From Bolinopsis microptera (taxonomy: Eukaryota > Ctenophora > Tentaculata > Lobata > Bolinopsidae): a stretch of DNA of 64,000 bases. The DNA is taken from positions 1,364,001-1,428,000 of the forward strand of contig NC_087083.1 in NCBI RefSeq assembly GCF_026151205.1, given 5' to 3'. The notes beneath the pieces were generated by a model. The model was not told the origin of the DNA. It did not search any database and saw only the letters and a program-made list of their open reading frames with translations. The translations under genes and the position numbers were made by a program. The first letter of the stretch is position 1; each line of letters begins with the position of its first letter. Positions 1-64,000 of this stretch are shown one piece after another.

Positions 1-999
1 ATGTGGGAGCAGCAAAAATGGTATAAAGATAACGTGGGCTGTCAGGAAGTTAGAGAGAATTAAAGTATTAGAATCTAGGTGAAACGGTGTTCATGGACCA
101 ACCGTGGAGAAGAAGAATTGGGAGAAAGTAATCATGATGAGAGAATAAGAGAAACATATGATTATTGAAATTGTAGTTGATGTTGGGGTGTATGAGACTT
201 ATATGTGGTAAATTCTGTTATTATAAACTTGATATAGTATAAAGTGCATTTCCTTGCCGTGTACTAGGCCTTTTTGCATGCAAAAAGACCTATATCTAAG
301 TCTAAACGATTCATTGTCTCACAAATTGGAAAATGGACATGACGCGTAATGTACCTGAAATGGAAGGCATAAAATTGAGAAAAATATTAAAACAGAGATT
401 GATTAGTTTTTTAATTTTAGCAACGTCCATAATCAAATATAAATGGAAGAAAAGATCAAAGCAATAAATTCCACAGAGAGATAATTTACAACCCTGTCAA
501 ACTGTGTTCGTTTACAACAAACTTAAGCCAAGTGACAGTAAAACCTACTCCTCTCATATTGAGATTGAAGCCAATCATGGTATAGAAGTTCATTACATGA
601 TCTAAAGTCTCGAGTTAAAAAGACTGAGAAACATCTAAACACTCAATTATTAAATTTAGGCATAATCTTTAAGTAGATTTTTAAATATCTATAACATTCT
701 TTAGGCTATGTAGGAATATAACATTTCATAGGAAGACACATATGGATAATTATAATTTGCAGCGGAAAATAACTGCTTAGTGGTGTCAATTAATTCAGTG
801 AGATACTTCTAAGAACTGAACCCCATACATATGAAATGGATGTAAATGACATTTGTACCAAACACTCATATAATTTTTTCAATATCGTCAGCTACTAGCA
901 TGCATGATTTTTATGAAAATTATGAATTTTTTCTTCAGTGATGTCGTCTAATTTTTGCACCATTTTTTTTATTTTTTTTTATCTTTTAGACTCATTTGA
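1..999. other. AT-rich non-coding stretch (F1)
   Basis: No convincing coding signal is present. Relative to LINE-C, which reads on the minus strand, this stretch lies between the candidate ORF1 (1000-1892) and the endonuclease-reverse transcriptase region that would start before the window. Its counterparts are 37720-38750 in R and 49240-50280 in F2. It could be an inter-ORF region, or the two coding blocks could belong to different elements. Confidence 0.5.
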
Positions 1000-1892
1000 A
1001 TTACGTACCTTCCCCGGACTCCCAACTATTTGTCACGTACGAATTTTGTCATTGACGTACAAACCAGGACAGTGTTTTTTTCTGCTCTTTTTCGGTTTTC
1101 TTGGAGTAATTCGTAGTAAAAGTTTTGTGTTGAGGTTGGTGGTGGCGGCATAGGAATTAGTAGTGCGGGCCAATCTGCTTCCATGGACTACATTTGTATC
1201 CTTTCTTCGTATCTGGCAGCTGAAAAGATAAGCTATACCGATCCCCTTAACTGAGCTCTCTGCACGAACATTGTGAAGACAATATTTCTGACACCCCGTT
1301 TTCATAAAATACAAACACAGTCCCTTTGGGGGTGATATAGCATTACGTTACAATCGCTTATCCCAATTTTCTGAATTATGTCGATGGTCCCTTCTCAGTT
1401 CCAAATAAACTACATAAATACCTTGCGACTGGTCAAGAGACACCTCGTCGTCGTTTGTGGAACCTAGTTATCACAAGAACCAGACTTGTTACCATGCATG
1501 CAAGGCATGATTAGCTTGCAGCCAAAACTTGGAGTTGATATCATGCATAAAGCTCTGAATCCCAGGATAATTAAAATATCGATTGCTTCCTTAGTCGTGG
1601 TTGTGACCATTTGAGAAAACCAACAAATTCTTCTCCATCCGAAGTGAGGCACTTGTGGCAGTTTTCACAGCAGTTTGCTTGGCCATAAGTGTTTCAAGTT
1701 CAGACATCAACGTGCCATGTTGAACAACTCTTGATTCTGAACAAATTCTGAATGCAACTCCAAGAAGTCCTCTGCAATTAACCAGATTTTCTCATAAATA
1801 TCATGACATTCTTCAACACTGGCCTTGAGAGCTTTCAGCTCATTTAATGAACGAGTTTAAAAACCCATTTGGTAAAAGAATTCAGATCCATA
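1000..1892 (-). pseudogene. Candidate LINE ORF1-like coding block (F1)
   Basis: A minus-strand coding block starts at an ATG (1890-1892, reading MDLNS) and shows a Leu/Glu/Lys-rich, coiled-coil-like opening with the phrase LKALKASVEECH, followed by MAKQTAVKTATSAS and a proline-rich, polar tail. The same phrases recur in R (plus strand from 36795) and F2 (minus strand from 51178), but frames differ because of indels. No zinc knuckle or enzyme motif was recognised. It lies on the same strand as and upstream of LINE-C ORF2, so an ORF1 (nucleic-acid-binding chaperone) is a reasonable guess. An unrelated element or host exon is possible. Confidence 0.35.
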
Positions 1893-2315
1893 GATGAGTG
1901 AGAATTAGGTAGGAGAAAATGGCGGTGAGGGAGAGAAATGGCGAAGTCAATACAGTATGCCCAGAAGTAGATGCGTTGCCGTAGATACAAACGGTCACGT
2001 CATAGTCTCTCTAGTCCTTTGACATTGGACACTAAAATTATTTGTTATATAGTAGTGTTTGAAAGTATTAAAAACTGAACAACAATTTTATACGAGATAT
2101 CACTCGTATGACTTTAGAAAGAAGAACAAAAAGCCCAAAAATAATATTGTTTACCAGTATCACTTTTTTCTTCCGAAAAAACACAATTAATTGAATTGCG
2201 TGAAATATAGCTTTTGCGAAATATATAAATATTTTGCATGCTTCGCATCGTCAAGATTGTTGTTTTGCAACGAAAGAGTTGACTTCGTTGATCAATTTTT
2301 TGTTGGTAGTTTATA
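1893..2315. other. Non-coding stretch between candidate ORF1 and boundary module (F1)
   Basis: This is an AT-rich segment upstream of the candidate ORF1 (which reads leftward), containing a C/T-rich leader on the minus strand just before its ATG. Its counterparts are 36375-36794 and 51179-51595. If LINE-C is a two-ORF element this would be its 5' untranslated region. No promoter motif is clear. Confidence 0.4.
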
Positions 2316-2400
2316 ACCAACCAAGGACGCGCGCCGATTGGACTCGTCCACTGGTAATATTAAAATCAAATATTTTACAAGTAATCGCCCGTTAAATTTT
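2316..2400 (+). repeat. GC-rich boundary module, copy 1 (F1)
   Basis: An 85-base module opens with an inverted pair (GTAGGTT / AACCTAC around ATA in the best copies), then GGACGCGCGCCGA, then TTGGACTCGTC, and ends in CAAATATTTTAC and a CCGTTAA box. The same module recurs in the same orientation near 8800 and 9044 in F1 and at the 3' end of LINE-C in F2 (45700). Its several self-complementary parts suggest a structured DNA or RNA, or a terminal piece of an unrecognised element. Confidence 0.6.
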
Positions 2401-3339
2401 TGTCGAAAATGGAAAACAAATTTTTATGGAAAACAAATTAAATTTTTGTAAATATTAATAAACAATCAAAACATAACAAACATAAAATAACGCCACGCGT
2501 TTGTTTGACTTGCCTCAGTAAGGTGAATTATTTACGCTGAAGGCCCTGCGCAGTTTACAGAACTTAAGCTGCACTCAGTCATTAGGACCTGTGACGCCAA
2601 AATTACTTTAAAGTTTCGAGAAATCATACATCCCTACGTGTTACTCATGCTTTTGATTATAAGAGTGCTGTTGTCAGTATTCATTCATTCAACCTTAAAC
2701 GTTTAAATCTGTATATTTAGAAACTCACCTATTGATTTAAACAACGAAGCAGAACGTAAGCATTGGAACAATAAACCGCCTACATACCAAGGACCGCCCA
2801 GTTGCCGCATTGACTTTCCCGGATCCGTTTTTTACCGAAAGGCTTATCCAACCACCAGTTACTCATGCTGCATGTATATGTCTGATATATTTGTACCTTA
2901 TCTCCTAGCAAGCAATCTGTAACTGGAGAAGTGTCGTAATTATTATAGCAAGAGCCAGCCAACCTCCGTCATTATAATCTGTTGTAATGCCAGTTCGTTT
3001 ATAAAATCTAATCATATAATAAGATTGATCCATTAGTCTTAAGATGAACGGATACATAAGCACGATCGTTATTAAAATCCCGAATGGATGAATTAATCAA
3101 TTTAATGATCCCTTTCAACACAACTAAACAAACAAACAAATGCTTGCTCACCAGTGGTGACGCAATCGTAGGGCATGCAGTGGTATCAGATAACTCTCAC
3201 CCCGACTACGGCGTCGAAATTATCAAATTAATGCATGGGATCAGGTTTGTTTGGCGCCATACTGGACACATTTTAAATTTAAATATATGTTTTTGTAGAA
3301 ATTAGTGTCTCTACTGCAGTATAGCTTAACTGCGGCAAG
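2401..3339. other. Unassigned stretch upstream of LINE-A (F1)
   Basis: No coding region was recognised. The stretch is conserved in R (35390-36290) and F2 (51680-52610). It could be the 5' untranslated part or a degraded upstream ORF of LINE-A, but no endonuclease motif was found. Confidence 0.4.
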
Positions 3340-5870
3340 CAACGACCCACTCGGCTGGGACGAAAATACCAGAGTCCCAATCACAGAAGTTAACCAAAAA
3401 TAAAAACAACAAACGCTATCGACAAGATCTGCCACCATCAACCCTATAATCACACTTATTAGAACGTTCCCCTACACTGTGGCCAACAAAATGATTCATC
3501 AGACAAAATTACTATACACTACGACGATAGTAATGCTAATAACTAAGAAGCTCTGTCTTGAAATAGAAAACGAAATAGATAGGTTCCACCACACTGTAAA
3601 CACCATTTGACTCTTCGTGCGAAGTTATTACAATAAAAGATAATTTTGCTTGCAAACATCTTAAACTCCTAGAACCACTAAACGTAACACATAACAACCC
3701 TTGGATCACCCAGGGCCTCATTAACTCCATCGAGACAAGAAGCTAGGTTGTATTTTCGAATGAAGAATGACTTGTTACAGTAAAACTACCTGATGGGGAA
3801 CCAACAAGCACATATACTACAATGAATATCGACAAGTTTCACAAGAGCACAATAAAGATGAAAAGTCTCTGTTCCTATACTCAAAAAATTCGATAAGACA
3901 GCATAACTCAAAATAGACCCTGGGAAATTATTAAATGAACCCGTGCCAAAAATATATCTAATGTAAAGACGATTTTAGGTCATAGAAGGCCAGAGAGTTA
4001 CTTGCAGACAATAATTGCTAACAAATTCCTGTGAATATTAACATCTCTTGCAAGTAATCTCAATTAAAATGTACTGTCAAACAATAGTATTTCCTCTGGA
4101 ACATCGAATCATTTGCTCATTTATGTCTAATTCGGTATCTGACACCATATACCGGAAGAAACTAATGAAGAAGAAATTAATAGAGGGATGATCCGAGTAT
4201 TTACAAAATGGTAAGCCATTGACATACCTGTAGTTGTTGTAAAAACCGGCAAAACTCATGCAGTACTTTGGCTAGAGCATTACAACACATGTATACAAGA
4301 TGGTACTTTCCCAAAGTATTTTTCAAACCTAGGTTAAAGTTATTCCTATTTACCAAGAAAGACATAAAGAATGCATTTAAAATTATCTGGCCTGTTTTCC
4401 AATATTACCATTATTTGGAAAGATCTACGAGAAGGTTATTTATAAACGCCTCTATACTATTCCTTCACATCTAAAGTAGTCCTAACAGACTCACAGTTTT
4501 GGATTAAGAAAAGGCCATTCTACCAACCATGCCTCTACACAAATCTATTTTAGACCTCCGTTACTCTAAGTCACTGTGCAAGCACTAAACATTTACCTAG
4601 TGATATTCATTGACTTGAGCAAAGCCTTCGACACCCTTGATCACGAATTCTTTTATGCAAATTAAATCCTAACGGTAATTAGGGGCACAGCACTTACCTT
4701 ACTAAAAATCTATTTAGACTAACAGAAAGCAGTATGTTATTATACTATGTCCCATCAGAAACAATGGACAGGAACTGTTGGAGTACCACAAGGGTCAAAT
4801 CTAGGCCGTTACTCTTCCTATGGAATAGAACCGATATAGTAAACTGCTTTCAGACAGTGAGATGAAAATTGTACTTGTATGCTGATTACCCTAATATCTC
4901 AGATCAGGACCATCTAAGAAGCACAGACGAATAAAGCCAACTTAGTACTTAAACATGTCTCGATTACATAAATTAAATCTACTTCATATCAATAAGTCCC
5001 AAATGCTGCTACATCCATTTTAAAACCTGCCTCTGAATATGATGACACCTGTCACGTACCAACCATAAGCTAACCTGCTGAGATGATCGAGATCCAGTAT
5101 TCATCTTATGGAAAGGTTATTACAAAGTCAAGATATACCAAATTCTAGGTGTTGTTATAGATATGTAACTAAGACGGATTGCCACAGCAACTACATCCGT
5201 AAAAAAACTGCGACTATGACTGGGCAATCTGCAGAATACGGCCTCGATACCTTTCTGAACTATATTTGAAAATATATAATGCTCTTTTGAATCACTCTCA
5301 GTTCCGGTTAAGTGTGTGGGTGTTTGTCCTCACAGAACGTCCAATGATAGTCCTTTTAATCACACAGAAGCACTGTATAGAGGATCCTTTTTGGCGACCT
5401 GACGACATAAATAGATAAACCATCAACATGTGCACCTACTCGAACCGAACGGTAAGCAAAAACTAGACCCTAAAACACCTTTGAAAAGGAACATACAAAA
5501 CCCATTTTTTATAGATTAAAAATACTTCGGCTCAAGAACTTTAACAATATAATCACTGCATTCTTAGAATTTTCTAAGATTATCAAGTACCACTGCCATA
5601 CTCCTTTAGAACTATCAACATTTCAAACCTTGCAATCGAGTCTCACGGTTATACTCCTAAATAAATCAAATACCATTTTGTTTAATGCAGCCAAGCTTTG
5701 GAACGCTGTCATATAAAAATTTAAATTCAAAGCAATTTCATAGAAACGTCCATTAGCTTGATAAAACAGAAACAAAAGCACTATTAATACAAGCACAGGC
5801 AGCTGACTTAAAAGTACTTAGGGACTGCCAAGACAATTTAAATTGCAGTAATCAAAGACTAAATTCACCG
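3340..5870 (+). pseudogene. LINE-A reverse transcriptase ORF (F1)
   Basis: Plus-strand remains of a non-LTR retrotransposon ORF2. Recognisable reverse transcriptase blocks occur in the right order: GLRKGHSTN (4501-4528), IFIDLSKAFDTLDHEF (4603-4650, catalytic Asp in FID), GVPQGS (4780-4796) and a LYADY/YADD box near 4870-4890. Upstream phrases such as PWITQGL and DPWEIINEL are typical of the linker before the reverse transcriptase in Jockey/CR1-type LINEs. An endonuclease domain was not seen. The frame is broken by many indels, which in this window may be sequencing noise rather than decay, so whether the source copy was intact is unknown. Confidence 0.75.
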
Positions 5871-5989
5871 GCGCACACTTACTATTTACTATGCAAGATT
5901 GTAATATAGACAAAAATCTTTCAGAATCGATTTTGGGCGCTTTATAACCATCTGTTGGTGAGAATCCCTTGACAGGTTTACTGGTTATC

Positions 5990-6489
5990 TTCCAGGCTCA
6001 TGACTGTCGCATTGCACTTTTGTGGCGAGCGCAGATAGTGTCTAAAAAAGAATCTTGTGCCTACGAGGGGACATCGCAATGCAGGGTGGGCTATGAATAC
6101 ACCAGATTAACTCACGAGGCAACTTCGCAAAAGCCATGGTGGCCTTGAAGTAACGCCAGCTCCTCGGGTTACTATAGAAGCCGACAGCGCTATGGGCCCC
6201 CCTTATGTACCAGATCGAACCGCAACGATCGACTAACGCCCCCAGATAAACAAAGATTGGCCGCAGTCATAAACGGAGCGGTGCGGCACAGAACGCTTCC
6301 CGCTATACCAATAACACTCACCTGACTCCACGAGACACAAACCTCGACCCGCGTTGGCGGTATTTCGATCATGACAGCCAAACGATTAAACCACTTGTTA
6401 ATTAAAGCCGTTTCTGCTTGCCATTCTCTACCTTAATAGAACCCCCCTGGTTATTGCTGCCCCCCTGTTTGCAATTTGCCGCCCCCTCG
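5990..6489 (+). other. GC-rich block before the minisatellite (F1)
   Basis: This half-kilobase is clearly richer in G and C than its surroundings and is conserved in R (32214-32730) and F2 (55250-55783). It lies between the end of the LINE-A coding region and the minisatellite. No protein was recognised in either strand. It may be LINE-A 3' untranslated sequence or the head of a separate retroelement that ends at the poly(A). Confidence 0.45.
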
Positions 6490-7015
6490 GAAGTGTAAAT
6501 GGGGAGTACGCTACAATGTGGGAGTGTAATGGGAGTATCGCTACAAATGGGAGTGTAATGGAGTATCGCTACAATGTGGGATTAATGGGCGTACGCCACA
6601 ATATGGGAGTGTAATGGGAAGTTATCGGCTACAATGTGGTAGTGGAAATGGAGTATCGCTACAATATTGGAGTGTAATGGGAGTATCTGCTACAATAGGA
6701 AGTGTAATGGAGTATCGCTCCAATGTGGGAGTGTAATGGGAGTATCGCTACAAGTTGGGAGTATAATGGAGAATCGCTACAGATATGGTAGTGTAATGGA
6801 GTATCGCTACAATGTGGGAGTGAAATTGGGAAGTACGCTACAATATGGTAAGAGTAAGGAGTATCGCTACATTGTTGAGTGTTATGTGGAGTAACGCAAC
6901 AATGTGGGAGTTGTTATGGGAGGATCGCTACATTAGTTGGGAGTGATAATTGTGAGCATCGCTACATAGTGGTCGTGCATATGGGAGTACCTACATTGTG
7001 GGAGTGTTATGGGAT
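6490..7015 (+). repeat. 29-30-bp minisatellite (F1)
   Basis: About 18 tandem, imperfect copies of a unit whose core words are GGGAGTATCGCTACAATGTG and GGAGTGTAAT. The array is bounded on the left by a CCCCCTCGG border and on the right by a non-repeated segment that runs into the poly(A). Unit-to-unit variation is of the same size as arm-to-arm noise. Confidence 0.9.
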
Positions 7016-7588
7016 TAAGTAAGAAGTTTCCACACCAGTTACCACACCAAACGGTGTAATGTGAGTAATGGCATAAATGGAACTCTCTGATTCAGAACCT
7101 TATTCCGGTGTCGTACAGAATATGAATCCTGCTCCTGTTTTATTTCTGTGACTGAGTGAGAGTCCACATCACGTGACGTTCAACAAACCCCACGTTTTAG
7201 CTTCAGCCCCAAAAGCAATATATCAATACAGTTTCCCCACCACCTAACACACAATCCAAACGAGTAGCACACCCGCAACTCCATTACAACTACGTCTCAC
7301 CAAGCTCAAGATCCCAGCATTACTCAGCACGGGCGTCATCCTTTCATGGTGTTTGAGCGCCAGGGTAACCACCCAGCACTTACCCCAATAGGTACCAAGT
7401 TAGTAAAATCACCGGAGGTGCAGAAACGCCCGATTCGGCTGATACCTTGCAGTATTATCATCCAGTGGCCCTGAGGGAAGGGCCGGAATGCAGATGGATG
7501 GACTCCAGTAGGAACGCTCCCCAAGTGGAGGGCCCGACCTCTATATTAACGGTGGTCCAGTGGTTCGCGACAAAAAAAAAAAAAAAAA

Positions 7589-7629
<41 letters not shown>
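7016..7629 (+). mobile_element. Retroelement 3' tail ending in poly(A) (F1)
   Basis: A conserved segment follows the minisatellite. Its last 240 bases are GC-rich, with phrases such as GATTCGGCTGATACCTTG and GGATGGACTCCAGTAGG, and it ends TTCGCGAC followed by 58 A with one C (7572-7629). A poly(A) on the plus strand marks the 3' end of a retrotransposed copy on that strand. It could be the 3' end of LINE-A, which would give that element a long untranslated region holding the minisatellite, or a separate SINE-like or LINE tail. Confidence 0.6.
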
Positions 7630-7630
<1 letters not shown>

Positions 7631-7639
7631 ATCTGTTGT

Positions 7640-8790
7640 AATGTTTTTAGATACAAATAATCTAAATTTAAAAATTTTTTATCGTAAATAAAATTAATTG
7701 GCATGATATTTATAATTTATTTCGGTAGTTTATCTGGTATTGATATTGATTAGTTGATATTGTAATTCTTGAACGAAGCTAACTCTAGACATAGTTAATA
7801 CTACTTTCTTTTAAGAAAGGTACTTGGAGAATAAACGAGACCAAGTTTTGCTTAAATTTCAATCCAACCAAGAACTCAGGAGCAAAGGATGGGCGTAACT
7901 TTTATGGGTCTGCCACTCTCCGATCCTGTAATCACCCTGGATTCTTCTCGACGTATCTTTGTAAAAGGTATATAACCTTCTAGTCAATACTCTTGCTACT
8001 CAAGTCCCCTAAGATATCTGATCTTAAAGTTTCGAGCTAGTTAAATATATAAAATATACTTTTGTCTGCTTAATTGATACTAATAAAAATTGTTGTTTTT
8101 TCTTAAAATGTTGATTTCTTCTTATTTAGACATCCCATATTAGCTTTTCGTCAATAATAACACCTAAAACGTGGTCTCTCTAACTTGCTTATTACCGTAT
8201 ATCAAGTTATATATATTCTGATTCGTTAACCTTGCCTCATTATCATAGCTGTACGAACCGGATTGAAGTGAATGTACAGCATTTCTTTATATTTATATGT
8301 AATAGATTGCATTTCATGTACTGGTGTACAAACGGAGAATTCGTTTGCTCTTTCATACAGTTTTTTTTCTACATTCCATCACATACGAATATGTTTGTGT
8401 ACATCTGCAAATAGTTGAACTTGCCCAGATCAGTTGTTCTAAATAAGTCGTTAACATAATTATAAATAGCAATGGTCCGAACAAAGCCTTGAGGAACTCA
8501 AAGATAACACAGCTTAGTCAGACTCTTCGCACCGAGTACAAGAAGACAATTGAAACTATTATGTCGATTTTTGAGATAACTAGCGATGAGTCCTATGCGT
8601 TTTCCACGTATTAATAGTTGTCTAGTTATTAAATATTTTTTCATGTATACGTGTCAAACGCTTTAGATTAATCATAAATATTCCAGTACATGCCTTTTTT
8701 GCTAAGACAGGATTCTATGAGTAATTCACGTGGAGTTGAGGGCAATGGGCTTCAACTGATGCAAAATAATTACCGACTGTAAATCTTTGA
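7640..8790 (-). pseudogene. LINE-B, 5'-truncated reverse transcriptase (F1)
   Basis: Minus-strand remains of a second Jockey/CR1-like LINE. The first catalytic block (LSKAFDT) is encoded at 8652-8675. Downstream in reading direction lie the YVSV, GVPQGS and FADD regions, then a thumb and tail ending against the poly(A) of the neighbouring element. The coding similarity starts only some 50 codons before the first catalytic block and abuts the boundary module at 8800, so the copy is truncated at its 5' end, as is usual for LINEs. Confidence 0.7.
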
Positions 8791-8799
8791 TCTTGTAGG

Positions 8800-8890
8800 T
8801 ATAACATACCAAGGACGCGCGCAGATGTGGACTCGCAGCGGTAATAAAGGGAAAATGAACAAATATTTTACAGTACACCCTGTTAAGACT
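8800..8890 (+). repeat. GC-rich boundary module, copy 2 (F1)
   Basis: Same module as at 2316, here reading ACCAAGGACGCGCGC, then GGACTCG and CGGTAATAA, then CAAATATTTTAC. It abuts the truncated 5' end of LINE-B. This copy is followed after about 245 bases by another module, so the two may be the ends of one small element. Confidence 0.6.
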
Positions 8891-9043
8891 TATACTTATC
8901 CGACTCGACTAAGACTTAGGGCGGCTTCAACGTCCGAACAAGATAGTGTTTTCCAAATCTGTCTATCCAGCATGAATTTTGTTATTATCCTAATTCTCAT
9001 GCTGACGTCAAGCTCCGTGTCCTTCCGAAGGAGTCAATTGGTA
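8891..9043. other. Segment between two boundary modules (F1)
   Basis: About 150 bases between module copies 2 and 3, conserved in all arms (29695-29850 and 58215-58380). It holds the words GGGCGGCTTCAACGTCCGAA and TCATGCTGACGTCAAGCTC. No coding potential was recognised. The two flanking modules are direct repeats about 245 bases apart. Confidence 0.4.
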
Positions 9044-9345
9044 GTTTATAACCTACCAGGACGCGCGCCGATTTGACCTCTCATTTTGGAACAAATATTG
9101 TAGCGCATGCCTACTGGGTCGTGCGCGCATCAATAATGCTTCTCGCAACCACAATCTAAGCAGATTCGGCGAAATGCGAAGGATTGACATCGTCACTCAA
9201 GAACAAATATTTGATAATGATTTCGTATCAAATATAAAAGATATTTTCACGCATCGTCGGCGCGCGCTTCACGCGTACAAAAAGTGGCATGCAACGTAGG
9301 TCAACAAATATTTTACGAGTGAACACCCTTACATGTCAATAGATG
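9044..9345 (+). repeat. GC-rich boundary module, copy 3, interrupted (F1)
   Basis: It begins GTTTATAACCTACCAGGACG and ends TTACGAGTGAACACCC, like the other copies, but the two halves are separated by the small element at 9100-9302, which inserted in the AACAAATATT word and duplicated it. The same interruption is present in R and F2. Confidence 0.6.
9100..9302. mobile_element. MITE E with 10-bp target duplication (F1)
   Basis: A 203-base non-coding element flanked by the direct repeat AACAAATATT (9090-9099 and 9303-9312), which is a single word in uninterrupted module copies. Its ends are loosely inverted: GTAGCGCATGCC on the left and GGCATGCAACGTAG on the right. A 9-10-base duplication fits families such as Mutator-like or P-like elements, but the ends are too degenerate to assign. 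Confidence 0.55.
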
Positions 9346-9558
9346 TAAGTGGGGGGGGGGGGGGGCATGATAGTACTTCCCCTTCTACGATGTCCCTGTG
9401 AAGGGTGTCCCGAAAGAAAATTAATGACTGCAGAAGTTTCACATACCATGTGCCTACCAGCGGACTGCTGACGCGCTTGTTTCGACGAAGTAGGATAGGC
9501 ACATACAATCCGCACACATAGATGGTACGTGTGCGCAGCGCGCATGCTGACAATAGCT
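9346..9558. other. CpG-richer stretch with a private G run (F1)
   Basis: Moderately GC-rich, with CGACGATGTCC-like and GTACGTGTGCGC words shared by all arms. The G run at 9349-9366 occurs only in F1; R (29355-29375) and F2 (58680-58700) have a mixed GGATGCAGTG-like sequence there, so it is probably a base-calling burst. No coding region was recognised. Confidence 0.4.
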
Positions 9559-9610
9559 CCGTATTTAAAACCCCGGGTGCACTAACATCGTGTCGATGAT
9601 TGGTATCTAA
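9559..9610 (+). promoter_or_regulatory. Possible TATA-type promoter (F1)
   Basis: A TATTTAAA word is followed by CCCCGGG and a purine-pyrimidine start-like site, placed at the downstream edge of a CpG-richer block. It is conserved in F2 (58890-58930, GTATTTAACCCCGG) and, less cleanly, in R (29130-29170). No transcript or ORF begins just downstream, so this could equally be chance. Confidence 0.2.
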
Positions 9611-10185
9611 TGTTGAGTTATGTCTTATTCCAAGAAGTTTTTAAGACGATGAAATCCAGAAATACAGAATTGTGGTACAATAAAGAATTAGAATTTTAAA
9701 AATCCTACTATTGAAATACAATTTTGAATTACAACAAGATTACATAAAAATATAAGTAATTCATTTGTATATTATAAAGAAACTAAAAAGCCCGGTCACA
9801 CAAATGAATCTAATAGTATTCCTATTTTGTCCTTTTTATCGCATCAAAAAAGAGGTGTCCACTACGCGAGATAATACACCTTAAAAAATAGCTCGCAATG
9901 AACCAACTTAATTTACCACTACGAAAAATACGCGACAAAACCGTGATAAAATGTCGGTTTTAACACGTTTCACGTGGTCTGTCGTACATGTACAAAGATA
10001 ATTCTAGAAATTATAGTAAGGATAGTTTTACAATTTGAATTGTATGTAAATAATTTCAAATGATTCTGTCATAATCAAAAAACAATTCAGTACATAAAAA
10101 ATATATGTACTAAATAACTAAAGAAAATTTCATAGAAAGATTACGAAGATTACAGATTGAAAGTATACATGATACCGAGATTACA
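9611..10185. other. AT-rich non-coding stretch (F1)
   Basis: Conserved in R (28560-29130) and F2 (58930-59510). No coding signal, repeat or element end was recognised. Confidence 0.5.
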
Positions 10186-10432
10186 TCACACTTCGTGATC
10201 CGCAAGATACGGATTCATTTGCATAACATAATAACATATAACAATCCGTGACCGATCAACCAATCAACGGCCGCAACAATCACTTCGCGATCATAAGAAA
10301 TAGTTAGAACTTTTCAGTCCCAACTTTGAACTTCGTGATCATAGAAACAGGTTCGATCTTGCAGTCCCTACATTGCGAACCTTTCGTAATCATTAGAGAA
10401 TACGGGTTCATCCTGCAGCCCACCTCGACCGG
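10186..10432 (+). repeat. About 47-bp minisatellite (F1)
   Basis: About four imperfect tandem copies of a unit containing CTTCGTGATCA, AAGAAACAGGTT and a CTGCAGTCC word. Counterparts lie at 28312-28560 and 59515-59765. The outer copies are more divergent than the inner two. Confidence 0.65.
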
Positions 10433-11236
10433 ATGCTGAAAAAGTACAAATGTTGTCATTACATTTTTAACTCATCTTAAATGTAAATCTACTAATCTGT
10501 TACGTAAACCAGCAAATGGATATATTTCAGCCCCATCACTTGATCGTGCTAATATTTAATATCGTAAGATAACATTTTGTCTTTACTACTGCCACGATCG
10601 GAGGAAACTCGGTAATAGGGGAGAATAGTGGAACAAAAAAGTATTTTTCACAATAAATGTATTTACATTTAATTGCGGTTGTGGAGTATAGTTTAAACAT
10701 TGACACTGAAATATGCGAGAGATACTCTTTAGTGCTAAGTAAGGACATAGAATGTCTCGGTTGACAGGAGCGACTAGTGTGGCCATGATGTCGCTGAAGA
10801 CAATTTACAACAAGTATTTTTGAAAGCTCCTCTAATAAAATCCTTTCATATCACTTGTAATGTTTTAATATCCCCTGCCTAGGTTAGTGTGAGTGTTGCA
10901 GTGCATGTGCGACCCGGTCGATTGTGTCCGCTCCTACGCTACCACGTCTTAATCTCGGTTTACCGTGCAACTGCAAGGCATAAGCAGAAGATTTTCTATT
11001 TACCAAAGTTAGCTACTAGACTATCAAAGAAAGCTGGTAGTATCAAGTATTTAAGTTTGGCAACATACAGCATAACGAATATAGGTAGCAAGTTGTGAGA
11101 TGTGCTTCAGTGAGCGAACTTAAAGTCAACTACGACGTCGTCAGATTGTGAAGTCAGCGAAGCTACATTTACCGACTCAAATCCGACCTACTAAAAAGTA
11201 AGGGCAGTAAAAGGCTGATTTGATGGGTTCTATTCT
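10433..11236. other. Non-coding stretch before the DNA transposon (F1)
   Basis: Conserved in R (27509-28311) and partly in F2 (59770-60356). No coding region was recognised. A GC-richer patch at 10890-10970 contains CATAAGCAGAAGATTTTCTA just after it, shared by all arms. Confidence 0.4.
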
Positions 11237-11606
11237 GTAACAAATACGAACTAAGAGGTTTGTCTACAGGAAGGGTTTGTCCATAGGACCCCGGAACCAC
11301 AAAAAAAAACCGTCCACTGAAACTTTTGGGCCAAAATTTTTTATAGTCTTTGTACTCCTAGGAACCCATACGCCACCACCCCTAATATGGATTATTCGCT
11401 CCCGAAGGTCTGAGATCTCCCAAGGGGTGAAAATGACCACAATGGCCACATTATGGCAGGCGAATTGATAGTTTCAGAACGAGTTGGAGCTGTTAATTTT
11501 CGAAATAAATGGAATTTTTCGAATTTTGCACAATGTTTATTGAAATTTCGTTCGAAAAAAAATAACCAAATTATTTATTAACGCTTTTTCAAATCTATTT
11601 AAAACT
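11237..11606 (+). repeat. Left terminal inverted repeat of the DNA transposon (F1)
   Basis: It pairs with 14409-14771. Conserved words from outside in are TTTGTCTACAGGAA, GGAACCACAAAAAAA, CCACCCCTAATAT, GAGATCTCC, AATGGCCACATTATGGCAGG and TTTTTCGAATTTT. The inner border lies at the TTTTTCAAATCT word. Confidence 0.75.
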
Positions 11607-11699
11607 TATCTAACAATAACAAATCCCGTAGGTCTAAAGATGTGTATTCTCAGTAAACCCATGACAATTATCAATACACAGATAATAATAACAATACGC

Positions 11700-14326
11700 T
11701 TGTTTCTTCAGGTTCATCATGTCTAAATGTTTGTGCAGTTCATACCAGGCATCGCCACAAGCTGGCAAACAATTGAATCCATAATTCCTACATGAACATC
11801 TGAAAATCAATCAGGCCTTTTCCACAACGACAGAAACAGTTACAACAAAAATTAAAAAATTAGACTCTGGTGCAACTTGTTCGTAAGTGCCACCAGAGCC
11901 AATTTCCCCACCGAGTCAAGGGGATTCAACTGTCAGCGTTAAGCATGACTCAGTTATGGTACTGTGAAGTAACTCAAGATGTGCTCCGTTGCTGAAAGCT
12001 ATTGTTGGAGGTAGCCTATTCGGATGTGAGACACTTTTCGCTACCATCCTAGGATAAGCTAGAATCTCAAGAGCAGAAAGAGCTCTTTTTTCTTGTCACC
12101 ATAAATTACTGCAAGAAAACAGAGCCTGCCTCAATTAATATTTCTTTGAATTCCTCACCGAAGTAATTGTTGCCAACTGTAACTGCTCATCAATGTGAGA
12201 GCTTTCATTAGGCAACTGAACCTTGCTAAAAACCAAACATCCACTGACGCTATCACACCCGCTGAATACAATGAATTAGAAGAATGAATCTCCTTTTCGT
12301 TTATGATCTAGATGACTTGATATTCTTTGATTGAATATTTACCTTCATTCTTTGTTAAAAATATCATTGTGATGGTCACGTGTTGAAATGATGTACTAAA
12401 GACTTGAACTATATGTATCCTCTGCAAAAAACCTGCCTTCAATTCAACCAACGCCAAGTGTAATGCCATTTCCAATGTTTTTCTTTGCATTAAAGTAATC
12501 AGCATCGTTACAAGCTCCTGAATCACTTCAATACCATTACAGAAAAATGCTTGAGATATAAGTCGATCATTTTCGTTTTTTTATGTATGTGTGTTTAGCT
12601 CAAAAAGTTTTTTTGTGACAGAAACAAAGATGTGGATTTCTTTACAGCAATATACGATCACAGAAAAACAGCTTTAACTCTCCTCTTGTGCTCTGATCTT
12701 TAGTAAGAGAGGCTCATAAATATCCCACAAAATCACAGTATAAACTTCCCGATTTTTAGGAAAGCTTCAAGTACCCATTGCTACCTCACCATAATTGTCC
12801 CACCCTTTAAATGAGGCGTTAGTTGTAATTAGCCAACCTCCATCAATGACTATGGGATCGTGAACTCAAAATTTAAGTGTAAGATTGTGGTGTTATACCC
12901 AAGAAGCAGCCTTATTTATATTTCCTCACTACTAATAATTTGATCAAATAAGCTCATCGCACCAACAGTTTAACTCGTATGTTGAGGCGATTCCTCTCTA
13001 ATTGAAGTCTCTCATCAGCAACCAAGACTAACGGTTAAAACACTTAACGAATTCGACTGCAACGCTTTTAATTATCACTTTAACCTCTTTCTTTAGTTGT
13101 TCAAGTTCTTACTTTACTCCTTTGCACTTATCTATCGAGTGATGTCAACCATCTAGCCACGCTGAGAGGACAAGGCCCCCACGCCAAACTTTCCTCTGGA
13201 TTCACCTCATCGTTCCCAGCTTGATATAAGACCAGTCGAAAAAGATAATAACTTAGTCCTGTAATCTTCGGATTCAGTAAAGTCCGACTAGTAACTTTAA
13301 ACAAACCAAGTGTCATAATTTTCCAATACATCACAGTTTTTTCTTATTGATGACGTTGGTAAGATCTGAGTGATGGAATATTTAGTTGTACTTACCACGC
13401 TTCGATGAATAGCACTTGAAGTCTCCAAAAACTGAATTATTAAAGCATCTATCAGGGTGGCCAACCCATAACTTGTGAGCGACTCCTGAATTACGCATCC
13501 TCCCACTTGTTAATACACCACTAGATGTAGCTGCCCCATAAACTCTGCTCTTATGGATAGGTCCGCTCCCACACTCTCCGGCCACTCGTGGTACCGTTGT
13601 AACCAACCGTGTGAAAGCCCAGTTACTTTTAAAGGTCTTTAAAGCGCCCCATACTAGACATTTAAAAATAGCATCCTCTCCAAATACATCTTAAAGCGTT
13701 GCATACTGTCCCCTCCCAGCTGCTGCTAAGTATGGGCAGCATCAAAGCTACTGCTGATAAATAGCATATTGTAGTCTGTGTCAACCTCCTCTGAGCTCAT
13801 ATGAAGTCCTTTACTAGTGTTATCCATGTTGTGGTAGTAAACCCATAAGCTGCTGTTCTCGTTGAAAACTTGTTCTTTAGAAGCGAGCGTTTAGATTTCA
13901 TCTGATAGATCCTAGAATACATTTAGTCTTAAAGTAATCACCATAGTTTCGATCTACACATTTTGATGTAACCTTCAATCTACTAGTTCATCGAGTCGTA
14001 AACTTCTTCCTCTATAAAGAAACAACAAAGAGTCGGCGTCGATCAGAAAGTGGCTCTCAAGCGCTTATAGTAAATCCTCCACCGATATATGCGTGACTCT
14101 CAGGATACAACGAGTTTTGATGAGCCTCCTCTAAACCCGAGTCGCGCCAAAATAAAGCCAGTGGCACCAAGAAAACTCGTGATACTGTGAAGCCCTCAAA
14201 CCCTGACACAATAAGCAATCCCAGTTCCAGTACTAATCGGGTGGCCTCTAAACCATAATGGCCAAATCCGAAATAGTATATCATCGGCTCACTTAGGAGT
14301 ACTTTAAAGACATTCACAGATAGCAT
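11700..14326 (-). pseudogene. Coding region of the long-TIR transposon (F1)
   Basis: It starts near 14326 with MLSVNVFKVLLSEPMIYYFG and runs toward the left TIR; the full frame would be roughly 850 codons. Two family-like features can be seen: FSGCDSVSG at 12241-12266 and, near the end (11720-11850), a cysteine-rich tail. Proteins with a TGCDxxS-type box and a CSCRKxG-type C-terminal cluster are common in invertebrate transposon-derived gene families; that comparison is from memory. The DDE residues of a transposase were not located. The frame is interrupted repeatedly, at sites that differ between arms. Confidence 0.5.
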
Positions 14327-14408
14327 GTACCGTCGAAAAGTCTGTCTGGGGGTTTGTCAATAATCTTTGTTTGTTTAGTTAACCTTGATATTTGTTAATT
14401 GAAGTTTA

Positions 14409-14771
14409 GTTCCGAGTAAATTTGAAATAAGCTTTTTAAAAAAATTTGTTTATTTTTTTTCGAAATTTCATAAAATTGTAGAAAAATAAAGAAAAAAATC
14501 ATTTATTCGAAAAATAAAGCCCCCAAATTGTTCTGACTATCATTCGCCTGCCAAAATGCGGCCCATTGCGTCATTTTGTGCACCCCCTATGGAGATCTCA
14601 AGACCTTCGGAGCCTAATAACCAATATTAGGGTGGGGCGTATGAGGTTCCTGGATAAAAAATACTAAAAAAATTTTTGCTACGAACAGTTTCACTGTAAC
14701 GGTTTTTTTTTGTGGTACTGACTAATGTCAACAGCTTCCAGATAGACAAAGCCTTAGATACGAATATGTTC
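14409..14771 (-). repeat. Right terminal inverted repeat of the DNA transposon (F1)
   Basis: Inverted match of 11237-11606: AAATTTGAAATAAGC, then TCATTCGCCTGCC, GGAGATCTCAAGACC, ATATTAGGGTGGGGCGTATG, ending ATAGACAAAGCC. Confidence 0.75.
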
Positions 14772-15431
14772 CCAGAAAAAACAACTCTTGCCTAACTAAA
14801 AAATGTAATACGAATGAAATCGCAAATATGCAAGAATTAGCGTACGGTAACAAGACATCTGTCCGACAGTCGACTATTGTCGACTCAAGTTGATCAGAAA
14901 AAAAGACATATGTCCCGGAATAGTGATCTAATTACATACGACAACATTTCCAATTAGAGACATATCTAGAACTGTTAATAGCTACTTTGTATATACCGTA
15001 ACATTTCCAATTTGATAGATGATCTGACTGAACACTACATAGTTTATTTTCATTTGATGTCGAATATTGGACGTAAGTGTTATATAAAAATCATTCAGGA
15101 CATGTGCCTTCGACCTTGCTTGCGTCGAGTGGTAAACTTAAAGATTTTGCGTATTGTGATTGCTATTAACTATTCCCCATACCGCTCGCTTATATGCACT
15201 GTAGGCTGTGATGTGATCGGACCAGCCTTTACAGCTAGTTTAGTAGTACGCCTAGCACGATCCTGTCCTCAAATAGGTCACTCACGTATCGATGGATCGG
15301 ATCACAATGCTCAAAACTTGGATAGCGACATGGACCACTGGGAGAGCCTTGGTCAGAAACTGATCCGCCCCCAAGAGTGGTCGATTCACATCACTAATTA
15401 GTGACTTAAAAAGTGATGTGAATCACTGATT
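14772..15431. other. Unassigned stretch between transposon and TIR element A (F1)
   Basis: F1 has an open plus-strand frame of 129 codons (15012-15401). Its counterpart in R (23340-23985) shares only short phrases such as HSRIDGSD and RLARS. Because the arms disagree on frame, I do not call a gene. The repeated word ACATTTCCAATT occurs at about 14943 and 15001. Confidence 0.35.
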
Positions 15432-16718
15432 CCATGGATTGAATATAATTACACATAAAATGGGCTAGAATCTGGGTAGAGTCTCACATGTAAATTCTGT
15501 AAATCATAGCTTACATTAAGAAGTAAACATGGATCAACTGCTCGACTCGAGACCACATAAGGGACGTAGCTCTGGCATAAAGGGGGGGTTCTCGTATCAA
15601 GATGTGAGACGTACTTGCCAAAGGCAATAGTAATGGGAGTGAGCCTATTCAAGTGTTCTAGATATATATACTGGTAAGATACATGTCGCATCTATCAGCA
15701 GTCATGCTCCCTTTCTCCAATTTCCCTTAAATGTATCAGAGGATCAAGATGTCAACAAGTGCTTGATTCTGACGAGATAATCTACACCAGGAATAAAATC
15801 TGATACAGCGTCCTCGGTCTCCGTGCTGGCGTTGCCAGAAGAACAAACTCATAAAGTCCCTGCCACTGTTAACCATCGCTCTCACAGGACAGACCTCTTT
15901 CCCATTGACGTAAACCAGATTGCTACCCCCACTGAACTCGAAGCTCCTTACACGCCAAGAGGAAGGCTGCAGAACAACCCCACGGCGACTCAGGAAACCT
16001 ATATCTCAGAAGTCTGCTGATCATCAAACAGACTAAAAAAGGGGGAGGTGTACAATCATAGAACCTTACCTATCGAAGACTTCTCCTGAATTCGTCTTCC
16101 TCCCAGCTGCACATCTTCATGAAAGTAACAAAAAACAATATATTTAAAAAAATCCTCTTTGATGGAAGACTGACAGAGATGAAGAAATATTTCCCAAAGT
16201 TACACCATAAATATCCGCAAGGTATTGGGTGTTCTGAATCATTTCGCCAGTATATTCAGGATCCAAGCTCCCCCCTCGGAGAAGGTTTTAAAAGGTTCAA
16301 AGATGTTTTCAAAACGATAATCGCACCAAAGCCCTGTTCAGAATATTTTCGTGCTATTAAGGAACAAGCAGGTTTTATACAATTATCATCTGGATCGGCT
16401 TTGCTGTTGGAAAACTCCTTCCAAAAGAGAAGATTCACAGAAATCCTGTACAACCTTCTTCTACACGGCATACCCAAACAAAGATTGAGTAATTGTCGCT
16501 GTTGCGAAATCCTTTAGTAATTATAGTTTGATAAATTGTTGTATTCTCGAAGTATATACCATTAATCATTAACATTTTAATAACATTTTATAACCAACCA
16601 AACATTGCCTCATTTAAATAACATGTACACTTCTTAATTTATTAGCTTCTATGGACAAGTTTGATCATATGAACTCTACCAATCTAGCCCATTTCCACGC
16701 AATTATATTCAATCCTGG
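15432..16718. mobile_element. TIR element A (F1)
   Basis: About 1.3 kb bounded by inverted words GGATTGAATATAATT (15436) and AATTATATTCAATCC (16701), followed inward by GGGCTAGA and its complement; the inverted similarity extends roughly 80 bases. The interior may be partly coding: F1 shows open frames at 15823-16020 and 16119-16517 (132 codons), but R gives a different frame over the same DNA. No known protein was recognised. It is probably a non-autonomous DNA element that may carry captured sequence. Confidence 0.5.
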
Positions 16719-16838
16719 ATCAAATCCTAATTATACGAGACAAGCTTCAAGCTATGCATGTTTACAACTTGATGACGTATAGGTAGTCACTATCACTTTA
16801 CCCAAGGTCCTGGCAGCCGTTGGAGCAACTCACAGATA

Positions 16839-17075
16839 CCCCGGTAGCTTGTGAAATACGAGAAGTGATCCGAAATTCCAATTTGATCCAAAGTCGACAG
16901 ATTCGCCAAAATTACTCTGTCCAACCGCTAATTCTCCGGCTGTGGATAATTCATTTAGCTACTAAATTCAGGCATGAAAAAAAAAGCATTAAACCTGTTA
17001 ATACATTACAGACCATATACAGTAACAATACTTAAAAAAAAAATACGATCATATTCGTATTTCACAAGCTCACGG
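16839..17075. mobile_element. MITE B (F1)
   Basis: A 237-base non-coding element with inverted ends CCCGGTAGCTTGTGAAATAC and CGTATTTCACAAGCTCACGG, extending to ATGATCC-type words (about 30 bases). Size, lack of coding and TIRs fit a MITE. Target duplication is unclear. Confidence 0.6.
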
Positions 17076-17497
17076 ATGTTGGGGGCTGCTGGAGAGACGA
17101 ATGAATTTTGAAAATACGACCCAAATCCTAGATTACGTGAACAGGTTGAGGTTAACTTAAGCTGTAATTAACTGAGGTAATATTAATACTGGAATCACAA
17201 AATAAGCTCATAATTTTTGACATCCGTATCCTTAGTAGTTTTAAATAATCCCTAATCTGTTGGTACAATGGTCCCCTTACATAATAATATTAACCAGTTC
17301 AAAAAGTTCTCAATACGTATGGTGCGACATGAATAAATCAATTTTCCAATGAATCACTTCATTTTCCATTTTACCAGTACGACGACATTAAGTTGACAAA
17401 GTAAATAAACCGACTTTAGCTCGATCATGTCCGAAGACATCCCAGAACGTTTCTCGCATTCAGAAGCTCAAACCATACCACCGCCCACATGATTTCG
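17076..17497. other. AT-rich non-coding gap between MITEs (F1)
   Basis: Nothing was recognised. The counterpart is 21265-21686 in R, with the same order of short words. Confidence 0.45.
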
Positions 17498-18156
17498 CAG
17501 TATCTAGATAGCCCGACCCCGTGTCCCGCGGACAACGAGCCACTTGACAACATTCACGAACCAACTGTCCCGAACACCTTCTACCAGATCATGTTATAAC
17601 TGCATAACAACATTATCCCCTGATCAAGCAACAGGTGTTTGTATCGTTTGATTGGTATACCAGATCATATTACCGCAAAAGTTATGAAATTGATTGGTAT
17701 GTATGGAATCTTGGATGCAATAGTTACGACTAGCAAAATCAAACTATGATTACTATACAACATGAGTCCCTTGGATATAATGATTACAATAATAATGATT
17801 GTAGCGTCGTATATTCCTGACATGGTACTCTCAGTCCTAATGGACAGAAATTATGACCCACGGCCTCCTTAGAGAAGCACGAGACTTCCTATTCCAGAAA
17901 AACCTCCTAAAGAGCTCCATGTCCTGTCCTGGGAGGTGTATACGCATTCTATGTCCTGGTTTCCCCTGCTCGTAAGGTTGCTATAATCTGATTCATAAGC
18001 CTAGGGACACCAACGCTAGAAGTGAAATTCGCGTGCGATGATATTGAACCCTTAGCTTGATTCCAGGATACTGTTATTTCTGCAGTTAATATGAACAGTA
18101 TAACATGTTGTTCGTGGACAGTTGTCCGCGGACAGGTCCGGGGCTACTAGATACTG
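17498..18156. mobile_element. MITE C (F1)
   Basis: A 660-base element with long inverted ends. The outer part is CAGTATCTAGATAGCCCGAC on the left and CTACTAGATACTG on the right, then a GTCCGCGGACA palindromic word next to each end, and the inverted similarity continues for about 140 bases to CTGATCAAGC and GCTTGATTCC. The interior is non-coding. Confidence 0.6.
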
Positions 18157-18204
18157 CCACATGTACATGACTTAATTAATTTCAATGTTCGAGCAAAGTT
18201 AGTG

Positions 18205-18930
18205 TCTTGCTATTTTCCGATAAGTTTTGGCAGCCAAATAGTACAGCAGGTTCGCAATTCTAACTATGGATTCTTTCAATGACAGCAGGCAACTTAACAA
18301 GGATCTGAGAATATTCCGGTAGAAACGTCTTCCGGCCCCGGGTAAAAGTACATTTAAATTTCGAGACTTCGCGAGAGCGTACAAATAGGTTTTTGGACCT
18401 AAGAACACAACAACCTGAATGTCTGTAGACTTTAAAAACTATGCTCTTACCCACTTAATGTGATGATCTGACCTATTTTATTGCCCAAATGAGCCCTTAG
18501 CTCCCATCAGAACTGAGATATCTTGTAAAAATTGTTCATAAATTTTGGCTCGCGAGAAGCGTAAAAATAGTTATGAACCTAATAATTTACTCAACAACCT
18601 AAGTCTGTAGGACTTTAAAACAATGCTCGCTACCACCACTCAAATGATGATTCTGATCATTTTCAAACCCAAGTTGATAGCCTATTCATCCAATCAAAAG
18701 TGAGATATGTGGGTTAGAAATCACGAAAGCGCTAAAAAGTGCGTGGCTCAATGAAGCAAAACTGCCCCATAATCAAAAGTCTACCAAAGCCAAATTTGTT
18801 CCTCGGGCTAAGACGTGTCTACCGGAATATTCTCCATAACCCCTTGTCCTAGTGCCTGCTGTAAAAAAGAATTAAAGTTTAAATTGTGACCTCTGTGACT
18901 ATTTACTGCAACTAATTTGGAAAATACTAT
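18205..18930. mobile_element. TIR element D with internal tandem repeat (F1)
   Basis: About 725 bases with inverted ends of about 125 bases (18205-18335 and 18805-18930), sharing GAGAATATTCCGGTAGA, a CAGCAGGC word and TATTTTCC. Inside are just over two direct copies of a unit of about 182 bases (18358-18541 and 18542-18720, with a partial third), marked by CGCGAGA, TGTCTGTAGACTTTAAAA and CTGAGATAT words. It is non-coding. Confidence 0.6.
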
Positions 18931-19170
18931 TCGTGGCCGATTTAGTAGCCACTTTGTGCTACAGCCGATTAGCAGCCGTTATTAGCCGTCTATGACCACT
19001 ATCAAGTGCCCGGCTAGTACCTGCGAATAAGCCGGTTTGGGACCCGAGAAAGAGGTCAGCTTTAGAGACAAGCTAATAACTCGTGCTAGTGACCGCGCCT
19101 ATACCACTTAATTTTGTCACTACGGCTAGTAGCCTGTTGGTAATCGCCTATTGACCACTTACTAAGTGCC
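18931..19170 (+). repeat. CTAGCCG-rich degenerate short repeat (F1)
   Basis: Multiple spaced occurrences of an ACTAGCCG or AGCCGNTTA word, roughly every 10-25 bases, just outside dyad centre 1. The counterpart is 19675-19915. It looks like a degraded simple repeat. No longer period could be fixed by eye. Confidence 0.5.
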
Positions 19171-19352
19171 GTTGGTAGCTGTTTTCATGTAAAATATCTT
19201 TTAAGTGCCCGTACAGTGCCATAAGACTATAGAGGGCGTTATAGAGCCGTATTAAATAGTGGCCTGCGATAGTAAAAGAGGGCCAAAAACCTATCAGCCC
19301 CAATTTCCCCATATGTGGACATATCTACTTACTTGGGTTACTTGGGTTGCTT

Positions 19353-19509
19353 CAAAGATCCATCTTTCCGGACATCAGAACGGCTGGACCACCCTGCAGG
19401 CGAAATTGCTGTCTTTTCTGCGCTCCATTCATAACGAATTTCCCGTTCTGGCAACTAACTCGTCTGCATCGGGTGTCAGCCGTTCTGATGACCCGTATAG
19501 AGGATCTAT
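19353..19509. other. Spacer at dyad centre 1
   Basis: The arms are clearly symmetric up to 19328-19352 and 19510-19535 (shared word CTTACTTGGGTTACTTGGG and its complement). Between them lie about 157 bases of higher GC. Weak symmetry persists: a perfect 14-base inverted pair, CATCAGAACGGCTG, sits at 19373-19386 and 19477-19490 around a 90-base loop, with further looser similarity next to it. A reading frame on the plus strand (19259-19537, 92 codons) stays open across the whole spacer. I do not recognise its product. No sequence resembling the common hairpin sequencing adapter was seen. Confidence 0.7.
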
Positions 19510-19674
19510 AAGCACCCCAAGTAACCCAAGTAAGTAGTATATGCTCCCATGGGGAACATGCGATTAGTTTGGCCCCTATACAGCGGCCACAATTAATTCG
19601 CCTCCATCACGGCCTCTAAAGTCATATGCCACTGTACGGCACTAAAAGATATTTTTACCTGATACCAACTACCA

Positions 19675-19915
19675 AACCGGCTCTTAATAAGTGTCTACTA
19701 GCCGATTACTAACAGCACAGCCCTATGACCAAAAAGTGGCTACTAGCCGGTCACTAGCCGGCTATTTAGCTTGTCTCTAAAGCAGACCTACTTTCTCGAG
19801 GCCAAACCTTTCTTCTACAGCTACTAGCCGGCCTTGAAAAGTGTCACTAGACGCTACTAACCGCTGCTAATCGCTAGAAGCCACAAAGTTATCTACTAAA
19901 TCGGCCAACTTACTA
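19675..19915 (-). repeat. CTAGCCG-rich degenerate short repeat (R)
   Basis: Counterpart of 18931-19170, with clearer units: GGCTACTAGCCGGTCACTAG and CAGCTACTAGCCGGCC. Confidence 0.5.
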
Positions 19916-20598
19916 GCTATTTTCCAATTAGATTTGCAGTCAAATATCACAGCAAGGTCACAATTTAACTTTAATTCTTTCTTACACAGGCTACAGACAA
20001 GGTTCTGAAATATTCGGTAACACGTCCTCGCCCGGAGGAACAAATTTGGCTTTGTAACTTCTGAATATGGGGCAGTTTGCTCAATTGACCACGCCCTTTT
20101 TGACGCTTTCCGTGATGTCTAACCCCAACATATCTCCACTTTTGATTGGAAAAGAGATATCAACTTGGGATGAAAATGTTCAGAAATCATCACATTAGAG
20201 TGGAGAGCTATATTGTTATAAAGGCTACAGGACTCATGTGTTGAGTAATTAGGTCAAAACTATTTTTACGCTCTCGCGAGCAAAATTTAGTACTTATTAC
20301 AAATATCTCAGCTTCAGAGGGAGCTAAGGGCTCATGCTTGCGTCAAAAAAGTGTTCAGCAATCATCACATAAGGTGGGGTAAGCAAGTTTTTAAAGTCTA
20401 CAGACTTCAGGTTTGAGTTCGTAGGTAAAACCTATTTTGTACGCTCTCGCGAGTCGAAATTTCTTACTTATTACCTCGGGCGGATGAAGTTTTACAGGAA
20501 TATTCTCAATCCTTGTTAAGTTTGCCTCTTAAGAAGTGAATACAAAGTTAAATTGCGACCCTGTACTATTTGCTGTCAACTAATCGAAAATATCAAGA
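19916..20598. mobile_element. TIR element D with internal tandem repeat (R)
   Basis: Inverted counterpart of 18205-18930, with ends 19916-20050 and 20476-20598 and the same internal direct repeats (CGCTCTCGCGAG words at about 20270 and 20444). Confidence 0.6.
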
Positions 20599-20649
20599 CA
20601 CAACTTTTGCGAACATTGAAATTAATTAAGTAAGAGTAACATGTGCATA

Positions 20650-21264
20650 ACTAGATACCCGACCCCTTCCGCGACAACTGTCCACAACAACTGTATACAG
20701 ATCATATTACTGCTTAATAATCAGTATCCCCGAATCAAGCAGGGTCACATCATCGCACGCGAATTTCAATCAGCGGTGGTGTCAAGGCTTATGAACACGA
20801 TAACAACCAACAGCAGGAACCAGGACATAGATGCTTACACCCAGGACAGGACATGTGAGCTCTTAGGAGGTTTTCTGGAATAGGAATTCTCGATCCGTCC
20901 TCTAAGGAGGCCGTGGTCCATTAATTTCGTCATTAGACAGAAGAGTACCATTCAGGCGAATTTAACATACGCTAACATCATATATACGTAACACGTAAAT
21001 CCAAGGGACCACATTTGAATCAGTAATCAATAGTTGATTATGCTATCGTAACTAATTGCATCCAAGATACCATACTACACATTTCATAACATTTGCGGTT
21101 CAAATGACTGGTAACCTATCAACTATTCACAAACCCCTGTGCTTGATTCAGGGATACTGTTATTATGCAGTATAACATGATTGGTAGCTGGTGTTCGTGG
21201 ACAGTTGTTCGTGGACATTGTCTTGGACAGTTGTCCGCGGACAGGGTCGGGCTATCTAATACGT
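20650..21264. mobile_element. MITE C (R)
   Basis: Inverted counterpart of 17498-18156. The right end keeps the cleanest form: GTTGTCCGCGGACAGGGTCG then GGCTATCTAATACG. The length (615) is slightly less than in F1, consistent with scattered base loss. Confidence 0.6.
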
Positions 21265-21686
21265 GCCGAACTGTTTGGGGAGGTCTGTATGGAGCTCTGA
21301 ATGCGAGAAACGTTCCTGGATGACCTCGACTTATCGAGCTCAATCGGAGATAGTTACTTCAACTTACATGTCGTACATTACTGGAAAAACTGAAAAGAAA
21401 GTTAGATTCATTGAAAATTGATTCTACAACTCGCACCGACGTATTGAGCAACTATTGAAATGGTTAATCTCATTATGATAAGGGACCATTGTACCAAACC
21501 AGATTAGGATTATGTAAGTTTTATAATTTACAACTAAGGAAACGCATTCAAAAAGTAGAGCTATTGTGATTCCAGTATTACTATTACCAGTAATTACAGC
21601 TATATTAACCTCAACCTTTTGCACGTTAACATCTCGGATTTTGTACCGTTTTTAACTTCTCTCTCCAGCAGCCCCCCCCCACATTA

Positions 21687-21921
21687 CCCGAGAGCTTGTG
21701 AAATACAATATTGATCCGTAATTTTGTCAGTATAGTAAACTGTAGAGTGGAATAGTAACTGTTACAGATAATGCTATTTTTCATGCCATGAATTTAAGAA
21801 GCAAAGGATCTATCCGACAGCCGAATAAAGCGTTTCGGACAATAATTTTTGAGCGACAGCTGTTCCGACTTTCGATCACAATTGGAATTTCGGCTCACAT
21901 TCGTATTTCACAAGCTCACGG
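21687..21921. mobile_element. MITE B (R)
   Basis: Inverted counterpart of 16839-17075, with ends CCCGAGAGCTTGTGAAATAC and CGTATTTCACAAGCTCACGG. Confidence 0.6.
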
Positions 21922-22045
21922 GAAATCTCGTGACTCCGATTGCCCCACGGCTGCAGACCTTTGGGTCAGAAGTGTAGACTACCATATACGTCATCAAATA
22001 AAAACATGCAAGCTTTGAAGCTTGTCTCTGTAAATTAGTGAATTG

Positions 22046-23335
22046 ATCCAGGATTGAATATAATTGAGCTGGAAAGGGCTAGATCTTGGGTAGTAGTATC
22101 TATATGACAACTCTGAACATAGAAGCAATAAAATAAGAAGTAACTGCAGTTAAAAATTGAAGACAAATGTATTATGTTGGTTATAAAATGTTATTAAAAT
22201 GTAAATCGAGTTAATGATATAATACTTTCAGAATACAACAAATTACACAATAAAATTACAAAAGTATTTCGCAACAGCGAACAATTCCTCATCTTTGTTG
22301 GAGTTATGCCGTGTAGAAGAAGTTGTACAAAATACCTGCTGTGAAATCCACTTCTTTTTGGAAGGAGTCTTTTCCAAACAGCAAGCCGACCATAAGATAA
22401 ATCTGAACAACCTGTTGTTCCTAATCGCACGAATATTCTTGAACAGAGGGCATTGGGGCGTTCACTCGGGTTTTGAAACCTCTTGAAACCTCTTTAAAAC
22501 CTCTCCAGGGAGCTCTGGATCTCTGAATAATACTGGCGAAAATAGATTCCAGAACACCCACATGATCCTCTGGAATGCGTAATGTGTGTAACTTTGGGGA
22601 AATATCTTCTCACATCTCTGTCAGTCTTCCAGTCAAAGAGGATTAAAGTTGATCGTCTCTCTTGTAGATGTGCAGCTTGAGCAGAACTAATTCAAATAAG
22701 TCTTCGTCCTAGGTACTCTGGTTTACTTCTGTTAAGCATCAACCAAGGACTTCTGATATCATTTCTGAGTCGCCGACAGTGGTTGTTCTGGCAGCACACT
22801 CTTGGCGTTGTAAGTAGTTACGAGTCTCAGTGGGGTAGCCGAATCTGGTTTACGTCCAAATGGAAAGAGTGTTTGATCTGTGAGAGCGAGGTAACGAGTG
22901 GCAGGACCTTTAAGAGTATTGTTCCTTCGGCAACGCCAAGCAGAGTGAAGAGACCTTGTCATCAATTTACTCCTGGTGTAGGATTATCTGTCAAATCAAG
23001 CACTGAGTTGACATCCTTGATCCATCGACACCATTTTGGAACATGGAGAAGTAGGCATACTGTTGAAGAATGCGATCCTTCAATCTTCCCGATATATACT
23101 CTAAGAAACACTTGATCGCTCACTCCCCCTTACATGCCTTTGGCAAGTAACGTCTCACATCCTTGATACGAAAGAACCCCCCCTTAGCAAAGCTCCGTCC
23201 CTTATGTGGTCTACGAGTTCCGAGCATCAGCTCATGTTTACTTCTTAAAGTACAGCTATGATTTACAGAATTTACAGTGAACTCAACCCCATATCTAGCC
23301 CATTTGTGTTGACAATTATATACAATCCATGAAAT
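22046..23335. mobile_element. TIR element A (R)
   Basis: Inverted counterpart of 15432-16718, with ends GGATTGAATATAATTGAGC (22053) and ACAATTATATACAATCC (23309). Its minus-strand reading 22194-22670 gives phrases such as KRLLPKRSGFHSRYFVQLLL, unlike the F1 reading of the same DNA. Confidence 0.5.
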
Positions 23336-23987
23336 CATGGAATCACATCCACTAATTATACGTCACTAAGAGTTTGTTATCGACCCCTCTTGGCCGGATC
23401 AGTTTTTTCTGACCCAAGGTCTCCAGTGGCTCCCACTGTCCTAATCTCTGATTTGGAATCCATTGAATCCGATCCATCTATACGTGATTGACTATTTGAG
23501 ACAGATCGTGCTAGCCGTACACTAACAGCTGTAAACAGTAGCTTCGATCACATCACAGCCTACAGTGCATATAAGAAGCGTATGAACTCAGTTTATCTCA
23601 ATCCAAAAGCGCAACCAATCTCAATTTACCCTCGACCAAGCAAGTCACGAAGGACCATGTCCTGAACTGATTTATATATAACATTCGTCCAATAGATCGA
23701 CATCCAAAGTGAAAATAAACTATGGTCAGAGTTCAGCGTAGATCATATATCAAATTGGAAATGTTACGTATACAAAGTATGCTAGTAAAAGTTCAGATCA
23801 GTCTCTAATTGAATGTGATCGTAATTGAAATTATATCACAATTCCGGACATATGTCCTTTTTTTCTGTAACTTGAGTCTGACAATAGTCGCTGTCGGACA
23901 GATGTCTTGTTACCGTAGCTAATTCTTTCCAAATTTGCGATTTCATAGGAAAACAATTTTAAGTTATGGCAAGAGATTGATTTTTCG

Positions 23988-26900
23988 TGTGAGCAAATTC
24001 GTAACCAAAGGATTGTCTTACAGGAATTGATGTCCATAGTCCCAGGAACCACCAAAAAAAACCGTCCAGCTGAAACTCTAGTGCAAAAATTTTTATAGTA
24101 CTTTTCTCCAGGACCCCATACTGCCCCACCCCTAATATTGGTTATTCGGCTCCCTAAGGTCATGAGATCACCATAGGGGGTGCAAAATGACCGCAATGGC
24201 CACATTATGGCAGGCGAATGAAAGTTTCAGAACAATTGGGGGCTTTATTTCGAATAAATTGAATTTTTCCAATTTTTTCTTCAATTTTATGAAATTTCGA
24301 AAAAAAGACACCGAATTAATTTTTAACGCATATTTCAAATAATACTCGGGAAAATAACTTCAATATAACAAATTAATAATGTAAACTAACAAACAACATA
24401 TTATTTGACCACCCCAGACAGCTATACGACGTACATGCTACCTGTTGAATGTCTTTAAAGTTATCCTACAGTGACCGATTATAAACACATTCATTTGCAT
24501 ATGGATTAAGCCACCCGAATAGTACTGGAAAATTAGGGATGCCTATTGTTGTCAGGTTAGGGCTTCCCACAGTCTCACGAGTTTTTCATGCTGCAAAGGC
24601 TATATAATGGCAGACTCGGTTTTAGAGGAGCTCATCAAACTCGTGTATCCTGGAGACGTCACGCATCTATATCGATGGAGGATCTACTATACAGCGTTTG
24701 AAGCCACTTTCTTATCGACGCCGCTCTTTGTTAGTTCATTAAAGAGGAAGAAGTTACGACGATGAACAAGTAGACTATGAGGTTACATCAACAACTTTGA
24801 ACGAAAAAAATGTTTTAAGCTAAAGACTAAAGCTAATCAGGATCTATCAGAGAAATAACACTGCAGTCTAAAGAACCTGTTTTCAAACAAAGCAAAGCAT
24901 CTCAATGGGTTAACTTATACCACAACATGATAACACTAGTAAAGGCCTTTCATAAGAGCAGAGAGGTTTGCACGACTACAATAAGCATTTATCAGCAGTA
25001 CTTATGATGCTGCCCTACTTCGCGCAGCTGGAGGGGACAGTATGCAAAAGCTTTAAGACTGTATATGGGAGCAATGACTGCTATTTTTAAAGTCAAGTGA
25101 TGGGGCGCTTAAAAGACCTATAAAGACTGGGCTTTCACACGGTTGTTACAACGACCACGAGTGGGCCGAGTGTGGACTGACCACTCATAAGAGCAAGACT
25201 TATGAGTGCAGCCAAAAATCTAGTGGTGGATTAACAATTAGGGGGGAATTGGAATGATATGCGTAATCGATGATCCCGCTCACAATTTAAGGGTGGACCA
25301 CCCTGAATCAGATGGCTTTAATAAAGTCATTTATTGGAGTATTCATTACTAATTCATCGAATCGAGGAGTACGCACCTAAACTGCCATCCAACTCAGATC
25401 TTCCCAAGTCAATCAACAAGAAAAACTGTGATGTATTGGAAAATTATTAACTTGTTTAAAGTACTGTCGACTTTTACAGAATCAGAAGCATAAGACTAAG
25501 TTAATAACATTTTCGACCTGGTCATTATATCACAGCCGGGAACGATGAGGTGGAATCCCTAGAATGTTTGGCCGTTGGGGCTGTCCTTCAACGTGAGCTA
25601 GCTGGGTTAACATTCAACGAAAAGATAAGTTGTTCAAAGGTAAAGTAAAGTAACTTGACACAACTAAGATAGCAGTAAAGTGAATAATCAAAGACGTTGC
25701 GTCGATCTGTTGATAGTGTTTTAACCGTCGAGTACTTGTTGCTATGATAGAGAACTTCAATAGAGGAAATGCCTAACATACGAGTTAACTGATGTGCCGA
25801 TGAGCTTATTTGCTCAATATCAGATGAGGAGAAATCTACTAAAGGCTGCTCTTGTATAAACCGAATCTACACTTAAAATTTGCAGCTACACGATCCACTA
25901 GTCATTGATGGAGTGTTGGGCTAATTCATCCAACTAAGCTCAAGTTAAAGTGGACAATTATGGTGAGGTAGCACATGGAGTAGACTTGAAGCTTATCCCT
26001 AAAAATCGGCAAGATATACTGTGTATTTTTGATGGATATAGCCTTCCTACTAAAGATGCACGACACAAGAGAGAGTAAAAGCGTTTCTGTGCTAATATTG
26101 TCTTGTAAATGAAATCCACCTTTTGTACTGTCACAAAACAACTATTTCTGATAAACAACAATACATAAAAGAACTGATCGACCTTATATCTCAAGCATTT
26201 TTTACTGTAAATGGTAATGAAGTGATCAAGCTTGTAACGATGCCTGATACGAATAAAGCAAAGAAAACATGAAATGTCATTCCCTTGGCGAGTGTGGAAT
26301 TGATGCGCAGAGGATACCTGATTATAGTTCAAGTCTATTAAAACATCATTTCACAGTGACCATCACAATGATATTATCTAATAACGAAGAAGGTAAATAG
26401 TACAATCAAAGAAATATCACGTCAACTAGATCATAAAGAAAAGGAGATACTTCCTCTAATTCATAGTATTTTCAGGTTGTATAGCGTCAGTGGACTGTTT
26501 TTGTTTTAGCACGTTAAAAGTGCTATAGACAGCTCTCACTTTGATGAGCAAGTTCAGTTGGCAACAATACTTTCGGTGAGAGAAATCAAAAGAAAATATT
26601 ATTGAGCAGGCCACTGTTTCTTGACAGTTACATTTATGGGACAAGAAAAAGACTCATTCTGCTTGAGATTCCTAGCAAACAATAAGGATGGTAGCGAAAA
26701 GAGTCTCAATCCGAATAGCTACCACCAACAATAGCTTCAGCAACGAGCAACATCCTTAGAGCTTACTTTACATACCATAACTGAGTCATGCTTAACGCTG
26801 ACAGACTGAATCCCTTGACTACGGCTGAAATTGCTCCTGTGGCACTTACGAACCAGTTGCCACCAGAGTCTAATTTGTGAACTATATAGTTGTACTAGTT

Positions 26901-27508
26901 CTGTCCGAATGTGGAGAAAGGCCTGTATGACTTCAGATGTATCATGTTAGGAAATATGGCTTCAATTGTTTTGCAGCTTGGGACGATGCCATGGTATGAA
27001 CTTGCGCTAACATTAGACATGATAACCTGAAAACAAGCGAATTTTGATTAATATTAACTGTGTATTAATAATTGTCCATGGTACTTACTGAAGAATACAC
27101 AATTAAGACTAACTGAATTTGTTATTTGTAGATAAGGAGTTCTTTTATTAATTAGATTTGAAAATAAGCGTAAAAATAATTTGGTTATATATTTTTTCGA
27201 AATTCAATAAAATTGAGAAAAATTTCGAAAAATCCATTTATTTCGAAAATAATGTACTCCCAATCGTTCTGAACTATCATTCGCCGGCCATAAGTGGCCA
27301 TTGCGGTCATTTTTCACCCCCTATGAGATCTCCAAGACCTCTGGGAGCCGATTAACAATATTATGGAGGGCGTATGGGTTTCCTGGAGAAAATGACTATA
27401 AAAATTATATGCCTAAATGTTTCAGCTGGACGGTTTTATTTTGATGGTTCCTGGGACCATGACAACACATTCCTGTAGACCAAACCTTTGTTACGAATTT
27501 GTTTCCAC
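23988..27508 (+). mobile_element. Long-TIR DNA transposon (R)
   Basis: Inverted counterpart of 11237-14771, with TIRs at 23988-24350 and 27150-27508. The outermost shared word on both sides is AAATTCGTAAC and its complement GTTACGAATTT, which gives the best estimate of the true termini. Confidence 0.75.
24440..27040 (+). pseudogene. Coding region of the long-TIR transposon (R)
   Basis: Plus-strand counterpart of 11700-14326. Readable phrases include LEELIKLVYPGD near the start, FSGCIASVD (26472-26500, a damaged GCDSVS box), LRFLANNKDGSEKSLNPN and, before the cysteine tail, a TVSCLTLTD-like phrase. The frame is broken in many places. Confidence 0.45.
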
Positions 27509-28311
27509 AAGATTGACCCAAAAACACAAATCTTGCCCAAATATTTAGTAAGGTCCCGGGATTAGTAAGTCGTAAATGTAGCTTCGCATGACTCACAATC
27601 TGCGACGTCCGTCCGTGACTTTAATTCCGCTCACTGAAGCACATCTCACAAAACTTGCTACCTATATTCAGTCTAATGCTGTATTTGCCAACTTATAACC
27701 TCGAATCCTACAAGCTTTCTTTGATAGTATAGTAAGCTAACTTTGAATAGAAAATCTTCTTCCTATGCCTTGCAGTTTGCACGTAAACGAGATTAAGGTG
27801 TATCGAAGGAGCGACACAATCGCCCGTGTCGCTCCTGCACAAGGCACACACTCACACTAACCTGGAGGGGGATATTTAAAACATACAAGGATATGAAAGG
27901 GAATTTTATTAGCAGAGCTTCAAAATACTTGTGTAAATTGTCTATCAGCTCACACTGCAACACTAAGCTCTGCTCCTGTCAACTGAGCACTTAAGTCCCT
28001 TATTAGCACAAATATATCTCTCGCATCATTTCAGTGTCAATGTTTAAACTAAACTCACAACGCTCTTAAAATTAAATACATTTATTTGAAAGAATATTAT
28101 TAGTTCCACATATTCTCCCTAACTATCCCAGTTCATCCGATCGTGCTAGTATAAAAGACAAAATGTATCTTACGCATATTAAATATTAGCACGATCAGTG
28201 ATAGTGGCTGAAATATACATTTGCTTGTTATACGTAACAGATAGATAATAACATTTACAGAAGAGTAAAAATGTCAAATGACAACATGTACTTTTTCATC
28301 ATCCGGTCGGA
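27509..28311. other. Non-coding stretch beside the DNA transposon (R)
   Basis: Counterpart of 10433-11236. Nothing was recognised beyond the shared GC-richer patch near 27770-27850. Confidence 0.4.
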
Positions 28312-28560
28312 GTTGGGCCTCAGAAATGAACCCGTTTCTTACTGATTACGAAGTCAATGTTGTGGACTGCTAGATCTAACCTGTTTCTTACTGATCACGA
28401 AAGTCACTTTGACTGATAGATCTAACCTATTTCTTACTGATCGCGTAAGTGATTGTTGCGGCCGGAGGATTGTTTTCCGGTCACCGGATTGATTAATATT
28501 TAATGTTAGCAAATGAATCCGTTTCTTGCTGATCACGAGTGTTGATAGTAATCTCGTTAA
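28312..28560 (-). repeat. About 47-bp minisatellite (R)
   Basis: Inverted counterpart of 10186-10432, with repeated AACCTGTTTCTTACTGATCA and CGAAAGTCA words on this strand. Confidence 0.65.
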
Positions 28561-29130
28561 ACATTTATACTTCATTTGTAATCTCCGTAATCATTTCTAA
28601 AGAAATTGTCTTTATTATTTAGTACAAATTATTGTTATGTAACGAATTGTTTTAGCATCATGACAAATCGATTTGAAAATTATTACATGCAATTTCAAAT
28701 TGTAAAAACTAACTCTACTATAATTCTAGAATAATCTTTGTACATTTACGACCGTCCACGTGAAAGTTGTTAAAACGACATTATTATCGGTTTTGGGTAA
28801 TTATACTTGTGTTAATTATACGTTGTGTTCATTGCGAGCTATATTTAATGGCTGTATACTCGTCGTGAAAGAAATTTTATATGCGATAAAAACTGACTAA
28901 AAAGAATACTATAAGCTTCCCTTTGTGTGGACCACGGCTTTTTATGTTGCTATTAAAATATACAGAAGAATACTTATATTATTATGTAATCCCGTTGGTA
29001 AATCTAATTGTATCCAATCGTTGGATTTTAAAAATTTTCAAATTTCTTATTGTACCTACAATTCTCAGTCTTTCAGATTTCCACGTCTAAAAAACTTCTT
29101 GGAATATACATAAACCCTCAATAGAAACCA
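28561..29130. other. AT-rich non-coding stretch (R)
   Basis: Counterpart of 9611-10185. Nothing was recognised. Confidence 0.45.
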
Positions 29131-29411
29131 ACATCGCACACGAGTACTGTAAAACCCGGGTTAACTACGACCTATTGTCAGCAACTGCGCGCGCGCACAC
29201 GTACCATCCTTATGTGTGCTGATCTGTATTGCCTATTCCTACTTGTGAAACAAGCGCGTCACGCAGTACGCGTGGCACAGGCTATGTGAAACTTCTGAGT
29301 CATCAACTTCTTTCGGAACCCCTTCAAGGACATCGTCGAAGGGATACGAACACTGCATCCTCCCTTAGACATATATTGACATTTAACGGTGATACTCGTA
29401 GAAATATGTTG

Positions 29412-29627
29412 TTGACCTACGTTGCATGCCACTTTGTGCGCGTGAGCGCGCGCCGCCGGAAGGCGGAAAATATCTTTGATATTTGGATACGAATACATAT
29501 ATCAGAAATATTTTTTCTTGAGTGACGATGTCAATCCTACGCATTTCGCGATCTGCTTAAGATCTGTGGGGTTTTTTGCGATAAGCCTTATCTTGATGCG
29601 CCACGACCCATAGTGCAGCGCGCCTAC
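29412..29627. mobile_element. MITE E with target duplication (R)
   Basis: Inverted counterpart of 9100-9302, flanked by AAATATGTTG (29402-29411) and AATATTTGTT (29628-29637). Its ends read CTACGTTGCATGCCAC and GCAGCGCGCCTAC, supporting imperfect terminal inversion. Confidence 0.5.
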
Positions 29628-29849
29628 AATATTTGTTCCAATGAGGTTCCAAAACGCGCTCGTACCTGTTAGGATATAAACCACAAATGACATCCTTCGG
29701 AGGACACGGAGCTTGACGTCAGCATGAGCAATTCCAGGAAATTCACAAATTCATGCTGGATAGACATATTTGGAAAAAAACATCTCTGTTCGGACGTTGA
29801 CGCCGCCCCTAATTCTAGTCTAGTCGGATAATTAAATTCCTTAACGGTG

Positions 29850-29945
29850 GATAACTCGTAAAATATTTGTTCCATTTTCCATTTTACCGCTGACGCGTCC
29901 AATTCAGGGCGCGCGTCCCTGGTAGGTAATAAACCTACAAGATCA
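29850..29945 (-). repeat. GC-rich boundary module, copy 2 (R)
   Basis: Inverted counterpart of 8800-8890. On this strand it reads ACCGCTGACGCGTCCAATTC, GGGCGCGCGTCC and then TGGTAGG with AAACCTAC. It lies immediately upstream of truncated LINE-B. Confidence 0.6.
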
Positions 29946-29959
29946 AAGATAAGTCGAGT

Positions 29960-31105
29960 AATTATATTTTGCACTCAGTTGAAGCCATGCCCCTCAACTC
30001 CTCAGTGAATTACATAGAAGTCCTGTCATAGCAAAAAACTGCATGTACAATGGAATTTGATTGGATCTATCTAAAGCGTTTGACACGATCTCACATGAAA
30101 AACACTTAATAAAACTAGACAACATGGAATACGTGAAACCCAATAACTCATCGTAGTTAGCTCTCTAATAGATATCACTATGCTCTGTAATGGCGAAGAT
30201 CGACAAGCTGCTGTTCTCTTTGGAGTTCCCCAAGGCTTTCTTTTCTCGGACCCTTGCTATTTATAATATTTGTAACGGACTTATTTAGAACATCTGATCT
30301 GGGCAAGTTCATAACTAAATTGCAGATGACACAAACATATTCGTAGTAATGATGTAAAAAAAACTGTATAGAAAGAGCAAACGAAATTCTCCGTTTTACA
30401 CCAGTACATAGATAATAGCAATCTAATACATATAAAATATAAAGAAATGCTGCTACATCACTTCAAACTGTCACGTACCGCTACTGATAAAGAGGCAGTT
30501 TAACGATCAGAATATATTCTAACTCTGAATAATACGTAATACAGCAAGTTATAGAGACCAGTTTTTAGGTTTATTTATGACGATAGCTAAAATGGAGTGT
30601 CCAAATAAGAAGATACAACAACAAATTTCAATGAAAAACAACAATGTTCTTTAGTATCAATTAAAGCAGACAAAAGAATATTTTCTATATAAATATTACT
30701 AGCGACGAACTTATTAGATCAGTATATTAGGGGACATGGAGTAGCAAGAGATTTGACTAAAGGATATACTTTTACAAAGATACGTACGAGGAAGAATCCA
30801 GGTGTGATACAGGATCGGAGAGTGTCAAGACCAAAAGTTACGCACCCACCTTTTGCGCCTGAGTTCTTGGTTGGATAGAAATTTATGCAAACTTGGTCGT
30901 TTATACCTCCAAGTCCCTTTCTTAAAAAGAAGTAGTATTAACTATGTCTAGAGTTTAGCATTCTTTCAATAATAACAATATCCAATAAACTCAATATCAA
31001 TACCAGATAAACCTACCGACTAAATTATTAAATATCATCAATTTAATTCTTCGATAAAAAATTTTATAATTTAAGATATTTAGTAACTAAAAACATACAA
31101 CAGAT

Positions 31106-31107
<2 letters not shown>
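29960..31107 (+). pseudogene. LINE-B, 5'-truncated reverse transcriptase (R)
   Basis: Plus-strand counterpart of LINE-B. Visible blocks are LDLSKAFDTISHEK (near 30063-30110), FGVPQG (30219-30236) and IADDTNIFV (30319-30345, with the catalytic Asp pair), followed by a thumb-like region. The module at 29850-29945 lies immediately upstream. The order and spacing fit a reverse transcriptase fragment; no endonuclease is present. Confidence 0.75.
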
Positions 31108-31162
<55 letters not shown>

Positions 31163-31674
31163 CGCGACACCCACTGAACACCGTCATATAGAGGTTGCGA
31201 CCACCACTTGGGGAGCTTCCTACTGGAACCTACATCGCATTAAGCCCCTTCCCTGAGGGCCACTGGATGATAATACCTGCCAGGTATCAGCCAATCGGGG
31301 GTTGCACTCCTAGAGATTTTACTAACTTGGTCCTAGGGAAGTTCTGGTGTTACCCTGCGCTCAAACACCATGAAAGGATGACCCCGTGTGCTTATAATGC
31401 TGGCTCTTTAGACCGGTGAACGAGGTTTGCTGAAAGGCGGTTGCGGTGTGCTAACGTAGATAGGTGTTGTGTGGGGAACTGTAATTGATACATATCTCCT
31501 TTTGGTGCCTGAGCTAAAACGTGAGGTTTGTGACGCTCACGTGAGGTGGACTCTCACTCAGTCCAGAAATAACGGACATGGGATCCATATTTACGACACA
31601 GGAAATACTGTTCTGATCCAGGGCCAATTCTGCCATTATCACACATTACACACCGGTTGGAGTGTAACTGTGAT
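31108..31674 (-). mobile_element. Retroelement 3' tail with poly(T) on this strand (R)
   Basis: Inverted counterpart of 7016-7629. The poly(T) tract covers 31108-31160 (53 bases) and is followed by the GC-rich conserved tail on the minus strand. Confidence 0.6.
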
Positions 31675-32213
31675 GGTAACTACTATACATTACTCCCATA
31701 AAACTCCCACAATTAGCGATACTCCCATTGCACTCCCACATTGTAACGATACTCCCCATTACACTCCCACAATGTAGCGATACTCCCAAACACTCCAACA
31801 TTGTAGCATACTCCAAATCACTCCGCACCAATGTAGCGATACTCCCATTACACTCCCATATTGTAGCGATACTCCCATTACACACCCACATGTAGCGATA
31901 CTCCCATTCACCCCATATTGTAGCGACTCCCGTTAAAACTCCCACATTGTAGCGATACTCCATTACACTCCCACTTGGTAAGCTGATACTCCATTACAAT
32001 CCCATAATAGTAGCGATGACTCCCTATTACACCCATATTGTAGCGATACTCCCATTACACTCCCACAATGAAGCGATTACTCCCATTACACTCCCATAGT
32101 TGTTATCGATACTCCCCATTACACTCCCACATAGTACGATACTCCATTACACTCCCAGATGTAGCGATACACCCATACACTCCCACATTGTAGCGATACT
32201 CCCATTACACTCT
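31675..32213 (-). repeat. 29-30-bp minisatellite (R)
   Basis: Inverted counterpart of 6490-7015, reading ACTCCCATTACACTCCCACA with TTGTAGCGAT on this strand. Array length and both borders agree with F1, so no gain or loss of whole units is evident between arms. Confidence 0.9.
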
Positions 32214-32730
32214 CCGAGGGGGGCGGCAAATTTGCAAACAGGGGGGCTGCAAAAACCCAGCGGGCTAATTAAGTAGAACTGCAAGCAGAACGTCTAATAT
32301 TATCAATGGTTTATATCCGTTAGGCTTGTCATGATCGAAATACCGCTCCGCGCGTGAGTAGTGTCAAGTGGGAGAGACCAGGTGAGTGTTATTGGTACTA
32401 CGGGAAGCCATTCTGTGCGCGCACCCGCTGTTTATGACTGCGCGCCAATCTTTGCATATATCTGGGCGTTAGTCGATTCGATGCCGTAAGTCCTGGTTAC
32501 ATAAGGGCGCCACTAGCAGCTGTCGGCTCAAAGTAGACCCGAGAGCTGGCTATACAAGGCCCACATGGCTTTTGCTATAGCCTCTTGAGTTAAACTGTTG
32601 ATTCATACCACCATGCATTGGCGAGTCCACTCGCAGCACTAGATTCTTTTATAGACACTAATGCTTCCTCGCCACATAGTGCAATGCGGACAGACAAGAG
32701 CCCTGAAGAACAGTAAAACCTGACAAGGAT
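32214..32730 (-). other. GC-rich block before the minisatellite (R)
   Basis: Counterpart of 5990-6489, on the opposite strand. Confidence 0.45.
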
Positions 32731-32869
32731 TACCTCACCCAACAGATGGTTAAAAAGCCCCAAAATCGATTTAAAGATTATTCTGTCTATAGAACAATCA
32801 TGATAGTAATAGTAAGTTGCGCCGATGCAATTAGACTTGATAACTGCAATTTAAAATTGTTGGATCCAA

Positions 32870-35400
32870 GATCTGTTAAGTCTGCTTGCCTTGCTTGTTA
32901 TAATAGTGCTTTTTTCCTCAGTTTTTATCAAGCTAATGGACGTTTCTAAATCAATGCTGAAGTAAAAAATTTTTTAGAACAGCGTCAAAGCTGGCTGCAT
33001 AACAAAAAGGTATTTGATTTATTTAGGGAGAATAACCGAGACACGTTCACGGTTTGAAATGTGATAGTCTCATAAGGAGTAGGGCATGGTACTTGATAAT
33101 CTTGAAAATCTAAGATGCAGGAATATTTGTACAAGTTTTATCCGTATTATTTTAATCTAATTAAAAATGGGTTTTTGTATGTTTTCCTTTTCAAAGTGTT
33201 TATTGGTCCCAGTTTTGCATACCGTATGGTCTAAGTATTGCACATGTGGATTGTTATCTAAATATAGTCCAGTCGCCAAAAGATCCTATACATGCTTCTG
33301 TGTGATAAAAGACTATCATTGACGGGGTTTATATTTTGGGGGGGGGGGGGGTGATTTTTTCTTTTTGAGGACAACAGCCCCACACCCGTAAACCGGTACC
33401 TGAATGTATTCAAAAAGAGCATTTATATATTTTCAAAAAATAGTTCAGAGGTATCGTAGTGCCGCAGGTCTGCATATTGGCACCAGTCAAAAATAAAAAA
33501 GAACGCAGTGTTTTTACGGATGTAGTGCATTGGCAATACCCAATTATTACTTACTAGCTATCACACACCTAAGAATTTTTATATCTTTGGTAATCCTTGA
33601 CTTTAGTAAAACCTACCAATGATGAATATTGATCAAGAATCACTAGCCGGATAGCAAATGGTCTGTCCGTGCACAGGTTCATCAATATTCAGAGGCAGGT
33701 AAATGTAGTATGCACATTGGACCTTTGATATGAAGTAATTACATTCATGTAAATCGTGAGACATGTTTAAGTACTAAGTAGGCTTTTATGAGAGTTGCTT
33801 CTCTATATGGGTCCTGATATAAGATATTAGTGTCATACAGCATAAAGTAACAAAGTTCATCTCACTGTCTGAAACATTTTTACTATATCGTTCAAATACA
33901 ATAGGAAGAGTAACGGCCCTAGAATTGACCCTTGAGGTACTCCCAAAATTCACGTCCATTGTTTCTGATGGTACATGCGTATACAGTACATACTGCTTTC
34001 TGTTAGTCAAATAGCTATTTAGTCAGGTAAGTGCTGTGCCCCTAATACCGGTGATGAATTTAATTGCATAAAAGAATATCGTTGATCAAGGGTATCCGAA
34101 GGCTTTGCTCCAAGTCATGCATATCCCTAGTACATGTTTTATTTGCTTTGCAGAGACTAGTACGGAGGTCTATAGATTTGTCAGAGCATGGGTGGATATA
34201 ATGGCCTATTCCAATCAAACTTGTAGTCCTGTAGTACAACCTTGTAGATGTGAAGAAAAAAAATGTGAATAAGGCGTTGTTAAATAACCTCTCGAATATC
34301 TGATCCAAATAAAGGTAAATTGATACAGCCGATAATTTTCAGCATTCTTTATTGTCTTTCTTGTAAATGAAATAACTTTACCTGTTTTATAAAAATACTT
34401 GGGAATGAACCACTTTGTAATACAATGTGTTGAAAGCCTAGCAAAAGTACCTGCAATGATTTTGCCGTTTTATACAACAACTACAGGTTGTCAATGGCCT
34501 TACCCATTTGAAAATCTCGGAACACCTCTTAAAATTTTCTCTTCATTAGTTTTCTTCCAGGTATATGGATCTATACCGTAATATAGACATAAACTGACAA
34601 TGAATTCAACTGGTTCCAGAGAAAAACTAGTGTTTTGACAGTACATTTTTAATTGGAGATTACTCAAGCTAGATTTAAATTCACAGAATTTGTTACAATA
34701 ATTCGTCTGCAAGTAACTCTCTGGAGCCACTATGACGAAAAACGTCTTTACATCAGAATAATTTTGCACGGAGTTCCATTATAATTTCCAGGTCTTTTTT
34801 GAGTTCATGCTTGTACTGATCTCAATTTTGAGTAAAGCACAGATCCTATGCCATCTTTATTGAGCTCTTGAAAACTGTCGAATTCCTAGTATATATGTGC
34901 TGTTGGATCCGCCATCAGGTAGTTTAATGTACAAGGTCTTCTTCCATTCGAAATACAACCAGGCTTTCTTGTCGATGAGTTAATATGCCCTAGGGTGATC
35001 CAAGGTTGGTTATGCTATTACGTTAGTGGTTCAAGAGTGAGCAGTTTGCAAGACAAATCTATCTTTCTTGAAATAACTCACGTAAAGATCAAATGTGTTC
35101 AGCTGTGGAGTGGAACCTATCTTAATCGTTTTCTATGTCAAAACAGAGCTTCTCTGAAGTTAGCATTACTATATCTAGTGTATAGTAATTTTGTACTGAT
35201 GAATTCAGGTTTGGCACAGAGTCAGGGGACAGTACAATAAGAGTATATAGGGTGATGGTGGAGATCTGGTTCAATAGAGCTCTTGTGGGTTTTTATCTTT
35301 TGGTTAACTTTCTGTGATTGGACTCGGTATTTTCGTCCCAGCCGAGTGGGACGATGCTTGCTCGCCAGTTAAGCTATACGCAGTAGATGACACTAATTTT
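32870..35400 (-). pseudogene. LINE-A reverse transcriptase ORF (R)
   Basis: This is the inverted counterpart of 3340-5870. A minus-strand open stretch at 33786-34010 carries TNRKQYVLY and SETMDVNFG, the segment between the first catalytic Asp and the GVPQGS block, and then a degraded catalytic-box region. The order of blocks agrees with F1 and F2. It carries a G run at 33339-33353 that the other arms lack. Confidence 0.7.
33339..33353. other. Private G run inside LINE-A (R)
   Basis: A run of about 14 G, with some extra T-rich bases beside it, that is missing from F1 (near 5335) and F2 (near 54620). Confidence 0.55.
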
Positions 35401-36289
35401 CTACCAACCACAAAATATTAAATATAAAAAGTGTCCAGTAGCGCAAAGCGATAATTGATAATATATCGACGCCGGTCCGTCGTGGTGAGAGTTATCTGAA
35501 CCAACAGCAAGCCCCTACGATTGCGTCACCACTGGTGACAAGCATTTTGGTTTGTTGTTTATTGTGTGAAAGGGAACAGTACTGATTAATTCATCATTCG
35601 AATTTTAATAACGACGAGCTATATATACCGTTTCATCTTAGACTAATGGATTCAATCTTTTATTATATGATTAGATTTTATAAACGAACTTGGCATACAA
35701 TAGATTATAATGCGGAGGTTGGCTGGCTCTTCTATAATAAATACGACACTTCAATTTACAAGGAATGCTGCTAGAGATAAGACAAAATGATTTATCAACT
35801 ATACATGCAGCATGAGTAGACTGGTGGATAGCCTCGTAAAAACGATCCGTAAAAGTCAATGCGGACTCGGTCCTTGGTATAGTCTGTCGGAATAATGTCC
35901 ATTAACTAACGTTACTGCTTCGTATTTTAAACCAATAGTGAGTATCTAAAATATGACAGCTTTAAAACCGATTAAGTGATGAAATGAAATGAAATACCTG
36001 ACAAATCACACTCTTATAAGCGCAAAAGCAAGAGTCACTCGTAGTGAAGTATGATTTCTAGAAACTGTTAAATTAATTTTGGCGCTCACAGGTCCTCATG
36101 AAATGATTGCCGGCATAAGGTTCGTAAATGCCAGGGCCCTTCAAGCTTAATTATCAACCTTATGAGCAGTCAACCAACGCGTGGGCTTATTTTTATTATT
36201 GAATGTTTTGAATGTTATTAATAAAATACCAAAATTATAAAAATTTTGTTTTCCAAAAAAATTTGTTTTCTCAAATTTCGACAAAAATT
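35401..36289. other. Unassigned stretch upstream of LINE-A (R)
   Basis: Counterpart of 2401-3339. No coding signal was recognised on either strand. Confidence 0.4.
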
Positions 36290-36380
36290 TTAACTGGCGA
36301 TACTTGTAAAATATTTGATTTAAATAATACCGAGGACGAGTCCAAATCGGCGCGCGTCCTTGGTAGGTTATAAACCTACA
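36290..36380 (-). repeat. GC-rich boundary module, copy 1 (R)
   Basis: Inverted counterpart of 2316-2400 and one of the cleanest copies: GGACGAGTCCAAATCGGCGC, GCGTCCTTGGTAGG, then TTATAAACCTACA. It precedes the candidate LINE-C 5' region. Confidence 0.65.
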
Positions 36381-36794
36381 CAAAAAAGTGATCAACGAAG
36401 TCCAACTCATAATAGTTGCAAAACAACAATCTAGGCGATGCGAAGCAATGCATATATATAAATATTCGCAAAAGCGATATTCACGCAATCACAATAAATT
36501 GTGCTTTTTACGGAGAAAAAAGTGAAACTGTAAACAATATATTTATTATGCTTTTTTTTCTAGCTTTCAAAATCACGAGTGATATACTCGAAAAATAGTT
36601 GTTTCAGTTTTTTAAATACTTACAACACTACATATAACAAAAAAAATATTAGGTCCCAATGTCAAAGCGATAGAAGATGACAGACGTGACCGTATTAATC
36701 CTAAGCAACGCATCTACTTCCTGGCTTCCAGATAATGACTTCGCCATTTCTCCCTCCCTCACCGCCATTTCTCCTCCCTCTTCCTCACATCACT

Positions 36795-37710
36795 ATGGAT
36801 CTGTGAATTCTGTTACCAATGTTTTTAAACTCGATTTCATTAAATGAGCTGACAGCTCTCAAGCCAGTGTTGATGAATGTCTTGAAATTAGAGAAATTCT
36901 TAATGCAGGACTCTTGGAGTATGCATCAATTTTTGTTCAGAACAAGAGTGTCAACATGGCACGTTGATGTTCTGAACTTGAAACACTTATGGCCAAGCGA
37001 AACTGTCTGTGAAAACTGCCACAAAGAGGCCCCACTTCGACTGAGACAGAATATGTATGGTTCTTCCTCAAATGGTACACACACACTAGGAGCCATCGAT
37101 ATTTTAAATTATCCTGGAATATCAGAGCTAATGCAAGATAATCAACTCCAAGTTTGGCTGCAAGCAAACGCATTCCTACAAGCAAGAACAAGTCGGTTCT
37201 TGATGCAACTAGAAATACCACGAACGACGACGAGGTGTCACTTGACCACAACGGCAAGTATTTATGTAGTTTCATTTTGAGCTGAGAGGACATCGACATA
37301 ATTCCAGAAAATGGATAGCCGATGTAACAGGTAAATGCTATATCACCCCAAAGGACTGGTTAGTATGTATAATATGGAAACCGGGTGTCAGGAATATAGT
37401 CTTCACAAGGTTCGTGCATAGAGCGCAGTATAAGTGTACTTCGGTATAGCTTATCTTTTCGCTGCATATACCGAAGACAATACAAATGTAGTCAAGGAGC
37501 AGAATGCCCCACTACAATTCCTATGCCCCCACCACCACCTCAACACCACCCTTTACACGAAAATACTCCAAGAAAACCGAAGAGCAGAAAACCACTGTCC
37601 TGATTTTACGTCAATGACAAAATTCGTACGGTACAAACAAGTTGGGATTCCGGGAGAGAAAGTATCAGTGATGTGTCTCAATGGTCAAAATTAGAGACAT
37701 CACTGAAAAC
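36795..37710 (+). pseudogene. Candidate LINE ORF1-like coding block (R)
   Basis: This is the R counterpart of the block at 1000-1892. It begins at the ATG at 36795, preceded by a C/T-rich leader, and includes an open stretch of 153 codons (36819-37280) and another of 86 codons (37434-37694). The opening reads SLNELTALKPV, the same heptad-rich start as in the other arms. It is followed after about 1 kb by the LINE-C endonuclease region on the same strand, which supports a two-ORF LINE running from about 36.7 to 42.3 kb. The function is inferred from position and coiled-coil character only. Confidence 0.35.
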
Positions 37711-38749
37711 AGCATAATTTTCATAAAACTCATGCAGCTGCAGAAGCTGACGATATTGAAAAATATATTGAGTGTTTGGTACAAATGACATTAAACATCT
37801 AATGTATGGGGTTCAGTCCTTATGAAGAATCTCACAGAATAATTGACACCTCTAAGCAGTTATTTCCCGCAGGCATTATAATATTTATCCAAGTGTTGTC
37901 TTCCGATTAAATGTTTATATTCCTACATAAGCAAGAAATGTTTCTAGATTTAAAAATCTACTTAAAAGACTTATGCCTGAAATAATAATTGCGTGATCTT
38001 AGACTGTTTCCACAGTCTTATTTACTCGAGACTTTAGATCATGTATGAACTTCTATAACCATGCTTGGCTCATCTCAATATGAGAGGAGTAGGTTTAACT
38101 GTCCACTTGAGCTTAGTTTGTTGTAAACGAACACGTTTTTGACAGGTTGTAAATAATCTTCTGGCATTTAAAACATTTGATCCTTTTCTCCATTTAATTT
38201 TTTGTTTAAGACGTTGCGCCTAAAATTAAAACTCAAACAAATCTCTGATTTAATCTTTTCTCAATTTATCCTCCCATTCTGGTAGCATACGTCACTGTCC
38301 ATTTCATAATGTTTAGACAATGAATCGTTAGACTTAGAATAGTCTTTTTGCATTCAAAAGGACCTCGGACACAGTCAAGAAATGCAACTTATACTTATCA
38401 ACACGTTTATACCTAACAAAAATTTACACATATAAGTCTCATACACCCACAATCCACTACAATTATCATAACATATGTTTCTCTTTTTTATTTTTACTCT
38501 TCTCTCATCATGACTTACTTCTCCCAATTCTTCTCTCCACTTTAGGTCCATGAACACCGATTCCCCTAATTCTAAAATTCATTCCTCTCTACTCCTTATA
38601 CAGCCCACGTTATCTATACCCATTGTCTTGCTTGCTCCCACATCAAACGTTTTCATTGAAAATTAACTCCTCATGGTTTATAAGAAATGTTCTTCTCCTG
38701 GTAAAAGAATAGAGTCAGTATTCCAGCCGCCTCAGGCGTCAAGTCTCTT
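37711..38749. other. AT-rich non-coding stretch (R)
   Basis: Counterpart of 1-999, between the candidate ORF1 and ORF2 of LINE-C. No feature was recognised. Confidence 0.45.
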
Positions 38750-38829
38750 TATTCATTCTTTGGGTTTTCCACTCTAACTTTCTTTGATAACTCTTGTTAA
38801 TCCTTCTATGCTAATCCAGTTCCCAACTC

Positions 38830-41180
38830 CCTAGTGTACCTCTACCAAAATGTCAAGGCTCTCATTCCTTTCAATTAACTACGCTCCTCCCATACCTTCT
38901 TGGATGGTAATAATTTCCGAACTTCAATCCATTGCTAACATAGAGGCAGCCCTGACATAATTGCCCTAAAAGAGACTGGTCTCAAAAATCTTATGTGTCT
39001 AGCACGTAAATCTTTCTTACTTCTCCATATGAAATCTACTCTCATATGACCGCACGAGAAAGACTCAACCCTCAAGATCCAATAACCCTCAAAAGTTAGG
39101 GAAATAGGAGGTGGTTTCTTTTGGCTGTTCGTCTGAATCTCGACGCACAACAACCCGACTACCAGCGTTTAGCCCTCGGTGCAGAAATGCTTGCCGTTAA
39201 AAGTTCTTTTCCTAACAAAGAGAGTATTGTTATCTGTACTTGGTTAAGATAGGAACTCTGGGTTACCTAATCATAAGTCATAGTTATTTATATTCGCAAG
39301 CTGAGAGTTTCCAAAAAGAATCCCCTATAATCAATGATTATTGTTGATTTTACTCTCCCCATACAGACTGGCTATCTTCATCCAGTACCGGTAACCTATT
39401 TAGCAAACCTTCATAGATTCTCAGTGATCTTTCTCTCTCCCAGTTGATCACATCACCCACCCCTAAAAGTGGTATAAACAATAGACAATCCTTCTCAGTA
39501 ATTAATGATAACACAATCGATGAACTTGAAATGTCTGTGATACTCAAATCCGTGTGCAATCTGATCATTTTCCTGTCACTTTTCATTAAAACTCCTTTTC
39601 CCGTAGACAACTCCTAAAACGTAAAATCTTATAATTATAAGAAAAGCCAAACTTGGGACATGATTAATCGAGATTTATGCTCGATTAATGCAAGTCCTAG
39701 AATGCCTAGCACCTGAATCGTCTTGGAAGTTAGTTAAAGACTGCATTATGTAATTTATAGTCTGATATACATATCCTAAAGTTAATTAATCAATCATAGT
39801 TCGCAACCCCCGTGGTTCATAGTGAACTTGTTTCTTCATCCGTAAAAACATAGACTCAGAGCATATAAAATTACTGTTCTATTTCTATGAGTTAAAGTTT
39901 GTTTACTAGCCGTAAAGAATTTAAGTAGGCTCCAAACAGCCAAAATAAAGATAATCTTTTAAATATGTGGTAAGATCCAGCGCTTAATAACTAAGAAGTT
40001 TTGAGGTATCAAATGTTAAGTAAAATCTAACTCCTGGCCGATTCCCAAATTGTGTAGTTATTCTGACAGCTTCGTTTCAATTCCCCAAAGATCAAGCTGA
40101 ACTATTCAATTCATTGTTTTTATAACAGTTTTTTCGATCCTTCACTTTATGACACTGACATCCCAATTCAATGATGTTGATTTTGATTATGACTACGATC
40201 ATCGGATGTTCGTAAGCTTCTTCAAATATTAATTCAAATAAAGCCAGGGACAGATGCAACCGGTAAAAATTCTCAAATTGTTTTCCTAGTTTAGCTGTAC
40301 CCACTAACATGCATTTTCGTGGATCCTACACAGCTCAACATCCACAAGAATGGAAACATGCAAATGTTGACCCAATATTTTAATGAAAGGTAAAAAAAGT
40401 GAGTTTGAAAACATAGACAATATCCCTTACTTGTTTAGTCATGAAAGTGATTTAGCCGCATTGTAAAACGGAAACTGCTTTCTTGACAAGTACCCTTCGT
40501 GATCCCAGGCACAGGTTTTCTAATAGCACAATCATGCTCAACCAATATGGATTATTTTTTGTGATAGCCCCTGGGCATATGTCTCTTAACGCAAACATTA
40601 TCATCATGTTTGTATTTTGATTTGCAAAGGGCATTTGATTCAGTAAATCATGATATCCTTCTCATAAGCTAAAGAACTTTAAATACATTGATGGTACACT
40701 TACTCAAATTTCTTACCAATAACCTTCAAGGCCGTTACCAAGAGTGGTTATTGGTATAGGATGTCCATCTACCCTCTCAGGTTAATTCTGGTGTCCCCCA
40801 GGCTCTATCCTTGGTCCCTACATTTTGTATATTGTTTAGCAAAGATATTCCTTCTTGGCTTTTCGGATATACTGATATTGTTTTGTTATGCCGATGAACC
40901 AAATCTGCGTAAATACATTCAACTTCTGATAATACCAATTTCAAATGGATTATAGACTATCTCTCTGACTGGGCACTTAGAAACAAAAAGCTATTCCATC
41001 AGCAAAATGTAAACGTGCTTATTGTTTCAGGAAAAACCATCTTATCTCCTCATTCGCATATAATCTTGATGGATCTCCTCTTGTATGTAGAGTAGAAAAT
41101 AACCTGGTGTCGATATTAACTCTAACTCAGTTTGAATAGTCATGCGACAAATTTATACTAAGGCCTGCCAACAACTAGGT
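38830..41180 (+). pseudogene. LINE-C ORF2: APE endonuclease plus reverse transcriptase (R)
   Basis: Endonuclease signs: YQNVKAL at the start (38836; the catalytic Asn block of this fold), DIIALKETGL (about 38955; ET motif), a degraded GDFN-like stretch before SPHTDWL (about 39345), and the SD-HFP-type C-terminal block near 39560. Reverse transcriptase signs: QRAFDSVNHDILL (40620-40660), a GSILGP remnant (about 40800) and a YADE/YADD box (40890-40905). It nicks target DNA and primes reverse transcription there. Frames are broken by indels. Confidence 0.7.
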
Positions 41181-41414
41181 ATGGTCAAAGAGATGTGCCA
41201 TATAGTCATTGATACAGAAACGTCGTCGGGCGCTTTTACCTCTCCAGGTCGTAGACCATTCGAAAATTGTCCAAATCTGGCGCCCTTGTAAAAAACACTT
41301 AGTGATAAATAGAAAGTCTCCAAAAGAGAGCTATTAATGGGATTCTGTCTGAAGAGGGCCGCAGTTATCCACCTGAGCATATTCAAAAAGTGCAAGTCTT
41401 GTCGACATTCTCCT

Positions 41415-41422
41415 GTGTGTGT

Positions 41423-41465
<43 letters not shown>

Positions 41466-41575
41466 GTGGTTGTTTGTGGTGGGGGGGGGGGGGGGTGGTG
41501 AGTTTGTGTGTGGGTTTGTGGTGTAGGGTGTTGTGTTGTGTTGTGTGTGTGTGGTTGGTGTTTTGGTGTGCTCAA
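41415..41575. other. Private G/T-rich burst inside LINE-C (R)
   Basis: About 160 bases of G runs and TGTG repeats interrupt LINE-C. The mirrored place in F2 (about 46505-46540) has about 25 ordinary bases. The proline- and glycine-rich frames across it are spurious. Confidence 0.65.
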
Positions 41576-42321
41576 AAGTTTGACTTGAATACTTATGTTT
41601 TCCACAAAGTCGGAACAATTTAATTCCGTATGCTGCTCACTATCTCAGCATTATATCAGGCACTTCTCGACTAACTTGCCACCTCGACATCTGTCTATTG
41701 GTCATCATTTTTACCTAGTTAAATCAAATCTCACACCTAGGTACCTCAAATAGCCAATGCAAATCATCTTTCTACTGAACTCATATACTGTGGAATGACT
41801 CCCTTTACAGTAAGACAATTAGTTTCTACAGTGTTTTCAAAGCTTGAGTCACTAAGCATCGTATGGAATGTTTATGGATAGTGAAACACACCCTAGCCTA
41901 GTCCTTGCTCCCCATATATTATTAGTTGTTTTATTAAGTTTTTTATCTACCTTCCTATACTATCAACATCAAACACACTTCACCCTCACAACCTCACACA
42001 TTAATACCATAATCAACCTGTATCTAATGTATCTGGAATTGACGTATTGAAATACCAATTTTGACTATAAATCCACAGTTATTCACCATGGATTTTTTGT
42101 TATTATTAGGTTTTTGTACAAATTTTTTGGATTTAATTAATTCGATGTAATGGGTCCAAGTTACTGCGGACATAAGTTCACTATTGTTTACCTGTTTTGT
42201 TTGCCCATCATATTTTAACAGATGGGGGCAATATTTTTGAACGATTCTATTTATATTACATCTTTTGCTGTACTCCCTGTAAAATTTTGAATAGGATTAA
42301 TAAAAAAAAAAAAATATTAAC

Positions 42322-42380
42322 AGACCGCGACGAGTCCAACTCGGCGCAGCGTCCTGATAGTTAGAATAAACCTACAATTC
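42322..42380 (-). repeat. GC-rich boundary module, copy 4 (R)
   Basis: It directly follows the A-rich 3' end of LINE-C and reads GACGAGTCCAACTCGGCGC, then AGCGTCCTGATAG and AAACCTACA. With copy 1 at 36290 this places direct repeats of the module on both sides of LINE-C. Confidence 0.6.
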
Positions 42381-43916
42381 CCAAAAGTATTCCAAGTAAT
42401 TTATAAAAATGATAAATGCATGATAGTGACTTTAATACAAATCCAATGCAAAATATTTGTCACAATGCATGAAGTTGAAAACCAATATTAAAACATTGCA
42501 ATTTGAAGGAGTGTAATGCATTCCTCAGGAAATAAAACGCGCTTTTCATAACATCCATAAATTAATGTTTTTACACTCAAATCAAAATTTAACCGCGACG
42601 ATGCATGCGAAGTGACGACGTCAGACGTCCTCCAACATAAATTCAGTGTTATAAGATACAAGCGCGATCACAGAAATTTTGTCTCTGTTTTTGATAAATT
42701 GTACCAAAAGTTGCCTCTAAGTGAGAATAAGGCAAATTCACCGTGTACAAATAACGTCGAGTGTACAAGTGATACAAGATACAAGGATACAAAAAGTGTA
42801 TAATAATTTATTAATTCACAATAGTTATATTCTGATAGAATGTTAAGTTACTACGCTTCGAAATACATTACAAATGTGTAGGATAAAATTAGAAATGATT
42901 ATAATATAATGCTATTTTTCTTTAAGTAAATCAAATTGTATGGTTCATCAATGCATCTGTAGTGGGCCTCCTGTGCAATTGCAAGAGTGTAAAAAGGACG
43001 AAAAAACAATTAATTTCTTGCTTAAAATGCATATAGCTCCTAAAATAATCAAATAATTTTGTCAGGACAACTATTGTGATTGCAAAATTTTATGATTTGT
43101 AATTTAACTGAATATTACCACTTCAATTCGGTAACCTTGATCTTTTTTAATTCTGCATGACCTTTGATTCTGTAGAGATTTAATCCAGAAATCATAGAAC
43201 AATATATCACTACTCGTGACGTTATCCCGTGCCTACTGGCCGGGTCCCGTGGACTTCACTATACGCAGTTAAAATGCAGTATAAACATGCCAATTTTATT
43301 TGAAAACACCTTTACATTTGTTCGAAGTTAAACAGTGCATGTCTAACTCCTCATTCCAATCAGACCACAAATTAATTCTTGATTGCACTCCCATAACTAA
43401 GAGTAATACTTGATATGCATATCTTTGACACTTAGAGTTCCTGCCAGAATAACTAATTATATAGCAAATCAATATGAGGGAGAGATAGAGGGATAGTGAT
43501 AGAGTACACACAGTACGACACACATTAGTTATTTGTTTCACAAAATGATCAATTAAACCACTACACACCATCGATTTAAAAAAACCGCATATTTTGCTCG
43601 TCAAGTTTTTCTCGGCACTATAGCAGATAAAACCAGCCCCGTAACTCTTACCTTGTTTTTCTGTGATTAATTAATTTCCTCCGACACAAGCCAAATGAGG
43701 AAGCAAACAGAGAGACATACACACATCCTGGGATTATTATTATTTAGGTAGCATAGTAATTGCATACCTAAACCAAAAGTTGCGAATTGTTGATTGGTTG
43801 GAGAGTTAAAAAATGTGATTCTCATTTTTCTATTATGATTACAATATATACACTATCGAACCTCTTGGAATAGAGAAAAAGATATTATTCTTTGACTGAT
43901 TTATTGAACAAATGCT
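42381..43916. other. Non-coding arm next to dyad centre 2 (R)
   Basis: AT-rich. No element ends or confident coding regions. A 63-codon frame (42612-42803) is not supported by the mirrored arm. A weak GA-rich simple stretch lies at 43473-43502. Confidence 0.45.
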
Positions 43917-44164
43917 TTTGCTTCAGTTCTTTTCTTTGCTTCAGGATATGTACAGAAGAAACAAACCAACAGGGGTGAAAATGTGTCATCAAATTTAAGT
44001 GTACACACAAACACTATTACTGAATAGAGTAACGCTCTAAGGAGATGCAGGAGGTTAAAGAAGCATCAGTTTCCTGACAAAACGTTTTATGAAACACTTC
44101 TGAATTGGTAACATGTCATTCTAATTAGAATCTAATTTAATTTACACAGCAATACGAATAAAAA
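43917..44164. other. Spacer at dyad centre 2
   Basis: About 250 bases separate the inner ends of arms R and F2. The arms match well through CGAACCTCTTGGAATAGAG (near 43858) and its counterpart near 44210, then fade over some 30 bases. The spacer is AT-rich, has no long reading frame and shows no clear symmetry. Unlike centre 1 it looks like ordinary genomic DNA of the unit, as expected for the unpaired loop of a fold-back or the unique centre of a natural palindrome. Confidence 0.65.
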
Positions 44165-45699
44165 AGGCATTTAGTCACAAATAAATAAGACAAAGAAAAA
44201 TTCTTTTCTCTATACCAAGAGGTTCGATAGAGTATAGGAATGTCATCATAAAAGAAAATGAGAATACATTTTTTAACACTCCAACCAATCAACAATTCGC
44301 ACCACTGTGTTGTTTAGGAATGCATTATAGAGCAACATCATACTAATAATCACCAGGAATGTGTGTCTGTCTCTCTTCTGTGCCAAGTGTGGGAAATTAA
44401 TTAAACAAGAAACGTAAGAGTTACGGGTCCTAGGTTTTAAATTCTGTATAGTGCCGCGAGAAAACTCTGACAAGCCAAATTTATGAAGGTTTTTTAAATC
44501 GATCGGGTGGTAAGTGATTAAATTGATCATTTGTGAACCAAATACTAGTGTGTGTTGTTGTTTCTCTATCACTCTCCCTATCACTCCCCTCATAATGAAT
44601 TTCTAGATAATAGTTAATTTGGCAGGGAACTCAAGATCAATATTCCTATCAAGTATACTATTAGATATTGAGTTCACTCATAATTTAAATAGTGGTCCTG
44701 TTGGAATGATGCGAGTCAACATTTCGCACTGGTTAACAACGTAAAATGTAAAAGCGTGTTTTCAAATAAAATTGGAAGTTAATTATACTGCAGTTTAACT
44801 GCGATATTGAATATCCCGGACCCGGCCCGTTAGGCACTGGTTCACGTTCACTATAGTGATCATATTGTCGCTAAAGAATTTCTGGATAAATCTCCAGAAT
44901 CAAATGTCCATGCAGAATTAAAAGATTCAAGTTACGAATTGAAATGGTAAAATTCAATTTACATTTCAATCATAAAATTATTGCACTCACAATATGTCCT
45001 GTCAAAATATTCGATATTTAGGAGCTATAAGCTTTTAGAAAGCAATAAATTACAAGTTTTTCGTCCTTTTTTTTACACTCTGCAATGCACAGGAGGCCCA
45101 CATTACACGATGTCATGCATGAACCATACAAATATTGATTCTTAAAGAAAATAGCATATAATAGAACATATTCTATTTTATTCCCTACACATTTGTAAAT
45201 GATTAGAAGCGGTAAACTTAAATTATACAGAATTATAACTATTGTGAATTCAATAAAATAATATATCACTTTTTTGTATCCTTTGTATCCTTGTATCCTC
45301 GGTACACCTCGACGTTATTTTGCTACAACACGTGGAATTTGCATATACCACTAGAGGCAAACTTTTGTACCAATTATCCAAATCAGGAAGACCACATTTC
45401 TGTGCTCGCGCTTGATCTTTAATAACACTGCCAATAAAGTTGGAGAACGTCTGTCGTCGTCAGTCGCATGCATCTTCCGCGTTAAATTTTGAGTTGAGTA
45501 AAAACATTATATTCTTATTTATGAAAAAGCGCAGGTTTTTATATTTCCCTGAGAATGCAAGAACACTCCTCGAATTGCTCATGTTTGTAAATTACTTGTT
45601 CAAACTTCATGAATAGGAGTGACAATATTTTGCATGATTGTAATTTAAAGTCAATACATGCATTTATCATTTTTATAAATTACATGAATACTTTGTAAT
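44165..45699. other. Non-coding arm next to dyad centre 2 (F2)
   Basis: Mirror of 42381-43916. No coding region was recognised. The 106-codon minus frame (44273-44593) is not matched in R. Confidence 0.45.
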
Positions 45700-45756
45700 T
45701 GATAAGGTTTATAGACCTATCAGGACGCCCCGAGTGGACTCGTTCGACGGTCCTGT
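45700..45756 (+). repeat. GC-rich boundary module, copy 4 (F2)
   Basis: Counterpart of 42322-42380. It reads AAGGTTTATAGACCTATC, AGGACGCCCCGAG and TGGACTCGTTCGACGG, and abuts the T-rich tract that is the 3' end of LINE-C on the minus strand. Confidence 0.55.
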
Positions 45757-48700
45757 AATATTTTTTTTTTATATACATACAATTTCAAATTTTTACAGAG
45801 TACAGCAAAGATGAATATAAAATAGAACCGTTCAAAATATGTGCCCAAATCTGTAAAATATATGGGCACTCCAAACAAGTAAACACATAGTGAACTATGT
45901 CGCAGTAACTTGGACACCATTACATCAATTAATCTAATCCAAAAAATTTATAAAAACAATTTTAATAACAAACAAATCCCATGGTGAAAACTGTGAGTAA
46001 TATCCAAGAATGGTATTCAATACTCAAATTCCAAAGATACATTAGAAACAGTCTGATATGGTCATTAATTGTGTGAGTGTGCGTGAAGTGTGATATGATG
46101 TTGAAAGTATAGGAAGGTAAATAAAAACATTAAGTAAAAAAAAATAATATATGTGGGGAGCAAAGGATACTGGCTAGCTGTTGTTTCACTATCCAATAAA
46201 CATTTCATAGATTCTTATGCCCTCAGCTTTGAAAACACTTAGACACAAGCTGTCTTACCTTAAAGGAGTCCATTCCACAGTATATGATTCCTGTAGAAAA
46301 ATGATTTTGCCGAGTGGGCTATTTGAGGTAACATAGTTGGTGAAATCTGACTTAACTTAGGTAACAATGATGACCCAATAGACAGACGGTCGATGTGGCA
46401 ACGCATTAGTCGTGAAGTGCACTGATAAAATGGAGATAGTGCAGTCAGCATACAGAAAATACATTGTTCAGAACATTGTGAAGAAAAAAAAAGCTCAATT
46501 CAAGTCAAAACTATTGAGACAAACGGGGAGAATTGTTCGACAAGCTTGCACTTTTTTTGACATATTGCTCAGTGGATAACTGCGGCCCTCTTCAGACAGA
46601 ATCCTTTAATTAGCTCTCTTGTTGGAGACTTTCTAATTTATCACAAAGTGATGTATTACAAGGGCGCCAATTAGTTGAACAATTTTCGAATTGCTACGAA
46701 CCAGAAGTAAAGCGACCGGCGACGTTCTGAACATGACAATATTGACTTCTCTACTGCCAATAGACCAAGGTTGTTGCAGCCTTAGTAATAAATTCTGTCG
46801 CACTGACTATGTTCCTACTGAGCTAGGAGTAACCTCGACCCCAAATCTTTTTCTAATCTACATACCCAAGCAGGATAGCATCAAAGATTATATGCGAATG
46901 GAGAGAATAAAAGATGGTTTTCCTGAAACAATAAGCACTTTACATATGCTGTATGGAATCGCATTTATTGTTTACTAAGTGCCCCAGCTCAGAGATAGAC
47001 CTATATCCTTTTAAATAGTATTATCCAAAGATGACTGTATTTACGCCAGAATTTTGTATCATCAGGCCTACAAAACAATATCAGGATATTAATCCGAAAG
47101 CCAAGAGAATATCATTGATAAACAATACAAAAGTAAGGGACCAAGGAAGAGCCCCTGGGGATACACCAGAATTAACTGAAGAGGTAGATGAACATCTGCA
47201 TTATTACCAATTAACCACTACTTTGGTAACGGCCTTGAACGGTAATTGTAAGAAATTTTAAGTGTACCATCCAATGTTATATAAGGTCTTTAGCTTATGA
47301 AGAAGATATCATGATTTTACAGAATCAAATCCTTTCAGTCAAAATCAAATAACACTACATGATTTATAATGTTTTCCGATAAGAGACAATGCCCGCTATC
47401 ACAAAAATCAACCATATGGTTGTGTCATGACTTGTGCTCTAGAAAACCATGCTGCCTGGATCAGACGGTACTTGTCAAAGAAAGCAGTTATACAGTTTAA
47501 CAATGCGCTCAAAAACTAAAACTTTCATGACTAAACAATAAGGGAAATGGTCTAAGTTTTACAACCTCACTTTTCTTACTGTTCTTACATAAATGTGGGA
47601 CATACATTTGCAAGATTCCATTCTTGTGGGAAATGTAGTCCGCTGTTGTAGGATCCACGAAAATCCATGTTATACGTGTAAGCTAAACCTACGTAACAAT
47701 TTTTTATAGAATTTTACCGATATGCCATCTGTCCTGGCTTTAGTTTAAATTATATTTAGGTAAGAAGCTTACGAACATCCCGCTGATCGAAGTCAAATCA
47801 AAATCAACATCATTGACATAGGAGATGTCATGTCATAAAGTTGAAGATCCGAAACTGGTTATAAAAAAAGAATTGAAAAATCAGCTTGACTTTGGATTGA
47901 ACCGAACTGCCAAAAACTAACACATAGGAATACACGCGAGAGTTATGATGATACTTAAACATGTGACAAACTTCTTAGTTATAAAGCCGGATCATCACTA
48001 TTAAAAAGATTATCTCTTATTTTGCTGATGAAGCCCTTAAATCTTTACGGCTAGTAACAAACATTACTCATCAGAATATAAACCAGAAGTCTTAAATTTA
48101 GCTCTGAGTCTATCTTTTTACGGCAGAAGAAAAAAGTACACTATCGAACCACGCGGTAGGAACCTGATAATAATACTTTAGGAATATAAATATCAACGAA
48201 ATCATAATGCAGTCTTTAAACTAACTTCCAAGACAATCAGATCTAGGCATTCTAGACTTGCCAATTAATCGAGCATAATTCCACGATTAATCATGTCCAG
48301 TTTGCTTTCTTAAAATTATAGATATTCATCGTTTAGAGTTTTCCTACGGGAAAAGGAGCTTTTTAATTGAAAAAGTGAACAGAAAAGATCATTTGCACAC
48401 AATAGTATCACAACATTCAAGTTATCGATTGTGGTAGCATAATTACAGAGAAGAATTTCTAATGTCATTACCACTTTTATGGTTGTGATTGATCAACTGA
48501 GGAGAAGAGAAAATATCACTGAAAAATCTTTGAAGGATTGCTCAATAGTTACTGAACAGTGATTAAGATAGAGCAGTCTGTATGGGGAATTAAATCACCA
48601 TAACAGAGATTTTAGGGGATTCATTTTGGAAACTAGCTTGCGAAATAACTAACTAGCAACAGAATATGTAACCCAAGAAGTTCCTACTCTATAACAATAC

Positions 48701-49240
48701 AGATTACAATCTCTCTTGTTAAGGAAAAGAAATTTTAACGGCAAGCATTTACTGCACCAGGCAAACTGTAGGCGGGTGTAGTGGCGTCGAGATCAGACCG
48801 AACAAGCCCAAAGAACACCACCTCCATTATCCCCTAAACTTTTTAGTATATTAGGATCTTGAGTTAATCATTCCGTCGTTCTGTCATTTTTTTCGGTGAA
48901 GATTCAATTGAGAAGATGGAAAGATTTCGTTGCTAGAAATAGATTTTATTAGTAGCCAATCTCATTTCGGGGCAATTATGTCAGCTGCTCTATGTTTAGC
49001 AAAGATTGAAGTTCGGAAATCTTATTACCATCAAGAGGGGATGGAGAAGGAGCTTAGGTTACTGAAAGTAGATGAGACCTATGACATTTTGGGTAGAGTA
49101 ACACATAGAGTTGGGGACCTGGATTAAGCATCGAAGGATTAACAAGATTATCAAAGAGAAAGTAAGAGAGAAAACCCAAAGAATGAATAAAGATACTAGA
49201 CGCCTGAGACGGCTGGAATACTTTGACACTATTCAGTCTC
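45757..49240 (-). mobile_element. LINE-C, endonuclease and reverse transcriptase (F2)
   Basis: Inverted counterpart of 38750-42312. On the minus strand the endonuclease region (about 49140-48370) includes TQNVIGL and DIIAPK phrases. The reverse transcriptase lies around 47330-46800. The 3' end is the T-rich tract at 45757-45772. It lacks the G/T-rich insertion seen in R at 41415-41575. Confidence 0.65.
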
Positions 49241-50279
49241 ACCAGGGGAGAAGAACGGATTTCATATAAACCGATGAGAGATAATTACTAAGAAAAGTTT
49301 TGATGATGGGAGCAAGCAAGAAATGGTAATAAAGATACTCGTGGGCTGCCAAGGAGTATAGATGGAATGAATATTAGAATCTAGGGGGTAATAGCGTGTT
49401 CATGGACCTAACCGTGGAAGAAGATTGGAGAAAAGAGATAAGTCATGATAGAGAATAAAGAGACACATATATTAATATAATTGTTAGTTGATGTGTGGGT
49501 GGTGTATGAGATAGCTTAAATGTGTAAATTTAGTTAGTAAAAACTGTTGATATGTAATAAGTGCATTCTTGACTGAGTACGAGCCTTTTGCATGCAAAAA
49601 GACCTATTCTAAGTCTAACCGATTTCAATGTCTAACAAATTGGAAAATAGGACAGAGACCAATGTACCGAAATTGAGCATAAAAGGATGAAAAGATAAAT
49701 CAGTAGATTTGTTTGAGTTTTAATATTAGGCCAACGACTTAAGCAAAATATATATGGAGAGAAAGAGCAAAGTATTTAAATTCCCAGAAGAGTTGATTTA
49801 CAACCCTGGTCCAAAACTGTGATCGATTACAAACAAACTAAGCCAATGGACATAAACCTACTCCTCTCATATGAGGATGAACGCCAATCATGTATAGAAG
49901 TTCATTACATGATCTAAAGTCTCGAGTTTTTTTAAAAAGACAGGAAACAGTCTAAGAACACCAATTATTATTTAGGCATAAGTCTTTAAGTAGATTAATA
50001 AACTAGACATTTCTTTGCTATTGTAGAAATATAAACATTTAATAGGAAACAACATTGGATAAAGTAAACTTGCAGCGGGAAATAACTGCTTTATTGGGTC
50101 AATTAATTCAGTGAGATACATCCTAAGGATCTGTACCCCATACTTAGAATGTAAATGTCATTAGTACCAACACTCAATAAATTTTTTCAATATCGTCAGC
50201 TTCCGCAGCTGCATGAGTTTTATGAAAATTATGAATGTTACGTGATTCTCATAATTTTTGCACCACTTGAGACACATTG
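49241..50279. other. AT-rich non-coding stretch (F2)
   Basis: Counterpart of 1-999. F1 position 1 aligns near 49303. No feature was recognised. Confidence 0.45.
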
Positions 50280-51178
50280 ATTTACTTTCCGTCCCCGGAA
50301 TCCAACTTAATTGTCCCAGTACTAATTTTGTCATTGACGGTACCAAACAACAGTGGTTTTCCTGCTCTTACGGTTATCTTGGAGTATTTCGGTAGGTAAA
50401 AGGTTGAGTGGTGTTTGAGTGGTGTGGGCGGCATAAGTGAATTGTAGTGCGGGCCTCTGGCTCTTGACATACATTATTGTATCTGTCTTGTATCTGGCCG
50501 CGAAAAGTATCAGCAATTAGCCGAGCCCATTAAACTGAGGCTCTCTGCACAACCTTGTGAAGACAAATTCCTGACACCCCGGTTTCATATATACAAACTG
50601 TCATCCTTTTGGGGTGATATAGCATTTATTGTTACATCGCTATCCGCCTTCTTCTGGAATTATGTCGATGGTCCTCTCAGCTCCAAATGAAACTACATAG
50701 AAAAATACCTTTCGACGGTCAAAACACCACGTCGTCGTTGTGGTACCTAGATTGCACAAGAACCAACTGTGTACATGCTTGCCTAGGCATTGATTTAGCT
50801 TGCAGCCAAAACTTGGAGATGTATATAAAGCATAAGCTCAGATATCCCAAGATAATTTAACAGATCGATTGGCTCCCTAGTCGTTGGTGTGACCATTTGA
50901 AGAAGACCATACATATTCTTCTCCAGTCGAAGTGAGCCACTTAGAGGCATTTTTCAACAGCAGTTTTGCTGGCCTAAGTGATTCAAGTTCAGACCATCCA
51001 CGTCCATGTTAACACTCTTGTGTTCTAAACAAAATCTGATTGCAACTCCAAGAAGACCTCGCATTTTAACAGAATTTTCTCTTAAGTTTCATGACATTCT
51101 CAACACTGCCGTGAGAGCTTTCAGCTCATTGTAATGAAAACGATTTTTAAAAACATTGTAACTAGAATTCAGATCCAT
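50280..51178 (-). pseudogene. Candidate LINE ORF1-like coding block (F2)
   Basis: This is the F2 counterpart of 1000-1892, starting at the minus-strand ATG at 51178 and preserving the same order of short conserved phrases. Frames are broken by indels at places different from the other two arms, so no single copy gives a reliable protein. Confidence 0.3.
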
Positions 51179-51594
51179 AGTGATGTGATGAAATGGAGGA
51201 GAAAAGGCGTGAGGAGGTGAAAATGGCGAAGTCCAATACTTGTAGCCCAGGAATAGATGCCTGGCTAGGATACAAACGGCACGTCATATCTCTTCATCGC
51301 TTTGACATTGGGACCTAGAAATTATTGTGTTTATATAGTAGTGTTGTAAGTATTTAAAACTGAAACAACTATTTTACGAGTATCACTCTTGATTTTTGAA
51401 AGAAGAAAAAAAAGCTCAAAAATATTATTAGTTTATCAAGTTTTCACTATTTTTCGCCCGTAAAAAGCACAATTAATATGAATTGCTGAATATAGCTTTT
51501 GTCGAAATATTTAAATTTTGCATTGCGTCGCACATCGACAATATTGTTGTTTTGCAACTATAAGATTGACTTTCGTTGATCAATTTTTTGTTGT

Positions 51595-51680
51595 AAGGTT
51601 TATAACCTACCGACCGCGCCATTTGGGACTCGTCCACGGTAATATTTAAATCAAATAACTTTTAACAAGTACGCCCGTTA
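51595..51680 (+). repeat. GC-rich boundary module, copy 1 (F2)
   Basis: Counterpart of 2316-2400: AGGTTTATAACCTACCGACC, GCGCCATTTGGGACTCGTCC, CGGTAATATTTAAATC. The final AT-rich part is a near-perfect inverted pair (GTAATATTT and AAATAAC-like). Confidence 0.6.
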
Positions 51681-52609
51681 AAATATTGTCGAAAATTGGA
51701 ACAACAAATTTTTTTTGTTAAAACAAATTTAAATTTTGGAATTTATTACTAAAATCAAAACTATAATATCAATAAAAATAAAGCCACGCGTTGGTTAGAC
51801 TGCCTCATAAGTTGAATAAATTTAAGCTTGAAGGTCCCTGCGCAGTTAGCAGTAACCTTAGCCGCAATCATGTCTTGAGGAACCCTGTGAGCGCCAAAAT
51901 TATTAAAGTATCTAGAAATCATACATCACTACAGTTACTCATGCTTTTGGTTATAAGAGTGCTGATTGACAGTAGATTCATTCAATTCATACTAAATCGT
52001 TTAAAGCGTATATTTAGAAACTCACTATTGTTTTATAACTACACAAGCAGTAAACGTAGATAATGGACAATAAGAAACGACCGACATACCAAACCCAGTG
52101 CCGCATTGACTTTTTTGTCCGATCCGCTTTTACCGAAGCTTATCCACCAGTTACTCATGCGCAGTGAAAAGTCTGATAATAATTTTGCTTACTCTATCAA
52201 GCATTCTGTAAATTGAAGTGTCGAATTTATTATAGAAATCCACCAACCCCGCATTATAATCTATTGTATGCCAAGATCGTTTGTTTTATAAAGATCTAAT
52301 CATATAATAAGATTGATCCATTACTAAAGTGAATCGTTATATTCATAGCTCATCTGATTAAAATCGCGATGATGAATTAAAGTCAAGTAATTTTTCCCTT
52401 TCAACACAACACAACAACAAACAAATGCTTGAGCTCACAAGGTGAGCAATCGTAGGGGCATGCAGTGGTTCAGAATAACTCTCACCGCCACGACGGCTCG
52501 AGAATATCAAATTATGTCCATTATGCGCCATACAGACACAATTATAATTTAATATTTTGTGGTTGTAGAAAAATTAGTGTCATCTACTTGCAGTATAGCT
52601 GTTTTACTG
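51681..52609. other. Unassigned stretch upstream of LINE-A (F2)
   Basis: Counterpart of 2401-3339. The 90-codon frame at 51791-52063 has no match in the other arms and is not called. Confidence 0.4.
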
Positions 52610-55130
52610 GCGAGCAACAACGTCCCACTCGCTGGGACGAAAATACCGAGTCCAATCACAGAAAGTTAACCAAAAGATAAAAAACAACAAGAGCTCTATC
52701 AGACAAATCTCCAACCATCCCCCTATATTCACATCTATTGAAACTTTCCCCTGACTCTGTGCCAACACCTATTCATCAGACAAAAATGACTATACACTAC
52801 GACTATAGTTGAATGCTAACTTAGAGAAGCTCTGTCTGAAATATGAAAACGAATAGATAGAATCCACCAACAGCTGTAACACATTTGACTCTATCGTGCA
52901 GTTATTTCAAAAAAGATAGAAATGACTTGCAAACTTCTAAACTCCTTAACCAACGAAACGTAACACATAACCACTTGCTCCACCCAGGCCTTCTTAAACT
53001 CCATCGACAAGAAAGCTAGTGTTGTATTTCGAAGTGAAGAAGACTTTACATTAATACAACCTGATTGGGATCCAAACAAGCCGACATATACAACAATAAT
53101 TCGACAGTTTTTCTCAAGAGCTCAATTAAATGGCAAAGGCATGTGCTATACTCAAAACATATCTAGAGTACAGCTATTGAACTCAACAAAGACCGTGGGA
53201 AATTATAAATGAACTCGTGGCAAAAAATATATCTAGATGTAAAGACGATTTTGTCATAGATGGGCCATAGAGTACGTGCAGAACAATAATTGTGCTAACA
53301 AAATTCTGGAATATTTGTACATCTCTTGCAAGTATTCTCATAAAAAAGTACTGTCAAACAATAGTATTTCCACTGGAACCAGTAGAAAATTTCTCAGTTT
53401 ATTTCTAATATCGGTAATCTGACTACATAATGACCTGTAAGAAAACTAATGCAAAGAAAATTATATATGAGGTGATCCAGATGTTTTCAAAATGGAAAGG
53501 CCATTGACATTACTGTAGTTGTTGAAAGAAAACCGTCAAAACTCATTGCAGATAAATTTGGCTAGGCTTTACAACCACATTTATACAAAGTGGTCATTTC
53601 CCAAGTATTTTAAAACTGGTAAAAGTTATTCAATTATACCTAGAAAGACAATAAAGAATGCATTGAAATTATCGCCTGTAACATATTATACTTTATTTGG
53701 AAAGATCTTCGAGCAGGATAATTATATAAACCCTCTATAATTTCTTCACATCTAAAAGGTGGTAACTAACAACCACAGTTGTGGATTAAGAAAGCCAATT
53801 CAACCACGCCAAGCTCTACACAATCATAACCCGTTACTAAGTCCTCTGCAAGCAATAAACATGTCCTACGTTTGGATATTCATTTGACTCGACAAAGCCT
53901 TCTGACACCCTTGATCACGATAGATCTTTTAATGCAAATTAAATTCCACGGTATTAGGGCACAGCTCTACCTTACTAAAAACTATTTGTGACTAACATAA
54001 AGTGTCAGTAAGAATGTATGCACTATGTACCATCAGAAAACAATGGAACGTAAATTTGGAGTACCACAAGGGTCCAATTCTAGGGCCGTACTCATCCTAT
54101 TGTAATGAACGATATATTAAACTGCTTTTCAGACAGTGAGAATAAATTTGTACTTTATGCTGCTGACAACTAGATATCTTCTATATCAGACCATCTAGAG
54201 AACATCATACAAAAAAGCCAAACTAGTACTTAAACAAGTCCCTCGATTTACATGAAATGTAATCTAATTCATATCAAACAGGTCCAAATGCTGCTACAAA
54301 CAATTTTAAACGCAGCCTCTGGAGAAATGATGACACCTGTGCACAGACCAGACCATTTGCTATCCGCAATGAATCTAGATCATATTCAATCAATGGTAAA
54401 GTTTATTACTAGAAGTCAAGGATACCAATTCGTAGGTGTTGTTAATAAATAGTAAGCTAAACTGGATTGCCCCATCACTAACATCCGTAAAAAACTGCGA
54501 TCTATGACTGGTGCAATCTGCAGAATTCGGCACTCGCTACCTTTCTGAACTATATTTGAAATAAATAATGCTCCTTATTGAATCACATCTCAGTTACGGT
54601 ATAAGTGTGTGGGTGTTGTCCTCAAAGAACGTCCAATGATATCTTTAGTAATCACACAGAATCACTGTATAAGGAAACCATTGCGTCCTTGACACATATT
54701 AATAAACACCACAATTCACCTACATACATATCGGATGCACAAACAATACCATAAACACTTTGAAATATGAACATACAAAAAAACCCATTTTTAAATAGAT
54801 TATAAATACTTACGGCTCAAAACTTGTTACAAATATCACTGCAGTCATAAATTTTCTAAGATTAACAAGTACCACTTCCATACTCCCTTATGAGACAGAT
54901 CACATTTTCATAACCGGCACGATTGCTCACGTTATTCTCCTACATAAATCAAATACCTTTTGTTTAAGCAGCCAAGCTTTAGGAACGCTGTTCTATAAAA
55001 AAATTTTAACTTCAAGCAATTGCTTCGAAACGTCCCTTAGCATGATAATAACTGGAGAACACAAATGCACTATTCATACAAGAACAGCCAGCTACTCAAA
55101 AAGAACTTGACTCCAAACAAATTTTAAATT
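52610..55130 (+). pseudogene. LINE-A reverse transcriptase ORF (F2)
   Basis: This is the F2 counterpart of 3340-5870. The FDTLDH-type block lies near 53895-53925, GVPQG near 54056-54075 and a YADD-type box near 54150-54170. It is interrupted by indels at places different from the other two arms. It belongs to the same Jockey/CR1-like group. Confidence 0.7.
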
Positions 55131-55249
55131 GCGTAATCAAGTCTAATTGCAGCGGCGCACACTTTACTATTACTTTCAATGATTGTACTATCACAGAAAT
55201 CTTTCAATCGATTTTGGGTGGCGCTTTTTAACCATCTGTGTGGGAAACC

Positions 55250-55783
55250 TTGTCAGGTTTTACTGGTTCTTCAGGCTCATTTCTGTCGCCTCAGTGTCAC
55301 TTTGTGGCGAGGCAGCATTCGTGTCTAATAAAAGAATCATGTCCTATCGAGGACTCGCAATGCCATGGTGGCTATGAATACAACCAGTTGAACTACACAG
55401 GCAACTCGCAAAACCATGTGGCCATGATACGCCAGCTCCTCGGTTACTAAGAGCGACAGCGCTAGTGGTGGCCCCCTTCTGTACCAGGACGTCAACCGGA
55501 CAAAAAACGATCGACTAACCCCAAAATAAGCAAAGATTGGCGCGCAGTCATAAACACGGTGTGCGCGCAACAGAACTTGCTTCCCCAAGTAACCAATGAA
55601 CACTCACCGACATTCCCACAGTGACCACTAACCTCACGCCGCAGTGGCGGTATTTCGGATCATGACAAGCCAAACCGATTAAACCAAGTTGTTAATATAG
55701 CCAATCTGCTTGCCAGTCTCTAACAATAATTATGCCCCCAAGGGTTTGCTGCTCTCCCCTGTTTGTCAAATTTGCCGCCCCCT
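55250..55783 (+). other. GC-rich block before the minisatellite (F2)
   Basis: Counterpart of 5990-6489. Words such as GCCAGCTCCTCGGTTACTA and GACAGCGCTA are shared by all arms. Confidence 0.45.
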
Positions 55784-56310
55784 CGAGAGTGTAATGGGAG
55801 TATTCGCTAACAATGTGTTAGTGTAATGGAGTATCGCTACAATAAGGGAGTGTAATTGGGGGAGTACGCTACAATGTGGGAGTGATAATGGATATCCTCA
55901 ATATGGTGAGTGTAATTGTGAGTTTATCTCTACATGTGGGCGTAGTACGGGATATCGCTACAATATGGAGTGTAATGGAGTAAATCGCGACAACAATGGG
56001 ATGTAATGGGAGTACCGCTACAAATTGGGAGTGTAAATGGAGTATGCGCTACATGTGGGATTATAATTGGAGTATCGCTACAATATGGGAGGTAATGGGA
56101 ATATCGGCTACAATGTGGGAAGTGTAATTGAGTATCTCTACAATATGGGAGGTGAAACGGGAGTATCGCTAATTTGGAGTGTCATGGAGTAACGCACAAA
56201 TGTGGAGTGGTATGGGAGTATCGCACATGTGGAGTGTATATGGTATATCGCTACAATGGGTAGTGCAATGGGAGTATCTGCTAACATTGTGGAGTGTTAT
56301 GTGGAGTAAT
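55784..56310 (+). repeat. 29-30-bp minisatellite (F2)
   Basis: F2 counterpart of 6490-7015, with the same unit, about the same number of copies and the same CCCCCTCG border on the left. Confidence 0.9.
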
Positions 56311-56864
56311 GTATAGTGTTACCACACCAGTTTCCACACTCAACGTGGTAATGTGTGTAATTACATAAATGAGACCCTGGATCAAACCTGTATTTCCTGG
56401 TGCTACAATATGATCCCTGCTCCAGTTAAACTGGACAGATGTGAGAGTCCTCCTCATCGTGACGTCACAAACTCACGTTTAGCTCAGCCACCAAAGAGGA
56501 AAAAGTATACAATACATTTCCCACCACCAACAAACACACTATCCAAACGTAAGCACATCCCTCAACGCCATTATCAACCTAAGTCTCACCAAGTCTCGAA
56601 GACCACATTACTCAGACACGGGCGTCATCTTTCATGGTGTTTTTAAGACGCCAGGGTAAACCACCCAGAACTGACCTAGGGACCAGTTTAGTAACATCTC
56701 CCGGAGGTCAACCCCGATTCGGCTGATACCTTGGCAGGTATTATCATCCATGTCCCTCATGGGCAATGGTGCAAAATGCAGATGGATGGACTCCAGTATG
56801 ACGCTGCCCCCAATGGAAGTGTCGCCACCTCTATATGACTGTGGTCATTGGTGATGTATCGCGA

Positions 56865-56921
<57 letters not shown>
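56311..56921 (+). mobile_element. Retroelement 3' tail ending in poly(A) (F2)
   Basis: F2 counterpart of 7016-7629, ending ATCGCGAC and 56 uninterrupted A (56866-56921). Tract lengths of 58, 53 and 56 in the three arms are close for so long a homopolymer. Confidence 0.6.
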
Positions 56922-56923
<2 letters not shown>

Positions 56924-56924
56924 A

Positions 56925-58130
56925 TCTTTTGTAATGTTTTTTAGATCTAAATCTCTAAATTTAATAAAATTTTTTATCGGAATATTTAAATTGATTGATA
57001 TTTACTAATTTATTCGGTAGGTTTATCTGGTAAAGATATTGATTATATAGATATTGTTATTATTGAACGAAGCTAAACTCTAGACCATATTTAATACTAC
57101 TTTCTTTTAAGAATGGGACTGAGTATAAACGACCAAGTTTGCTTAAATTCTATCCAACCAAAGAACTCAGGAGCAAAGGAGGGTGCGAAACTTTTGTCTG
57201 CACTCTCCGACCTGTATCACCCATGGATTCTTCTCGACTATAACATTGTAAAAGGTATATACCATTCTAATCAATCTCTTGCTACGCAAATCCCTATAGA
57301 TAACTGATCTAAATTTCGGTGCAAGTTATATTAATAGAAGAATATACTTTGTCTGCTTTATTGATACTAAATAAAATGTTGTTTATACTTGATTGTTGAT
57401 TCCTTTCTTCTTATTTGGATCATCCATTTAAGCTTTTCGTCAATAATAACACCGAAAAACTGTCTATCTAACTTGCTTTATTACCGTATTTATTCAGATT
57501 ATATATTATTCTGATTCGTTAACTGCCTCAATATACAGTGCTGTACGTGACAGATTGATGTAAGTATCAGCATTCTTTATATTTATATGTAATAATGTGC
57601 ATTCATGAACTCTGGTGTAACAAACCGGAGAATTTCCGTTTCGCTCTTTCATACAGTTTTTTTCTACAATCAATCTACTACGAATTTGTTTGGTGTCATC
57701 TTCAAATATATGACTTGCCCAGAAATCAGTTGTTCTAAATAAGTCGGTTAACATATTATTAAAAATAGCAAGGGTCCGAGACAAGGAGCCACAATGGAAC
57801 TCCAAAGAGAACAGGGCACCCCAAAAAGCCTTTTTTTTATGGGGGTCAGACTCTTCGCCCCTTACAGAGACATATTGATATCTATTAAGAGAGATAACAC
57901 GATGATCTATTGGCGTTTCCCACGTTATTCCATAGTTGTCTAGTTTATTAAGTAGTTTTTCATGTGAGATCTTGTCAAACGCTTTAGATAGATCAATGAA
58001 ATGTTCCAATTACATGCAGTTTTTTGCTAAGACAGGGAATTCTATTTGTAATTCACTGAGGATTGAGGGCATGGCTTCGAACTGATTGGCAAAATAATTA
58101 TACTCGAACTAATCTTTGATCTTGTGAAGG
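56925..58130 (-). pseudogene. LINE-B, 5'-truncated reverse transcriptase (F2)
   Basis: F2 counterpart of LINE-B. A single open stretch of 167 codons (57506-58009, minus) begins MEHFIDLSKAFDKISHEKLL and continues through NRYQYVSV, a damaged GVPQGS region, LTDLFRTTD, an EDDT remnant of the FADD box and LLHINIKNAD. It is the longest readable piece of this element in the window. It matches the non-LTR reverse transcriptase palm from the first catalytic Asp to beyond the second. Confidence 0.8.
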
Positions 58131-58215
58131 TTTATAACATACCAGACGCGCGCCGAATTGGACTCCGTCAGCGGTAATAAAGGGAAAATGGAACAAATAT
58201 TTGTACGAGTATCAC
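58125..58215 (+). repeat. GC-rich boundary module, copy 2 (F2)
   Basis: Counterpart of 8800-8890: GTTTATAACATACCAGACG, CGCGCCGAATTGGACTCC, GTCAGCGGTAATAA, ending CGAGTATCACCCGGTTA. Confidence 0.6.
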
Positions 58216-58437
58216 CCGGTTACAGACTTATAATTAACCGACTCGACTAGACTTAGGGCGGATTCACCGTCCGAACAGAGAATAGTTTTTTCCAAATCTG
58301 TCTATCCAGCATGAATTTGATAATTCCTAATTGCTCATGCTGACGTCAAGCTCCTGTCCTTCCGTAGGATGTCAATTTTGTAGTTTATAACCAAACCAGG
58401 ACGCCGCGCGATTTGACTCCTCAATTGAACAAATATT

Positions 58438-58638
58438 GAAGCGCGAAGCACTACTGGGTCGGCGCCATCAAATAATGCTTCTCGCAACCACAGATCTAAT
58501 CAATCGGCGGAAATGCGAAGAGAATGACATCGTCACTCAAGAACAAATATTTTGATATATGTGTTCTATCCAAATATCAAAGATAATTTCCGCCTTCGCC
58601 GCGCGCATCAAGCCACCAAAGTGCATGCAACGTAGTTC
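58438..58638. mobile_element. MITE E with target duplication (F2)
   Basis: F2 counterpart of 9100-9302, with AACAAATATT exact on both sides (58428-58437 and 58639-58648). Confidence 0.55.
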
Positions 58639-58929
58639 AACAAATATTTACGAGTACACCCGTTAAATTCAATATATGTAAGGTGCAGTGTAGTACTCGC
58701 CTTCGACGATTGTCCTTGAAGGGTTCCCGAAGGAGGAAGAGAAAGATGATGACTCAGAAGTTTCACATAGCCATGTGCCTACGCGTACTGCGTGACCGCA
58801 TGTTTCACAAGAAAGGGATAGGCCACAAACAGATCAGCCCACATAAGATTGGTACGTGTCTGCGCGCGCGCAGTGCTGACAATTAGCGTCGTATTTAACC
58901 CCGGCACGTACATCTTGTTCGATGATTGT

Positions 58930-59514
58930 CTATTAGAGGGTTTATGTCTATCACGAATTTTTTGAAGACGATGAAATCAGAAATACAGGAATTGTGTACA
59001 ATAAGGAAATTAGAAATTTTTTAAAAATCCACGATTGAAATACAATTTTGAATTCAACAGAATTACATAAAAATAAAAGTATTCTTTGTTATTATAAAGA
59101 AACTAAAAGAGGGCCCGTTGTCACACAAAGGAAGCTAATCGTAATTTTTTATCATTTTTTAATCGCATCAAAAATATCTTTCACGACCGAGTATACAGCC
59201 CATTAAAGTAAATATAGCTCGCAATGAACACAACTATAATTACCACAACGAATAATTACACAAAACCGATAAAAATGATCGTTTAACAACTTTTCACGTG
59301 CGGTCGTACAATGTACAAAGATCATTCTAGAATTAGTAGAAAGATAGTTTTTACCAATTTGAAATTGCAGGTAAATAAGTTTCAAATGATACGTCATGAC
59401 TGCTAAATACAAATTCGTACATAAACAAATAACATGTACTAAATAACTACAGACAATTTCATAGAAATGATTACGAGATTACAAGATTGAAAGTATAAAT
59501 AAAACGAATTACAT
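58930..59514. other. AT-rich non-coding stretch (F2)
   Basis: Counterpart of 9611-10185. Nothing was recognised. Confidence 0.45.
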
Positions 59515-59765
59515 CACACTTCGTGTCCGCAAGAAACGGATTCATTTATGCATAACATATAACATATAAACAATCCGTGACCGACAACGCTATCCATCCG
59601 GCCGTCACAATAACTCGCGATCAGTAAGAAAAATAGGTAAGATCTTTCAGTCCAACATTTGACTACGTGATCATAGGAAACAGGTTATATCTGCAGTCCC
59701 AACATTGACTTCGAATCAGAAAGAAACGGGGTTCATTCCTGCAGGCCAACTCCGACCGTATGCTG
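59515..59765 (+). repeat. About 47-bp minisatellite (F2)
   Basis: F2 counterpart with the same CGTGATCA, AGAAACAGGTT and CTGCAGTCC words. Confidence 0.65.
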
Positions 59766-60356
59766 AAAAATACCTGCATCCATTGACATAATTACTCAAC
59801 TTAAATGTAATCTACTAAATCTGGACTACTAAAACATCAAATGATAATTTCAGCCCCTATCACATGATCGTGCAAATTTAATATGCGTAAGAACAATTTG
59901 TTCTTTACTACTGACCGATCGGATAACTGGGAAGTTAGGGAAATAGTGAACTAATAATATATTTTCACAATAAATGTATTTCAATTTTAATTGCCGGTGT
60001 TTGTGACGTATAGTTTAAACATTGACACTGAAATGAATGCGAAGATACTCAAAGTGCAATAGAAAAGTAAGTGCTAGGTTGATCAGGACGAGCTTAGTGT
60101 TGGCAGTTGAGCTGAAGACAATTTACACAAGTATCTTTGAAAGCTCCTGCTAATAAAAACCTTCATATCACTTGTATTTTTAAATATCCCCTCCAGTTAG
60201 TGGTAGTGTGGTGCAGATGCAGAGCGCACGGGGGCGATGTGTCGCTCCAACGCTACACTCTTAATTCTCGGTTGACCGTGCAAACTGCAAGGCATAAGCA
60301 GAAGATTTTCTATTTTCAAAGTAGCTACTATACTATCAAAAAAAGCTTGTAGGATC
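59766..60356. other. Non-coding stretch before the private insertion (F2)
   Basis: Counterpart of 10433-11050. It aligns with the other arms up to the AAAGCTTGTAGGAT word, then is lost in the homopolymer burst. Confidence 0.4.
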
Positions 60357-60590
60357 CCCGGGGGGGGGGGGGGGGGGGGGGGGGGCCCCCCGGAAAAAAA
60401 AAAAGGGGGGGGGGGGAGGGGGGTTAATTGGAAAACATAAAAGTAACTGTAAGTAGTTAATTGTTGTAGATTAGTAATGAGAGGAAATTAAAGTATAGTC
60501 AATAGAAGTTGTGTGTGTATAGTTAGTTAAGTTAACGTAGTATATAACGGTATTAAAAATAGTTTGGGAAAGAATTCGTTATGTCATCTG
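60357..60590. other. Private homopolymer burst and non-aligning segment (F2)
   Basis: Long G runs, a short C run and an A run (60357-60425) are followed by about 165 bases with no resemblance to the matching part of F1 (11050-11236) or R (27509-27700). It is most simply a low-quality part of a single-molecule read. Confidence 0.6.
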
Positions 60591-63500
60591 GAACAAATTA
60601 TAACAAGTTTTGTCTACAGAATTGTTTTTGTCATGTCCCAGGAACCACAAAAAAATCCTCCACTGAAACTTTGGCAATAATTTTTATAGTCATTTTTTCT
60701 CAGGAACACATAAACGCCCCACCCCTAAAAATTGGTTATTCGGCTCCCGAAGTTCTTGAGATCTCTCCATAAGGGTGAAAAATGACCGCAATGGCCACAT
60801 TATGGCAGTCGAATGATAAGTTTCAGAACATGGACTTTTATTTTTCGAAATAAATGAATTTTTTCGAATTTTTCTCAATTTAGTAAATTATCGAAAAAAA
60901 ATACACCATATGTATTTTTAACACGCTTTATTTCAAATCTATGTAAAACTACTTACTACAAATAACAAATACAGTTAGTCTAAAATTATTTCCCTCAGTA
61001 AGTAACATGACAATTATTAATACACATTTATATTTATCAAAATCGCTTGTTCTTCAGTTTCATCATGTCTAATGTTTGTGCAGTTCATACCATGCATCGG
61101 TCACAAAGCCTGCAAACATTGAAGCCATATTTCCTACATGAACATTCATAAAGTAAACAGGCCTTTTCCACATCGACAGAACAGTTACACATATAAGGTT
61201 CAAAATTAGACTCTGTGCAAACTGTTTTAAGTGCCACCAGAGCCCAATTTCCAGCCGTAGTCAAGGGATTCAGACTCTCTCACCTCTTAACATGACTCAG
61301 TTATATGGTACAGTAAGTAAGTCTCTAAGGATGTGCTTCCCGGTGCCTGAAGCTATTGTTGGAGGTAGTCCTATTTCGGATTGATACTCTTTTTTTCTCT
61401 ACCATACCTATTGTAATCTAGGAAGCTCAAAGCAGAAAGAGTCTTTTTTCTTGTCTCCATAAATGTACTCAAGAAACATAGCCGTGCCTCAAAAATATTT
61501 TCGTTTGATTCTCTCACCGAAATAATGTTTGCCAACAGAACTAGCTCAACAAAGTGAGAGCTTTCTTTAGCACTTTACCCTAGCTAAAACCAAACAGACC
61601 ACAGACGCTATCACAACCTGAAAACTATGATTAAAAAGTATCTCCTTTTCTATATCTAGTGACTTGAGATTTCTTTGATTGAAAATTTACCCTTCTTCGT
61701 TGTAGATAAATATCATTGTGATGTCACTGTTGCATGAAGGTACTAATAGACTTGAACTATATCGGTAACCTCTCCTTCACTCAAATCGCCCAAGGATGAC
61801 ATTTTCCAATGTTTTCTTTTTCAATTAAAGTATCAGCAACGTTACAAGCTCGACACTTCAATACCATAACAGTAAAAATGCTTGAGAATATAAGGTCGAT
61901 CAGTTCTATTTTTGTTATTGATGTTGCTCAGAAAATTCTTTTGGTGGACAGTACAAAAGTGGGATTTCTTTACATCAATATTAGCACAGAACTCTTTTTA
62001 CTCTCCTCTTGTCTGTGATCTTTAGTATAAGTCTCAATCCCATCAAAAATCACAGTATAACTTCCGATTTTTAGGGATAAAGCTTCAATACTCCATTGCT
62101 ACCGTCACCATAATTTGTCCCCACCCTTAAATTGAGCTTTTAGTGTGGTGAATTAGCCACCTCCATCAATGACTAAGTGGATCGTGAAGCTGCAAAATTT
62201 AAAAAGAGTAGATTGGTTTATACCAAGAGCATCCTTATTTAGATTTCCTCCATCATCGTGATATAGATCAAATAAGCTCATCGGTCACCACAGTAACTCG
62301 TATGGTAATTGCAAATCCTCTATTGAAGTCTCTCTACAGCAACCAAGACTAACGGTTAAAACACTTCAACGGATCGACGATGCAAAGCTTTATTATTCCC
62401 TTTAACCTCTTTCTAGTTGTGTCAAGTCTTGTACTTTACCGTTAGACCTTATCTTATCGATGAATGTCAACTCCAACTAGCTCACGTTGAAGGACAGCCC
62501 CAACGCCAAACATTCCTCGGGATTCACCTCATCGTTCGCCGAGGCTGTGATATAAGACCATCGAAACAGATATTAACTTAGATCCTTTCTATCTTCGATT
62601 CTGTAAAGTCGACAGTAACTTTAAACCAAGTTATAAATTTTATCCAAATACATCACAGTTTTCTTGATAGATGACTTGTAAGATCTCATGGATGCCCAGC
62701 ATTATTGGTACACCTCGCATCGATGAATTAGCTAAATGTAATCTCCAAAAACTGATATTCAAGCCATCTGATTCCGGTGCCACCCATAACTGTGACGGAC
62801 CTCACGATTACGCATCCTTCCACTTGTTAAAATGCCACCACTATATTAGCCGCCCTCATAAGACTCTGCTCTATGGGAGAGGACAGTCCACACTCCGGCC
62901 CACTCGTGACGTTTAACAAACCGTTGTGAAGCCCAGTTACATTATAGGTCTTATAAAGCGCCCCATACTAACTAAAAAGTAGCATCCTGCCACCAAATAC
63001 AGTCTAAAGCTTTGCATACTTCCCCTCCCCCAGCTGGCTGCAGAAGTAGCAGCATCAAAGCTACTGCTGATAAATAGCATATTGTAGTCGTGCAAAGTCA
63101 ACCTCACTGCTCTATGAAGGTCCATTTACCTAGTGTAATCATGTTGAGTGGTAATAATACCCATAGAGCTGCTGTACTACTGGTTTTGAAACAGTACTTT
63201 AGAAGCAGAGTTATTTTCTCTGATAGATCCTGAATAGATATCTTAAAGTTATCGACCTATATTTTCGTTCAACGTACATTTTGATGTAACCTACCAAGTC
63301 TATAGTACATCGTCGTAAACTTCTTCCTCTATAATGAAACACCAAAGACCGGCGTCGATCAGAAAGTGGCTCTCAACCTTTATTAGTAAGATCCTCCATC
63401 CGATAACTGGCGTGACAGTCTCCAGGATAACACTTAGTTTGAATGAGTCCACTAAACCCGATCCTGCCATTAAAATAGCCTAAGCAGCCAAGAAAAACTC

Positions 63501-64000
63501 GTGAATTGGAAAAGCCCTCAACCCTGACCACATAGCATCCCAGTTTCCATACTATTTCGGGTGGCCTTAAACCATAATGGCAAATCGAATGTGATTATCA
63601 TCGCTCACTGTAGGAATAACTTTTTAAAGACATTCAAACCAGAGTAGCATGTACGTCGAATAGCTGTCGTGGTTGGTGCAAAAATCGTTTGCTTGTTAGT
63701 TAACCTAGATATTGTAATTGATTTTATTTCCCGAGTAAGATTTGAAAAGCGTTACAAAATAATTTGTGTATTTTTTTCTGTAATATCAATAAATTGAGCA
63801 AAATTATGAGAAAAATTCCATTTATTTCGAAAAATAAAGCCCCAAATGTTCTGAAGCTATCATTTCCCCTGGACCATAATGGTGGCCATTTGCGGTCATT
63901 TATGCACGCCCCATGGAGAGCTCAAAACAACGGAGTCCGAATAACCATATTAGGGTGGGTCGTATGGTTTTTCTCCTGGATAAAATTGAACTATTAACAA
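60591..64000 (-). mobile_element. Long-TIR DNA transposon (F2, cut by window end)
   Basis: F2 counterpart of 11237-14771. The left TIR is at 60591-60950. The right TIR begins about 63735 and runs out of the window. All internal landmarks are in the same order as in F1. Confidence 0.75.
61050..63660 (-). pseudogene. Coding region of the long-TIR transposon (F2)
   Basis: Minus-strand counterpart. This arm gives the cleanest cysteine-rich tail: CSCRKYGFNVCRLCD is encoded at 61100-61144, close to the end of the protein. Such a tail usually binds metal. It sits beyond a region of LPPT- and LTL-type phrases, as in related invertebrate transposon proteins. Confidence 0.5.

What the first reader, a model, noticed from the sequence alone, without database searches (positions are those of the whole stretch)
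1..64000. One 24.6-kb unit in alternating orientation: two giant palindromes sharing an arm
F1, R and F2 are the same unit in +, -, + orientation, with dyads near 19431 and 44041 and a full period of about 49.3 kb. Every landmark (poly(A), minisatellites, three LINEs, transposon TIRs, MITEs) keeps its order and spacing. If genomic, this is an inverted-repeat array of unusual size. If technical, the record is one molecule copied back and forth.
Basis: partly seen in the sequence, partly recalled or inferred. Interest (0 to 1): 0.75.

Follow-up and report, generated by a model that had tools for sequence, protein, structure and literature searches.

The report
Raw sequencing read pasted into genome
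The giant back-and-forth palindromes are most likely not chromosome structure: they look like one uncorrected long sequencing read that went round and round a single 24.7-kb DNA fragment and was then pasted into several chromosomes of the assembly.

Summary
In detail: the window is one ~24.6-kb unit in -,+,- orientation relative to its source, with dyads at ~19,431 and ~44,042. It is an artefact. The window lies inside C10:7557363-7683530, which goes back and forth over one clean locus, C5:4152765-4177427, at 86.8-89.0% identity with about one gap opening per mismatch. In the read's own direction forward and reverse passes share one substitution spectrum (T>A ~34%, G>T ~19%; 13% transitions, against 52% among clean paralogues). 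Substitutions coincide between passes as chance predicts (206 seen, 205.3 expected). Junk bursts occur in single passes. Slices of this noisy text lie in at least ten places on eight chromosomes (100% identical over the probe at eight, two inferred). Six turns seen use the same two points, with one-sided loops of ~242 and ~47 nt, short microhomology and no visible adapter: as expected from rolling-circle reading of a dumbbell closed by its own folded ends. The assembly resembles the ctenophore Bolinopsis microptera (13 chromosomes), whose published pipeline used PacBio reads, wtdbg and TGS-GapCloser. Most likely an adapterless PacBio molecule, never split into subreads, was used raw to fill gaps. 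Not a real genomic feature.

The parts
1..19455 (-). Pass over the source locus in minus direction (part of the pass that begins at C10:7593266), ending at C5:4152767
   Evidence: 87.2% and 87.9% identity (two scorings) over the whole pass C10:7593266-7617915
19405..19463 (.). Low turn: ~47 nt of minus-strand sequence without partner, 3-nt microhomology (CAA), no adapter found; dyad ~19431
   Evidence: the same turn at C10:7568668 and C10:7667300
19464..44163 (+). Pass over the source locus in plus direction, C5:4152823 to 4177426
   Evidence: 88.6-89.0% identity in two HSPs
41419..41566 (+). Junk burst (poly-G / GT), absent from the C5 locus and from the other three passes that could be measured at this site
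   Evidence: 344 bases here against 197, 203 and 208 for 200 bases of C5
43921..44163 (.). High turn: ~242 nt of plus-strand sequence without partner, 5-nt microhomology (AAAAG), no adapter found; dyad ~44042
   Evidence: the same turn at C10:7593267 and C13:15412258
44163..64000 (-). Pass over the source locus in minus direction, from C5:4177180; runs on past the window to C10:7667295
   Evidence: 87.5% identity over the whole pass
60356..60557 (-). Corrupted stretch (runs of G, C, A, then poorly matching sequence)
   Evidence: 338 bases against 301-316 in the other five passes for 300 bases of C5; another pass has a 17-base burst close by

Best explanation
The window is the raw, uncorrected text of one single-molecule long read, most likely PacBio CLR. 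The template was a 24.66-kb genomic fragment (C5:4152765-4177427) whose two ends had closed on themselves. Each 3' end folded back, annealed by a few bases and was joined to the other strand, leaving ~242- and ~47-nt loops of its own sequence in place of hairpin adapters. The polymerase went round this dumbbell about two and a half times on C10 alone (about 3.3 times if the overlapping slices on C11, C10 and C13 are one read), giving alternating passes. With no adapter at the turns, software did not split it, so it stayed one text of >=126 kb (>=165 kb on the same assumption). A gap-closing step then cut slices of it and pasted them into at least ten places. Shown: a clean source, fixed turn points, a read-direction error spectrum, independent substitutions, identical noisy slices elsewhere. 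Inferred: platform, end-closure chemistry, gap-closing step, species.
For: Clean source: six passes on C10 map to C5:4152765-4177427 at 86.8-89.0% with ~1 gap opening per mismatch, while a genuine element copy on C10:7729950 matches C5 at 99.4% with 0 gaps. Error spectrum: 671 of 5144 substitutions are transitions (13%); T>A is 33-36% and G>T 19% in read direction for both pass directions, so in the locus frame the spectrum flips with pass direction. Clean paralogues of the same assembly: 382 of 741 (52%) transitions, 8.6 mismatches per gap opening, 39 pairs. Independence: same-substitution coincidences over 15 pass pairs 206 seen, 205.3 expected; no site of 24,350 covered by four or more passes has one substitution in three or more. 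Error even along the unit, 6.3-9.6% per 3-kb bin. Junk bursts: a 148-bp and a ~64-bp one, each in one pass and not in the others measured. Listed copies of element families elsewhere (capped lists) stand at 85-90% from the passes. Slices 100% identical over the probes on C13, C12, C11, C5 (two places), C10 (the window's and a second) and C3; C8 and C6 inferred from hits with the score and query range of a known pass. Slices that I read at their ends start and stop at different points and pass into other sequence. Six turns (three low, three high) agree within ~20 bases and have the same one-sided loops. A 120-nt clean high-turn junction has no listed match above 89% across the join (40 scored candidates); its halves match C5 separately at 100%. 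A second contig, C20, matches C5 at 96.3% straight through the high turn. Precedents, passages seen only: missed/missing SMRTbell adapters among the causes of palindromic reads (PMC6218980); PacBio substitutions lean to transversions, nanopore ones to transitions (PMC7671305, PMC8486125); LR_Gapcloser fills near 88% identity (PMC8848313).
Against: No reads were available, so that the slices are one read is inferred, and only probes were compared, not every base. Deletions coincide between passes 1.5 times more than chance (580 vs 391.5 summed over 15 pairs); I read this as homopolymer context. The mix of errors (3.3-5.6% substitutions, 3.5-5.1% insertions, 3.2-4.2% deletions by scoring) is less insertion-rich than published RS II data, and its three similar rates resemble the nanopore rates in the same paper; the transversions raised there in PacBio are A-C and G-T, not the T>A that leads here (PMC7671305). 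The adapter alignment covered only the two turns in the window; the other four turns were only looked at. It is unclear how sequencing was primed without an adapter; a nick is a guess. Clean flanks of the C10, C11 and C13 slices show no overlap with the read at the thresholds used, so how slices were anchored is not shown. TGS-GapCloser normally error-corrects candidates (PMC7476103) and its benchmark fills with simulated reads average 92.8-97.3% (PMC8848313), higher than here.
Confidence: 0.95

Rival explanations
1. The array is real: an old inverted amplification (breakage-fusion-bridge or palindrome-driven) on C10 whose units have diverged by 20%.
For: Order and spacing are kept over several units, and the turn points are constant.
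Against: Divergence is indel-rich, even, star-like and read-direction specific, with no shared substitutions beyond chance; the same text occurs 100% identical over the probes on other chromosomes and is cut at different points; listed element copies elsewhere are about equally far from the passes.
Confidence: 0.01
2. The read is noisy but true: a real inverted array (or a natural hairpin-ended linear DNA) of the C5 locus exists in the animal, and only the base-level noise and the placement are technical.
For: Turns are at the same two points and show no adapter; a hairpin-ended DNA read round and round would look like this.
Against: The clean high-turn junction has no match above 89% in the assembly (the low-turn junction was not searched); C5 runs on beyond both turns and C20 runs through the high turn; the array text does not leave the unit in 126 kb; the loops lie on the same strand at each turn, which fits reading round one closed molecule rather than an array made by fold-back copying (inference).
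Confidence: 0.03
3. The dumbbell was copied by rolling circle during whole-genome (multiple displacement) amplification, then sequenced.
For: Amplified DNA is reported to give reads with up to 15 palindromes (PMC6218980, passages); fold-back with microhomology is typical of it (recalled).
Against: The paper that fits the assembly has no occurrence of 'amplif', 'low-input' or 'REPLI-g' in its held main text (PMC10232365); its supplements were not seen. It would change the chemistry, not the verdict.
Confidence: 0.08
4. An ordinary SMRTbell read in which adapters were present but not recognised.
For: Missed adapters are a known cause of palindromic reads (PMC6218980, passages).
Against: The recalled adapter scores at most 18 and 25 of 90 near the two window turns, against 33 for the best place in the window (no shuffle control); turn sequences read straight from one strand into the other with 3-5 shared bases.
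Confidence: 0.05

Closest known systems
Palindromic PacBio reads from missed or missing SMRTbell adapters (Pacasus, PMC6218980, passages seen)
   Same: One insert read alternately on both strands with raw error; harms assembly if not split.
   Different: Here six passes on C10 alone over a 24.7-kb insert, with genome-derived fold-back loops where adapters should be.
Raw-read gap fills left by gap closers (LR_Gapcloser, PBJelly, TGS-GapCloser; benchmarked in PMC8848313, passages seen)
   Same: Unpolished inserted sequence joined abruptly to clean sequence; the 87-89% seen here is that of LR_Gapcloser fills (~88%) and the lower end for PBJelly.
   Different: Here the filling read is itself a palindromic chimera and lies in ten or more places; identity is below the published TGS-GapCloser means (92.8-97.3%, simulated reads).

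Membership tests
Uncorrected single-molecule read in an assembly | ~10-15% error, indel-rich, even along the sequence | tested here: met
Uncorrected single-molecule read in an assembly | Substitutions independent between passes and tied to read direction, not to the locus | tested here: met
   206 vs 205.3 expected coincidences; spectrum flips in locus frame. Deletions do coincide in excess (580 vs 391.5)
Uncorrected single-molecule read in an assembly | Clean true copy elsewhere in the assembly | tested here: met
   C5:4152765-4177427
PacBio rather than nanopore read | Transversions favoured over transitions | tested here: met
   13% transitions, against the contrast in PMC7671305 and PMC8486125; but the leading class, T>A, is not the one named there
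PacBio rather than nanopore read | Insertions dominate over deletions and substitutions | tested here: not met
   Roughly equal rates; PacBio is inferred, not asserted
Missed-adapter SMRTbell read | Adapter sequence at the turns | tested here: not met
   for two turns (adapter recalled from memory); four turns looked at only
Genomic inverted-repeat array | Divergence with biological substitution pattern and shared derived changes | tested here: not met
Genomic inverted-repeat array | Independent reads spanning unique flank into array | not testable with these tools
   no reads held

The most novel reading that the evidence does not exclude
A natural hairpin-ended linear DNA, or a real inverted amplification, of the C5 locus exists in this animal and was caught by one long read.
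Probability: 0.03. Interest if true: 0.6.

Novelty: not a real feature. Interest (0 to 1): 0.08.

Why it matters
It warns that at least ten stretches of this chromosome-scale assembly, about 0.5 Mb by my sum from hit positions (assumes each slice is continuous between its outermost hits), are raw read text. Gene, repeat, inversion and synteny analyses there would be misled. The read-direction substitution test used here can separate such text from real palindromes without any reads.

Tried and rejected
Adapter at the turns: the SMRTbell adapter as recalled was aligned to the window only and not found at its two turns. DNA folding of the two loop zones: high end unremarkable (z -0.31, 69 of 200 shuffles as good), low end weak (z -2.18, 6 of 200), so strong hairpins do not explain the turns. 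Exact start and stop of each slice: only some found (C11 15009480-15054741, C13 15314294-15435043, C10 7557363-7683530, C3 15799661-15800270, C12 right end ~1449970); long queries score few candidates and missed known copies, so counts of places are lower bounds. Fold-back copying as the source of the array was rejected by reasoning: it would put the next high loop on the other strand. Paper searches for adapterless or missing-adapter molecules gave no direct hit in their listings; sought gap-filling artefacts. Rows left out: HSPs of 1000 bp or less; pairs under 200 bp or 80%, and tandem repeats there may be counted more than once; HSPs of 700 bp or less.

Full report
OBSERVATION. Self-BLAST of the window confirms two long inverted repeats sharing an arm and a direct period of ~49.3 kb. 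Arms are ~80% identical, and gap bases exceed mismatches. The window is C10:7598461-7662460 of a 264.65-Mb, 232-contig genome.

SOURCE. Probes from the window find a copy on C5 at 87-88%. With 70 kb of C5 and 130 kb of C10 fetched, plus the window, BLAST shows C10:7557363-7683530 running over C5:4152765-4177427 as six passes -,+,-,+,-,+, the first and last partial (HSPs of 1000 bp or less not used). HSPs are 86.8-89.0% identical, with a gap opening about every 18 bases. Outside the array, C10:7729950-7731603 matches C5 at 99.4% with no gap, so C5 is clean there. C5 also keeps a two-frame LINE: 460 aa with a GDSL lipase domain and 1171 aa with endonuclease and reverse transcriptase. In the noisy passes the 1171-aa frame matches only as low-identity pieces, and the longest ORF listed in the window is 167 aa (8 of at least 120 aa).

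READ ERROR, NOT DIVERGENCE. (1) 671 of 5144 substitutions (13%) are transitions, summed over six passes. Among 39 clean paralogous pairs of the same assembly 382 of 741 (52%) are. (2) T>A (33-36%) and G>T (19%) dominate in C10 direction in plus and minus passes alike; expressed in the locus frame the spectrum flips with pass direction. A mutation process on the locus cannot know in which direction a read will pass. (3) Coincident substitutions between passes: 206 seen, 205.3 expected over 15 pairs; no site of 24,350 covered by four or more passes has the same substitution in three or more. Coincident deletions are in excess (580 vs 391.5), which I read as homopolymer context. (4) Error is even along the unit, 6.3-9.6% of locus sites per 3-kb bin. 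(5) Junk bursts: a 148-bp poly-G/GT burst (window 41419-41566), a ~64-bp poly-A burst (C10:7572134 on) and a G/C/A-rich corrupted stretch (window 60356 on) are absent from C5. At the first two sites the other passes that could be measured have normal length (three and five passes). At the third the other five have 301-316 bases for 300, against 338, and one of them has a 17-base burst close by. (6) Listed members of element families elsewhere are 85-90% from the passes; the lists are capped.

MANY PLACES. Identical slices (100% over the probe) lie on C13, C12, C11, two places on C5 and a second place on C10, and a 610-bp slice lies on C3. C8 and C6 are inferred from hits with the same score and query range as a known pass. 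With the window's own array that is ten places on eight chromosomes. Ends read: C11 15009480-15054741, C13 15314294-15435043, C3 15799661-15800270, C10 7557363-7683530. Only probes were compared, not every base. Taken as one read, the overlapping slices of C11, C10 and C13 span ~165 kb and at least seven passes. A C12 copy shown was missed by a long query, so the number of places is a lower bound.

THE TURNS. Three low turns and two high turns on C10 and a third high turn on C13 agree within ~20 bases. Plus passes run to ~4177427 and minus passes restart at ~4177180; minus passes run to ~4152765 and plus passes restart at ~4152815 (alignments begin at 4152812-4152830). The unpaired loops (~242 and ~47 nt) lie on the same strand each time, and 5-nt (AAAAG) and 3-nt (CAA) microhomologies sit at the joins (read by eye). 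No adapter was found at the two window turns (adapter recalled) and none is apparent at the other four. Rolling-circle reading of a closed dumbbell gives this; fold-back copying would reverse the loop at the next turn (inference). A 120-nt clean high-turn junction finds nothing above 89% across the join, only noisy slices; its halves match C5 separately at 100%. C20:14924-17500 matches C5:4176817-4179366 at 96.3%, straight through the high turn. The low-turn junction was not searched.

ORIGIN. C1-C13 sum to 258.07 Mb, 97.5% of 264.65 Mb, and C14 and C15 are under 0.2 Mb. Bolinopsis microptera has n = 13, 13 chromosome-scale scaffolds with 97.23% of bases and a k-mer genome size of ~254 Mb. Its assembly used wtdbg, HiRise, TGS-GapCloser v1.1.1 and Pilon; PacBio CLR, HiFi and Iso-Seq libraries on Sequel II are named for the study as a whole, and that Bolinopsis was the CLR one is my inference from wtdbg against hifiasm for the sponges (PMC10232365, passages). 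The percentage is close but not equal, and no sequence comparison was made, so the species is likely, not shown. TGS-GapCloser cuts a candidate segment out of an aligned read and says that a long read may give several candidates, normally with correction (PMC7476103, passages). Benchmarks give ~88% identity for LR_Gapcloser fills and 92.8-97.3% mean for TGS-GapCloser with simulated reads (PMC8848313, passages), so if TGS-GapCloser did this, correction was off or failed here. Missed or missing SMRTbell adapters are named, with false positives, as the source of palindromes in 0.5% of reads of an unamplified control set (PMC6218980, passages). PacBio substitutions lean to transversions (A-C, G-T) and nanopore ones to transitions (PMC7671305 and PMC8486125, passages); the T>A lead here is not named there, and the rates of the three error kinds here are more even than in those PacBio data.

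VERDICT. The structure in the record is real as text and technical in origin. A read with no adapter at its turns would not be split, which would also make it one of the longest in its data set and attractive to a gap closer (inference).

Noticed in passing
L031 (C3:15800270-15800520): About 250 bases of almost pure C/T follow directly on the 610-bp slice of the same noisy read on C3; it may be another read burst or a true CT repeat.
   Followed up: partly
L031 (C3:15799299-15799477) and C10:7556949-7557126: The clean left flanks of the C3 slice and of the C10 slice share a ~180-bp repeat at 87.7%; such a shared repeat might be how one read came to be anchored at several gaps.
   Followed up: no
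L014:178-5173 (C5:4170178-4175173): Two-frame LINE whose first frame carries a GDSL lipase/esterase domain and whose second carries endonuclease and reverse transcriptase.
   Followed up: partly
L014:7583-8701 (C5:4177583-4178701): Tubulin-tyrosine-ligase family frame begins ~157 bp beyond the high turn point, outside the unit.
   Followed up: no
L051 (C20:14924-17500): Small contig matching C5:4176817-4179366 at 96.3% with different element content to its left; perhaps the other haplotype of the locus.
   Followed up: partly
L013:5046-5655 (C5:4165046-4165655): Short-period minisatellite open in two frames; it is one of the landmarks repeated in the passes.
   Followed up: no
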